Assembly: GCF_000003195.3 (NCBI RefSeq)
Contig: NC_012874.2
Location: 5,177,001 to 5,241,000, forward strand
Reading direction: 5' to 3'
Length of the DNA stretch: 64,000 bases
Source: Sorghum bicolor
Lineage: Eukaryota > Streptophyta > Magnoliopsida > Poales > Poaceae
The translations under genes were made by a program, and so were the position numbers. Of this stretch, positions 1 to 64,000 are shown piece by piece (the stretch's first letter is position 1; each line of letters opens with the position of its first letter). The notes under the pieces are model-generated. The model had not been told where the DNA came from and did no database searches. It worked only from the letters and a program-made list of their open reading frames with translations.

Positions 1-190
1 TTAAATTCAATTAATTCAAAAGCAAATTTTGGGTGTTACACAGCGGTGCCACACAGCAGCACGCTTTAGTTCTGGCTCATAATACCAGCCGGGACTAAAG
101 GGTCCCCTGGTTTTTTTTTTTCTTTTTTTCAGTTTTATTTTTAGTTTTGTTTATTTATTTAATAGGTTTTCCAATATGTACTCTTTGATG

Positions 191-192
<2 letters not shown>

Positions 193-233
<41 letters not shown>
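193..233. repeat. (TA)n microsatellite
   Basis: An uninterrupted run of about twenty TA dinucleotides in the AT-rich 3' flank of the second-ORF pseudogene. No function is implied. Confidence 0.95.
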
Positions 234-235
<2 letters not shown>

Positions 236-639
236 CATATGACAATAAGCTAATTGCATGCATATATAATTGAATTATATAACTAAATATATAAAAAAAT
301 ATGCACATAAAATTACAAGCTATATATAAAGTTAGTACTCTAAACCTATTACAAGTTGTACTCCATCATCCAAATATCTACAGGGCATACAAATGATCAT
401 CATTGTTTGGAATCGTCGTCTCGTTAGGATTATAATGGATCTAGCCGCTTGAATTTATGACTTGTTCCCAAAGAAATCCTGCTACTGCCTCTTGTATTGC
501 TTGGAGTTGTTCATGTTGCATGAGTTGTTGCTCCAACCATTCAGTCTTCAATTTAAATTACAAGAAGATATTAGTTATATCAAGATTATCAATAGTAATT
601 CGAGAGAAAAGGAAAAGAGAAATGTGTTACATACTTTGA

Positions 640-3600
640 GTTATTCTTCGGGAATTCTATTTGCTTCTACCATAATATACTTGCAAACGTAGTATCCACA
701 TAACTTATTACCCGATTCTTGTCTCAAAATCCATAGTACGATGTAAAGATTCATCTCGTAAAAAGACAAGATATATGACATATATGATATAACAAGGATA
801 CACGTACATTGACGAAGGATAAACTTACTTGTCGATGTATTATTTTTAGTCGCGCCCTATATTGAGTAGATGTTCTCGACCAATGAATCTTTTCCAAACC
901 CTAAACCAATGATATGAAACAAGAGATTTGGATCGTTAAGTATACATATATACAAGCTTAGTCTACTTTACGGATGCAATGGACCGAAATTACCTTTGGA
1001 TGATGTCTATCATATCTTGGTCATCTTGTTGCGGTTTCTTCATTGAGTCATAGATTACCACCTTACTTTCACTGAGGTCAATGACTATTATTATCCAGTG
1101 AAAGCTGTTCATAGACATGAATCGTAGATCATGGTTAAGTAAAATTACTGTTGCACACTTGCATGTTAGCTATATATGACTCACTTGAAGTTGTAGAGGA
1201 AGAGTATTCTTCTTTTGTATTTTTGGTTCACGAAGAACCTCATAAGATTCGTACACATGTCATTGATCCAAGTCGCTGAAGGGTTTGGATCCTTGAAAAC
1301 AACGTAAGGATAAATAAATCCAATAGCATTGTCGTTTCTGCATCTAAGCTAAGTCATATGGAGCCTGCATATAGTGAGTCCATCGACAAGTACGTGTGTA
1401 AGGATTGCTGCTATATAGACATGCTGGAGAGTTTAATAAAAACAAAGAAATACTTACAAACAAAAGCAGCTAATGAGCGATTTGTCTAGAGTGTCCATGT
1501 GGCATAGCTCGTGTGATTCGTCCATCTAGACTAAGATAAGGTCATCGCCACAGAAGTAGTGATGGTTTCAAATTCGAACAGAAATCCAATTGACTCCGCT
1601 TTTAGAAGCCTCTATGCACCAATTATTGATTGCAAACATCTGCGTACCGAGTACATGTAGGTGCTTGGGGTTTATTAGAATCCTGCCCGGTGCAAAAATT
1701 CTCCTCCATTCATCAACTATGTCTGCTCGTGGAAACTCTAGCCCAGCAGCAATATTTTCAATCATGGAGTATGGGAGACCGCTCTCAATGAAATAATTTT
1801 CAAGTGAATCTATCTCAGACAAAGTGGTCTCTCCAGATTTCCTCTATACTATGCCCACGTTAGAACCATACTGATCTTCCACAATTAACAGGGACAAAGG
1901 TCTTGATGTGTCCCCGAGCTGTGGAACACCCTTTCTTGCTGTGTCTTGGCGAGTTGAGCTTTTATACCTTTGTGTAGTTGGCGTTCGTAGTATGACTTTG
2001 GCAGAGGCTTTCGAGCCTCACGCATTTTCTTGGTGTGCTCTTCCACCCTCTTTCTCAGCTCCACTTTTGGTAACAAGGGGTATGGCTTTTCAGGGTTCCT
2101 CTTTGCTTCTATTTCCTTTTTTGATTTTTCAAAATGTGCTTTCACATTTGAAGCAACCGATGCAATTAGCTCCTCTTCATTCTTCTCATAAGACAACTTT
2201 TGACTAGCTACTTTTTGCTGGAGGGAGCCTGAGCTTGCTTCTTTGTAGGAGGTGGGACCAAAGCCTTAATTTGGTGTTGGAACGGACCTCTTCTTACTGG
2301 CTTGAGGCGATGGCGGTGGCAGTGGCGGGGACGGTGCGGCCTGTGGTGGCGTTGGAGACCGCGTTCGAAGCGGTGGCAGTGGCAGTGGCGGGGTGTGTGT
2401 GGCCCGTGGCGGCGTTGGGGACCATCGTGGAGGATGTGGGGTTGCATTCGTGCCCTCTAATGCATCTTCACCGCCCACAACACTATGATGTGTTGGGGAA
2501 TAAATTATTGGATGGAAGTACCTACTAGGAAAACAACGAGTGTTGTGAGTAATAAACTTTATTTTTGAATTCAATATATATATAGGATGTTAGCGAATAA
2601 ATTGTTTTTGAATCCATGCACGTATGCTGAGGATCTTGATCATCAGTAGGACAAGGTGGCGGCGGTGAGACTCTATGAATGATGATGAAGCGCTTACGCC
2701 AACAAATGAATGTCTTCTCCGCCTCACCTAGAGTCTTCTCTCCATCTCCCCCTTCAATGTCGAGAAGCACACTATCACAACCTCACTCCACCATATTCAC
2801 CAAGGCACGAGCATATCCTTCTAGTACCGGTTGGCCATGGATTCTCGGTGTTCTCATCCGATCGATAGGGTTTAGAACACCGATAGCCACCTTCTTCGTC
2901 TCGGTTCCTTCTAGAATGTGCAGCTCAGATGAAGTCATTGGTTCTATGAGGTCATCCATGGGGAAGCGTAGCTTCACGTTAGCTTGAATGATCGGTACTT
3001 CAATGGAGGCGCGACTGCTCTTCAACTGACCTGGGGGACTAATGTTGACATCTGCCAGTTGTGATGATGTAGCCCCCATCTCATCATTTCAGTCAGTGCG
3101 GCTTGCACTTGCCTTTTGACCTCCTCACGCATCCATTCATCGCGAATTTTGTCACGCTCTTTCAACTCGTGAACATACTCCTCCAACTTGCAGATCCGCT
3201 CTGGCTCCTTGTCCTTTTTTCTCTTGTGCCTTCTGTAGGTTTCTCGATCTGCTTGGAAGGAATGGTACCACATAACCGCACCATACCCTCTTGTACGCCT
3301 GTCGTGTTCTAGATTTTCAAGGGCATACGTGAGTTTATCCTTCTCTCTATTAGGCTTGAACTGACCAGCCGCAACTGTTGCTCGTGCACGAACTAGCCTC
3401 TCTGCTGCTCTTGAGATTTCTAGACCCCAATCTAGCACCCCAGTTTCTTTATCTATGGTTCCCCATGACAATATAACCATTGCTTTGAGCATTCAGCCAA
3501 TTCTCCCATACTACCCCCCTTGGCAATCATCTCTGCTTCCATTTTGTCCCACTTTGGAATAGCACTTCTATAGCCACCTGATCCCAAATGATGGTGGTAT

Positions 3601-4408
3601 CTCTTCTTAGCAATATTCTCTTTGTTCCTTCTGACAAGGGCCTCGCCCTCTTCTGACACTTTGTACTGCACGAAATCATTCCAAATGGGTCTCAGCTTGA
3701 CATACACCTTAGTGTTGAAATCCAGCATCTCGTTCTTCTTGATAAACTTGTTGTGCAAGTTCATCTTCCAAGCCTGGAAAAGTGTTGCCATCTTCTTCAT
3801 TGTCCACTCCCAGATTCTCCTCTTCAGCCCCTCATTGTTTGTGTCAAACATGAAATGCTCCCGATGTCAGTCCATACTGCCTCCTTATTATGATCGGAGA
3901 CAAAACTAATGAGTGGAGCACTTGGCTTCTTTTTTTATTCTCGAGCACAGATCGGTATCCTCTCTCTCACTAGGTAACCACAACGACTGACATATTTTTG
4001 TGCCTGTGGTCTTAGTGGATGGCCTGTAGGCTCGTCAAATTCAGAGATTACGTGATGGCCCTCCAATGGTTTCCTCGGCCCTCGTACTAGTCTGCTCTTA
4101 TCTGGGTCGTAGATGTTGATCCAGAGGGATACATATGTAAAGACATGAAGATGAAATTAATAGATGCAATAGACCCTAAAGTCTAAACCCTAATCCCTAA
4201 TAAACATGCAATATACCTCACCAGTATTGGCTTGCTCGACAATTTGTTCCTCATCAGGCGGCGGGGAGGATCCCGACATGATCTCTTCGTAATCTACCCG
4301 CAAGTACTAACTCCCGTCATCATCACCCTCAATTTGTTCGTCACCACCGGCGATGAGATTCATCATGATGGCCTCATCATCTATTTGTTGATCCCACGGG
4401 TCCGCCAT
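640..4408 (-). pseudogene. CACTA second-ORF protein with C-terminal C48 (Ulp1-like) peptidase domain, broken
   Basis: Reading from a possible ATG at 4406-4408, an acidic N-terminus (MADPWDQQIDDE) runs into a stop near 4305. Next come blocks typical of plant Ptta/En/Spm proteins (3453-3851 with KLRPIWNDFVQYK; 3022-3492, charged and coiled-coil-like). A Pro/Ser-rich linker follows (2208-2575), then a Lys/Glu-rich block (1885-2196) and a conserved block at 1568-1822. The C-terminal region has the C48 cysteine-peptidase layout: SFHW with the His codon at 1098-1100, VIDLSESKVVIYDS with the Asp, and KLCGYYVC with the Cys codon at 697-699. GT/AG introns separate these blocks. Several frame breaks make it non-coding as it stands. 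C48 proteases process SUMO-like proteins; the role in CACTA elements is unknown. Confidence 0.78.
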
Positions 4409-4569
4409 TGTCTATATATATATATAAAAGCTATATCAAAAACTATATACTAGTCAAGTATATATAGAAAAAGCTCTATAGTAATCATTTCATGAATTAT
4501 TTAATGAAGGCCTACATATAAAAAACTACAATAATCATTTTCTATTCCTTAACAACTAAAAACAATATA

Positions 4570-4790
4570 TAGGGGAAGATCTTTAGTCCCGGTCGGTGGT
4601 TGGCACCGGGACGTATTACTAGCCAGGACTAAAGGGTAGATCTTTAGTCTCGGCTCGTGATACGCGCCGGGACAAAGGGTGGTCGTTAGTCTTGGGCCGA
4701 TCCACCAGCTGAGACTAATGGTCCCCCATGCGCGCGCTGTGAAAAATTTCGGGGCCTTGGCCCGAGACTAAAGGCCCAAAATTTTTCAAA
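4570..4790. repeat. CACTA subterminal repeat cluster (GGGACTAAAG type)
   Basis: Several direct and inverted copies of TTTAGTCCCGG / CCGGGACTAAAG-like motifs, partly decayed (for example CCAGGACTAAAGG, TTTAGTCTCGG). In CACTA elements such arrays near the ends bind element-encoded proteins. A diverged copy lies at 62-112 and another family member at about 44440-44575. The stretch 4800-5260 beyond it is AT-rich with no gene. Confidence 0.8.
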
Positions 4791-5265
4791 GCCCACAGGT
4801 TACATTAGTTTTAGGTTTTTAAATTTGTTTGTTTTTATTTAAACGTTAAAACTTTGTTAAATGTACAGAAAATTATATACTTTGACATAATTTCTTCAAA
4901 AAATAATATGTGTTTACTTTTGCTTTAATTTACACAGTGAAAATTTGTAACTTAAAATCTCTTTACTTTTTGGAAAATATTAAACACAACTGTCTCTAAT
5001 ATTAAGTATTTTGTTAATGCAAAAATATATTGTTCAACTATAATTCAAATAATTGTTGGTTTCTATCAGGAAATTTATTTTCACGTCATTTGAACGTTAA
5101 TCTTTTGTTTATAACCTAGAGGACCACATAAATCTATGATCACTATTAAACATATATTAATTTAAATCCATCGTCAAACATAGTCTCAATTAATTAATTA
5201 TTACATAATATCTTTAGAACCCTCTATCATGCGGGCACAACTGTGAACTTTTTGACATATGACCC

Positions 5266-8200
5266 TTAGTTATGATCATATGTTAACCATGAAGTGTCCT
5301 CATTGTTTAACATATTGCTTGGGTCTTTGTTCACTTTGAATGACGGAATTTGGTCATCCCTTTCATAATCACCTAACATGTCTGACTTGTCCCCAATTCT
5401 GACAATGTTTCTTTTTCCGGGAAGAACTATGTGACGCTTTGGCTCATGATTTACTTTCGTGTTGTCATCATTTTTCCCTTTCTTTGGTTTTGTAGAGATG
5501 TCTTCCACTAAGAACACCTGACTCACATCCACGAATGGTTCATCTTTGTACCCAACATTTAAGGTTCACAGTTGTCATCCCATACTCCTTGTCGACTGTT
5601 ACCCCACCTCCGGTCATCTTCACCCATTTACACCGGAACAAAGGAACTTTGAAATTTGCTGCGTAGTCTAGTTCTCATATGTCATGTATTTGGCCATAAT
5701 ATGTTTGTTTGTTCCCATTTTGATCTATGGCATCTACTCGTACACCACTGTTTTGGTTGGTGCTCCTTTTATCTTTGGCTACTGTGTAAAATTTATTCCC
5801 ATTGATCTCGTACCCTTTGTATGTGCTGATATGCCATGATGGTTACCTCGCCAATAAATAAAGCTGCTCATCTATGTTTTCATCACCCTGACATTCTTTT
5901 CGCAACCAATCACCGAAGGTTTCCATGTGATGACACCTAATACAAGCTTCATTCTTCCCAGGCCACTCGGATCAAATGAAATCCTTATGTACCTCAATAT
6001 ACGGATCCACCAGTGAGGAGTTCTGCATAACTGTGTAGTGTGCTTTATTGAAGTAATCGCTCTTTATACCTATATATGTTTTCTTCCCTAGTGTCCCCTT
6101 GCCACTGAGTTTGGCGCCCTCGCGTCATGATTCAGGAACGCCAATCGGGTCAAGGTCTAGAATAAAGTCAACATATGCTGTGAACATATTTCTTCAGAAC
6201 ACCCATGAACCTATCGAAGGGGAACCTGGTGTGTAAGAACACAGGACCAAGAATTATAATCTCCTTGACCAGGTGAAATAGGAGGTGTGTGATGATATCA
6301 AAGAAGGATGGAGGGAGCACCAACTCAAAGCTCACAAGACATTGAACGACATCATTCTATAGAGTAGCAAATTCATCTGGATTGATTGCCTTCTGAGAAA
6401 TTGTATTGAGGAATGCACATAACTTCACGGTAGCTAGACGTACATGCAAAGGTAGAATTCCACTTAGAGCAATAGGAAGCAGTTGCGTCATAAGCACGTG
6501 GCAGTCATGGGACTTCAAGTTTAGGAACTTCTTCTCTTGCACATTAATTATTCTCTTTATATTGGAGGAGAATCCAGATTGTACCTTTATGTTGTTCAGG
6601 CATTCAAACATGCTTTTCTTCTCTTTTTTGCTCAGAGTGTAGCTAGCAGGGCTTAAGTACCGGCACCTGTCATCTGTCTTCTCTAGATGCAGGTTGCCAC
6701 ATTCTTTCATTTCCTACAAGTCCTGTCGTGCTTCAAGTGAATCCTTAGGCTTCCCGTAGACACCCATAAATCTGAGAAGGTTCACACAGAGATTCTTTGT
6801 CAGGTGCATCACGTCAATCGCGTGGCGGACCTCTAGGACAAGCCAGTACGGTAGCTCCCAAAATATGGACTTCTTCCACATGGGTGTGTGTCCTTGAGCA
6901 TCTTTGGGAACAGGTTCGCTGCCCCATCCCTTACCAAATACTACTTTCATATCCTTCACCATTTTGAGTATATCGTACCTGGTTCGGTTATAAGGCTTGG
7001 TCCGGTGGTCTGCCTTGTCTTTAAAATGTTTGCCTTTCTTTCTTACTGGGTGGCCCACATGAAGAAACCGACGGTGGCCAATGTACATGAATTTTTCACA
7101 TTTTTTTCAAAAATATACTATCAAGGTCTTCGAAACAGTGTGTGCATGCTTTGTATCCCTTATTTGTCTAGTCTGAACGATTACTTAGAGCAGGCCAGTC
7201 ATTGATTGTGACGAACAACAATGATCGTAGGTCAAACTGTTCCTGTTTGTACTCGTCCCACACGCGTACACCTAGCTTGCTCCATAGAAGAAGAAGTTCC
7301 TCAACTAATTGCCTCAAGTAGACATCGATGTCATTGCTAGGTTACTTCGGCCCTTGGATGAGCACCGACATCATAATGAACTTCTTCTGCATGCATAACC
7401 ACGGAGGAAGGATGTAGATGCATAGAGTGACTAGCCAAGTGCTATGACTGCTGCTCTGCTCCCCAAAAGGATTAAAACCATCCGTACTTAAAGCGAACCT
7501 CAAGTTTCTAGCCTCATCTACAAACTCTAGGAATTCTCTACCTATCGCTCTCCATTGGGCTCCATCAGCAAGGTGCCTCAGCATATTGTCTACCTTGCGG
7601 TCTTCTTTATGCCACCGCAACAACTTTGCATTGTCTTTATTTCTGAACAGACATTTCAAGCAAGGTATTATAGGAGCATACCACATGACCTTCGCAGGGA
7701 TTTTCTTCTTGCTAGGACATTCTTCACCCTCAACATTGCCAGGATCATCATTTCTCGACACAGTATAGTATGCAGTAATTAGGACATGCATGTATCTTCT
7801 AGATTCCTAATTCCAAAGGGCAGACAACCTGCTTTTCTTCATACATAGTGGTGGGTAATTCATTTGCTCTTGGAAGCATCTTTTTCATGATCTTTAGTAA
7901 CTTCCCAAATGCTTTGTCAGATGTACCATTCTTTGCCTTCTATTGCAGTAGTTCCAATGTTGTACCTAGCTTTTTTTGCCCATCTTCAGTGGTCCGATAA
8001 AGCATGTGCTCGAACTTGGCCTTCTCCTTCTCACTTTCACACCCTCTTTGTGCATCGCGAATGGCATCACCAATAGCATCAGCATCAGCTGTCACGTCTT
8101 CTGCCGCTGCCGCATCTTCTTCATCGTCTCCCCCATTGCATCATTATCAAAGGCACCATACTGAGCAATAATATCGGCATGGTCCAATTCTTCATCTTCT

Positions 8201-8456
8201 TCACCATCATCCATTACAACCCTCTTTCTCCATGTTTTGTCCAACAAATATAGTTGGGTATGATACCCGACTTGAGCAAGTACGTATGAAGAGTCTTTGA
8301 GCATGAATATTTCTTCAATTTCTTACAGACAGCGCATGGGCAACACATGAAACCAGCCTACTTGTTTGCCTCAGCCACACCAAAAAAATAGTGCACGACA
8401 GCAATAAACTCTTTGAAGCGACAACCGACATTATACATCCAATTACGTGACGACAT
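5266..8456 (-). pseudogene. TNP2-like CACTA transposase with DUF4216 tail, broken
   Basis: The ATG at 8454-8456 opens a transposase-associated domain (SSRNWMYN, then a CCPCAVCKK zinc-like motif). An in-frame TAG at 8358-8360 interrupts it, and a one-base shift follows near GERG/VVMDDGEEDEE (about 8210). Downstream minus-strand pieces carry the Transposase_21 core (7342-7791 with STDGFNPFG; 6714-7088 with HAIDVMHLTKNL), the DUF4218-like part (6357-6710 with NLKSHDCHVLMTQLLP), and a DUF4216-type C-terminus (5266-5532, ending SWLTYDHN). Together these are the normal TNP2 order. The many frame breaks rule out a functional transposase. Confidence 0.85.
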
Positions 8457-8649
8457 CTGTATTAAATATTACAACTATGCACTTAGTTCCTCATGTTATT
8501 GCACAACACACATGACATCACATGATTAGTTAATTCAAGCAAGCCTGACTACAACAAAGACAACCGCAGCTAGCAATAAAAAAAAGTAGAACTAAAATGC
8601 ACTTAAGCAACATAATTAGTTCTCGTCCTATCCCAACTAAAACAATGGG

Positions 8650-9735
8650 TTTCTTCCGCTGGCTCACTGCCTCATCACCTTCAGCGGCAACCTCCTGTGC
8701 AACAGAAATTCATACGTGTTGAACGTACTCTTCCTCCAAGTACCAACTTTTCAAACTCATGGTACATCTCCTACATAGATGCTGGTTTCTCCCTAGCCAA
8801 GTGGGACGCTAAGGATCCTATGCGGAGGCCCTTAATTGTTGCCTCGATAGCGACTTCCTCCGGCACACCGGTGCCTTTGCTTTGGTTTGGACGAACCTCT
8901 GAAAGTAACCTCACAAAGCTTCCCCCTAACCTTACCGGCACTAGAACAGATCCATGGAAGTCAGTGATTCGGTGGCGAACCCTTGGAAATTCACCAGAAT
9001 TTTGTCACGGAGGTTCTCCAATGAGTAGATGGAGCCTGGTCTGAGCATCGAATACAAGGCCAGTGCATCTCCTTTGGCCGCAATCACAAAGGACATGGCC
9101 AGGACAGTCTCGTTTCCCCCTATTGAAGCCACCACCGCTTCGAAACTCATCAAGAACTGGCATGGGTCTATTTTACCATTAAATTTGGGGATTGTGATCG
9201 GTTTGTATGACGCCGGCCATGGCAAAGCTTGCAGTCCCTCGGACAGCGGAGATCTCAAATTCATGGTCCCCCGAATTGTGCCGCCATAGCTCACGGGCTG
9301 CATGTTCACAGCGGCGGTGATGTTGTTGGGCTCTCCACAGGTTAGCCCCTTAGTGTCGTATTCCGTGCCGTAGTCCGGACCTTCGCGCATCCTTCGCCAA
9401 GTCATAAGGATCCTCTGCCGTGCACTCACCAAGGAACCACCGAGGTGGCTTGGCAAAGCTTGTTTGGTTTGCCCTCATTTGGGGTCAGCATATCCTTCGC
9501 CGCATGAGAGCCGAAGGTTGGGATCCTTCCCCTCACAGTCCTCCGCTCGAAGTCTGTCCCTGCACAAATGAGCCGCTCAAACCAATCCTCATTAGTGTTA
9601 AGTTTGCCTGGAACCTTCGTCCCTCACTGTCGGAAGGTTGGGGAAACGAAGGCTCGACCATTGTGATCGAGCTAATTCCTTTCTCTTTGGCACAACTGGG
9701 GGTGAAGGCGTGGTTGAGCCCCCAACATTGATCAT
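8650..9735 (-). pseudogene. Ty3/gypsy retrotransposon gag fragment
   Basis: The minus-strand ORF 8941-9456 contains the gag capsid signature YKPITIPKFNGKIDP, followed by FLMSFEAVVASIGG and ALALYSMLRPGSI. This is the usual grass gypsy gag capsid region. After a frame break, 8700-8900 reads VPEEVAIEATIKGLRIGSLASH, then LAREKPASM, a stop and EMYHEFEKL, which is the gag C-terminal part. Sequence up to 9735 resembles a gag N-terminus with stops. No LTR, protease or reverse transcriptase is visible, so this is a relic. It may bound the CACTA element to its left. Confidence 0.75.
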
Positions 9736-10775
9736 GAGATTGTGGATCTGTACAATCTTATTGCTATGATTGTGAAGTTTGACATGGACTCACTCTTGCT
9801 TTTCCCCTCACACCTCAGGAAAAAGTTTAGGCTTGTGATCAACCAGTCAGTTTGGATCTTGTAGAGTGGAGTTAATACCTGAAGTTTGGAGTTGTCTATC
9901 CTCTGTTTGCTATCAAAGGTTCTCTTTTATACTATGTACGTTATGTAATAAGCATTTTGATTTGATACTACCCCTCAGTTGTAGCTATATGTGAGATTTA
10001 GCTTCTAAGACTCATATTTGATTTTGTCCTTAAAATCGGGTATTGCAAGAAATATGGGTACATGTATAACTTTTTTTGAACTCTAATGTATCCTCAAACA
10101 TCCTAAAGTTCCTCTGGCTTATCCTCTCTTTTGCAGTATGTATGGACAAAAAAATGTTTGAAGACTACATCTCCCATATGAGTTTGCAATAGATGTGGTT
10201 GAGGATCGCATATGTATTCTTGGTATAAATACTCTCATTCCTTCATGCGAGGCAATAGATTAGTTATTGACCTGTTACTGAATCCTTACCACAAACTGAC
10301 TCGGCCATTGTTAGGATCAAGGTTAAGAAGGAGGATAATGGAAAAAAAATCATTTTTGACATTGAGCTCACGGGGAGCAACCAGATGTAGATGATTTAAC
10401 AAGTGAGTCAGTCAGCAAATTACCAGGAGTCATGAGCAGTCACGTCAAGCTAAATAGATTGGTGAGAAAAGGCAATGAGAGATGTTTTATTAGATTAATG
10501 GTTTAAGAGGTGCGGATGTTTGAAATGATGATATTCATGCCCATATTTTCATACACAACGGTCCTGATTCAAGAACTGATCCCGAATAATGTTGAGTAAA
10601 CATTTCTTCCATTCCTCTTCAAATGAGGTGGTTACTTATTCTCTGGATCTATTTCTTGAAGTCCCATCAGCTCTCCCGGTTTCCACGAATCCATTCATGA
10701 CCATCCGGCCACAAGAACATGTCAATGAACTCCAAGGGGAGAAGAAAGATGAACTCTGCCCCTTATTCTCCCGGT

Positions 10776-10900
10776 ACAAGGAATGCCAGGAAATGGGACT
10801 GTCCATGGGGCCATGGATATTATCATCACTTTACTCAGGATGCGTGTGAACTGATATTTTGGACCGATGGTAGCTGCTTGCCTTATGCCTCCTATTCGCA
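10776..10900 (+). ncRNA. miR2118-like precursor candidate
   Basis: The 3' arm at 10879-10900 (core CCTTATGCCTCCTATTCG) matches the grass miR2118 consensus at about 18 of 22 positions by eye. The putative 5' arm (ACAAGGAATGCCAGGAAATG) begins at 10776. It aligns with the 5' arms of sister units (20759, 35875, 51698), which also follow a GGTAC/GGTGCC stretch. Pairing between these arms is poor: AGGA and AGG blocks pair but the centre does not. The motif is convincing but the hairpin may be decayed. Following sequence (CACCACAGAAACC) aligns with that after the copy at 22399. Confidence 0.5.
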
Positions 10901-11952
10901 AACGAGGAAACACCACAGAAACCAATTAACATGGTGAAGTACGTGCTGTTTATAGAGGGCATGCTTTGCTAGTGTTGTCTATGCCATGGTGGAATATCTG
11001 ATGTTTTATAGAGGGCATGCAAATAAATGGTGCAGATCCTCTGACTTACACATGTTCTCATTTGTACTATGGAAAAATGAATCTACATATAGGCTATAAA
11101 TAAACAAAAAGTTAAAACATTGGGATATTGGAATATAATGAAACGATTGGACTGCAAAAATATACAAACAGTAGCATAGAACTATCAGCCATGCCCATAC
11201 GTGCAGTTCAGACTGGAATTTCTGTCGCTTTGAGCATTCAATTAAGCATAAACTATCAATATATAGCTAATTACAAAATTTGGAATACACTTTTATAATT
11301 ATCCCACTGGAGTATAAGAACTATATACAAGTCAATCTCAGGTAGTTCAGACTCGAAACACCCATCAATAGAATTATGGTAATGTTTCTTATTTTCAATC
11401 TACAAGCAACGTTCTATCATGATATAACCAAGTGACTGGGAGCCTGTTTACATGTTGAAGCACTCCCTACAAAACTAGCTACGTGAACTTTCAAGGAAAA
11501 CCACATACTTAGATCCCTCCCCACCCTACCCCATTCCCTGAGTTCATGCAGGATAGTAAATTGTTGGCAAGGAAGCTGTTTTGCAGTTATCCATATTGCA
11601 AGCAGGGCCTGCCTCTGGTTGACTGAACTGTTGGTAGTTTCCTTTGTCGTGTTATTCCATTTTTCTCTTCCTCCTTCCAAAAACTTATTCTATTGTATGC
11701 ATTAAAATAATTTTTACTAATACAAGTCGGGTAATCGGTCCCATTTATTTTGTTTAATATTTAAATCATTGTCCTATAAGACATGTGAATGACCCAATGA
11801 CTGTACAGCACGCGTGGTGTTGTCTTTGAAAGAAGCGTGCATCTAGAAGTTTCTGCCTCCGCCATTAATGGTGTATCCTGTATGCTTTGTCTGCTTGCAC
11901 AGAGTTTCTTTTGGCAGCTACGGCATAGGCCCAAGTAATTAACCTTCATTCA

Positions 11953-12073
11953 GGTACTGCCAGGGATGACTAACCCCTGCCACATAACTTTGATCTTGTT
12001 GGTGTACTCACGCTTTGGGCAAACTGGTATTTTGATCTGCCTATAACTGCTTCCCTCATGCCTCTCATTCCCA
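11953..12073 (+). ncRNA. MIR2118: miR2118-like precursor candidate
   Basis: 12052-12073 contains CATGCCTCTCATTCCC and agrees with the miR2118 consensus (variant with TCTC) at about 19 of 22 positions, one of the best matches here. Sequence upstream aligns with the unit at 10776: GGTACTGCCAGGGATGAC, then TACTCA, then ACTGGTATTTTGATCTGCC. In the 5' arm, GGGATGA can pair with TCATTCCC with one bulge. The rest of the arm pairs badly, so processing to a mature miRNA is uncertain. Confidence 0.55.
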
Positions 12074-13288
12074 AGAGACATCCCATCCACTTCCTGGATC
12101 ATTTTCACATTGCCCTGTGTGTTTATGTGCTACTGTTAGCTGTGCCTCATTGAGAAAGGTTATATATAGAGAGGGCTGGGCATGCAGATGATGTGGAATT
12201 TCTTTTAATTTTATATCGTATCATTGGATTTATTGTTGATGAAATAAAAACAAAAAGAGACTATGGATCTCTCTTGTAACCATGACAGATGGTAAAACAT
12301 GGGAAGGTGTTCACATTAAATTTGAACTTAACCAGTGTATTACTCAAACGATCAAGTTGTCATAACACCTTACTATTAACCATTACAATTGAGCATCATT
12401 AAGCATGACATTTATTGCATTTTATAATCATAGCATGCCTACTTTTGTCATGAAGATAAATATTAACAAAAGGGATGACGATCGGGAAGGGCCCAGGAAA
12501 GGAAATTAATAAAATGTTAAATATTATTGAAAGACTCAGAATCAAAATAATGCAAATTGATTCAGATACTTCAAAGTTGAACTGGTTAATAAATGAACTA
12601 TAACAATAGTTCGCATGTCTTATATAAAAATGAAAATCAGCAAATACGTCTGGAAATGCTGATTGCATGAAACGAACCATGGTTTATGTTTTGGCCTTTT
12701 GAATAAATTAAATCTACTAAAATATTTCAATATGTGAATACACAAAAAATGGAGCATGATATGTACTACGTCATTGCACAAAACCAGGTTAAAGATTTTA
12801 TTAAAAAAACATTACAAAGTTGTAGCCCAGGTTAAGATTCCCATTCTTTCATGCTAGGTGTCATGATTTCAGCATTAATTGACTTAGTTTTGCATTGCCT
12901 TGTTTACAGGATCAACTCCAACTGTATATGCTATTATTGTCAGGATCATGGTTATGAAGGATGATAATGGGAAAACTATTTCTTTTTATAGTTCATCTCA
13001 GCAAATTACAACAGCACCGTCATGCAAAATGGAAAGCTCATGAAGTGAAGTCATATTGTATAGATTTTATGCAGTTGTCTTGTTCTTTCAAGATTCATCC
13101 ACTTCTTGATTTCCAATAATCTGTTCATGATGCACGTACCACAAGCAGCCACAAAATCCATTGAAGTCAGGTCCTTGTTCCCCACGTACCAGCTAGCACT
13201 GTATAGACACTCTTCGCAAATGACCCGATGTTATCCTTGTTTCATGCAGTATGCCTGCGGATGAACGCATTGGACTTCTGGTAACTTC

Positions 13289-13310
13289 TTCCCCTAACCC
13301 TCCTATTCCA
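13289..13310 (+). ncRNA. Diverged miR2118-like motif
   Basis: Contains CCCTCCTATTCCA preceded by TTCCCCTAA. The 3' half fits miR2118 exactly (CCTCCTATTCC) but the 5' half does not. It lies in a unit partly duplicated from the one at about 10.2-10.9 kb. No convincing complementary arm was found upstream. Confidence 0.35.
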
Positions 13311-15182
13311 CTGGACAATATGATAGCAATCCTAACTCTGAAGGGGGCACAAATTATTGGTATAAAGACTTCAAGTCATCTAATTTTGATTTGGCAGTAT
13401 ATTAGCTCTCCACAGCGAAGCTGTAATATATAGAGGCAACGCAATGTCACTTCAATTTATCTGAGTTATATATGAGCCACATTTTCAGTTGGCACCATGC
13501 ATGCCTATCTGTCATGAAATTGAACGAACATGGTGTCATTGGCTTTGCCGAACCATGGTATATTTTGAAAAGTTATTGCTACACCTAAACAACATATGAA
13601 GTTATATATACACTGAAACTAATTCTTAATACTGTAGGGCATTAGTTTGCTGGTTATATGTTAGTGCCTGGTGTCTTCTACCTATACTTTTTTTGCAGCG
13701 TGGTAAAAAAATCAAGTGCAGCTGATCAATTGCATCTTCTCGTGCTTTGCAAAAAAAAAAAAAAAAAAAAAATTGGAAAACAAATTCTTACTGTAGAAGC
13801 ATTGGTCCATGCAATCGTAATTCAATTAAGATATCAATGACACAGTTTTTTCCTATATACATTTTATTTTTTAGAATATACTTAATTTCATGAATCAATT
13901 GGAATTTTGTTTTAAAATTACAGTACTTTTCCATGCATTGAACGTGCTCACGTTCAATTCAAGACACTGGACAAGAACTTCGACATGTCCATGTTCCTTT
14001 TTGGCGATTGAATAGAAAATATGATGACCTGATTTGAAAATCTGGATCTGTCGTATGAGCTGATGCCTTGTATGACGACATTTCCCTTTTTTTTTGTAAT
14101 TTGGCCGATCTGTGTGTTCTGTTAGCCCATGCGTTCTTTTTCCAAGCAGATGCTGGTGCCATCGACTGGCAGCCAAGAGCTGTCCATGACTAGTAGATAC
14201 AACAGCAAACTATTCTATCCAAACAGCATTTTTGAGGTGTAAAAGGTATCAATGATATTCCTGTGCACCGATGCTACTTAAAGGTGCAAACATTCACAAA
14301 GCAGACAAACAGGCTCTAATATATAAAAGTCTCTGTAAAAAAAGATGCATCAGTAATAAACTGCCTTTTTTTCACGATAATGGAAGCAATGTGTAAACAT
14401 GTGCGTACAATGTCATTCATGGTTAGGGTGATGCACACTGATGGGCTTATTATGAGCTTATAGTATGATAAGGATTTGACTTGGACCGACTTGACAAAGT
14501 ACCAAAATATGACTGAATGGGTGTTAATTAGACTGCCCCTGTTAACTCAATTTCATGGACTACCCATTGCACTATGGCAGTGTGCATATATGTGGACGCG
14601 TTGGACTTTTTTCTTTCCAGTCCAAAGTGGACGGACTATTCTTGCATTAACTATACACTAGTACATGGGCACACTATACAGGCGGTTGGTAATATATTTC
14701 TACAGGCATTTTCTAGATCCGCCTGCGCTGGAGACCAGTATAAATCGTCCATTTCCACAGGCGGATGCTTGAGAGCCGCTAGTAGAAACCATTTACACAG
14801 GCGGCTCTCTTAGGCAACCGCCTGTGTAAATGTTCATTTACACAGGCGGTTCCCTAAGAGAGCCGCCTGTGTAAACCTATTAAAATATGTATTGTTTATT
14901 TATTTTTTAATTAATTAATTAATTTATTTATTTATTATTTTATTGTTATTATTTAAATATATTGATATTGGTTGGTCTTCTAACATAGCAACATGTAATT
15001 TAAATACTTCATCTCATACATACATTTGTATACATCAAAGTTTGGTGCTCAAAGACATAAAGTTAATTACAAGAGTATATCCATCATCACACATCATATA
15101 TATATACATCAAAGTTTGTTTCTGTACTCTAATAACCCTCTTTAGTAAGTTTGAGCTTACTAATCTCTGTTAGCACTCGGAA

Positions 15183-16740
15183 CTATGGCCTGGATAATTG
15201 GCTTTCATCATCATGATATTTGCCTTCACGTGGAATGACATGCTTCATGATGAACGAGCAGATGTCCTCAACTATGTTTTCTAAAGCACGTTCGTCCATA
15301 CGCTCCGCCGTCCCTTGCTTATATACCTGCAAAGAAAGTTTATAAACATTATATATTTTATGACTTCCAACTTTAATAGACTATTACTTATATTACCTTG
15401 TCAGGGTTCCTTGCATATCGTCCGTTTTCTCTCATGTTCCCGCACACGTAGTAGCCACAGAGGATAGATAACGGTGGTTGCTTCATGCACTGTATAACAG
15501 GAGAGTGGTTATTTTATTATAGTTGCAACTGTGGTCGTATGTATATGATTTGTATTCATAATAGTAAATTTTTATACGTACCGACCAGTTATGTATAACC
15601 TCCAATGGTTGCCCTGGTCTCTTGGACTTGCACTTTCCATGATTTATCTTATAGAACCTGTATGCCCTATGATCTCAAATAGAATCACCATGTTATTGTC
15701 AAATTCTCACTATGCTTAAGTATGCATGCATAGCTTGACTTACAGCTCTAGCAGTTCGATGAATGGAGCATACCGTTCTTTCGGGTAATCTGCGGAGTCT
15801 AGTACCAACACCCTTCCCTCCTTGGGATAAATGATGAAGCATATCCAGTGCCTCCTGCTCGAATTAAATCCATGATGCATTTATGCATTGGAATAATTTA
15901 GATAGATATTTGTAAACTCACACTTACCCAAAGTGGTACGGGGCCACCACCGCTTTCCTGTCTTGAAACTTTATTAGTGAATGTCCAATGTAGAAGGCGT
16001 ATTTGGCTTCAAAATCAAGTTTCAACTTTCGGAGTTTCTCATCCCGTTTTGTACCTTCCAAACCCTGTACCTCTGTGCTGTCATTCCCGATCCGGAATGT
16101 GTGCCGATCTTCGGCTATATCTATTGGGCAGAGATAGGCATTCCTTTCTTCGGCACAATAATTTAGGTCCGAACCAAAATACAAATCTTGTTGATCATAT
16201 AACATTATGCAAGACAGAAGCATGTCAGATATTGAAAATTGATGCAACTACAATGTGTGTAACTATGTAACACTTACAATGCAAATGCCGTTACGATCTG
16301 TACATCTAGCATCTCGTGGTTCATCAGTGCCCACATGTCATCAAATGCAAGCATGCATTTGTCAGTACTCTGGCTGAGAAATGCTATTTGTGGTATGCGC
16401 ATGCTTATGGTGTCGATGCCAGCAGAAGAGGCTCTCGTGTACCAGTCATGAAACCTTTTTATACCACTTGGTTTCTTCATAAGTTTGGTCCGTCTGAGTA
16501 GAGGCTTTCCCCACACGTACTTTTTGGGGATAGTCTTGTAGTCTTCTGCAGTTGGCACCTTGAAATTGACAGGAGTTATGACCTTAGGCGCCGGCACCTC
16601 TGACTTTGCTAGCTCAGAAATCTCATGCTCTTGTATTGTGCGTTTCGAAGCAATGCCTGACAAAAATCTCACTTGCCCAGCTGATTTTTTCTTTGGCTCG
16701 TATGGTGAAATCAACTTAGGTATCGGAAATAGTTTCTTCT
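15183..16740 (-). CDS. CACTA-borne C48 (Ulp1-like) cysteine peptidase, multi-exon
   Basis: Exons read on the minus strand. First, 16740 down to about 16278 ([14 protein letters not shown]..., [20 protein letters not shown]). Then about 16247-15930 ([20 protein letters not shown] ... VVAPYHFG, donor GTAAGTG). Then about 15860-15740 with [23 protein letters not shown], the catalytic His (codon 15848-15850) and Asp. Next comes [20 protein letters not shown], then [16 protein letters not shown] with the catalytic Cys (15457-15459), and a last exon of [20 protein letters not shown]... to the TAG at 15183-15185. All later junctions have GT/AG and keep frame. The first junction I could not reconcile, and the true start is unclear. 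The peptidase domain looks intact, unlike its relative at 640-4408. Family members cleave SUMO-type proteins; its use to the transposon is unproven. Confidence 0.68.
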
Positions 16741-17052
16741 TTGGCTAGGGTTTATTAGCTAGGGTTTATGGTTAAGCTTGAGATTAAAGGAAAAAACCTA
16801 AGTTACATAATTAAAAAATAATCTAAGTATAGCATAACTATATAAATACATCATTCATTATAAATAGATAGATGATGTGGAAGGTGATAATAAAAAACCT
16901 AACTACCATATAATTAAAAAAATCCACAAAAAAATCTCTCTACATAAATATACAAAGAACACACCATTGGTTTAATCTTGTAAAAACTAGCTAAGAAGCA
17001 AACATGTTGAGAGGCATTATCCAACCATATTAAGCAACCCCATCTAACCATA

Positions 17053-19686
17053 TCCCTACAACTAAAACATCTAAAACTACTCCGTCCACCCTGCGATCTG
17101 GTGTCGCCCGGCACTTCCCTATTGTCCTCGTTCTCAGATCCGCTCGAGACTTCTCCATACGTGCTCGCTGTCTGCCCGCCCCGCACCAACCACGCTTCCT
17201 CCAATCACCCTCCCGTCTCCCCTCCCTCTCTCGAGATCCCTCTCCCTCGTGCCCCTCGCTGTGCTCACTCGCACGCGTGGGTCGCCCATGCCGCCACCTC
17301 CTCTCCCTCGCCGTCACACTCAGCCGAACGGACGAGCTCTCGCGATCCTAGCGCACCACCATCCGGAGAAGCCAAGCCTGAATATCACCGCCTCCTCTCC
17401 CTCCACGTCGTACCCGCACCGCCGCCGTCGTCGCTGTTGCTGTCGCACTCGTGCCGTCGTCGCCCTCGCTGAACGAATGAGCACTTGTGATCCCAGCATG
17501 CCGCCATCGAGAGAAGCCAAGCCCGAACACCGTCACATCCTCTCCCTTTCCACCGCCTCCTCTCCCTCGTCCAAGACAGGAAGATAACCCAGGCCATCGG
17601 ATCTAGAGCTGTACGTGCAGCTGGGTGAGCAAGATGACCTGGAAGCGCTCCTCGACAGAGTTGCCATGGTCGGCCTTGTTGGCGTCCTCCGCCGGCTCAG
17701 GGATCTCACAGAGTGGTGTTGCTTGAATGCTTTCTATCTGATTTTGTTTGATTTTTTTAGCAGGGTGTTGGATTCTTTAGAGATGATTTTCAGGGAGTGC
17801 CATTTAGATTTGTGCACAAACTGGAAGCGCGAATCGAATCTGCATCCACTTCTTTCATTTTGCTTTTATGAATTTGTGACACGGGGAAGAATTAAGAAGA
17901 ATGTGTATCCAATGTGAAGGTTGAAGCAGCCGAATGCTCTGCATGCTTTGCTTTTCTGAATTTGGATGGCCGTGTTGCAAAAAGGTAATAAATGGGCAAG
18001 AATGAGATGCTGATTATTGTGATTTCTGGTAGCCAGATTAGTTGTCCATATCATTGTGCAATTTTTGTTGTTCTGCAAACCTCACTAATATTCGGGCATC
18101 TATTCAATTGATTCATAACAACAGTGCACCTTATGAGCACAGTGCAGTGTAGCTCATCGTGCCATTGTCAGCAAAGCCCTCTTGCAATAACCAACAACAA
18201 AAATGTCTTGAGGCCTAGCGTGTGCTGGAGCAGGTGGCCACATCATCTTGCTAGCAGTCAGCTCGTCAAGTCATCGGTATGAAGGAACCTGTGTGAGGTT
18301 GATGACTAGCATGGAGAATCTTGAGAAGTGGGTACATCAACCTGAATACCTGATGCACAGAACATCTATGTCCATTATTAGATTTAGGAGTCATCAATAT
18401 ATTTGACTTCAGGCTGTTACTGTGACCCAAAAGTATACGAATCAAGTCATGCCACAAGATAGAGGTCATGAACAACATGCACTAGGAAAGAAAACTTGGA
18501 GGAGAAGAACCTAGCAGCATAGATTAGAAGCACATTGAAGCAAGTTGTGCCTTGTGCCACTGACCAAAGTCTACAGTCAAGGCAATTTTAGGAATTCCGA
18601 TAGAAAGCAAATCAAAACAGAAACAATCTGACTATGATCAACTCGTTGAAGAACTGAAATAATGTGTGGTTGAAAAGTGGTAGATTAGAATTATTTTATT
18701 GCTTATTTGATAATTGATTACTTAATCATTCACAGATGCCATATATATGCCCTTTTCTTTTCTGTCTGTTGATTTAGTCAATGATGCCTACACAGTAAAG
18801 TAAGTGCATGATAGATTCTGTGTAGAATCAATAATGCAATACAATAACCGAAATTTTTATCTGAACAAAAAGACATACTAGACAACCTTGCACTTGCCGT
18901 ATTATTTTCTCTATTTTGGTGTTTAATCTTGGAGCGACCATTCAAGTGTCTCATCACAAATTTGATCTTGAGTTCAGACTGCATGTTGCTGCTGCCACAC
19001 TACTGATTTGATAGTAGTAAAAAGTTTGAATTTTTGAAGAAGGGGATATTGCAGCAGACAACAAAAAAAAGGTAACTTTCTGAAACTTTTTAACAGAATT
19101 GTAGTTTAAATAAATTATTCTGTTTGGACAATTGGTTTATTCAGCACCCTGTTATTATCTGCAGGCTGCAGCTGGGCGCACTTTGTGCAAACACAAGGAG
19201 GGGCTGTATTCAACGCTAATGGCAAACATTTAAGAAAATGAAGCACTTCTTTCTGCTTGCTATAGACGTTTAAGGGCATCGTCATCTATGATCATTTCAG
19301 CCGTTGGTCCGTCAAGCAAAACATGAGTCCAAAACACACTCAAAGAGTCAATTTTCTGAACATGAACACGCTCAAAGAGTCAATTTTCTGAACATGATAC
19401 AGCCTACATTCAAACTTAAAATTATCGTTGCATAGTTTTGTCTTGCAGATATTTGACGCTTAATTTTTTTTTTGTTTTTGGTAATTGTACAACACATGTT
19501 TAAACTTGAGTTATTGTGGAATTGTTTTTTATATTGCATCGCAAAACAAATGATTCTGGTTGTATTATCGTGAATTATTATTTTTTCCATGGAATTGTTT
19601 TGTTTACATTGCAACGCAAAATAAATAATTCTGGTTGTAATATCGTGGAATTATTTCTCCCGTTGCAACGCACGGGCATGATCCTA
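17053..19686 (+). mobile_element. Helitron-like insertion carrying a gene fragment
   Basis: The insertion is delimited by the split duplication: the uninterrupted copy reads CATA|TCAACAAATC, so it entered between A and T without a target duplication, as Helitrons do. It starts with TC (TCCCTACAACTAAAAC). Near its 3' end is a short GC-rich palindrome (CCCGTTGCAACGCACGGG), 9 bases before the end at ATGATCCTA. The last bases are not a clean CTRR. A GC-rich segment (17090-17715) carries coding-like text. Near 19500-19660 a unit of about 80 bp (TGGAATTGTTTT ... CTGGTTGTA) is tandemly repeated, and 19343-19396 is another small duplication. No Rep/helicase is present, so it is non-autonomous. Confidence 0.6.
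17597..17713 (+). pseudogene. SCAR/WAVE-like exon fragment captured in Helitron
   Basis: The reading SDLELYVQLGEQDDLEALLDR, then VAMVGLVGVLRRLRDLTE resembles the first-exon region of plant SCAR/WAVE proteins, where a [27 protein letters not shown]-like stretch is conserved. SCAR proteins activate the Arp2/3 actin nucleator. After TEW the reading frame continues into unrelated AT-rich sequence (WCCLNAFYLILFDFF), so the exon is truncated. The GC-rich sequence upstream (17100-17590) could be promoter or 5' UTR of the donor gene. Identification is from memory of the family. Confidence 0.5.
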
Positions 19687-20676
19687 TCAACAAATAAAGA
19701 CAAGAAGCTAGCTATTCTTCTCTCTCATTCATAAAACATACATACATGTTGATAAATATATTGAAAAATTTATAAAGAGAGAGAGACATAAATTAGAAAA
19801 CCTAAGTATAGCATAACTATATAAATACAACATTCATTATAAATAGATAGATGATGTGGAAGGTGACAATAAAAAACCTAACTATTATATAATTAAAAAA
19901 ATCAATAATTATCTCTCTACATAAATATACAAGAACACACCATTGGTTTAATCTTGTAAAAACTAGCTAAATTGAGAAGCAAACATGTTGAGAGACATTA
20001 TCCAACCATATTAAACAACCTCATCTAACCATATCAACAAATCAAGACAAAAAGCTAGCTATTCTTCTCTCTCACTCATGGTGAAACCCTAGATCCAAAA
20101 AGTAGCTCAAATTGAGCTAGAATGAGCAAATTGAGGCAATAGGGACATAAACTAACCTCTTTTAGCAACCTCCTTCTTAGAAATGAAGATCAAAACCTCC
20201 CCCTTGTATTTTGAGAAATCTGGAACTCCAAAATCGCCCCCAATGGAAGGTGGGTGCGAGATACTGTGTTCTGGTCGGGGAGGAAAAAATGGTATTTATA
20301 CAGAGATAACACAGGCGGTTGCTTAAGTCAACCGCCTGTGTTAAATTGTTTCCACAGGCGGTTGACTTAAGCCAACCGCCAGTGTAAATGGAGCATTTAC
20401 ACTGGCGGTTGGCTTAAGTCAACCACCTGTGATAAACGTTTCCACATGCGGCCGAAAATCTCTGACACCGCCCTATTTATACCACAGGCGCGTCGTAACT
20501 GGAACCGCCTGTGGTATAAAAAGGGGGCGCCAGCTATGAGCCTGTTTCTACTAGTGATATCCACTTGGTTGGTTTTAATAGTTCTTGGTTACAGAACAAG
20601 GAGAACAGCTCTAACATTCAACTATATGTTGGCTGCATGTCACTTAATTCTTCATTTATCACTTGTGATTCTCATC

Positions 20677-20683
20677 TATAAAA
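20677..20683 (+). promoter_or_regulatory. TATA box of a miR2118-like unit
   Basis: TCTATAAAACACAACTTCCT follows a conserved upstream block (ACATTCAACTA..., TGTCACTTAATTCTTCATTTATCACTTGTG). The same arrangement recurs at 51599 (TATAAAACACAACTTCCT) and, with a degraded TATA (CTATCAACACATAACTTCCT), near 35785. In each case a miR2118*-like arm begins about 80-100 nt downstream. Confidence 0.55.
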
Positions 20684-20758
20684 CACAACTTCCTGTTCCG
20701 ATGTCAATCTATCAGGCCTGGTACAAACAGACACACGTTACTAATAAGTGAGGTACCA

Positions 20759-20780
20759 TTGGTAAGAGAGGCATCAGGAA
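20759..20780 (+). ncRNA. miR2118*-like 5' arm (or miR2118 on the minus strand)
   Basis: The reverse complement of this 22-mer begins TTCCTGATGCCTCTCTTACC and matches the TCTC variant of miR2118 at about 19 of 22 positions. On the plus strand it sits 82 nt after a TATA box, where the star strand of a precursor is expected. The matching 3' arm is not seen within 100 nt. A CACTA element inserted at 20883 has separated whatever lay downstream. The next plus-strand mature-like motif (22399) can pair with it over AGAGGCAT and flanking bases, but is about 680 nt away even without the insertion. Confidence 0.5.
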
Positions 20781-20882
20781 GAATCTGCTTCAGTGCTACA
20801 CAAGTTCCAGAGCGGCGGCACAGATTGTGATTAACAAAAGCAGGTTTGATGCAACATCTATGACTTGAGCGTCATGAACCAA

Positions 20883-21810
20883 CACTAGTAGAAAAGAGTA
20901 CAAGGCCGACGCCTCTTTTTTATACCACTGGCGGTTTTAGTTATCACGCGCCTGTGGTGTTTCTACAGGCGGTTCTCCTAAGAAACCGTCACTAAAAATC
21001 ATATTTCTACATGCGGTTGCTTAAGAAAACCGCCTGTAGAAATCATGTATTTCTATAGGCAGTTTTCCTAATAAACCGCCACTAAAAATCATATTTCTAC
21101 AGGCGGTTAACCGCATGTAAAAATAATTTGAAATTAAATTTTTTAAGCTTTTCAAATGACCCCGTTTGTCAATATGAAAGTTGTAGATCTCGAAAAGTTA
21201 TGAAATTTTGTAGTTGATAATTTTCATTTGGCATCATCTTGTCGTCGAAAACAACATTTGAATTTCTCAAATTTGAAATTCAAATTTTGCAAATGACCTT
21301 GGATGGAGAAACTACCAATATAAAAGTTGTAGATCTTGAAAAGCTATGAAACTTTGTAGTTGACAGCTTTTCTATTTGAATCTGTTTATGGCCTCAAATA
21401 ATCAATGTATGCTCAGTTTAGTATAATATATGGCGAACTAAACTCTAACAAATACACATTTGAGTGATAGGTGGAGTGGTAGAGAAGGTTACACCTGAGG
21501 GTGAGGTCTCAGGTTCGAATCCCACTAGCCGTGCAGCGCATGATTTTACGTGAAAAAATACGCGACTTGCGACTAGATAGTGGTGGGCCTTCCTTGGAAT
21601 TAAATCTTTTTTATTCCTATTTTTCAAACACAATTTCATATTTTCTATAAAAAAAATTTCCACAGGCGGATCCGCCTGTGGAATTGTTTTCTACAGACGG
21701 CTCATAAGGAACCGCCTGTGGAATTGACCCATTTCTACTGGCCTCTAGCGCAGCCAGTGCTGAAAAACGCCACTACAAATAGGTTACCAAAGTATGCCCC
21801 TGTACTAGTG
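20883..21810. mobile_element. Non-autonomous CACTA transposon, 928 bp, TSD CAA
   Basis: It starts CACTAGTAGAAAAGAG, ends CCTGTACTAGTG, and is flanked on both sides by CAA (20880-20882, 21811-21813). Subterminal motifs are of the ACAGGCGGTTxxCTTAAG type. It has no coding sequence. The interior has a block shared with the elements at 26752, 39801 and about 50464 (TTGTAGATCT-GAAAAG-TATGAAACTTTGTAGTTGA) and a tRNA-like segment with a B-box (GGTTCGAATCC) around 21510. Confidence 0.93.
21465..21530 (+). other. tRNA-like (pol III A/B-box) segment inside CACTA element
   Basis: GAGTGGTAGAGAAGG resembles an A-box and GGTTCGAATCCCACT a B-box. The spacing (about 35 nt) is as in tRNA genes or tRNA-derived SINEs. 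A full cloverleaf is not evident. Relatives occur in inverted orientation at about 27045-27110, and decayed ones at about 40720-40790, 51080-51140 and 55575-55620. It is therefore an ancient part of this CACTA family, not a functional tRNA gene. Confidence 0.55.
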
Positions 21811-22262
21811 CAACTAACACTCTGGTTCCCCATTTGATGCAGGAGGCAGATATACCTGCAGTGGTGTTGGAGGCAGAGACAGCATTAGACTTGCAATGAA
21901 CCCCTTGATGCATCTTATCAATCTCTATTTATGTATTTATCTTGGCTCCACCAGATTTATGATTCATTCAGTAAGCCACCACCCGCTTCATCTCCTTCGT
22001 TCGAAGGGCCAGATTCTACAGTTCACTCCATTGCGAGCACGCCCATCCTTCTGGCAAAGGCAGAAATACCTTTCAGGCAAAAATTCTAGCAAGACAAGAG
22101 GTATCTAGTGACACATGCATAAGTAGAAATGCAGACTACCTGAGGAAGCCTTCGTGCAAACAAAATAGATTAGGTGCATTAAGCATATACCTTGACTTGA
22201 CAGGTCCTTGTGAGATAGAGAGGATCCTTGTATAAGCTTCATCGGTGAATGGGATGATGATC

Positions 22263-22420
22263 CGAGTTACTGTACCTGACGGCAAGGACATACTCTCTCT
22301 GATATTCACTGCTACTGGAAAATCTTTGCCACACTACAGGTGTCGTAGAAATTCCACCTGACCTGGCAAGGTGGTATGTTTGACTCCTCATAGATGCTTC
22401 CCTTATGCCTCTAGTTACTG
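22263..22420 (+). ncRNA. miR2118-like precursor candidate
   Basis: 22399-22420 contains CCCTTATGCCTCTAGTTACT, about 16 of 22 positions matching miR2118. Upstream at 22263-22291, GAGTTACTGTACCTGACGGCAAGG offers AGTNACT and GGCA...AGG to pair with AGTTACT and CCTTATGCC, leaving a loop of about 110 nt. Pairing is moderate with a large internal loop. Downstream text (AACACAGAAACAT) aligns with that after the copy at 10879. Confidence 0.42.
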
Positions 22421-23819
22421 CGAAACAATAACACAGAAACATCCTAAATAACTCTCAGCAGAATTTCTTTGTTTTTCAAACAACTTATAATGTTGACATG
22501 GTCTATACAGAAATTTTAGCTCTCTAAATCATCAATAGCATTTTAACTTCAGATGGTTTAGACGGCCTGACATTCATATTATGATCTCATTTCTAGAATC
22601 TCAGGTTTTTAATTTCTAACTGACCCGAATGGTGACATTCATATTATGAGAATTGCAATCCTTGACACCATATATGTAATAGACCAATTACTCAAATTTA
22701 AATTTAACAAATTGTTCTAACTTTCTTAGACATGGACCTTAAGAGACCCACCTCTAAAAAAGTGAACTAGTGTCAATGACTCCTTGCCCTTGTTCCACAA
22801 GTGACTTGAGTGTGGACAACATTGAGATGCAAGGTCTTCAGACAACATTGAGAAAAAAGATCTCTAGACATTGGTGATTTAGGGGCCTCATACAAACAAA
22901 GATCAGTGGACCGGTGTGCTCGACATCTGTTACAGCATAGCTGCACCCAAAACCTTCAAACAATTGTTCTCTTGAGCTGGTGACACCTGGTTCCCAAGTG
23001 CTTTCTGCCTATTGGTCTCAACTCTATTGGTTTCATCGGCAAATTTTCTTCTCAACTCTATTGATCTCATCATGGCCCACATGCTTTCTGCATTTGTTTT
23101 AAATGTTCGATATGCCACGATGAAAATTTTGTGTCATAATAGAGTGCATGATAATGACGGTAGAATGTTTTTAGACCACTAGGAAAACATCCTAACTCTC
23201 ACCATTATTTGATCTCTTTTAATTGGAAAATTGCATTTGGCTGCCGGTGCTGTCTGTGCCATGGCAGAACATGTTGTACAGCAGCCATGCCAATAAAATG
23301 GTGTGATTAACTTTTATCTCATTAGTGGCAAAAATATAGAAAATCCCATTAAACCACACATTGAGTAACAACGATATAGTTCACAGATAAAAAAGAAATT
23401 AGAACATCGACCTGATCCAAATATGTACAACACAACCATTGGACTGGAAAACTAGATATACACTGACGTCTGAGTATGAAGTGAGCCTAACTCAAGCGGT
23501 TAGGGTCAGAGACCCATGTAGTACCTCCTAGGTTGAATTCTACTCTGACGCCATTCAGATAAGACTGTTGTTCTATTCCATAGGATTGATCTAACCCATA
23601 CTTTTAACATTCAAGTAGGACACTCAGGTCTAGTTTTTGATATTTCTTTCTAGAACATCAATACTGCAGAAATAGTTTTCACCGGTGGCATTTTCTCCTC
23701 CTGTTTCATTTATCAAAACCATTGATGATAATATATCATGGCTATGGTTCAATTCATAATAAAAACCGGTACTTAAAAATCAATTTCCCTGCCAGATGGG
23801 CACAAGAACCAGCAAAGAA
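22421..23819. other. Spacer with no recognised gene
   Basis: AT-rich, with short shadow ORFs only. 23225-23330 (GCTGTCTGTGCCATGGCAGAAC..., CATGCCAATAAAATGGTG) aligns with 10970-11030, so it is part of the same duplicated array. 23478-23560 contains a tRNA-like, decayed B-box segment (AGGTTGAATTCTACTC). Confidence 0.5.
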
Positions 23820-24684
23820 AACTAGTGGTAGAAATGATTTTCACTGTCATAGAGGATCCAATGGTGAAAACCCACCTGGACTGCTTGCACATGCACCTGC
23901 ACCTACCTTCCTGCATGTCGCCCCGCCTATCTCTCGCTTCTCTATTCTTGGGGTGGCTGGTATGTGGTCCGTGTACGTGCCCATATGTCGGCCCATGGGT
24001 GGCCACGCGTGGAGAACACCATCCTTGGCTCCTCCATCCCATTCTATCCTCCATTTCCTTCCATTCACTATCTCTCTCAATCTGTCCCTCCTATTACTAC
24101 TAATACGACGTCACAGCAACTTCCTCATAACTACAATGAAATTTTAGCTGTCTGAATATAGTAAACAGAATGTTGAAGAAGAAATACATATGGGAACATG
24201 CATTGATGACATTTCAGCAATATTTTATCTCATGTTGTCTTGGTTTGTTAGTGTTACCTCTGTGAGAAAGATAATGACCAGCTTAACTTTCAATTCATTG
24301 AACAAGATATTTACAGTAGAAGATACAAGACTCTTCATATGCTAAGACTTTTCATTCTAAGCTATTCACATTATAGACTTGTCATATTCTAATACCCTCC
24401 CACAGTCTCAACCAGGAGAGGAACGAATGTTGAGACTGTATCGGAAGTTGATGAAGACAGCAGTTGGCATGCCCTTGGTGAATATGTTAGCATACTCGGT
24501 TCTTGGCTAAAACCGGCAGTCATGATCTATTATTAGTGAAGATCCGAATATCACAATCGGTTGGACCTGTCATGGCCAGTTTAAGACAGAAACTGGCAAT
24601 ATGTGCCGTGACGAGCTATCACTATCAGTTTTTTAAAATCCGGCAGTGATGAAGCCAGTGGTGAAGACCAAATCTATTGTAGTG
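23820..24684. mobile_element. Probable CACTA-like element carrying a copia relic
   Basis: The left end reads ACTAGTGGTAGAAATGATTTTCACTG. The right end reads GCCAGTGGTGAAGACCAAATCTATTGTAGTG (TAGTG at 24680-24684). Subterminal motifs of the ACCGGCAGT/AACTGGCA type lie at 24510-24660. The terminal C and target duplication are not preserved, so the left boundary is tentative. Interior 23870-24070 is GC-rich with no recognisable product. Confidence 0.45.
24258..24497 (-). pseudogene. Ty1/copia RNase H C-terminus and start of LTR
   Basis: The minus-strand frame 24408-24497 reads EYANIFTKGMPTAVFINFRY, then SLNIRSSPG and a stop. This is the familiar C-terminus of grass copia polyproteins (LADIFTKGLPT... 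pattern). Immediately downstream, TGTGGGAGGGTATTAGAATATG looks like the start of its 3' LTR, continuing to about 24258. The rest of the element is missing. Confidence 0.7.
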
Positions 24685-25658
24685 TGAGCATGGGGACCTG
24701 AGTTGGAGTTCTATTGAACTAATTTTTTTCTCTCACAGGTCCCAAGCTCTTGCCTCCTAGGAGGTAGGAGCTCTTAGAGATCATATCCATTAACACTGTT
24801 ATATATTAATATTTAAAAGATAAAACAATTAGGCTATCTGTTCAGAATTTATCTTTTTGATATCCATTAACACTGTGATATATTAATATTTAATAAATAT
24901 ATTCAGAATGTTCTTTGATATATCATGGGAACATGATCAATATTTATACTATATGTTTCATAACTGGAATAGCTAAATAAGGCAACTATACTAATACACT
25001 AAAAATAAGACATGTGTTGTTTTCTACAGTGAAAAAAAAGAACATGACCACAAAGAGACTAGGTCTCCTTGGGTTCTCGAGACAAGAACAAAAGAATATC
25101 AGCTGTCAGCTTTTCCCTGCATCAATTACTTTCTGAGCCCTCAGCTTTATGACAACTATCAGTGAAAAACCTTGATTGCCATATTATTTTTAAATAGATA
25201 GTGACTGCGTTTTATAGTTCTATGAGTAATTAATCACAAGATATGTGAGGGTCCAGATATCGATGGTTGTTCAAGCAGACCGACTGGTGTCAGTTGAGTT
25301 AAATGTGCTTTTCCAGTAATTAAAACAGCCTTGGATACACCAGGAGAATCTGAAAGCATCTGCCTGCAGTTGGGCACCATCAGGTCAATGTTGTTCATAC
25401 CAGCACAGCCCACCAGCAGGATTCTGTGGACGGTATGGGACATACACCAAGAATGTGACATAGCTTCGTCAGACACCAAGAATGTGACAAAGCTTCGTCA
25501 GAATTTTAGGTTAACGAAGCTATGGATGCAAGGGGTCGAGGTGAGCTGCACATGTTGGTTTGCAACGCCTGAATACACTCCATGACTTAAAAAATGGAAG
25601 TCGACTTGTCGCATAGATGAAAGGTGTACAAAAACGGAGGATCTTGCCCCACGTTCAA

Positions 25659-25680
25659 TCCCAGTTGCCTCCTTTTCCCA
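25659..25680 (+). ncRNA. miR2118-like motif
   Basis: CCCAGTTGCCTCCTTTTCCC fits miR2118 at about 17 of 22 positions. It lies in a segment (about 25620-25820) duplicated at about 46460-46690, where the corresponding motif is at 46498. The stretch AAAAACGGAGGATCTTGCC just upstream (25630-25648) can pair by GGAGG, but the loop would be only about 10 nt. A proper precursor is not established. Confidence 0.4.
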
Positions 25681-26700
25681 TCTTTCATACAACTTTCTCT
25701 AGTGATTTTTCCCTGTCTTCCCCTATATGTACAAGTTCTGCTGTGCTCCGCATCTATTGTTTGGTGAGCCATGGCGACAAAATCACTATATATAGTACCA
25801 GATAGATGTCGGACTTATTAGGACGTGATTCTAGGTCCATCGGCAACAGGACCTTTTTGGCATACTAAATGCACAGTGCAACATTATGAATTATGAGTAG
25901 AGTTGTGCCTATAATCCTAGTAGACGAAGTACATTGCATGACTTGTATCTTGAGACGTGCTTGGACCATATCCGCTAATTATTAGCACTCAATTTTAATA
26001 ATGTACAAATGCAGAAAATTTTACTAACATCAAAGCAATTTTCTTTTTTAAATGATTGTTTCTTTTCTGGTTTTGGAATTATTTAATTGTTTTGCAAACT
26101 TTATAATCAATGTGTACGACTCATTTGAGGTATTACTCTGTACAGATTAATCTGGGAGTGATTTTGCAAGTAATACTCTGTAGCAGAATAGTTAATAACA
26201 AAAAAAAGCGACTACAAATTTCAAAAAAAAAATGACTTACTATTTTTTAAAAAAATATGTGACTACAATGACAATGTCTCCTTGGGGTTTTAACAGATCA
26301 GAATTGTTATACTTTCTTTTTGTGAAAGGGAATTGAAATACTTTGATGAGGTACTCAAAAGTTTGGTGAGTATCGAGTTCCACGTTTCTTCATCAGTACA
26401 CTGACCGACGTCATCTAAAAATACATCATTTTGATTAAGAGCAGGTCCAATCTGTGTGCAGTGTCATGAAGGCGCGCGGCGACGAAGATTCCCGGTCCCA
26501 AGGCAGCTATTGGTAGCCATGTGCATGCAGTTCAATGTTATTGTACTATGCCAGCTCCACGGTTCACCAGCAGCCGTCTAAAGACATATGCTCAGGGTAC
26601 TCTGCTGGATGAACTGGCAATGAGTGTCATACAGTGGCGATCCTCGGCTATTATGATCAACGCCGGCGTGATGCATGAATGCTATCACAGATCAACATAT

Positions 26701-27846
26701 GAAGTGGGCAACAAGATGCCAACTGCATGCCATTGCTGATTACCACATTACCACTAGTACAGACGCATACTATACAGGCGGCTGAAAACTCATTTCTACT
26801 AGCGTTTTTCAGCACCGCCATGCTGGAGGCCAGTAGAAATGGGACATTTCTACAGGCGGTAACTAAGAATCACCTATGGAAATGCATTTCTACAGGCGGT
26901 TCAGTTATGCCAACCGCCTGTAGAAATCTTTTTCCAGAAAATAGGAAATCGGTTTTTAAAAATAGGAAAAAAAAGATTTTAATACAGGGAAGGCCCATCG
27001 GCTAGTCGCGCTTTTTTTCGCGTACAATCGCGTGCTTCGCGGCCGGTGGAATTCGAACCTGCGACCTTGCCCTTGCGCGTAGCCTTCTCTACCACTCCAC
27101 CTATCACTCACTTGTGTTTATATTAGAGTTTAGTTCCCCACATATTATCTCAAACCGAGCATATATTGATTATTTGAGGCCCTAAATGGATTCCAATGGA
27201 AAAGTTGTCAACTACAAAGTTTCATAACTTTTTAAGATCTACAACTTTTATATTGGAAGTTTTTCCATCCGAGGTCATTTACAAAATTTGAATTTCAAAT
27301 TTAAGAAATTCAAATGTAGTTTTCGACGACAAGATGATGTCAAAATGAAAAAATTATCAACTACAAAGTTTCATAACTTTTCGAGATCTACAACTTTCAT
27401 TTTGACAGTTTTTTCAAATAAGGTCATTTGAAAAACTCAAAAAATTTAATTTCAAATTATTTCTACTGGCGGCTTTCTTAACAAACCGCCTGTAGAAATA
27501 TGATTTTTACAGGCGGTTTCTTAGGAGAACCGCCTGTAGAAATACATGATTTCTACAGGCGGTTTTGTTAAGAAAACCGCCTGTAGAAATATGATTTTTA
27601 GTGGCGGTTCCTTAGGACAACTGCCTGTAGAAATGCATGATTTCTACAGACGGTTCAGTTAGGAAAACCGCCTATGAAAATGCATCTTCACAGACGGTTC
27701 GTAGTTCTGACACCGCCCTTTTTACACCACAGGCGCGTGATAACTACAACCGCCTGTAGTATAAAAGAGGGCGTCGGCGTTGTACTCTTTTCTACTAGTG
27801 TACTTTTCCAGGCTAGGCACTAATTCCCTTTTGCCACCCATTCCTT
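26701..27846 (+). ncRNA. miR2118-like precursor interrupted by a CACTA insertion
   Basis: 27825-27846 contains CCCTTTTGCCACCCATTCCT, about 17 of 22 positions matching miR2118. A candidate 5' arm (GAAGTGGGCAACAAGATGCC, 26701-26720) could pair by TGGG/CCCA and CAA/TTG blocks. Between them sits the 1049-bp CACTA at 26752-27800. Removing it leaves about 100 nt of loop, a normal size for this family. The unit is a diverged duplicate of 47600-48110, where no such insertion is present. The interrupted copy is probably non-functional unless the transcript tolerates the insert. Confidence 0.45.
26752..27800. mobile_element. Non-autonomous CACTA transposon, 1049 bp, TSD TAC
   Basis: It starts CACTAGTACAGACGC, ends CTTTTCTACTAGTG, and is flanked by TAC on both sides. 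It has CACAGGCGGTT-type subterminal repeats and, in inverse orientation to the 20883 element, the shared interior block and a tRNA-like B-box segment (GGTGGAATTCGAACCTGCG, about 27045-27064). No ORF of interest. Confidence 0.93.
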
Positions 27847-28166
27847 GTCACCTAGAAAGATTTAGCTACCCACACTCCATCTCTTTTTCATACTCAATGC
27901 TAAACTTGGCCTGCAACGGCAAGATAAAAGAAGCACTATATATAGGCAATAACAATAATGAAGACTAGTAGTAAGAGGCCATCACAGACTAGTAGTAAAT
28001 TATGTCTACACCTGTCTCATACAGTCCTGAATTGCTTAACTTCATCAGACCATTTAATTTGTAAGAAAATGTATCTAAGTGGTGTCCTATTATGACATGG
28101 GCTATAACAACAGCCATCTTTAAATACCAAACAAAACTAAAATTTATCTCTGAATTTGATGCTTAG

Positions 28167-28314
28167 CTACTGTCGTGATTCAATTGAGATGTATAAGAGC
28201 CAAGCTTCTTATGTGCTGCTGCCCACCTGCTTTTGCACAAGAACTGAAGCTGAAACTGCTGCTGGAAGTCAATAAACAAAGGACCTCCCACGGTGCTCCT
28301 CTGAACTGTTTAAA
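28167..28314 (-). pseudogene. Possible captured last exon, product not recognised
   Basis: After an acceptor-like TTTGCTTGCAG, the minus strand reads RSTVGGPLFIDFQQQFQLQF, then LCKSRWAAAHKKLG and a TAG at 28167-28169. The acceptor and Gln-rich, codon-like composition suggest an exon, but I do not recognise the protein. Confidence 0.3.
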
Positions 28315-28887
28315 ACTGCAAGCAAAGAGAACATAGGATAGATAACTCATATGTGTGTAGTTTATTTGAGACATGAGAGCACTAGGTCACTCACCTAAAC
28401 AAAACAAAAATACAAAGAACAGATGACTCAAATTGATAGTTCTAGCATGATTTTCATTCTATCCAACTAGAGATTAGATATCATGAACTATTGAAAACTT
28501 CAAGCGAAGATATTATATTTCTGCCAGGAAAGAATTTCAGAAAAGTTTTCTGTTGTACAAGTTCTAATGTTATTAGGTGTTTCTACAGACATGGAATAAA
28601 CAGCACAACTAAACCCTAGATTATGGAATAAACTGTCACACCAATCTCACTGAGACAGAAACCTTCCTCAACCATGCAAGTTCCTCCAAAAAACAGTACT
28701 CACATACTAATTGTAGCAAAAATTGCAGGCTATAAATATTAGTGGTTCAAGAACCTCATTTCCTCCAAATAATAGAAGTTGGTATGCATGCATGGCGACG
28801 GGTGGGAAGAAGTGCACGACGGGGCTAGCGGGATAGAGGTACTCGAGCACTGGGCAAATAATGCGGTCTCCCTTGCTCGAACAGCCG

Positions 28888-29293
28888 TGTCGACGAAAGC
28901 TAGTCGGCAGTCTACCTCGGGGTATACCCACGGTAGTAGTTTATCGGTAGACGGTGCGCAAACTACGAACTCGATGGTGACGCAAGACACGGACAAGCTT
29001 TTTATCCAGGTTCGGCCGCCGCGTTGGCGTAATACCTACGTCCTGCGTCTGGTTGTATTGGATTGTGTTGAGAGATAATCTGTATGATTTGTCCTCTAGG
29101 GGACCCCTGCCCCTCCTTATATATCGTGAAGCGACAGAGTTACAAGCAAAGTATCCTATTTGGTACAATATCTTGTAGCCTTGCGGTGCACGCGACCAGT
29201 CGTGCGCCGCACGTCTTCATCTTGTGGGCCGAGCCACCTCTGACGGTGCGGCCCATATAGGCCCATGAGGGTATAGGGGTTTATACCCCCACA
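28888..29293 (-). repeat. 3' LTR
   Basis: Differs from 31089-31495 at only a handful of positions (for example GTGACGCAAG against GTGACCCAAG, and one indel in the CACGCGACC / CACGCCGACC stretch). Read on the minus strand, a weak purine tract (GCTCGGAGACTAGC) immediately precedes TGTGGGGG. Confidence 0.92.
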
Positions 29294-29699
29294 GCTAGTC
29301 TCCGAGCACCATGTATTGTGATGTAACACGCCGTCTTGAGCTTCTTCGATTAGTGAGGCTTGACGTCTTCAATAAGCAGGAAAGTCGCCCAAACAGTTGC
29401 AACGGTATTTTGACCAACTCAAAAGACAGTTGATCAACATTGACATCGAAGAAGCAGGTTGTTCGAAGAATGCATGGTGCTCTTAATCAAAAAAGATTTC
29501 TTTCCTGGTGAAGTGTGCCCACTTTACTTTTCTGAAAAGTATAGTCTTTCAAAAAGCAAGCATATTCACCGCAAGGTGAAGTGTGCCCACTTAGTCCCCG
29601 AGCCTGGTAGTAGGTGACGTAGGCACGTGGTGCCAGGGTCAAAAGAAAAGTCCTCAAAGAAATTTTGAAACTGAGATGCATCGCCAGATGCATCGTACC

Positions 29700-30205
29700 G
29701 ATGTAGTCCCCGAGCTTGCTGGAAGGCGAAGTATGAGCCTTGTAGCAAGGTCTAAAAAATTGAATTTACCAGTCCCCGAGCATATCATGCTCGTATGCAA
29801 TTGAATAGACTAATCGACCAGTCCCCGAGCATATAACGCTCGGTGGTCGGTACAGTCCCCGAATTCTCAAATTGGTGGGCTTGTCGACCAGTCCCCGAGC
29901 GTATAGTGCTCGGTGGTCGGTGCAGTCCCCAAGCTCTTAAATTGGTGAGCTGGTCGACCAGTCCTCGAGCGTATAGTGCTCGGTGGTCGGCACAGTCCCC
30001 GAGCACGGCGTAGGGACCGGTGGACAAGTCCCCGAGCGTGGTTGGGAACGTAAACGTGCTCGGTGGTCGGCACAGTCTTCGAGCATAGCATAGAGAGTAG
30101 TCGACAAGTCCCCGAGCGTGGTTGGGAACGTAAACGTGCTCGGTGGTCGGAGCAGTCCCCGGGCACAGCGTAGGGAATAGTCGACGAGTCCCCGAGCGTA
30201 GCTTG
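29700..30205 (-). repeat. Internal tandem repeat of the LTR retrotransposon
   Basis: Six or more diverged copies of a 60-80-bp unit built around CAGTCCCCGAGCGTATAGTG, then GCTCGGTGGTCGG. The unit resembles text just inside the 3' LTR (TCCGAGCACC). ORFs that cross it are repeat artefacts. Confidence 0.85.
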
Positions 30206-31088
30206 TCGACTGGGCCAAACTCCTGAAAAATAAATATAGATAAAATTGGTAGTACATGATGTATAAATAAACTCTAGATAAAAAATCAGCACTGAGATAA
30301 GTTTTAGATTTTTTATTATAAAATTAGCACGAGTAGTTAATTCATCCTAGAGCTTGTACCAGCTCTGGTCTAGCCAACAATCAGCATGAGGTGCGGAACC
30401 TAGGCACGCGTAGGATTGTCAGCCACGTCAGAGAGCTACTGCCGACCACCCGGAACGCAGAGGGCGGATCTCGTGCACGTGTAGGGAGGAGTCGGAGACA
30501 GTACCGGCTCTGGAAAGCTCGTGTAGGAGAAAAAACTAGTCGGCTAAAAAAGTTGTTTTGAAGAATAATAATATTAAAAATATTATGCCAAAAATAAATA
30601 AGATATTAGAAGTGTACTTATCTTTGGATGAAAGTCTAGTCGGTGACGACAAAATTGTCTGGCCCTCGAGCTTTTGGACTTGTTATCGTGACGGTGGTCG
30701 CGGTTGTCGTAGCGCCGTTCTTCGCGGCGATTATTATTGCGACTCGTGGTCAGAGCAAGTAGGCCAAACAACTTGGTTGATAGGCTGAGCAGGTCGGTGT
30801 CGTTGATCTGCCTCCCTTTGTAGCAGAGAAGCGGCGACGCGTTGTCGGCGTGGTCGGAGACGCTGCTGGTGTGGTCGAAACCGTAGCCAGCGTGGTTGGA
30901 GCCGCAGCCGACGTCGGTGAAGAAGTGATCGGCACAGATCGGATCTACGCCTCCTCTGCGGTCATGGCGGTGAAGCTGTTGAAGCCGACGACGAACGTGA
31001 AGCCGCCCGCCATGACCGCGAAGTCGGGGATGATGGCCATCTTGTTCGTCGAGAGAGCTGTACGCACAGCCCCTACCTGGCGCGCCAC

Positions 31089-31495
31089 TGTCGACGAAAG
31101 CTAGTCGGCAGTCTACCTCGGGGTATACCCACGGTAGTAGTTTATCGGTAGACGGTGCGCAAACTACGAACTCGATGGTGACCCAAGACACGGACAAGCT
31201 TTTTATCCAGGTTCGGCCGCCGCGTTGGCGTAATACCTACGTCCTGCGTCTGGTTGTATTGGATTGTGTTGAGAGATAATCTGTATGATTTGTCCTCTAG
31301 GGGACCCCTGCCCCTCCTTATATATCCTGAAGGGACAGAGTTACAAGCAAAGTATCCTATTTGGTACAATATCTTGTAGCCTTGCGGTGCACGCCGACCA
31401 GTCGTGCGCCGCACGTCTTCATCTTGTGGGCCGAGCCACCTCTGACGGTGCGGCCCATATAGGCCCACGAGGGTATAGGGGTTTATACCCCCACA
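31089..31495 (-). repeat. 5' LTR with adjacent primer-binding site
   Basis: Second copy of the LTR. The primer-binding site lies one base inside it at 31070-31087. The LTR contains a TATA-like stretch (CTTATATATCC, 31317-31327) that could belong to its promoter region on the opposite strand. Confidence 0.92.
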
Positions 31496-31680
31496 AGCCG
31501 TGGGGATCTGGCCCCTCTTGCATGAGCGGCCATGGATCTGGCCTCCGTTGCACAAGCTCGACGCCACAACTTGGTAGAGGGTGAAGGACACCAACGGATA
31601 AGACTGGACGGGGTGGTGGCCACGGACAAGACGGGGCGAATATAAGTTATTGAGTTTACAAGGTTAAATGACAGAATTAC

Positions 31681-31773
31681 CTTTGGTGTTATTGGTATGT
31701 CACTCAGTGCCGAATTCGTCTGAAAGCCAAGCCGAAGAAATCCTATTCCCATTTCCTCTCCAACTGCTTTGAG
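31681..31773 (-). pseudogene. Captured glutamate-cysteine ligase exon
   Basis: A 93-nt exon flanked by an acceptor (TTCTTGCAG) and donor (GTAATTCT) reads [18 protein letters not shown], then [13 protein letters not shown]. Plant glutamate-cysteine ligase, the first enzyme of glutathione synthesis in plastids, has [20 protein letters not shown], then a DIPxMPK stretch, bounded by introns in the same way. Substitutions at conserved sites (FQPKW is FQTNS here) and the absence of neighbouring exons mark it as a fragment. It lies in the region interpreted as a gene-capturing transposon. Confidence 0.75.
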
Positions 31774-32685
31774 CTGCAAGAACAGGCAAACGACATTGAG
31801 GTGATACCCTAATTGCACTGAAATGCAGTCTTGCAGAAACAATACAATGTGGCACCATGCATTTTTGAACATTTTTCCAATGAGACCCTAGTAAGTGTGT
31901 CAAAAAAAAACTACAAAATAAACTCTAATAAGATGCTAGAGTTAAATGTATAGTTCTCAATAGAATTACCAATGCTAAGCAGGTAGGGGTGTCAGTTAAC
32001 ATTTGGTAAAGGACAGTAATGTGTCGACTTCAAAACCAAACTTTTCATGCTCTGTGCCAATTCTGTAAAGGACAGATGTTTACTTTGGGATAGACTGAAT
32101 AGCCAACTGATTTTTTAAAATAAAATAAGAAAATACAGGGACAGCTTGAATAAATCAATAATTACCAGAATGTTGATGCTAGCTCAAATAACTTGAACAC
32201 AGTTACAAGATATAATGGTTACCAAGTAATCATCACAAAATAATAAGAATAAAAGATAAGGGAGTTGACTTCAAAAAACAATTGAAGAATGGAGTGAAAG
32301 GACGGATATCAATTAATGATGAGCAGATGCCCACTATTCCCAGTTTAGACATAGATCAAAAGGTTCTTTTGACTAGTATAACTTTCACTTTAACAAAATA
32401 GCAAGCATCAGTTTGGTACTCTGTAAACTATAGCAGCAAGTAATTAACCATAGGATTACTCTATCTACTACCAACATATATATGCATTAGAAAGACACTG
32501 AGCACCTTGGTCTGCAGATTGCATCCGAAAGACAGAGTAGCATGACATGTCTGCTTAATATTGTTTTAGTGCTACTGCTAATTATAGCCTGCCTTCAAAA
32601 CTGCTAGACTAAACTAACCACAGTTATAAAAGGCATTCATAGGATTTGAATTGTGTATCTAACATGACCAAAAAGACAGTCATAC

Positions 32686-32922
32686 CTGCCTCTCACCAGG
32701 CACAGGCACAGGCGGAGGTTGAAGAGGTGACGGAGCTTGTGACGTGAACACCTGCCTGGACGGCCGCTCCACCACCCCTGTGGGGGATGCCTCCGTGGAC
32801 GAGCAGGTTTCCGACGACTCCGTCTCTGCCGTTCGCAGCCATGCATAGGTGAGCGAGTGGCTTGTCACAATCCTTGCGACTCCACCTTGTGCATGGCCCC
32901 TTGATCCGACCACGGCCGCCAT
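32686..32922 (-). pseudogene. First-exon-like GC-rich ORF with splice donor, product not recognised
   Basis: From the ATG at 32920-32922 the frame reads MAAVVGSRGHAQGGVARIVT and ends ...PVPVPGERQ at a donor (CAGGTATGAC). It is rich in Ser, Ala and Pro and could be a plastid transit peptide. Its downstream neighbour on this strand is the glutamate-cysteine ligase exon, so it may be that gene's first exon or a different captured exon. I cannot decide from memory. Confidence 0.35.
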
Positions 32923-33451
32923 GGATCTAAACCGAGGCAAGGAGGGCATTGGCTCCGGCTAGATCTAAAGGAGGGTGGCCCAAACCCTAACGAAGCCATC
33001 GTCGATGCAGAGTTGCAAGCGACACGAGTGGCGTCAAAACGTGGAGCGCACCGGCAGCGACCAGGGGACAACGATGCGGAGCTATGGAGAATAATGATTA
33101 TATTGTGAGAGAGAGCAGAGGAGCCGAGGGGCTGGAGGACAAGAGACGCGAAGTCGCCGAGAGACTGAGGGGGGTGATGGGCTGGATTCCGGACTTGAGT
33201 CATCCATCAACTGGAATCGATTATTTTTTTGGGTCCGTTCTGACGGCTCCCATTACGGGTCATAGGATAGCTTAGTTCTTTGAGAGACAAGTCATGGACG
33301 TTATATTAGAGACTCATACTCTAGAACCATGTCACACTAAAAGACATCAGTGACATGTTTTAATCGGACGAGTCACTAATTTAGTATGGATGACACATTT
33401 TACTTTCTAGTCACTAAGTTAGGTGTCTCTTTTGTATTATTTGGCATAGTG

Positions 33452-34974
33452 TTTAAAACTCGGGGATCCTTGAAACTAATGAAATTTAACAGCTGAAAGA
33501 AACCCTCTTGTATACTCCAAAATGAGGAATAGTTTTGTTTTATATGACGCGACACTGCCATGTCCTTACATATTTTCATCAGGTTTGCTGATTACAAGTT
33601 AATTTTAACTTCTCACCACGAAGTAAGCACATTATAATGTGTTTACTGATGCATCTGTGAAAACATCTACACACAAACAATGACTGTAGCTAAGTATGAA
33701 ACAGTAGAACAAGTAAGCAATGCTGGCCCTCCACTGCCGTTGAGACAACTATAGCAGTAGTACAACACCAAAAAGTTAATTGACGAAACTAACACTGAAT
33801 CTGAAATTAGTTTTCGAAGAAACAACTATGGCATAGAGTACAGAAATTACATGTAATTTCTCTTGTACAAGATCTCAAACGAGTTAGCATGGTAATACAA
33901 GATCAACATATTTATTTGGCGCTTACATAATAATGCTACCAAGTTTTTGTCACCAAGTATGTTTATGGCCATCTTCGATCCCATCCTCAACATCCATGTC
34001 CTGGACGAGTACCAGGTCCCATGCCCAATCGTAGAGAAGCAGGACAGGCAGTGAAGGAACAGTGTGGACGGGCACCACAATACTCAATACTGGGACGACC
34101 AGGAGGCATGTGGCTGCCCACAAACGAGACAGTACCATGCCCACAAGCGGATGAAGCTTCCCACCATGCTCTCTGGACCTTGACCTCGGCACCACCAAGC
34201 AGGGGCGAATGTAGCCAGGTTACCTTTTTTTTATTGGAACAGCAAGGGAGGCCCCTACCTTATTTTTTTATTTCAATAGAATAAAAGAATCAGTACAAGG
34301 GTAGGAATTACAAGGCACCAAGCCCAAAAGGAAAAAAAGAAGAAGGAAAAAACTAATCTAGAGCCAGGTTACTCATCGGGGTCAGCATGAAAGAAGCTAC
34401 CGCGATATGATGTTTTATTGAGAATTTTGACAGAACTAGTCTAATATACAGAGGATTAGCTAAAAGTTATCGGGGTCGGTTGACCCCTAGATCTGCCCCT
34501 GGCACCATGTTGAAGAACGAGACAGTGCCATCCTCGACCTCGGCACCGCCCATGATGTTGCGCTGAGAAAAAGACTTTAATTTGTTGTCAACCCCAAATT
34601 AGTAATAATAAGATATTCGATCATTGGTCAAACATAGTATCCATTGTTTTTCGCCAAATGCATTGTGAAATTTTGATAGTCATAGTATCCATGCTTCGTT
34701 CATCAACCATGTATCCCATATATCTTGGATGAGCTCATAACATACTTATCCAGATAGATGTTTCCTCAAGCAGATTGGCTAGTATCCATTAAAGAACATA
34801 TGATCCTGTATGGTCTCATCGCATAATTGGTGTCCACTCACCTTCCTGATCTGCTTTGGACTTCTGAGAGCGCGGATGGGAATAGCAGAAGAGAATCATC
34901 AATGAAGCTGGGCAGCGAGCACTCCCTGTGCTGCTTTCCACAGTCAGGGCTCACAGAGAAGATAAAAGGGACTG
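33452..34974. other. Array spacer
   Basis: Its start (GAAATTTAACAGCTGAAAGAAA near 33480) aligns with 41115-41150, marking the beginning of a unit shared with the 41-kb copy. 34200-34500 looks like inserted retroelement debris (GTTGACCCCTAGATCTGCCCC). No gene recognised. Confidence 0.5.
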
Positions 34975-35105
34975 AAATGAGCAGCAGGATGCCAACTTGG
35001 TGCTGCCGATTCTACAAGTAAGGTCCAAGGATGCCATTATGTGGAGGTGCGCCAACTGTGGTTAGTGTTAGGTGCATGCTGATTCCTTGTTGCCTCCTAT
35101 TTCTA
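34975..35105 (+). ncRNA. MIR2118: miR2118-like precursor
   Basis: The mature-like 3' arm at 35084-35105 (CCTTGTTGCCTCCTATTTCT) matches miR2118 at about 18 of 22 positions. A candidate 5' arm, AAATGAGCAGCAGGATGCC (34975-34993), can pair by AAAT, CA and AGGAT with ATTT, TG and TCCTT; the loop is about 90 nt. An alternative nearer arm is GTGGAGGTGCGCCAAC (35041-35056), pairing by GGAGG and AAC. The unit is a diverged duplicate of 41469-41568. A conserved TATTATATATAACAT follows about 100 nt downstream. Confidence 0.6.
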
Positions 35106-35874
35106 TGTTACAACGAAAGCTTTGCCTAGCCATTCCATCACTTCTCATATTCATGCTAAGATATTATATTCTTCTACTTTCTCCTGGGCAATGGAGAGAA
35201 AGAAGTATTATATATAACATCTAGGACTGATTCAGTACTCCTGTAAGTGTAGTAAATATAACGTAGCATACTAGACTTTGGCCTATAGTTACATGGTCAC
35301 CAAACTACTGTTCGTCATTAAGTTATTGTGGAGCCTATTATGGTTAAACAACACTGTGTGCAGTAGTGAATATAATGTGGTAGTAAACATATGCAAGTCC
35401 CTGTAACAAAAAGATGCAGTAGTACAGTAATTCAGTTTGTGAAGCAGGTCAATGAAAGCAATGCATAGACATGCATGTGGTGTACTGTGACATTCACGGT
35501 TAATTAGGTGAGGCACTGGCTAACTGACTTAGAAGCTAGTATATATGATGAGGTTGAGAATCAGGACAGACACGTGAATATAATACTGAAACCCTGCTTA
35601 GTATTTGTCGTCAACCTCATTCACTCCCGGCCGTGACGACATCTGTGCTTTGTTAACTGCATCCATTAGGTTGGCTTTAGTTTTTTCTTAGTTACGAAAT
35701 AAGAAAAGCTCCAACATTCAACTAAATGGGCAGAGTGTCACTTAATTCTTCATATATTTAATTTATGGCTTTGTGCTGCTCTGTCTATCAACACATAACT
35801 TCCTTTCCGGCTGTCAATTGATTAGGGGTGGTAGAAACAGATGCATGCATGTTCCTGGGTGAACGAGGTGCCAT

Positions 35875-35896
35875 TGGGTATGATGGGCACCAGAAA
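35875..35896 (+). ncRNA. miR2118*-like 5' arm
   Basis: The reverse complement (containing CTGGTGCCCATCATACCC) fits miR2118 at about 16 of 22 positions. It follows a GGTGCCATTGGG block and an upstream promoter-like region shared with the 20759 and 51698 copies. No good 3' arm lies within 200 nt (GGTATTTGCAGGGTG near 35971 is at the expected place but is badly decayed). Confidence 0.38.
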
Positions 35897-36119
35897 GACC
35901 TAGCTTGGGAGCTACACACGTTCCAGTTGGAGGATACAGCAGTTTATGATCAGTTGACAGGATGGATTGGTATTTGCAGGGTGTGCACTGTGGCATCTAT
36001 CACTACTGGAAAGCAAAATGTTCCAGTTGGTTTGTCTTTAGCCCACAGCAAAATGATGAATTGTTCTGTCAGGTCCTTGCCACCGAAAGGGAAATTCCAA
36101 AATCGACCGTGTAGATGAA

Positions 36120-37200
36120 TTTTTCTGTCAATTTTTGTACTACTGACAGAAAAAAAAAATCAAGATCCACAACCATGCTTGGGCTGCCTCCATCAGTCAT
36201 GACTGAGAGCATACGACGGTTGGGTTATCCTTACCAAGAACTAGTAGGACTTGCATTGCTCACCGAACTGCCCAATTCCTGACAATCCCTTTGGCTGCAT
36301 GCGCAGGTATTTTGCGTGAAAAGTCGCATGACTTGTGACATGCCATCATGTACCTCATCCAGACTAAAACCAAATGTATTTTTTATCTCAGTTTGCCAAC
36401 TTCGGAAAACAATTTCTTAAGGCTGCTAGGAATCGGTCCCAGTACAAATCGCTTAGACAGGTAGATGTGGCTGTCCAGCTTTCTACAAATGGTTTTCATC
36501 CGTGACTAGGTTACATTCCTCTATATATAGTAGTGGGAGATACTAAGTTTTTCAAGAGCAGTTTGCTCAACTTGACCGCAATTAAAAATTTTTTTGACTG
36601 TCTCTGTTAATATATTTTTTAGTTGTGTTGATGACAACTGAGCTAGGTGTCTCTGTTAAATTACGTACAAGAGGAAGAATCAAACAATTGGTATTTGGTG
36701 TTCTCCAATGCACTTCTTATCACTTATGAGGACCCAGCTAATCTAACCACCTTTGACCAGATTGTTAATCGAAGCCTTGATTCCCATAATCCCATCCCAT
36801 GTGAGCTTGACTGGCAAAGGACTATAAGTTGAAGGATTTCTGGTTCCTACAGGCTACAGTCATGCCAATGAAAAGACCTTCGACTACATTCTCAACAGAA
36901 CGTAGTGTCCTCCTTGGTCTGCTCTGTCGTCCATGGATCATTGAATTCCCCAATCTGGTTGCCCCGCTGAAAACGACCAATGCAGTGGGAACAGATGGGC
37001 TGCCTCCCTTGCAACTCCATTTGTGGCCCTCTATCCATTAAATGGCGGGCCAAGCTTAGTCAAAGGACAAGTGCCCAGGAAGAGAAGGATCTTATTGGGG
37101 CTATCGAGGTTGTCCCACCAAGACTACCAGAATGGTGGGACTTCTCCTAGCTAGTGTTTTTAAGTAGTGCTAAAACATTACCACTAGTCATAACACATGA
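36120..37200. other. Inserted sequence with an unrecognised coding-like stretch
   Basis: 36647-37140 has coding character in changing plus-strand frames (DPANLTTFDQIVNRSLDSHN, then PIPCELDWQ; later EEKDLIGAIEVVPPRLPEWW, then a stop). I do not recognise it. It may be a captured gene fragment or transposon relic inserted between array units. The remaining sequence shows nothing I can name. Confidence 0.3.
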
Positions 37201-37210
37201 GAATTTCACT

Positions 37211-37386
37211 AGGAGGCATTTAGTAGAGAAAGTTTATACTTAATTTTGAATGCTAACACACTAGAAGAAAGCCACCTCACTAGGAGAAGTCCAAAGATTT
37301 TGGTTGTGCAATGCTGCTGATCCCCTCTCCTAGAACCATCAGCTTTTTCCTTCTGATATCTACTTTCCTTATGCCTCCCCGTCCAA
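37211..37386 (+). ncRNA. MIR2118: miR2118-like precursor
   Basis: 3' arm 37365-37386 (TTCCTTATGCCTCCCCGTCC) matches at about 18 of 22 positions. 5' arm AGGAGGCATTTAGTAGAGAAAG (37211-37232): GGAGGCAT pairs perfectly with ATGCCTCC, and AAAGT pairs with ACTTT after a bulge of about 5 nt. The loop is about 130 nt. This is one of the stronger hairpins. The segment 37310-37650 is duplicated at about 44580-44930. Confidence 0.62.
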
Positions 37387-37649
37387 GTATATTATCAGCA
37401 TCTCAAATCTACCCATTTCTTGTTAGGTTTCTTCTCGTTCTATGTGTGGTTTGTGAAGTATTGGATTGTGTGTGCAACACTGGAACATATATTATAGGCA
37501 ATATATCCATGTACTCGATGCATTTCTACTTTATATATAGAGAGAGGAGTAATACCCATGGTGGTTGAATTTTGTAGGTGAACATATTGACAATGTGCAT
37601 TTACTTTGAACATATAACATGTACCCATGCTATATTGAAGGCGGCTGCA

Positions 37650-39358
37650 CTTATATACCCACATGGCTGTCATTGTGGAGGGCGTGCACACACCCAATTT
37701 CATCTGCACCCAAACCCAACTCTCAGTTACCCACTCTTCACCATACCCAACTTTATCCAAATCCACATATATAATCCAAATCCAATGGATTTTAATGCTC
37801 TATGCATGTGTCCATTCGATGAGACGGGGTGAAAAAAATTTGGGTGGGAACTAAATAGGGCCTAAGTTTCAGGGTTGTGTGCATTGTTTCGGATCGGGTG
37901 ACGTCCTGCTTGGACACACATGTTACTCCTTAGCCGACACTTGCACAGAGGTATCGCTTAGGCTGCACAATGGTCTCCATCTCTCCATAGAGAAACGCCA
38001 ACACATAATTGGTGGCCGACAGATAATTTAACATTAAACTATTATACAATTACCAAAATGTAATTTGTATTTGAAACTCATCTTTTCCCAATAGCTGTAG
38101 GCAAATGTGTGTCATAGTGTAAGCGATATTTTTTTAAAAAGGATTGCGGCGTCTCTATTTTTATGGTACAACAAATCTTAAGTGTTCATCTAAAAAATTT
38201 AAACCTCACAAATGTCACTTTGACCATAAAAGCAATTTGAAGAAAGAAAAAAAGTTTAGCTAGCTAGGTTTGTCATTCAAATTTTAATATAAAAATAGTC
38301 AAGTTTATGTTGTCAAGGTCACGTCTTTGTTCAAAACATCAATTACTTCTAAGAGCCATTTCCCTCAGTGCCATTAGAAATTATGTGACTTCTCTGTCTG
38401 TGATTGAAATTGCTGAATTTCCTTGTCAGTCGTTGCAAAAAAAAAATATCCCCTATATGCCACTTTAGACATCTTTTGTTACTCTTTTGATGTATAGAGT
38501 ACTGAACGAGCATTGGAACTACAAAAAATGACCTTGTGCCACTTGTTCAAACTAGAGAAGGAAGAGGAACTGACAGTCACCTAGAAACAGGATATGAATG
38601 TTTGCCCTTGAAATACAAATAATTTTTTATGAATCTTTAATTGAAATCCGCACTATGATTTAAGCCTCATTTAAGTCGAATATCTTTGTGATTTCATTCA
38701 AATTCGAAGGCTCATCTAAGAAATAAAACTATGACGAGGTAAGAATAAAACTAATATGACACCCTATTTAATGAAGAGATAGAATAAAAGATGAAGAAAT
38801 TGTTTCTCCGATGGGAAAGGATTCTGGCATTGCATCCAAGAACCGAAGAAACGAGCATTCTTGCATTCGGCTCGTGTGGTGGTTTCTTCCACGGCTTTGT
38901 TGTGCCTTCTCTAAACCCTGGCCATGCCGAGCATGCAGTCTGAACACTCCTACTTCCCTGGCCTCTCCAGCACCACCATTGCTTGACACGATGCATACTG
39001 ACGCACTGTCGTTCAGTGCCCATAAACCACACGGCCATCGCCTCCCCCACACGTTACAACTGTGCACTTCCCCCGTGCTCTGTGCTCACGCCTCCCTGCT
39101 ATCCAGCAACAATCGGTGCACACCACACAGGCATAGTGTGCGGCCTTGCGACTCATGCCCTATGACCGTGCTGCATGCCATCGCTCCTGCCATCCCCTCA
39201 TGCCACATGCGCACTCTCCCTGCCGTTGCCCCGCAGCTGCATGCGTGCTTGCAACCTATGCAGTACACAGCTGCAACTGCGGATGGATTTTGGTCGAGTA
39301 CCGGGCAATCCTGAGACGATCTCAGAGTACAGTAGCTTCACTTGCAGCTCAGTGTTGA
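37650..39358. other. Array spacer, no gene recognised
   Basis: 37650-38800 is AT-rich. 38860-39300 is more GC-rich with overlapping ORFs on both strands, none resembling a known product. It may be a decayed insertion. Confidence 0.4.
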
Positions 39359-39381
39359 TTCCATTTTGCCTCCTATCCGGA
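39359..39381 (+). ncRNA. Diverged miR2118-like motif
   Basis: CCATTTTGCCTCCTATCCGG agrees at about 15 of 22 positions, with the central TGCCTCCTAT intact. GCGGATGG at 39279-39286 can pair with CTATCCG, but the rest of the arm does not. Downstream, AAGTATTATATATATAC (39466-39482) resembles the conserved post-miRNA block of other units. Confidence 0.38.
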
Positions 39382-39800
39382 TGTACTTTGATAGGTACTT
39401 GATAACATCTTCTTGTATGTAGACTGCAGAGGAACGCTCTCTTTGCTGTGCAGTGCTGAGTAGAAAGTATTATATATATACTAACACAAAAAAATAATAA
39501 AAGAAATTTGGTGGTTGCTGACATTTACAGTTGACGATGAGATAAGTTGTGGAATGTATTTGAATACTGACAGATGAAGAGAAATTAACTTGACTGAACC
39601 TGCAGTAGAGGCCACTTTTTATTTTTATTTTCATGTTTATCTGTTTCTAAGGCTTGTTTTTTTCTAAAATGATGTATCTTGCCATGATTTTATCAGTAGT
39701 GGAACAATGGCTCCTCTGTCACCACCATTGTACACAAAATCAAAGGTGACTGTTGGTGGGAGATTCACCGGTACAATCTGACACATGCATCTGAAGTCAA

Positions 39801-41058
39801 TACTACAGAAAACATTTGTAGCAACACCTCCATTTTTTTAGGGGCGGTAATTCAACTTTACAAATAGACGCTGAATGTTGAAAATCAACTACTAAAATCT
39901 GATTTTTTTTTTCAAACGACCTCAGATGAAGAAATGAGTAAAATAAAAGTTGTATATCTCAAAAAGTTTTAGAACTTTGTTGTTTATATTTTTTCCATTT
40001 TAAATCATTTACTATTTAGAAATGCTATTAGAAATTCAGTTCCCTCATACTAACTTCACATTAGATATGATGTTTTTTTCTAAAATTTTCTAAAATCATG
40101 CTTTATCAATTATGTGTTCTTACAACTATTATTTTGGTCATCTTTTTCATGTGACTGTATTTTATCAAATTGAAATTTGAATTTCAAAAAGTAGCATCTT
40201 GAAACGTCATTTTGAAACATTACATGATTTTCACAGAAAAAGTCATGAATATCAAAGTTATAGAACTAGTCGAGATCTGCAACATTTATTTCATATCTCT
40301 TATACAGAACTTATCAAAGTTATGTTCATCTGATAAAGTCGTAGTAACATTATTCACAAATCTTACATATATAAGACATATATGTCAGATTTGTGAACAA
40401 TGTTACTACCACAATGTGAGATGAACAAGTGACCAAAAAAAGTTGTAGATCTCAAAAGCTAAAGAACTTTGTAGTTGATAACTTTTTTTAATGGATTTCA
40501 TCTTGTCAAGGAAAACTACATTTGAATTTCTCAAATCTGAGATTGAAATTTTGCAAACGACCTCAGATGGAGTTACAACCTAAATGGAAGTTATAGATCT
40601 TGAGAAGATATACAACTTTGTGGTCGACAACTTTTTCATTTTAGTTTGTTTAGGGCCTCAAACATTCAATTATAACTCTGTTTAAGATAATATATGGAGA
40701 AAGAAAAATCGATAATAGACACAAGAGAGTGTGAGGTGCTGTGGAAGAGGAGTGTATGCGTGAGGGGGGGAGGTCATGGGTACGAGTCTGCGGAGCCTCG
40801 ACTCTCAGTGGTTGGATGACCTATGGGGCCTCCCTAGAATAGAAAAATCATATTTTTTGTCTAGATTTCGTCAATTTTTTGAAACAGATTTGTAGGGGTG
40901 GCTCCGCTACAAAAATGATTTGTGTGGATGGATGGCGAACCGCCCATACAAATCAGTAATTCGTAGCAATTGTGCTGTATGGGCTCGCGGTTGCCAAAAC
41001 TGTGGCTACTACTACAAATACGTTTGAGCTGCCCCTACTAATCTCCACTGTAGTAGTG
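39801..41058. mobile_element. Non-autonomous CACTA-like element, about 1.26 kb, decayed ends
   Basis: The left end TACTACAGAAAACATTTGTAG appears to be a mutated CACTACA terminus. The right end reads CACTGTAGTAGTG. The interior has the shared block (TTGTAGATCTCAAAAGC..., AACTTTGTAGTTGATAAC) and a decayed tRNA-like segment near 40720-40790. GGGGCGGT / ACCGCCC subterminal motifs are present. There is no clean target duplication. At 40320-40440 there is an imperfect inverted repeat around TTCACAAATCT.ACATATATAAG. Confidence 0.65.
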
Positions 41059-41468
41059 AGTGTTAAACAACTAACAAACCTACTATGAAATCATAGAACT
41101 CAGTAAACCTGTAAACTTATGAAATTTAACACCTGAAAGAAAAGTGTCGACTCTGAAACTATATAAAATGGATTCATGCACCTGTCTAAACATTCAAATA
41201 TACCAGGGAGTAAGCGCGGGAAATTTTGTTTAGAAGAAGCTAGCAAGTTCTTACTTATTTTCAGATAGTCTTGATGTGTGAATTATCGACAAGGAAGAAC
41301 ACAAATACCAGTACCCCAAAACATGTCAGCAAGTCCGCTTCCTCGAACACCATAATAAAGCAAATGACTGATTACATAATGTCCCCAGTACAGGCAAGAC
41401 TGTTATCAATTGATGCCAACTGCATCCCAGTTCTTTGTCAACTTCTGTCTTGATCCCGTTCTGAAGTA

Positions 41469-41568
41469 CAATGAAGCAGGCAGCAGGATTGCATGCTGCT
41501 CCTGTGGAGGTGTGCCAAATGTGGTAAGTTCTAGGCGCATGTTGATTCCTTTTGGCCTCCTATTCCTG
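41469..41568 (+). ncRNA. MIR2118: miR2118-like precursor
   Basis: 3' arm 41547-41568 (CCTTTTGGCCTCCTATTCCT): 16 of 22 positions, with the whole 3' half exact. 5' arm CAATGAAGCAGGCAGCAGGA (41469-41488) pairs by AAT, AGGC and AGGA. A second option, TGGAGGTGTGCCAAA (41503-41517), pairs GGAGG/CCTCC and CCAAA/TTTGG across a 4-nt bulge with a loop of about 30 nt. Which fold forms cannot be judged by eye. The downstream block GCACTATATATAACATCGAG is at 41656-41675. Confidence 0.58.
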
Positions 41569-41739
41569 CGTTCACCAACCAAAACCGTTCCTTGCCATTC
41601 CATAGCTCATCATTCTCAAGCTAAGCTCTTCTGCTAGTTCCTGTTCTATGTAGAAGCACTATATATAACATCGAGAACCGCTGCGTACCCCTCTTCTCAG
41701 AAACTGTACAAATCTTAAAGTATGAACTCGACCCATATA

Positions 41740-41840
41740 TATGCCATCTGTTTTTTTGGGGCGGTTGGGCACTGTATCAAGTCCTCTGTTGATCGGTTTT
41801 ATGGGGTGGTTGGCCATACCAACCGCCCAAAGAAACGTTA
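41740..41840. repeat. Small transposon remnant with inverted GGGGCGGTTGG motif
   Basis: GGGGCGGTTGGGCACTG, then GGGGTGGTTGGCC, and ACCAACCGCCCAAAG form an imperfect inverted pair typical of CACTA subterminal ends in this window. It is too short to classify. Confidence 0.45.
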
Positions 41841-42793
41841 TTTCAAAAAATGGTTTCTGCTGGAGTTGAAATTTAATGTGTTTGGCTTAAAATTTGAGAT
41901 CATTGCAGGTATATAAATTTTACTGGAAAAGTAATTTTATAAAAACATAAGTATGATAGGATGTCCATTTATATTTATATTTTATCAGAGAATAATAATA
42001 AAGGCTATGTTTTTCAAGACAAGTTTGTTTTTCAAAATCTCAAGTGTTTTCAAATGGGCAGTGGGAATGAAAGTTTGACCCACAAAATATAAATAAATGT
42101 TTAGAAATCTTTAGTTGTAACACACACTACGTTGATGGCTCGTTCAAGCTGAATATCTTAGTGGCTCAGATCAATTTGTATATATGCTTAACTACCGAAA
42201 TCGGTGGTCTTCTAGTTTTGACACTGCAGCACAATTGACGATTAATCTGACATGATTTGTTACTTTACTATAATTAATATTTACCCAGTATTCTGGTATA
42301 TATCTATTTGTTGGTGTACTACAGACATGTGTTTAATGTTAGTTAATTGAAGTGTGAAAATTGCTAATTAAAGCTTGCATGCATGGTACATTGTTTCTCA
42401 TAGTGCATAAACTGCAACGCCATATGTTTACTCATTGGCAAAATTCAACAAAATAGTTGAACTGATATATTTTTGCACGATAGTGGATTGTAGTTTACAT
42501 CAACTGATCCATCTGCCTTCATTGCATAGAATAGTTCAAGACTCATGTTTTGAAATTTGAAAAGAAAATGAATGGGAATATGTGCACGTACAGAATTCTT
42601 TGGTTTTCACGACTTCAGCAATAGAATATTTTAAGAATGGTTACCGGCCTACCATGTGCTCGCACTTGCCCTTATTTTTTTAAACAAAAATAAATCACAT
42701 ATAAAATGACGCTCAAGCACATGTCCTGCATTTCCTACAGGCCACCCTGTTGCCACCGGTCATGCCAATCTTTAGCTGCTACGGTCCCCAGTT

Positions 42794-42947
42794 CAATGCA
42801 GTGAAGAAGCACGGTGCCCCAACATTGTGGACTGCCTGCACGATTGGGTCAACAATCCATGTCGATTGGCATTGGCCGGGCTAGCTCAAGACGACATTTT
42901 TTGACTTTTTGTTCTAGTACCTCCTTCCATCCTGCCTCGCATTCCTA
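42794..42947 (+). ncRNA. MIR2118: miR2118-like precursor candidate
   Basis: 3' arm 42926-42947 (CCATCCTGCCTCGCATTCCT): about 17 of 22 positions. 5' arm CAATGCAGTGAAGAAGCACGG (42794-42814): AATGC pairs perfectly with GCATT, then pairing is patchy. The loop is about 110 nt. The arm aligns with that of the 41469 unit (CAATG.AG). A TATATATAAAACTC stretch immediately follows the mature-like arm. Confidence 0.5.
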
Positions 42948-43210
42948 TATATAAAACTCAAGGAAAACCCATTTCCAGCTACTAGGATCTATCTCCTCAC
43001 GCCAAGTTCATGTACCTGAGCTAGTGTCATATATACTACCATGCACGTCAAAATTGATGTGCACCTGCAGCCTGCTATATACTATGGGTTGCAGCATTCA
43101 TTCTATTATATAGTATAGTATGCATATGTGGAGGCAATGCAATGCATATCACCCAACCCACACACACAATGACCAAATCCATCATCAACAATATTTCTGT
43201 GTTTGTTGTA

Positions 43211-43415
43211 TAGGGCTGGGAGGTATTAGGAATGCTATCAGCATCCAGACCTCATGACCATGTGGCTTCCACAAAACCTGTATGCACACTTCCAGATCCA
43301 GGAAAATTAAGCACAGACCTACTATACCACTCCACATAGCTATGCACCGCACTAAAGTTCACCGTGGCATGCAACCTCTGCTATAGCACACCGCTCCTGC
43401 TACCCAACCCACAAC
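43211..43415 (+). ncRNA. Diverged miR2118-like hairpin (star arm better conserved)
   Basis: 43211-43232 (TAGGGCTGGGAGGTATTAGG) is, as reverse complement, an 18-of-22 match to miR2118. Downstream, CGCTCCTGCTACCCAACCC (about 43396-43414) pairs with it through GGG.TGGG and AGGA, giving a hairpin of about 200 nt with a degenerate mature arm. A shorter repeat of the star arm (GAGCTGGGAGGTACTAAACC) lies at 43465. The whole 43080-43680 block is duplicated at 52370-52920. A minus-strand miR2118 gene is an alternative reading. Confidence 0.42.
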
Positions 43416-44355
43416 GACACAGACAACTTCAGCCACCTGAATACATATTTCTCATTTAGTCGCAGAGCTGGGAGGTACTAAACCTCTTTAGATTGAGACC
43501 ACCTAGTGACATCTGTAAAACTCGTATGCAGGCTTATCCAAACAAATGGCTGATAGTGGCACCTGTGTGTCCACCTTTGTTGATCAAATTCCTTGGTTGT
43601 GGAATTTACACTTGGGTTCAGGGTGTTTAATGAAAGTTTGTACAAAAATTCTCACACATGTGTGTGCATATCAAATGTGCTATAAATAAGAAGCTAGAGG
43701 AGAATGAAAAAGCATCCAGGTTGCAAGGGCTCCCGTATGTCCAAGAGAGAAGTCTAAGGTGTGTAAATGCACACCTGTATACTTAGCTTGACAATACGTA
43801 GATGATCCCATGATTGCACAAGCATGTGCAGATGCTGCGCTGAGCGTTCCCACCTGAGCATTGTACGCATATGAAGTGCTTATATATGGACATTGGCAGA
43901 TGCAGCCTGAGAAAGGAGGTAGGGTGAACTTGAACTACAAAATCTAGGCTAAATGAGGACAGCACTCGTAAAGCTGGGATAAAGCCTATGGTCCAGAAAA
44001 ACAACTTTGACATGCATTCAACACAACGTAAATGAGTATAGGTTTAGTCATGCAGAAAGTACAGTGTGCTAACTTATGAGTACATGAGTATCAATACAAG
44101 ACACAGAGTACTGCGCTAGTCCAATGCTAATAATGTCATTGTACTTAAGTGTCTGCTCAGATTTGTATGAGCAAATCATTTAAAAAGACATACCCTGAAC
44201 TGGGATATGAGAACTAACGATTACCAGCCTATGTTTAATGGTATTAAATTGAATAAATTCTAAGACCCATATTAAACGCTAGGGGCAATAAATCTTAGTT
44301 TCACATAGGATTTTGACTAAACATTGACTCAACTTAAACATGTAGACTAGTGGTT

Positions 44356-44678
44356 GCAAGGATGAGATAGGTGAAGCGCATGCTACACTCGTCGAGCCGT
44401 CGAGCCCAGGACTCAACTTTGCTGTTGCCAACCGGGACTAAAGGTGGACCTTTTGTCCTGGCTCGCGGAACCGGGACTAAAGGTGGGACATTTAGTCGCG
44501 AAACCTTAGCCCCGGTTCCGTAGCCGGGACTAAAGGCCCTTACGGCCCGGGGCTAAAGCCCTTTCCTGTACCAGTGCTCTCGGGGTTGTCCTGCCATTGC
44601 TGTTGAGACACCTCTCCTACAACCGTTAGTTTCTTTCCTACAGATATATATCTACTTTCCTTATGCATCCCCTTCCAG
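44356..44678 (+). ncRNA. miR2118-like precursor with transposon end in the loop
   Basis: 3' arm 44657-44678 (TTCCTTATGCATCCCCTTCC): about 17 of 22 positions. 5' arm GCAAGGATGAGATAGGTGAAG (44356-44376): AAGG, ATG, ATA, G and AAG are in register with the 3' arm. Between them lies the CACTA-type remnant at about 44415-44575, which lengthens the loop. The 3' arm and 300 nt after it are duplicated at 37365-37650. Confidence 0.48.
44415..44575. mobile_element. CACTA end fragment of the GGGACTAAAGG family
   Basis: Repeated CCGGGACTAAAGG / TTAGCCCCGG motifs, ending CTTTCCTGTACCAGTG at 44575. The opposite terminus and target duplication are not seen. It belongs to the same family as the subterminal repeats at 62-112 and 4570-4790. 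Confidence 0.65.
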
Positions 44679-45812
44679 GTAGATAATCAACATCTCAATT
44701 CTACCATCAACATCTCAACTCTATCCATCATGTTTCTTCACATTCTTTGTGTGATTTGTCAAGTGATGGCTTGTGTGTGCAACAGTGGAACATATATAGT
44801 CATGATATGCATGTACTCTGTGCATATCTACTTCATATATATAGAGAGAGGGGTAATACCAATTGTGGTCGAATTTTAGTAGGTGAACTACTGACGATGT
44901 GCATTCCACTTTGAACATATAACATGTGCTCCATTCTTTTAAAATTATAGATTACTTTAGATTTGTTCTAACTCTTTTCAAGTTTGACCCTGTTTTTAGA
45001 AATAATATATTGATCTCAACAAGTTCAAATAAGTATGTGCCCATGCAGCTGTGAAGGTTTGAACACATGACCAGAAACCCCATGTGTTAATTTGAACACA
45101 TGGTCCTTAATTAACCATTATCCCTCAAAGTCGTTTGAGACTAAATGGTTGATGTGTGCTATTTATATCCACTTTAGTGAATATATATTGTAATGTTTAT
45201 TTGAGACCCTAAATGAAATTAATTTAAAAAGCATTGAAAAGAAAATTTAATATATTTTTGTGTACTACAACTTTCACTTAGGTCGTTTCTCCATACAAGG
45301 TAATTTTAACAATTGAAAAATATGAATTTCAAAATCATTAATCAATAAAATAGAATTTCAGGGGAACTAAATTATTCTAAATGAAAAAGTAATCAACTAC
45401 AATTTTGTAGCTCTCTTTGAGTACTAGAACTTTGGTATAGGTAGTTTGTCCATGTGAGGACATTTTGGAATGTTCAAACTAATTGAATTTCAAATTATGT
45501 TCAGGCCTGAATGCTTTGATATAAAAGTTAGTTTCTATCTGACTTTATTGAAAAAGTTACAAATTTACTATGCTGCACCTCTTTTTAGAGGCAGACCAAA
45601 TTATATATAAACGGCTTCTAAAACTTCATTTCCAGAGATGGTGCATTTCTGGCTGCCTCTTAAAATGCACTCTATTTTTAAACGTGTCTAGCTAGTGTTT
45701 AGTGTTTCTTTGTCATAATCTGTTGACGATCAAAACTGAATGGAAGCGGTCAAAAACATAGCATAACTACCGCCACTGGAGAGGTAGCTAGTATTTTATT
45801 AAGTTCGCATTA

Positions 45813-45951
45813 GGCCTTGTTTGGATGTTGTCGGATTCACCTCAATTCATATGTGTTGGAGTGGATTGGGGTGAAATTTAGTTTGAGTTACACTCCAACC
45901 CACTCCAACACATGTGGATTGATGTGAATCCGACTACATCCAAACAAGGCC
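45813..45951. mobile_element. Harbinger/Tourist-like MITE, 139 bp, TSD TTA
   Basis: A near-perfect palindrome: GGCCTTGTTTGGATGTTGTCG at one end and its complement (CGACTACATCCAAACAAGGCC) at the other, with the inner arms (GGATTCACCTCAATTCAT / ATTGATGTGAATCC) also pairing. Flanking TTA (45810-45812, 45952-45954) fits PIF/Harbinger insertion. No ORF. Confidence 0.88.
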
Positions 45952-46497
45952 TTAGATGAACGTATAGGCATGTCCATGCCCTGACGGACGTACCGACTTG
46001 CAACATAACTGATGCAAAGAAAACTCCAGACACTGGAGGCATGCCTTGGTTGACTGACTAACTCTTTGTGCTTGTACTGTGCCACTAGAAATTAAAACAA
46101 ATGAAAATCTGCTTCGAGACTTGACGGGGATATACTTCACAAACCACCTCTTCCAGACTTCCAGACTCTGATCGAGGGGACAATTTGATGTGTTCCTCTG
46201 CTCGGTCAGTCACTGTGCGGAGGCTGTCAGGTGAGTGTTTATATTTCTCACATAGGGGTGTGGTCGCGTAGACGTCACCGGGTGGAAGTGCCTATTTTCT
46301 GTATTTGGATGTGCAGTAGCATCTTAAAAATACATGAACACTGAAAAAGGACATCACAAGTATATATCTTGGAAATGCTTGACAGATATTTTTATTTTTC
46401 CATCACAAGCAACATTTCCGACTTCCTTGCCAGTAGCATTTCTATGTTGTTGCAGAAATGATTGTCTAGAAAAACAGAAGATCTTGCCTGGCATTCA

Positions 46498-46520
46498 TTC
46501 CCTGTTTCCTCCATTCCCCA
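46498..46520 (+). ncRNA. Diverged miR2118-like motif
   Basis: TTCCCTGTTTCCTCCATTCC has the pattern of miR2118 with one inserted and one deleted base. It sits in the sister unit of 25659, and sequence after it (CAACTTTTCTCCAGTGATTTTT) aligns for about 170 nt. No convincing 5' arm. Confidence 0.35.
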
Positions 46521-47907
46521 CCTTTAATTACAACGACAACTTTTCTCCAGTGATTTTTCTCTGTCTTCCAGTACGTACTCATTCGATTCTACTATGCTCC
46601 TCATCTGTTCTTTGGTGACCCAAGGCAAGAAAATCAATATATACATTACCAGATAGAGGTCGGACTTATCAGGCCTTGTGATTCCAGGACCATCAGCAAC
46701 AGGACCTTTAGGCACGCTAAAGTACAGTGCTATACTACAAATTATGAGTAGAGCTGTGCCTATATGATCTTGGGATGTGCTTGGACCATTTCAGCTTCAT
46801 TATATGTGAATCTTTTAAAAAAGTAAAAATACAGAAAATTGAACTAACATTCACAACAAAATAGTTTAACTAAAATTATCAAGAAATAATTGATAACATA
46901 TTTGGGCTCCAATACTATACAGAACGTTCAATGAAAAACGGGTCAAGACCCGCTTGTGAAAAACGTAGAACATTCACTATACATATCTAGATGACTAAAA
47001 AATGCACTAACATCAACAACGTAATAGTTTGACTAGGGTCGTGTCTATTTGTTGCTAGGACCTTGAGCCATCAATTTGATAAGATATTAGATAGTTATAT
47101 AATTCCTATGAGCTAATAGGATAAAAAAAAGAATTTTGTCACGGTGTTCCTATGAGATAATAGGATAAAATAGGTGCCCCCAGCAAGGCCTACCTGCTTG
47201 TCACAGTGTCAAGTGTGGGAGAAGGTACAGAGGTGTTGCTGCCATCATGCATGTGTGCATTATTTTGCATGCACGATACTACCGCAGACTAAATGAAGTT
47301 TGGCGTCAATTGACTTTAATTTAATGGATTTTTCTTTTTTAATTATTAAACTGTTTTATAAATTTTAAAATCAATAGCTGTGATTTATTTCAGCTACTAG
47401 TTTCTACAGAGTAATTGGAGTACCCTAGCTAAACTCTGTTGGCTACAACTTTCAAATAGAAAAAGTGACTAAATTGACAATGTTGGCTTTTTAACAAATC
47501 AGAATTTAAATCCTTTAATGAGGTACTCAAAAGTTTTATGAGTATGGATTAAGAAAAAGTGACCACAGTTCTTGATCAGTAGACCGACTCACGTTCTAAA
47601 ATATACATGATTTTGATTAAGGTCAAGTCAGCACACTATAAATTAAAATCAGTGTAGCCACGTACAAGCAGTTTGATGTGTTGTTTATGCCAGCTCCACG
47701 ATTCACCAGCAGCCATCAAAGACCAATGCTCACACTACTCTGCTGGATGAACCGGCAAAGTGAGCATCTGTCCTCGGCTAATAGGATCAATGACGACAAG
47801 AAGCATGGGCCCGTGACTGATCCTGTCTGGAAGCCAGTGAAAATATGTCGACCACATGCCGGCCATTGCTTATTACCTACACAATAGAACTCTGTGTAAC
47901 CAGGCAC

Positions 47908-47975
47908 AAGAACTATGGAGGTACCAGAGTTCTTTGCCTGGCTAGCCATTAATTCCCTTTTGCCTCCCATTCTTA
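47908..47975 (+). ncRNA. MIR2118: miR2118-like precursor, short-loop form
   Basis: 3' arm 47954-47975 (CCCTTTTGCCTCCCATTCTT): about 18 of 22 positions. 5' arm AAGAACTATGGAGGTACCAGAG (47908-47929): ATGG and AGG pair with CCAT and CCT around one bulged C, with further pairs on both sides. The loop is about 24 nt. Outside it GTGTAACCAGGCA (47893-47905) can pair with TGCCTAGCCACAC (47993-48005), extending the stem with asymmetry. The duplicated unit is 26440-27960. GCACTATATACAGG follows at 48059. Confidence 0.58.
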
Positions 47976-49716
47976 TATCACCTCGAAAGATTTGCCTAGC
48001 CACACTATATCTCTTTTACACAATGCTGAACTTGATATAAAAGGATATGGGAAAAGAGGCACTATATACAGGCAATAATAATACTAATGAGGACTTGTGG
48101 TAGCTGTAAACATTTACATTTCATAGTAAAGGGCTTGCAGACCTAAGAGGAAAAACCTTTTTTACATCTTCCTGATATGGTGATGACGCTTTTTCCTTAT
48201 TTAGATAGTCATGAAGATGGAGCATTGTAGGTTGGCTGCGCAATGGGAGCCAGTAGGTTGGCAGCACAAGCGGGAGTCTGATGCAAACGAAAGGACATGG
48301 CAGATGGTGTTGTGTCAGGGAAAATTCAAACTCATGGAAGCTGGGGCTCAGCAAGGATGTTTGCATGCCTCCATAATAAGTAGGGGCCTGAGTTGGGGTT
48401 GCATTGGACTAATGTTTTTTTCTCTGGCTAGAGTGCAAGATTGTGCTCCTGCCTCCTAGGAGGTAGTCTCTAGCTTTAAAAAGATAAAACAATTATCATT
48501 TGTGGTGTGCCAAAAAGAAACCATCATTCATGTTGTAGGCTGGATACTTGAGTTCATCCATTAGCTAGGTGAATTCAATCATGTTTACTTGATCTGATCA
48601 GTAGCAGTGCATATTAATATATATGTGTACAAAGGTTGTCGAATAATAAAGGAATGCACTGATAAATGTTTGAGTTTTTGATTTATGATGGAAGCTAACC
48701 CCAGTGCATTAGTTGGACAATGGAGAAGATAAAAGGAAGGCATATACGCTAGGACTCTATGTGATATTGGGATAGCGAACAGGGATGGATGGAAAGGAGG
48801 TGGATGAGGTGAAAGGCCTCTTGAGATCACATGTATATTTGAATAGATTGATTACAGTGTTCCTTCACATTTGTAGGAATCAAGATAATACATGCTTTCT
48901 CTACAATTAAAACCTCCATAATTCCACGTGGAACAGTGGATGCCTCTAAGACTGATATGCAAATTCCATCGTTGGTCTGTAAACGGTAAGTTGTGCAACT
49001 ATTTATACATAACAGAGCGAAGTGTGAATGCAATATTGTGGCATGATGGTTGAATGTTACTAAATAGGTGTTTTGTAGAACGACACAATATATTACTGAC
49101 TTTGAGTGATCCAGGGACTATATATGATTCAATAGCCTTGAAAGAAAATTGTTGTTTGTTCCTTTCACCAATCTCGCAAATCAATCTTGAATTTGCATTG
49201 TGTGCCAGAAATTTGTAAATTAATTGAAGTATGACCCCATATTGCAACTAAAATTCAAGAAGTTCATACTACTTATTTTTATTTGATTTGGTTTCCATAT
49301 TAGCATGGTAGATTACAACTCTCTGAAAAAGGAGAATGTTTTGTCTAACATTATCATATCTTCATTTCTTCATGAATATGAAAGATATTTTAACTATGCC
49401 ACTTTTATTTAAATTCTTAACTCTAACTCATTATAAGTATCAATTCAGTGAATTCGAAAACAAATGTTTTTAAGAATCATAAACTCTAGACATCCAGGTA
49501 CAATTTAGCACATATCTTAGCTCTTAGGAAGGATAGCATCAGACATTCCTAGACTATGGCACTTACACATATGTTTGTATCCTATATCCATCCATTATAA
49601 GTGAGTGAAAATGTTCAGCTACTAAACAACATATCATGTTAGTACGGCTGAAAATCATAAACTGCACGGGATGAGTTCAAGCCTTCAAGGCTTCAAACCA
49701 TAGTTATTAGAAAGTT

Positions 49717-49857
49717 CTGATATGATGACCAACAGGGTCAAAGGACTTCTTGCACTGTTTGCTGCGTGAGGTTCTGACATGGCGTCGATGAAAATGTTGC
49801 TGGTACAAGAGTTATGTTACCAACTTGATAATAGTTTCCTGTTGCCTCCTATTTCTA
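49717..49857 (+). ncRNA. MIR2118: miR2118 precursor, best-preserved copy
   Basis: 3' arm 49836-49857 (TTCCTGTTGCCTCCTATTTC) matches the consensus at about 20 of 22 positions. 5' arm CTGATATGATGACCAACAGG (49717-49736): CAACAGG pairs perfectly with CCTGTTG; after a 2-nt bulge most of GATATGATG pairs with CCTCCTATT (about six Watson-Crick pairs and one wobble). The loop is about 100 nt, giving a precursor of about 140 nt. Grass miR2118 is taken from the 3' arm and, with Argonaute, triggers 21-nt phased siRNAs in anthers (established knowledge). Expression here is not shown. Confidence 0.7.
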
Positions 49858-50275
49858 TTGGATTGTGGCTAAAGGTTCCCTCACCCTTTGGTTGATCATC
49901 TACATCTCTTCCTATTCTACACCACCTATTATCTATACTGTATAATACTACCAGAACATTTGTGTTTCACCAAAAAGAAACCAGTATATATATGCAGCTA
50001 GTGAGAGCAGAGTTAATGTACTAGGTGCATATATTTGGCCAGCACAGAACTATGCATAAGTATATTACAGATTGCAGTTAAAGCAACAGGCAAAGGACAA
50101 TAATCGAAGGTATTCTTTGAAGCACCACAGATATGTAATATATATATCATGCATACACAAGGAGCAACATTACATACTATGACCAAAAGTAGATCAAGTT
50201 GTCTAAACCATTTAGTATATTGTTCCTTGTACGTCTAATTAGTTTTTTTTAGGGTATTCTGAAATTCAAAAAACA

Positions 50276-50463
50276 GTAGGAGGTACGAGGTAGAAAATAC
50301 AAGTTAAATGCACTAGCAGCCCTAAAACCTCCAAGTTTATGTCACCAAGGCCCACGAGCTTTCAAAATAAATTCTGGGTCCCTAAAGTGTAAGTGGTGCA
50401 CTGCAAGTCCATGACATCCACGTATAGTATAGAAATCTTTTTTACTGATGCCTCCCAATTCTA
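50276..50463 (+). ncRNA. MIR2118: miR2118 precursor candidate
   Basis: 3' arm 50442-50463 (TTACTGATGCCTCCCAATTC): about 19 of 22 positions. 5' arm GTAGGAGGTACGAGGTAGAAA (50276-50296): GGAGG pairs with CCTCC, and GGTA(G)AAA pairs with TTTACT by one wobble and a bulge. The loop is about 145 nt. A CACTA-type element seems to begin directly after the mature arm (TTCTAGTAGAGACTGACG), so the basal stem may be lost. Confidence 0.58.
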
Positions 50464-51190
50464 GTAGAGACTGACGACTTAGGAAACCGCTCATAACCTT
50501 TGTGGAAGCACTGTAGTTAACAAACTTTTGCTACAAATTAACTTTCAGGTGTGGTTCTATAAAGGAACCGCCCCTGAAAAGAAGATTTTCAAGGACGGTC
50601 GCTTATGTCAACGGTCTCTAAAAATGTGTGATTTCTAGGGCGGGGTGGTTTTGTTAAGTCCACCATACCTAAAAAGCAATTGTGAAGGATACTTGACTAA
50701 GTCAACCATCTTTAAAATAGTTGTGGGACAAATAAATTGATATTCTTTTAACATGAAGTCGAATGAAGATAATTTTTGTATCAAAACTGTAGATCTCGTT
50801 GAGATCTAAAATTTTGTAGATGATAAAATTTTAATTTGAGATAATTTAGGATGCCACATATATAAATTATCTTCTCATATTTTGAATACAAATTTTCTAA
50901 TTTATCAAATGACCTTGGATTTAGACATGTTGTATCTCAGAGATGTAGAGTTCGGCAAAATCTAAATCTTTGTAGTTGAAAATTTTTCCATTTAAGAATA
51001 TTTATAAGTCAAGATATTGATTATAAGGTTCCTATATATTAGTACAAATTCAAAACATCATATCAGCAATAAAATGTGACTGTGTGCTGGAGTGGCCGGA
51101 GAATGACCCTAAGGCGAGAGGTCACTAGCTAGTTTAACTCCCATGGTGTGTGCCCGAAAAAAAAAAAACTCGGCAAACTAGTTAACACTT
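50464..51190. mobile_element. Decayed non-autonomous CACTA-type element
   Basis: Subterminal-like AGGAAACCGC, GGAACCGCCCCTG and GGCGGGGTGGTTTTGTTAAG. It also has the interior block (ACTGTAGATCTCGTTGAGATC) and a decayed tRNA-like segment (GGAGTGGCCGGAGAATG, about 51090). Ends are not clean. ACTCGGCAAAC near 51170 may belong to another family. Confidence 0.5.
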
Positions 51191-51598
51191 GCCAAAAATG
51201 CTGTCTGCCATAATGCCAGCTGCATTGAATTCGATGGTTCCATGGATTCTTCCTGACTACCCCTCAAACTTCAAAAAGTCTGAACACTGTTAGAATGAGA
51301 GTGAAAATTAAATCCAGAGCGAGAACTACCTATTATGAGCCACTGGCACACTGACAATGAGATTAGTGTTATGAGGCTACCTCAAGGACTGACACGTGAC
51401 AACAATACAGAAACCTTCCTTAGATATATGATCAGCCCCATTCACTCCCGGCCTTGCTGATTTTTGGTTTGTGATCTATATCCCTTTCGTTGGCTTCAAT
51501 TTTTTCTTAATTAGTTAAGAAATATGTAGAGCTCCAGCTTTCAAGTATATATGGGCAGGGTGTCACTAACTTTCATTTATGACTTGTGCTACTCCGTC

Positions 51599-51605
51599 TA
51601 TAAAA
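51599..51605 (+). promoter_or_regulatory. TATA box of a miR2118-like unit
   Basis: TATAAAACACAACTTCCTAT matches the block at 20677. Upstream text (CACTCCCGGCC 51441; GGGTGTCACTAACTTTCATTTATGACTTGTG) is shared with the 35-kb unit. The miR2118*-like arm follows 92 nt downstream. Confidence 0.55.
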
Positions 51606-51697
51606 CACAACTTCCTATTCGGATGCATGTCAATGGATTAGGGCTGGCAGAAACAGAGGCATGCATGCATATTACTGGATGAGTCAGCTGGTGCCAT

Positions 51698-51719
51698 TGG
51701 GTGTGAGAGACATCGGGAA
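51698..51719 (+). ncRNA. miR2118*-like 5' arm
   Basis: The reverse complement (TTCCCGATGTCTCTCACACC) matches miR2118 at about 17 of 22 positions. It is preceded by GGTGCCATTGGG as in the 35875 unit. At the expected 3'-arm place (about 51778-51800) the sequence is GGTTCGGTCTTCGCACTGTGC, which pairs poorly. Probably a precursor with a decayed mature arm. Confidence 0.4.
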
Positions 51720-52369
51720 GACGACCCAGCTTGGTGATCAGGGGACTGTGGCATGCAACATCTGGTATCGAGACGGTGGTTCGGTCTTCGCACTGTGCAC
51801 TGTGGACAATTGAGTTATAGTATAGAGACCTGGTCTTAGTGCCCAAAATATAGATAGGATAATGACAGCCATTAGTTTACTCCTCTCCCCTTACTTCAAC
51901 GCTGGGACACTGAGAAGGATTGGGTAGAAGTGCTTTGGCACATTATGTAAGCACTTTTTCAGATTAATGCATTCAAGCATTCTCAAATCTCCACTCTTTC
52001 AGAGTGTCTTGTTCCGGGAAGGTGCTATGTGGTGTAGCTTGTAAATTGATACTGGCACCCAGTTATGGGACAAGGAGAAGCAGAGCAGAGGAAACTTGTT
52101 GTAGGGATCCTGAAGGAACAATGCACGTGGTACCAATTAATCAAGAACACAAACATTTCTAACAGCAACTAATTTTTATCATAGGGTCAATGACAATACA
52201 ACTAGTTCCTAATAAAAAATCTATGTATGGAGAAGTATTATAGAATGCAAGGAGTATATATTATTAACTGATTTTGAATTCCGAGATCATCTTCCTTTTT
52301 GGCAGTTTTATGGCAAGTATTACTAGTTTTGAAGAAGTAGCTTATTAGGTTGACACATTTATTTGGCCA

Positions 52370-52920
52370 TGTACTATGGGTTACAGCATTCATATATAGT
52401 ATAGTATACATCTATGGAGGCAATGCAATGCATATTTCCGTGTTTGTTGTATACGATAGGTAGTTAATAGGAATCCTATCAGCATCGAGACCTCATCTGC
52501 GAGCTGCTTCCACAAAGCCCGTATGGGAGCACATGCGCCTACTATAACACTCCATATAACCATGCACCCAGTACATAACTCAACAGGGCAACCTATGCTA
52601 TAGCACACCCTCCTGCAACCAAAACTCGTAACAACACAGAGCCCTTCAGCCACCTTATACATATTTCTAGTTGAGTCGTAGGGCTGAGAAGTATTAGGAT
52701 GCCTCCTGACATGGAGACCACATCACCTAGTGAGTTCTGTAGAACACATAGGGCTCATCGCAACAAATAGCAGATGGTGGCTCCAGTGTGTCCACCTTCA
52801 TTGATCAAATTCCTTGGTTGTGGATGTAGCACTTTGGTTCACGATGTTTAATGAAATTTTGTACAAAATTTCTCCCATGTATATGCATATTATATGTGTT
52901 ATTAATAAGAAGATATAAGA
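52370..52920 (+). repeat. Duplicate of the 43.1-43.7 kb array unit
   Basis: ACTATGGGTTACAGCATTCA, AGGCAATGCAATGCATAT, and CAACACAGAGCC...CATATTTCTAGTTGAGTCG repeat the 43-kb block. The star-like arm reappears at 52679-52700 (TAGGGCTGAGAAGTATTAGG; about 15 of 22 as reverse complement), directly followed by GATGCCTCCTGACATGG. This is the last unit of the array. Confidence 0.6.
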
Positions 52921-52925
52921 GAATC

Positions 52926-53045
52926 ACTACCGGAATCCAGCTCTTTGCCTGAATGTCAAATGGTTTGCCGAGTTTTTTTCGGGCACACTCGGCAAAGAGG
53001 CTTCTTTGCTGAGTGTGAAAAAAACACTCGGCAAAGAAAAATTTA
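52926..53045 (+). mobile_element. CACTA terminus fragment (CTCGGCAAAG family)
   Basis: CACTACCGGAATCCAGCTCTTTGCC at 52926 is a typical CACTA terminus, followed by TTTGCCGAG and ACACTCGGCAAAGA repeats. No partner terminus follows closely. 53050-53520 carries the AACTACAAAGTTGTATAACTT block seen in other elements, so the other end may have been lost. Confidence 0.7.
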
Positions 53046-53529
53046 AATCAAATTTTGAGGCCCTAAACAAATTTAAATCAACTACAAAGTTGTATAACTT
53101 CTCAAGATCGACAACCTTTATTTGGTCATTTCTTCATTTGACAAAGTGAAAATAAATTTGTTCACAAATTTTCATCTCTCTCTTATAGTTTATGAAACTA
53201 CAAGAGAAATATATAAGTTTTGTGAAAAATATTAGAATCACCATGTCAGATAAACAAATGACCAAACAAACAAAGTAAACTTTGTAGATCTTGCGAAGTT
53301 AGGAATTTTGTAGTTGGCAACTTTTTCATTTGAGTTCATTTTATCATGCAAAACTACGTCTTTATTTGAAATTTTAAAAATCAAAATTTTCAAATGACCT
53401 CGGATGGAAAACTCTATGAATAAACTTTGTATATCTCGAAAAGTTATGAAACTTTTTAGTTGACAACCTTTTGATTTAAAATTATTTAGAGCCTCAAATA
53501 TTTTATTTTACATGTGGTTTGGTATAATA

Positions 53530-54552
53530 CGTACACTGCTACACGATCGACCTTTAGTCCTGGCCGAGAAGGGGCTTTAGCCTCGGATCCCGAGCCGGAG
53601 CTTTAGCCTCATATTTTTAGTATAATATGGACTCCAGATGCTTGAACTATAGTAAAAATTTTGTACCCATTGGATCACATAGAGTTATAGAATTATTTAG
53701 CCATATTCTTGTTAAATCTATGTTTTATCTATAGCTAAGTTATACTTGATCCCATGAGTATGAAATTTTTACCATAGTTTAAGCATACAATAGCGAGCCC
53801 ACCATAAAAAATTTACCACAATTGGACTGTAGGAACTAGATATATGAATTACTCAAATTAATTACAGAAAAACTTTGATTTAAAGCTAAAGCAAAAACTT
53901 TGTACTAAAGTATATCATATTATATATTCACTGTGTAGATCTACTCATTAGGAGCCCGACAAAATTGATTTTTTTATTTTATGATTTTTCTGTGATTTAT
54001 TATGATTTTTCAAAGATTCAGCGGAAATAAATAAAAAGATAAAACCACCCTCTAAAACCACTCTAGGGGGTTATTTGACCGGTTTTAAAAGTTCAGGGGG
54101 TAGAATATCCGGTTTTATAGTTTAGGGGCTAAGTATTCCACCCTAGATATTTTGGGGTGTTATGTAGCCTTTTTCCTCTAATTTAAGTAACACAAACATT
54201 GATATTTCAGTTTACAGGTACTGGATAGGTACTATTTAATCGTCACATCAAATTCTCATATCCCAGTTGACAGTATGTCTTATTTTCTCTGGTTTGCTGA
54301 TACAAATCTGGGCAGACAATTGAGTACAATGACATTATTAGCATTGGACTAGCAGTACTCTTTGTCTTGTGTATTGATACTCATGTACTCTTAAGTTAGC
54401 AGTTAGCACACTGTCCTTTCTGCATGACTAAACCTACTCATTTACTTTGTGTCGAATGCATGTTGTCGTCGTTTTATTTGGATCATAGGCTTTAGCCCAG
54501 CTTTACTACACTACACAATGCAGGTTGTCCTTGTTTAGCGCAGACCCTACCT
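53530..54552. other. Transposon debris and AT-rich spacer
   Basis: 53545-53610 holds CTTTAGTCCTGGCCGAG and GGGGCTTTAGCCTCGG, ends of a CACTA or MITE family. The rest is AT-rich. 54230-54440 aligns in reverse with about 44020-44220 (CTGGGATATGAGA / AGTACTCTGTGTC-type text), suggesting an inverted copy. No gene. Confidence 0.45.
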
Positions 54553-54564
54553 CACTACTGGATC

Positions 54565-55000
54565 CGGCTTCTTTGCCGAGAGCCGAGAGCCCTCGGCAAA
54601 GGCCTAAAAGCCCTCGGCAAAGGTTTTGCCGAGAGCCTGCCACGTGGCTCTCGGCAAAGAGCTCTCGGCAAAGAAGCTCTCGGCAAAGAATTCTTTGTAG
54701 AGAGCCACGTGGCAGCTCTCGGCAAAGACTTTGCCGAGGGCCAGAAACGCCCTCGGCAAAGCCTACGGCGCTGTCGAGGAACGTCAATATTGACGTCGTC
54801 TTTGCCGAGAGCCGTGCTGGCAGGCTCTCGGCAAAGATTCTTTATTTTTTTAAAAAAAAGCCTTTGCCGAGAGCCTGCCAGCACGGCTCTCGGCAAAGGA
54901 GAGCCAGACAGCCAGGCTCTCGGCAAAGCTGTAGTTCTTCTGAACCCGGCTTTCTATCTTTGCCGAGTGCCAGCCATGCAGGCTCTCGGCAAAGTTGGGA
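54565..55000. repeat. CACTA subterminal repeats (CTCGGCAAAG)
   Basis: More than a dozen direct and inverted copies of GCTCTCGGCAAAG, often as inverted pairs around CCACGTGGC or CCAGC. These are expected binding sites for element-encoded proteins. ORFs read through this block are repeat artefacts. Confidence 0.92.
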
Positions 55001-55245
55001 ATTTAGTTTTATTTTTTGTTTTTTCTCTGTTTTTTACATGCACAGCCATATATGTATATATATATATATCACAAATCCCTTTGTCTATATCACAATCCAC
55101 ATATATATCACACATAAAACATATCAAAGTCCACAGATATCACAAATCCACATAGATATGACAAATCTACACAAATCCACATAGATATGAAAAATCTAAC
55201 ATTACGTCCAACATAAACCATAAGTTCATAACATAAACCACAAGT

Positions 55246-57720
55246 TCATAACATAGACCACAAGTCCACAAGAATATCACTCCTCGAAGTCGCTAGCGCC
55301 TCATCTCTAGTGCTGTGACTCTGACCAGTCGTCGCTGTGGCCTCCGTCGTGTCCCGAGCCCCCATCTGGCCAAGCCGACCAGGGTGAGTGACCCCAGGGT
55401 GTGGAGAGCTCGCACCTGCCCACGGCACCCACATGGCCTGCCCTGGCACCGACGGGTACGGGTACGAGTACCCGGGGCGCGGAGGAGGGCTGCCGGAGAA
55501 CCCGGGGTGGCCGTGCTGCGGATGGGCACCAGGCCACGTGTGCTGCGTACTTGGGTGGCCATAAGTAGTAACCTGCCACCCACTGCCTGGAGAAGGGGTC
55601 GGGTTCGAACCCCACGACTGATGCTACATAATATAAAAGCGAACTCATTAGTATGTGCAGGACGGCCGCAGAAGCCAAAGCAATAGACAAACATATATAC
55701 ACTCACCGGACTGCCTGCAGGGGTAGGAACAGAGGGTGGAACAGGGGGTGGAGCGAAGAGCGAGGCAGGCAGCGGAGGCGCTGTAGAGCTCTGGATGGAC
55801 TAGAAGTATCCGACTAGGTTCGAGATCTGACGCTGCGTGTGCTGCTGCTGTGCCTCCATGTGGCGCCGATGGGCCTCGTCTCTGGCCGCCAGCTCAGCCG
55901 CCAGCTCTCGCCGATGAGCCTCCTGCAGCTCGTCCTGCCTGGCCCGCAACTCCTCTAGCTGCGACTGCAATATTACACCCGCAATGGTTAAACAATGCAA
56001 AAGGAGATGTGTATATGTAAAACTAATGGACGATGGATAAAGTTGTATTTACCTGCATCGCAGCTATCTGCTGCACGGAGCTCGGCTGACGAGGCCGTAT
56101 GGGGACGTCGGAGGTCGAGCTGCTCCCCTGCCGAACCTCGCAGAGCGTGGGTACGGTGGCCGGGTTGATTGCGCTGTGGGCAATCATGTACCGGCCGTGC
56201 TGCTTCCCTCCTCCCGTCCTCATGAGCAAGTCCGTGTCCAGTGGCTCGGTGGTAAGGTCGAAGTCATCCCCATGGCGCGTGCGAGCTGCAGTGGCGTACG
56301 CGGACATCTTCTCGTAGGCGGCAGTGTTGGTGTATGCATCGGGCCCGTCCTGTGGGTTGTAGACGTTGTTCGGATCCGACGCTCGCCCCTTGTTAGCCAG
56401 GGCGTACCCAACATACTCGCTGATGGGCACGTTGCCGTGGGTCTTGCGCTGCGAGAAAAACACAAACAAGGTTGATTAAACGTAATGAGAATAAAGCGTT
56501 AGCAAAAATAAATAAACAAACAAAAAAAGAAACATACATATGTGTCCATGTACCCTGGGAGGGGCACACTCCCCTGGTGGTGTGACGCCCCTCTCGTCGC
56601 AGCCAGGCGGTTCTCCCGTCTTCTTCTGCGCTCCACGTACACCTCCGGCCTCTGCCACGAGTCCACAATCTGAGCCCAACAGTCGGTGTGTGATTTGCAC
56701 CAATCAGCAGAAAACTGCATGACAACGTGCAATTGATATGTCAGAAGATGAATGAGAATTAATGTTTCATACTTATTTTTAAAGGCAAAATAAATGTTCC
56801 CTACTTAACTGCTCTCTGGTGATATCAGTGTCGGGCCACATGATCATCTCTCTGGCCTGTTTCTTTGTCACCTTCTGGCCAAGCACCCATGGTGGTAGGA
56901 GATGACGCACTGGATATGCGCCTCGGAGTACATGTCCTTCAGCCGCTCTCTGCAGACCTTGTCCTGGATTTTCGCCGCCTCGGCCTCTTTCCCCTCCTCG
57001 CACACGAACCACTCCTACATACAAACATCATATATGTTTTATTTTATTATTTCAAAAACATCCAATGAATGCATAGTACTAAAGACTAACCCAGAACTCG
57101 GCCTTGATGACCTGCGCAAGAGTGGTGTCGTTTGCCACGACGCTAGAGAAGTGCGGCCAGGAAAAGGGTGGCTCCACTTTCCCCTTGTGCTCGACCAAGC
57201 CGGGGTAGTGCTTCTTAATAATGAGGCCCTGTATGCTAGTGATATGGCGCGACTCCGTCGCATCCACCTTGACAAAGTTCCTGCACGAGGCATTACGAAA
57301 AAATGTTAGTCTGAAGTTCGATTTTCAACATGTCATATGAATTAATCGTAAAAACATGAATGGTTACTTACCTATCACCGCAAGGTGTGATCAACGCTCG
57401 GGCGTGTCGCGCGGGCGGCCGATCAGGGAGGCGCGTGATACCCCGCGCGTAGAGCTTGCTCGAGCTAGACGAACTCGCCGCCTCAACAACTAGCTCCTCA
57501 TCGTCGTCCTCGACGTGGTCGCCCTCGAAGTGCTCCTCCTCGGGCTAGGCCATCGGGCTAGAAGACGCCGTGACCTGGCCTCGTCCATGGTCCCTGCTCA
57601 TGGACGACTCCAGCTGAGGCTGGAGGTCCGTGTCGTCGGTGTCGTCGTGCCTCATGAAGGTCGAGGCGACCCCTTTCGCCGCGGTCGCCTTCCGCCCGGC
57701 ATTTTGTCCTGTACCTGCAA
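55246..57720 (-). pseudogene. CACTA second ORF, Ptta/En/Spm-type, with stops and frameshift
   Basis: Exons in order on the minus strand. 57720-57412: GQNAGRKATAAKG ... KLYARGITRLPDRPP, with an in-frame TAG at 57545-57547. 57280-57090: NFVKVDATESRHITSIQGLI ... VIKAEFW. About 57018-56820: EWFVCEEGKEAEAAKIQDKV, then a frameshift near 56890 before WVLGQKVTKKQAREMIMWPD. 56715-56538: FSADWCKSHTDCWAQIVDSW. 56450-56053: RKTHGNVPISEYVGYALANK. 55970-55800: coiled-coil ELRARQDELQEAHRRELAAE, ending at a TAG. Then a Pro-rich tail to 55246 (PSPGSGWQVTTYGHPSTQHT). Domain order fits plant Ptta/En/Spm transposase proteins, thought to bind subterminal repeats. Splice sites are mostly GT/AG. Confidence 0.72.
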
Positions 57721-57833
57721 TGACAAAGCTAAAACCAATTAGTACAATTAAACAAGGAGTACTTACAAAGATATGCAAAATGAACAAAACATAATTGCAA
57801 ATTAATAACTATAAAAATACAATATTACATGAA

Positions 57834-58962
57834 TTAGAAATTATCTCCACGAACGGCGGTGGTTGGCTCATCGTCACTATAGTCATCATCACTGTCAATA
57901 TTGTCGAGCTCTCTAAGGTCCTCGACATATCCATTTTCAACACCAACTCCATCATCCTCAACAACATGTCTATCACGTTGAGCCCTCCATTCCTCAAGCA
58001 TTATTAAGTCCTTAGCATCTTGCACTACTTCACCCTCGTCCTCATCGACGTCATTGTCGCCTTCCATGCCCATTAGCGAAAGAATGTCTATCTCCAATCG
58101 CCCGTCTAGCCCCTCAGGTTGATAGAACTCTCCGCTATTATCTTGTGGGTCATAGTTGTAGTCATCATCGTTTGGGAGAGGCGCTTTACCACGTGGCGAT
58201 ACCAAGTGCACAAGGTACCAACCCTCAAGATCCTTGTATTTTTGGCACGCCCATGGGAGATAATAAACTTGCGTGGCCTGTTGAGCCACAATATAGACAT
58301 CTTCTTCTTTATAGATGGAATCTTTTCGAATTTCGACTTGCCCAATGTCATCAGCTCTTCTGATGACCTCAGGGTCGAACCAATGGCATTTGAACACCAC
58401 TGGTTTAAGAGCTTGGGGGCCCTCAAAGTCAAGCTCATATATTTCTTCGACTATGCCGTAATAGTCACAGTCATCGTTGCCGGGTGTACGAACTCCTGTG
58501 CATGTGGTCTTTAGGTTGGGCCGACTCTCCTCGTGCCTTCTCGTGCGAAAGCGATAGCCATTCACATCATAAACGGTGAATGACTTTACCCTTGTAGCAA
58601 AGCCCCGTGCAACCTGTTTCAATTCACCATCCATTTCTGCATCCGTGCGGGCCTGCAAGGTGAGGCCAGGTAGATTGTTACATTACTCACTCCTAGGAGC
58701 AAAGTGGAATCTCAAAGTTGGAACGAGGTAGGTTGGATGGTACCTCTGTACGGAACCAAGAAATAAAATCGGGCACGGCATTTTTGAGAAGATTGTCTTC
58801 ATCTTGGATGGTGGGAGCCATTCTCCCTTTCCATTGTTCTTTCACAAACTTTCTGAAAAAACAAGAGACAAGCTCACTGTTCTTTTGATATGTAGAGGAT
58901 ATTGACGGCGTATGTAACAAGATCGTTGAGAACTTACATTCGATAAGGCTCCACTTCGTCAA
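57834..58962 (-). CDS. DUF4216-type exons of the TNP2 gene
   Basis: Two exons. About 58860-58745 reads KFVKEQWKGRMAPTIQDEDN and ends FISWFRTE. 58655-57834 reads RTDAEMDGELKQVARGFATR, then KSFTVYDVNGYRF, VVFKCHWFDPEV and YYLPWACQKYKDLEGWYLV, and an Asp/Glu-rich tail. This is the DUF4216 region, normally the C-terminal part of TNP2-type proteins. In frame upstream, DHEWRTIMLYVLMNLDEVEP joins it to the 818-residue ORF, but a TGA (59006-59008) separates the two. It is therefore either a damaged fusion or a separately translated part. Confidence 0.7.
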
Positions 58963-59005
58963 GGTTCATCAACACGTAGAGCATGATAGTGCGCCACTCA
59001 TGATC

Positions 59006-61462
59006 TCACAACTGCTTATGGGTACCTACGCTTCCTCTTCCGAGTTGCCCTTTGAATAAACTCAGGGTCGATGAACTCTCACCGGCGTTGTAACGAGGGG
59101 GTGCGCCGGTGGGAAGGTTCTCAGTATAGTACGTCGTTGTGAATTTTGACACCTCCTCCACTATGAATGCCTCTGCCACGGAAGCCTCAATTTTGGCTTT
59201 ATTTCTACACTTTTTCCGAAGAATCTTTAGACACCTCTCGATTGGATAGCACCAACGGGCCTGCACGGGACCCCCCAGCCGTGCCTCACGCGGTAGGTGC
59301 AAAATCAGATGTTGCATCGGCAGAAAAAAGCCAGGTGGAAAGATCATCTCCAACTTGCAGAGCAACAGAGGTGCCACACGCTCCAGGTCAAGAATCACTG
59401 CCCGAGATAACTCTCTAGCACAAAGCTGTCGGAAGAAATAGCTCAACTCTGCTAGGACACGCCACACTGGATCAGGGAGGTATCCACGGGTCATCGCAGG
59501 AAGTAGCCGCTCAATCCATATGTTGAAGTCATGACTCTTCATCCCTAAGACTTTCAAAGTCTTCAAGTTCACTCCCCTACTCAGATTCGTTGCGTACCCA
59601 TCGGGGAACCTTAACGCCTTGATCCACTCCAATACTTCCTTCCTATCAGTCCTTTTTAGGATGTAATCCGTCGGGCCTCTTCTCCAATTCTTGCCGGGAG
59701 CAGGGGTCTTCATCACTAGCTTTGGTCTATCGCACATCTGTTCCATGTCTAGTCTAGCCTTTACGTTGTCCTTTGACTTTTCCTTTATGTCCATGAGTGT
59801 TGCCCAGAGTGCCTCAGCAACATTCTTTTCTGTGTGCATTACATCGATGTTGTGTGGAAGAAGAAGGTCCTTGAAGTAGGGAAGCCTAGTCAAGCCCGAT
59901 ATATTAGTCCACATGTGCTCCACACCATACTTCTTAAAACCAACTTTGTCATCAATTTCGAGGGCCTCTAACTCGGCAAGGACCTGAGCACCGCTCATAA
60001 TCTGAGGAATGTTGTCGGTGACTTCAACACCTTTCGTTAAGTGCTTGATGTCTCGTCTGAACTCACGGTCGTTATCTAGAAATTGACGATGCTTGTCAAA
60101 CGAAGAATACTTGCCACCCTTGGTCGGCCAGGTGAACATCACAGAGGCCTTGCATACTGGGCAAGGGAACTTCCCATGAACACACCACCCGCTGAATATG
60201 CCATACGCTAGGAAGTCATGCATTGAATACTGGTACCACACGTGCATTGTGAAGTTCTGCTTTGTAGCTCGGTCGTAAGTTCGTACCCCCTTTTCCCAAG
60301 CATGTTGCAATTCGTCCCACAGTGGCTGCATGAAAACACAGATATTGCTGCCCGGGTGTCCAGGTATTATCAGCGACAATAACACGTTCTTGGGATCGAA
60401 CATGACGCCGGGGGGGAGATTGAGGGGGATCACGAACACAGGCCAACATGTGTACGGGGCCGCCATCATTCCATACGGGTTGAACCCATCTGTTGCAAAG
60501 GCTACACGTACATTCCGAGCCTCCGACGCTTTGCTAGGATGCTGCTCATCGAAGTACTTCCATGCTTCACCATCCGATGGATGTACCATCTTGTCACTAT
60601 ATCTCTTGCCTTTCTTGTGCCATGTCATCTGTTTCGCGGACTCCTCTATCATGTACATCCGTTGGAGCCTCGGTAGGATAGGAAGATACCGTAGGACCTT
60701 CTCGGGGATCTTAGATTGTTTCTTGTTGCCATCACTACCCTCTACCTCCACATACCTAGAGGCTTTGCACTTTGGACAGTGTGTTGCTTCCTTAAGGTCG
60801 TCTCCCCTAAATAGGACGCACCCTTTAGGACAAGAATGGATCGACTCATACGGCATCTTAAGTGCACCAAGGAGTTTCTGTGACTCATAAGTGTTCTTCG
60901 GCAGCGTGTGACCCTCTGGAAGCATTGTGCCCAAAACTTTCAACACGAGATCGAAGCCATCTCGGCTCAAGCTCAACTGTGACTTCAACGCTAAAAGGCG
61001 TCCAATGCCATCGAGTTGCGACATTGTTGTATTCTCGTGAAGGGGCTTTTGCGCCGAATCCATCATCAAGTAGAACGCCTTTGCAGTTTCCTCTGGATCC
61101 TCCTCCACCGATCCTTCATTGTCACATGCCTCGTTGATGTCTACCATCATGTCGACCACTCCGGCATCTTCATCAAAATACTCGAGGCGTGCTCTCACAT
61201 CCTTTGCTGCCATACGATCACGCTCACCATGCAAGGTCCAGCGGGTATAGTTTGGCATGAATCCATTCTTGAGAATATCTTTCCACATCTCTCTAGGCAG
61301 TTTTCTTTTTGAGTTCTTACAGTCACTGCAGGGACACAGCATCCGTTTCGACCCTTTAGCAACAGCCGGGTCAAATGCTTCATTCACGAAATGTTCCACC
61401 CCCCTAATCCATTCATCACTCTTACTTGCAAAGCCCGTGTACATCCAGTCACGGTTAGCCAT
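59006..61462 (-). CDS. TNP2-like CACTA transposase, 818 residues
   Basis: N-terminal transposase-associated domain (1-75: RDWMYTGFASKSDEWIRGVE, zinc-like CPCSDCKNSKRK). A cysteine-pair region follows (residues about 210-240: CPKGCVLFRGD ... CPKCKASRY), then the Transposase_21 core (about 250-560) with FATDGFNPYG and LLPHNIDVMHTEKNV, which carry conserved acidic residues. The C-terminus is DUF4218 (about 640-770: MKSHDFNIWIERLLPAMTRG, MQHLILHLPREARLGGPVQA). Such enzymes cut and join the CACTA ends. The ORF is open over 2.4 kb, in contrast to 5266-8456. It ends at HKQL-TGA, after which homologous sequence continues in frame, so the stop looks like a recent lesion. Start chosen at MANRDWMYT, the family's usual N-terminus. 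Confidence 0.9.
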   Translation of the reverse strand: MANRDWMYTGFASKSDEWIRGVEHFVNEAFDPAVAKGSKRMLCPCSDCKNSKRKLPREMWKDILKNGFMPNYTRWTLHGERDRMAAKDVRARLEYFDEDAGVVDMMVDINEACDNEGSVEEDPEETAKAFYLMMDSAQKPLHENTTMSQLDGIGRLLALKSQLSLSRDGFDLVLKVLGTMLPEGHTLPKNTYESQKLLGALKMPYESIHSCPKGCVLFRGDDLKEATHCPKCKASRYVEVEGSDGNKKQSKIPEKVLRYLPILPRLQRMYMIEESAKQMTWHKKGKRYSDKMVHPSDGEAWKYFDEQHPSKASEARNVRVAFATDGFNPYGMMAAPYTCWPVFVIPLNLPPGVMFDPKNVLLSLIIPGHPGSNICVFMQPLWDELQHAWEKGVRTYDRATKQNFTMHVWYQYSMHDFLAYGIFSGWCVHGKFPCPVCKASVMFTWPTKGGKYSSFDKHRQFLDNDREFRRDIKHLTKGVEVTDNIPQIMSGAQVLAELEALEIDDKVGFKKYGVEHMWTNISGLTRLPYFKDLLLPHNIDVMHTEKNVAEALWATLMDIKEKSKDNVKARLDMEQMCDRPKLVMKTPAPGKNWRRGPTDYILKRTDRKEVLEWIKALRFPDGYATNLSRGVNLKTLKVLGMKSHDFNIWIERLLPAMTRGYLPDPVWRVLAELSYFFRQLCARELSRAVILDLERVAPLLLCKLEMIFPPGFFLPMQHLILHLPREARLGGPVQARWCYPIERCLKILRKKCRNKAKIEASVAEAFIVEEVSKFTTTYYTENLPTGAPPRYNAGESSSTLSLFKGQLGRGSVGTHKQL

Positions 61463-61563
61463 CCTCTGTCATATACATGTGTAAGCGAGTAATAAAACCA
61501 ACAATTGCATCTACATGACGTTCCTACCTTCTAATAGGTGAAGGATATGTCCTAATCCCACCC

Positions 61564-61755
61564 GTGGATGCGTAGACGGGTTAGCTTCCATATTCTACTC
61601 CCGTCCGAGTCAGAATTTTGGCAGCACCTCCCCGCTGTTCTAGTGATACACGTCCTGGCAAGGAGAGTGTGTATCCGGAGAACAACGGGGAGGTGCTGCC
61701 GAAACTCCGACTCAGACGGGAGCAAAACATGGAAGCTACCCATCTACGCATCCAC
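61564..61755. repeat. Inverted repeat, about 80 nt per arm, upstream of the TNP2 start
   Basis: GTGGATGCGTAGACGGGTTA... at 61564 and ...TACCCATCTACGCATCCAC ending at 61755 are complementary over about 80 nt (including GGCAGCACCTCCCCG / CGGGGAGGTGCTGCC), with a loop of about 30 nt. It lies about 100 bp upstream of the transposase ATG, so the transcript leader could form a long hairpin. It may be a small inserted foldback element or a part of the family's leader. Confidence 0.85.
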
Positions 61756-61759
61756 AGGC

Positions 61760-63519
61760 TGTCCAAAAAACATGGACAATCCAAAACAGATACGGCCGAC
61801 GAATATGCACAGACACGCATACCAACGGTCGTATCTCTTTCGGACGGGAGACACCTAACTGGGTTACGCGACCTACGTATGAAAACGATAAGGGAGGGAG
61901 GTTAATTATACCTAAGGTGGCGGTGAAGACAGGCTACTGGCGCAGTGGCGAGACGGTGCAGTGGCGAGGTGGCGCCGTGCCAAGGTGCTCCGAGTCCCCT
62001 CCGACAGGTCCTACTCTGCAAAACAAGAAAAACAACACTATAAGTACAAAATTTCGGTAGAACCTCCCCTGCACGGGGAGGTTTCCAAAACCTGCAAAAA
62101 AAAGTCGGCTCGATGGCCGACAACACATATATGGCTCGAAGGCCACACATCCACATTTCACATTTACGGCACGAAGGCCACACATCCACGATTCAGGCAC
62201 GAAGACCGTCAATGACAGATATCCAGGTTCTCCATCTGTTTACTCCCTCTGTTCCAAATTACAGTTCATTTTATTAATGGTTGCACCATTAATTGGACAT
62301 ACAAACACCTAGCTAAGAGCATCAGCTCTGCCCTTACATTGAAATGATTCGATGTTAGTGAACATAAAATAATTTAAGTGTGCCTAAATGTGAGTAACTA
62401 CTGTGACTAAATCATTAATCTTCTTATTGAACAGACTGCTGTCAGTTATGCTTTTGGGGTTGGTTTCAGGTAAGCAAGCCCTTCTCAGCCTAGGACTAGG
62501 AGATTTTTACTCATGGTGGCTGCTGAAGTTTTAACAAGTGTTTGAAGTATTCTGAAACTTCCAAAATAGCTTTTTCAGTTTTGAGGTGAGAGCACCACTC
62601 TGCTACTGTACTAAATCTCATTTAATTGGCAGATTGCCAGATTCTTCAGTTGGAATTTCAGTTGGAAGCTTTTTCAGTTGGAAATTCAGTTGGAAGCAAG
62701 ATTGCTGCAACAACAGCATGGTAGGAGTACAATGGTTTGCAACAGTAGCCAATCCACATGGGACGGTATGAGGTCCCGCTGCTCAAAGCTACATATATAC
62801 TGTACTTCACTAACATCGATCTAGCATGCATGTTTGAAAAGTAAATAAAGAACGAAAAGAACCCACTACGGTTATTTGCCATCTGAATCTGTCAGTGCTA
62901 AGGAAGTGTGCTGCAACTAGATAACCAACACAGTAATGAAATTATTTACCATCATCTGAACGAAAGTGTGCTGCAACTATCAGATCAAATAAACTCAGGG
63001 GGAACAAAAGCCAGCGGTAGCAGATGGAAATTAAAATCCAGACCAAGACACGGGAGGGAGGAGGAGGTTACCTGAAACTGCGTGCTCGGCGAGAACCTGA
63101 CCAAGAGAGCGGAGGTTTCTTCTCCACTAGCCTGATGATGTGTGGGCACCGTTAGAAACGCGCACCAGCGAGCGAGCAACGAGCAGCCATGGTCTTGTCC
63201 TCTTCGTCTTGTCCTCTCGCCGACGCCCTTTGGCAGTGCGAGAGCTGGTGGGATACGGCGCGGCGGCGGCGACATACGGGGCCGGGGAGGGGCGGGACAG
63301 GGGCGGGGGCGGGGGATCTGGACCGTGGCGGCGGCGCACGGGGAGCAGCAGTGCTGTGGCGGCGCGCGGGCGTCGGCGGCCTGCGGGCGTCGGCGGCGGG
63401 AGCAGTGGTGCGGGGGCGCGGGCGTCGTGGGCGTCTGATTGGGCCTCGGTGTTAGGGTTGGCTTCTGCTTGGGCCACGGGTGGGGTCCGTGGGGATAAGG
63501 GGATTTTTTTTTGAAAATA
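61760..63519. other. Leader/promoter region of the large CACTA element
   Basis: No gene recognised. 62030-62100 has a second foldback (ACCTCCCCTGCACGGGGAGGT). 62105-62210 has tandem copies of GGCACGAAGGCCACACATCC. 62640-62700 has short repeats of TTCAGTTGGAA. 63130-63500 is strongly GC-rich with ORFs on several frames of low-complexity composition, probably the transposase promoter or 5' UTR; splice-like sites (for example near 63070) would allow an upstream exon. Confidence 0.5.
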
Positions 63520-63665
63520 TCCTTTGCCGAGAGCCACAGTGAAGCTCTCGGCAAAGAAAAAGGCTAGTTATTTTCTGCAAATACCCTTTGCCGAGAGCCA
63601 GCCAGTAAGGCTCTCGGCAAAGAACCTTTGCCGAGGGCCACATGTGCAGGCTCTCGGCAAAGAGC
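63520..63665. repeat. CACTA subterminal repeats, right cluster
   Basis: Four or five copies of TTTGCCGAGAGCC / GGCTCTCGGCAAAG, same family as 54565-55000, marking approach to the other end. 63670-64000 is AT-rich, with no terminus or gene seen. Confidence 0.9.
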
Positions 63666-64000
63666 TGTTTTACTTTTTTTTATTTTTTATTTTAGAGCTC
63701 AGTTTTTTGGTGTGTCTTTGTGATACAATTTCTAAATACATTTTAAAATTTGGCATCAATTTGACTTTTTTTGCTATATTTACCTAATTAATCTTGTTTC
63801 TTTATATTTTTTATATAATTCAAATTTGAACTGCACGTACATGCAATATTAGAACTCAGTGATTCGAAAAATGATAGTATGGATATTTGGTGTATGTTGA
63901 GGCCATATCCACAACAGCACATAAAATCTCAACCCTCTCGCTAATGTAACATGTCGAGGAATGTGAGGGAAAAGTGATTTTTAATTATATAAATTTAAAA

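What the first reader, a model, noticed from the sequence alone, without database searches (positions are those of the whole stretch)
10776..52720. A transposon-riddled cluster of about 20 miR2118-like sequences
By eye I count about 15 plus-strand 22-mers with the miR2118 pattern (core TGCCTCCYATTC, preceded by TTCCnn): 10879, 12052, 13289, 22399, 25659, 27825, 35084, 37365, 39359, 41547, 42926, 44657, 46498, 47954, 49836, 50442. A further set of star-like arms lies at 20759, 35875, 43211, 51698 and 52679. All share one orientation, sit in paralogous units, and several have a complementary upstream arm. miR2118 in grasses is known to come from clustered genes and to trigger 21-nt reproductive phasiRNAs. 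A span of more than 40 kb with this much internal divergence would be a large and rapidly changing cluster.
Basis: partly seen in the sequence, partly recalled or inferred. Interest (0 to 1): 0.93.

Follow-up and report, generated by a model that had tools for sequence, protein, structure and literature searches.

The report
miR2118-target phasiRNA locus cluster, not microRNAs
In this grass-like DNA the roughly twenty motifs read as microRNA genes look instead like docking sites for the microRNA miR2118, most of them set just behind a promoter-like TATA box, so the region is most likely a cluster of non-coding genes that make small RNAs in young anthers: a known kind of locus, read in the opposite sense.

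Summary
The motifs are real but the role looks inverted. As miR2118 genes they fail: no place in the 64 kb matches TTCCNNTGCCTCCYATTC with fewer than 3 mismatches, and as hairpin arms the listed sites are within the range of random positions (16 sites: mean 10.25 paired bases vs 10.45; 140-nt MFE -27 vs -30; five predicted wheat MIR2118: -49 to -71). On the other strand they are miR2118 target sites: 7 at penalty <=5 and 11 at <=6.5, against 0 and 0.25 in shuffles; two 'star arms' are the best of them. 21 of 23 sites fall into paralogous groups, some by weak links. Shared sequence runs mostly upstream of the site in target sense and, except in family D, stops soon after it; it is non-coding. 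A TATA box lies 50-170 bp upstream in 18 of 23 (chance 4.75) and in 0 of 23 at 50-150 bp downstream. Best reading: a 42-kb, two-strand cluster of candidate 21-nt reproductive PHAS loci, interrupted by CACTA and LTR elements. The paralogues compared are 73-83% identical, so recent expansion is not supported. Phasing and expression could not be tested.

The parts
10879..10900 (-). miR2118 target site, family B/E
   Evidence: penalty 6.5; TATA at -110; paralogue of 12052, 13289, 22399
12052..12073 (-). miR2118 target site, family B/E
   Evidence: penalty 3.5; TATA at -95
13289..13310 (-). degenerate target site, family B/E
   Evidence: penalty 9.0 with a bulge; paralogue of 10879; TATA at -122
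22399..22420 (-). weak target site, family B/E
   Evidence: penalty 7.0; paralogue of 12052 and 10879; no TATA found
37365..37386 (-). miR2118 target site, cassette 37309-37631; joined to family B/E by one weak link (E 0.04 to 12052)
   Evidence: penalty 5.0; TATA -153; 78% to 44595-44937
44657..44678 (-). weak target site, cassette 44595-44937, partner of 37365
   Evidence: penalty 7.0 with a bulge; TATA at -120 and -163
25659..25680 (-). miR2118 target site, family A; TATA 25787-25794
   Evidence: penalty 6.5; 77% to 46447-46764; TATA -114
27825..27846 (-). target site, family A; TATA 27937-27944; CACTA element begins 24 bp downstream
   Evidence: penalty 8.0; paralogue of 47954
35084..35105 (-). 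target site, family A; TATA 35209-35216
   Evidence: penalty 7.0; paralogue of 41547
39359..39380 (-). degenerate target site with register shift, family A
   Evidence: penalty 10.5; weak paralogue of 35084 and 47954 (E 0.002-0.01); TATA -100
41547..41568 (-). degenerate target site, family A; TATA 41660-41667
   Evidence: penalty 10.0; 71% to 35040-35242
46498..46519 (-). target site with 1-nt register shift, family A
   Evidence: penalty 8.0; paralogue of 25659; TATA -124
47954..47975 (-). miR2118 target site, family A
   Evidence: penalty 6.0; TATA -93
49836..49857 (-). miR2118 target site, family A
   Evidence: penalty 4.0; TATA -135; weak paralogue of 47954 (E 0.01-0.04)
42926..42947 (-). 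weak candidate site, divergent partner of 43211
   Evidence: penalty 8.0, no paralogue; TATA -88; shares the 263-bp interval 42948-43210 with 43211
50442..50463 (-). site-like match next to a TE-like sequence
   Evidence: penalty 4.0; no in-register paralogue, no TATA at -170..-50; sequence from -142 to -2 weakly resembles sequence inside the CACTA element at 26752-27800 (E 0.003)
20759..20780 (+). miR2118 target site, family C; cassette 20557-20882 between two CACTA ends
   Evidence: penalty 3.0; TATAAAACA at -82 (20677); homologous to 35661-35926 and 51478-51721
35875..35896 (+). degenerate target site, family C; cassette 35563-35908
   Evidence: penalty 7.5; TATA altered
51698..51719 (+). 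miR2118 target site, family C; cassette 51385-51734
   Evidence: penalty 4.0; TATAAAACA at -99
43211..43232 (+). best miR2118 target site, family D
   Evidence: penalty 2.5; TATA -104
43463..43484 (+). decayed second site of the same D unit
   Evidence: penalty 12.5; paralogue of 52679
52452..52473 (+). decayed first site of the second D unit
   Evidence: penalty 10.0; paralogue of 43211
52679..52700 (+). weak second site of the second D unit
   Evidence: penalty 6.5; no TATA at -170..-50
20883..21810 (+). non-autonomous CACTA element 102 bp downstream of the 20759 site
   Evidence: CACTAGTAGAAAA...TACTAGTG ends, 3-bp duplication CAA
26752..27800 (-). related CACTA element downstream of the 27825 site, same orientation relative to the site
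   Evidence: 81% to 20960-21780; 3-bp duplication TAC
28888..31495 (.). young LTR retrotransposon in the cluster
   Evidence: 407-bp LTRs 98.8% identical, 5-bp duplication AGCCG

Best explanation
A cluster (about 10.9-52.7 kb) of candidate 21-nt reproductive PHAS loci of a grass. A typical unit is a Pol II cassette: a TATA box, then about 75-125 bp later the miR2118 target site (15 of 23 sites), so transcription would begin roughly 45-95 nt upstream of the site. The non-coding transcript would be cut by miR2118 loaded in AGO, copied by RDR6 and diced by DCL4 into phased 21-nt siRNAs from the region downstream of the site. Shown here: target sites and their non-randomness, cassette homology, TATA position, lack of hairpins and of coding potential. 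Inferred: transcription, cleavage, phasing, anther expression, and the grass host. Seven of the 21 listed sites fit published miR2118 variants well (penalty <=5); others may be decayed, or served by a miR2118 variant with U at position 7, which family A predicts.
For: Target scan: 7 sites <=5, 11 <=6.5; 60 dinucleotide shuffles average 0 and 0.25, 40 permuted miRNA sets 0.02 and 0.32, miR2275 gives 0. TATA 50-170 bp upstream in 18 of 23 sites (null mean 4.75, max 12 in 2000 draws) and 0 of 23 at +50..+150. In family A (8 units) 17 of 142 ungapped columns are invariant: 8 in the 22-nt site, 5 in the TATA octamer, 4 elsewhere (Fisher p 5e-5, site vs rest, TATA left out). In 8 of 13 in-register pairs homology reaches 114-366 bp upstream; in these 13 it ends within 118 bp of the site start downstream (family D paired by its true copies is an exception, see against). 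Non-coding: 93 of 118 indels in seven alignments are not multiples of 3 and every frame has stops. Hairpin pairing within the random range. Grass PHAS loci are hundreds to thousands of loci, non-coding, with miR2118 as the 21-nt trigger (passages of PMC8368212, PMC8521107, PMC11127045).
Against: No small-RNA, degradome or transcript data. 14 of the 21 listed sites exceed penalty 5 with the 8 variants used and 7 of them exceed 7 (9 of 23 with the two added sites). 5 of 23 sites lack a TATA at -170..-50. Family D does not fit the rule that homology stops after the site: 43211/52452 stay alignable (74%) to 494 bp after the first site, and the 25659-27973 / 46447-48102 duplication shares one stretch inside the body. 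The sites were first picked by eye and related units are not independent, so the TATA and paralogy counts overstate significance. TATATA is palindromic: only its side, not its strand, gives direction. The organism was not identified.
Confidence: 0.82

Rival explanations
1. One reading: a cluster of MIR2118 genes whose 22-mers are 3' arms of hairpins and whose star-like sites are 5' arms.
For: Sense similarity to miR2118; MIR2118 genes are clustered in rice and wheat (passages). The five star-like sites read as 5' arms pair slightly more than random (loose count mean 15.0 vs 13.2, strict 12.6 vs 10.8).
Against: 16 sites as 3' arms: mean 10.25 of 22 bases paired vs 10.45 at 250 random positions, best 17 (null 90th percentile 17); with a looser count 11.6 vs 13.0, best 18 (null 95th percentile 19). 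Star-like sites: best 17, below the null 90th percentile of 18 (loose). 140-nt MFE -17 to -34 vs -49 to -71 in five predicted wheat MIR2118. No near-canonical mature sequence. TATA on the wrong side.
Confidence: 0.04
2. A relic PHAS cluster: ancient PHAS loci mostly decayed, no longer processed except perhaps a few.
For: Only 7 of 21 listed sites fit published miR2118 at <=5; decayed sites at 43463 and 52452; TE insertions beside 20759 and 27825; paralogues 73-83% identical with many indels.
Against: In family A the site and the TATA octamer hold 13 of 17 invariant columns, as expected if still selected; the best sites (2.5-4.0) are intact.
Confidence: 0.25
3. A dispersed repeat or TE family that happens to carry a miR2118-like motif.
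For: TE-rich region; units are multi-copy.
Against: Homology between units has ragged ends; TATA plus site are the conserved islands of family A; no unit homology found outside 10.9-52.7 kb of this window. Shared termini and target duplications of the units were not searched systematically, and the genome could not be searched.
Confidence: 0.06
4. Fragments of NLR (NB-ARC) genes, whose P-loop codons are miR2118/482 targets in many plants.
For: miR2118 is predicted to target rice NBS-LRR genes (PMC5023111 passage).
Against: No NB-ARC match in 20 of the 113 stop-to-stop ORFs >=90 aa, the part that was scanned; indels mostly not multiples of 3 and stops in all frames around the sites.
Confidence: 0.02

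Closest known systems
21-nt reproductive PHAS loci of grasses (miR2118-triggered; rice 'superclusters' of Johnson et al. 2009, seen only as a citation, paper not held)
   Same: Non-coding, clustered, miR2118 target site, bodies mostly without conserved sequence
   Different: Here units on both strands share a TATA-leader-site block within families; a group of 8 mostly carries the same mismatch at miRNA position 7; no phasing data
MIR2118 gene clusters (18 members on rice chromosomes 4 and 11; PMC7305157, passages)
   Same: Clustered, similar 22-mers in sense
   Different: No hairpin, variable 22-mers, promoter-like element on the other side
NLR genes targeted by miR482/2118
   Same: Same complementary motif
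   Different: No coding potential around the sites in the alignments tested

Membership tests
21-nt reproductive PHAS locus | miR2118 target site | tested here: met
   7 sites <=5 and 11 <=6.5 vs 0 and 0.25 in shuffles; other sites weak
21-nt reproductive PHAS locus | non-coding precursor | tested here: met
   frame-breaking indels and stops in all frames around the sites, seven alignments
21-nt reproductive PHAS locus | Pol II transcript with the site in sense near its 5' end | tested here: inconclusive
   TATA 50-170 bp upstream in 18 of 23; no transcript data
21-nt reproductive PHAS locus | genomic clustering | tested here: met
   23 sites in 42 kb; no paralogue hit or site <=6.5 outside 10.9-52.7 kb
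21-nt reproductive PHAS locus | 21-nt phased siRNAs, RDR6/DCL4-dependent, premeiotic anther | not testable with these tools
   no small-RNA reads available
MIR2118 | about 140-nt hairpin with miR2118 on the 3' arm | tested here: not met
   16 sites as 3' arms and 5 as 5' arms within the random range
MIR2118 | mature sequence near-identical to known miR2118 | tested here: not met
   best matches have 3 mismatches in the 16 specified bases of an 18-base pattern
MIR2118 | 22-nt reads and star strand | not testable with these tools
   no reads
24-nt PHAS locus | miR2275 target site | tested here: not met
   0 sites <=6.5 with two miR2275 variants
NLR gene | NB-ARC coding sequence | tested here: inconclusive
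   none in 20 of 113 ORFs; flanks non-coding

The most novel reading that the evidence does not exclude
PHAS loci here are modular launch pads: a small promoter/leader/miR2118-site cassette is the selected, duplicated unit, while whatever DNA lies downstream, captured transposons included (CACTA copies begin 24 and 102 bp after two sites, in the same orientation), becomes the phasiRNA body. The cluster would then work like an animal piRNA cluster that records transposons, with family A co-evolving with a miR2118 variant carrying U at position 7, of which I found no report in one search.
Probability: 0.12. Interest if true: 0.75.

Novelty: new member of a known kind. Interest (0 to 1): 0.42.

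Why it matters
Rice mutants with a 16-kb deletion in the chromosome 4 miR2118 cluster are male and female sterile (PMC7305157, passages), yet what is selected in PHAS loci is unclear because their bodies are poorly conserved. A cluster in which TATA box and miR2118 site are the conserved islands of old paralogues (family A) suggests that promoter and trigger site, more than the siRNA sequences, are maintained, and it predicts start sites, cut sites and a trigger variant that anther libraries could test. It also shows how a target cluster can be mistaken for a microRNA cluster when read on the wrong strand.

Tried and rejected
MIR2118 hairpins: searched with arm distances up to 300 nt, for the 16 listed sites as 3' arms and for the 5 'star' sites as 5' arms on + and, read in reverse, as 3' arms on -. 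One search printed some long imperfect pairings (17 of 22 at 35084 and 20759, 18 at 50442, 19 at 52679); by the fixed window sizes the best are 18 (50442) and 17, below the null 95th percentile of 19. The 19 at 52679 came from a window size not used in the null; one search gives 15 there.

Rfam: at gathering score only MIR5565, on both strands of a palindromic element; at E<=5 39 matches, none named MIR2118 or MIR482. I do not know whether Rfam 15 holds a MIR2118 family, so this is not used as evidence.

miR2275 (24-nt PHAS): no sites. NLR coding origin: see rivals. L1-box (HD-ZIP IV, recalled motif) near the promoters: 3 of 23 upstream stretches of 500 bp vs about 1.3 expected; too few to use, stretches overlap.

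Extra sites: 5 unlisted ungapped matches at <=9, one with an upstream TATA (37350, which overlaps the 37365 unit); 25 unlisted at <=10, three with a TATA; none accepted.

Species: not established. Grass origin is inferred from grass-type miR2118 sites and from MIR5565/MIR821-like elements (sorghum/rice families, recalled).
Full report
What was checked. The 21 listed places were read out; each holds a miR2118-like 22-mer of uneven quality. The core TGCCTCCYATTC occurs 10 times with at most 1 mismatch, all on +, against 0.58 expected. The longer pattern with TTCC gives 6 hits (0.91 expected), all at 3 mismatches, 3 of which are not in the list. So the motif is enriched, but much more variable than a microRNA family.

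Hairpins. Five predicted wheat MIR2118 precursors are 138-143 nt with the miRNA between positions 96 and 122 and MFE -49 to -71 kcal/mol (table passage of PMC3398953). For the 16 listed sites read as 3' arms, the best of eleven window sizes pairs 10.25 of 22 bases on average; 250 random positions give 10.45 (95th percentile 18). The 140-nt MFE is -17 to -34, mean -27, against -29.6 at random positions. With a looser count (arm spread not limited) the 16 average 11.6 against 13.0. The five 'star' sites read as 5' arms average 15.0 against 13.2 (loose) and 12.6 against 10.8 (strict), best 17, so slightly above the mean but below the null 90th percentile of 18 in the loose count and equal to the 90th percentile of 17 in the strict one. 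Read in reverse as 3' arms they pair 3-16 bases. These places give no support for MIR2118 genes.

Target sites. Scored as targets of 8 miR2118 variants (mismatch 1, G-U 0.5, doubled at miRNA positions 2-13), both strands of the whole window give 7 sites at <=5 and 11 at <=6.5. Sixty dinucleotide shuffles of the window average 0 and 0.25; 40 permuted miRNA sets average 0.02 and 0.32; miR2275 gives none. The two best are 'star-like' positions on +: 43211 (2.5) and 20759 (3.0). Allowing shifts and one bulge, 14 of 23 sites (21 listed plus two found here, 43463 and 52452) are at <=7; the other 9 are 7.5-12.5. In the ungapped scan 3 unlisted matches occur at <=8 and 25 at <=10, so weak sites rest on paralogy, not on their score.

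Anatomy. Self-comparison and site-anchored comparison place 21 of the 23 sites in families: A (25659, 27825, 35084, 39359, 41547, 46498, 47954, 49836; all -), B/E (10879, 12052, 13289, 22399, 37365, 44657; all -; the pair 37365/44657 is joined to the others only at E 0.04), C (20759, 35875, 51698; all +), D (43211, 43463, 52452, 52679; all +). In A, 39359 and 49836 are joined only at E 0.002-0.04. 42926 and 50442 stand alone. Of 13 in-register pairs (21 listed sites, E<=1e-3; three further rows are TE matches away from the sites and were left out), 8 share 114-366 bp upstream of the site in target sense, while downstream all 13 end within 118 bp of the site's first base; the other 5 share the site and at most 27 bp before or 63 bp after it, though extends 10879/12052 upstream to about -131. 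Family D is an exception: matched to its true copy, 43211/52452 stays alignable (74%) to 494 bp after the first site, 242 bp past the second. Segment 25606-27973 without its CACTA element and segment 46447-48102 look like one old two-unit duplication, with one further shared stretch in the body (26330-26677 / 47502-47807).

Promoter-like block. TATAWA lies at -170..-50 in 18 of 23 sites; 2000 sets of random positions within 10-53 kb average 4.75, maximum 12. At -126..-76 it is 15 of 23 (mean 2.0, maximum 9). At +50..+150 it is 0 of 23 on the target-sense strand. The five without are 22399, 50442, 35875, 43463 and 52679. In the alignment of the eight A units (A1), 17 of 142 ungapped columns are invariant: 5 in the TATATATA octamer, 8 in the site, 4 elsewhere. 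In family C a TATAAAACA box at -82 and -99 is kept in two of three units and altered in 35875. Units 42926(-) and 43211(+) are head to head across 263 bp that hold TATA-like boxes; 42926 is weak, so a shared promoter there is only a suggestion.

Non-coding. In seven pairwise alignments (73.3-83.3% identity over ungapped columns) 93 of 118 indels are not multiples of three (two thirds would be expected without any reading frame) and every frame of every sequence has at least one stop. No Pfam NB-ARC was found in 20 of the 113 stop-to-stop ORFs of >=90 aa; the only matches above their cut-offs are transposase-associated domains of CACTA type.

Mobile elements. CACTA-type elements with 3-bp target duplications at 20883-21810 (CAA) and 26752-27800 (TAC) start 102 and 24 bp after the 20759 and 27825 sites, in the same orientation relative to the site. 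An LTR element (28888-31495; LTRs 98.8% identical; duplication AGCCG) is young. A CACTA transposase (57837-61468) lies to the right, outside the cluster.

Mechanism and family. The target sites, the non-coding flanks and the upstream TATA fit PHAS loci as described for grasses: 21-nt phasiRNAs from hundreds of non-coding loci, triggered by miR2118 (passages of PMC8368212, PMC8521107). [quoted passage not shown] The steps AGO cleavage, RDR6 copying and DCL4 dicing are established for such loci and inferred here. I found no paper placing a TATA box at a set distance from the miR2118 site in four searches (listings only, the two papers listed were not opened); this is no claim that none exists.

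Family A mismatch. Six of the eight family-A sites read GGCAA where miR2118 needs GGCAU, a mismatch at miRNA position 7 (46498 reads GGAAA, 41547 GGCCA), although the site is otherwise the most conserved part. A trigger with U at position 7 would serve them better (49836 falls from 4.0 to 1.0, 47954 from 6.0 to 2.5; 12 instead of 7 of 23 sites at <=5), but I fitted that variant to these sites, so it is a prediction, not a test. No paper in the library holds the pieces of such a variant that I searched.

Verdict. The region is most likely a cluster of 21-nt PHAS loci, old and partly decayed, not a MIR2118 cluster and without sign of recent expansion. It is a known kind of locus; the cassette structure is what is worth following.

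Noticed in passing
43211-43484 and 52452-52700: Family D units carry two target sites each (252 and 227 bp apart). In one copy the first site is intact and the second decayed; in the other the first is decayed and the second weak. 252 is 12 x 21, possibly by chance.
   Followed up: partly
45812-45952: Palindromic element matching Rfam MIR5565 on both strands above gathering score; probably a MITE rather than a microRNA gene.
   Followed up: no
40226-40498, 53057-53337, 27188-27425: Long inverted-repeat elements resembling Rfam MIR821 below its gathering score, both strands.
   Followed up: no
57837-61468 (-): CACTA transposase: Transpos_assoc, Transposase_21 and DUF4218 in one 820-aa frame, DUF4216 in the next.
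   Followed up: partly
6717-7806 (-): Pieces of a second tnp2 (Transposase_21) transposase in two open stretches left of the cluster.
   Followed up: no
about 23237-23303: Remnant similar to the upstream part (-132..-66) of the 10879 unit without a recognised site.
   Followed up: no
16805-17054 and 19786-20035: Direct repeat of about 255 bp, 90% identical, unidentified.
   Followed up: no
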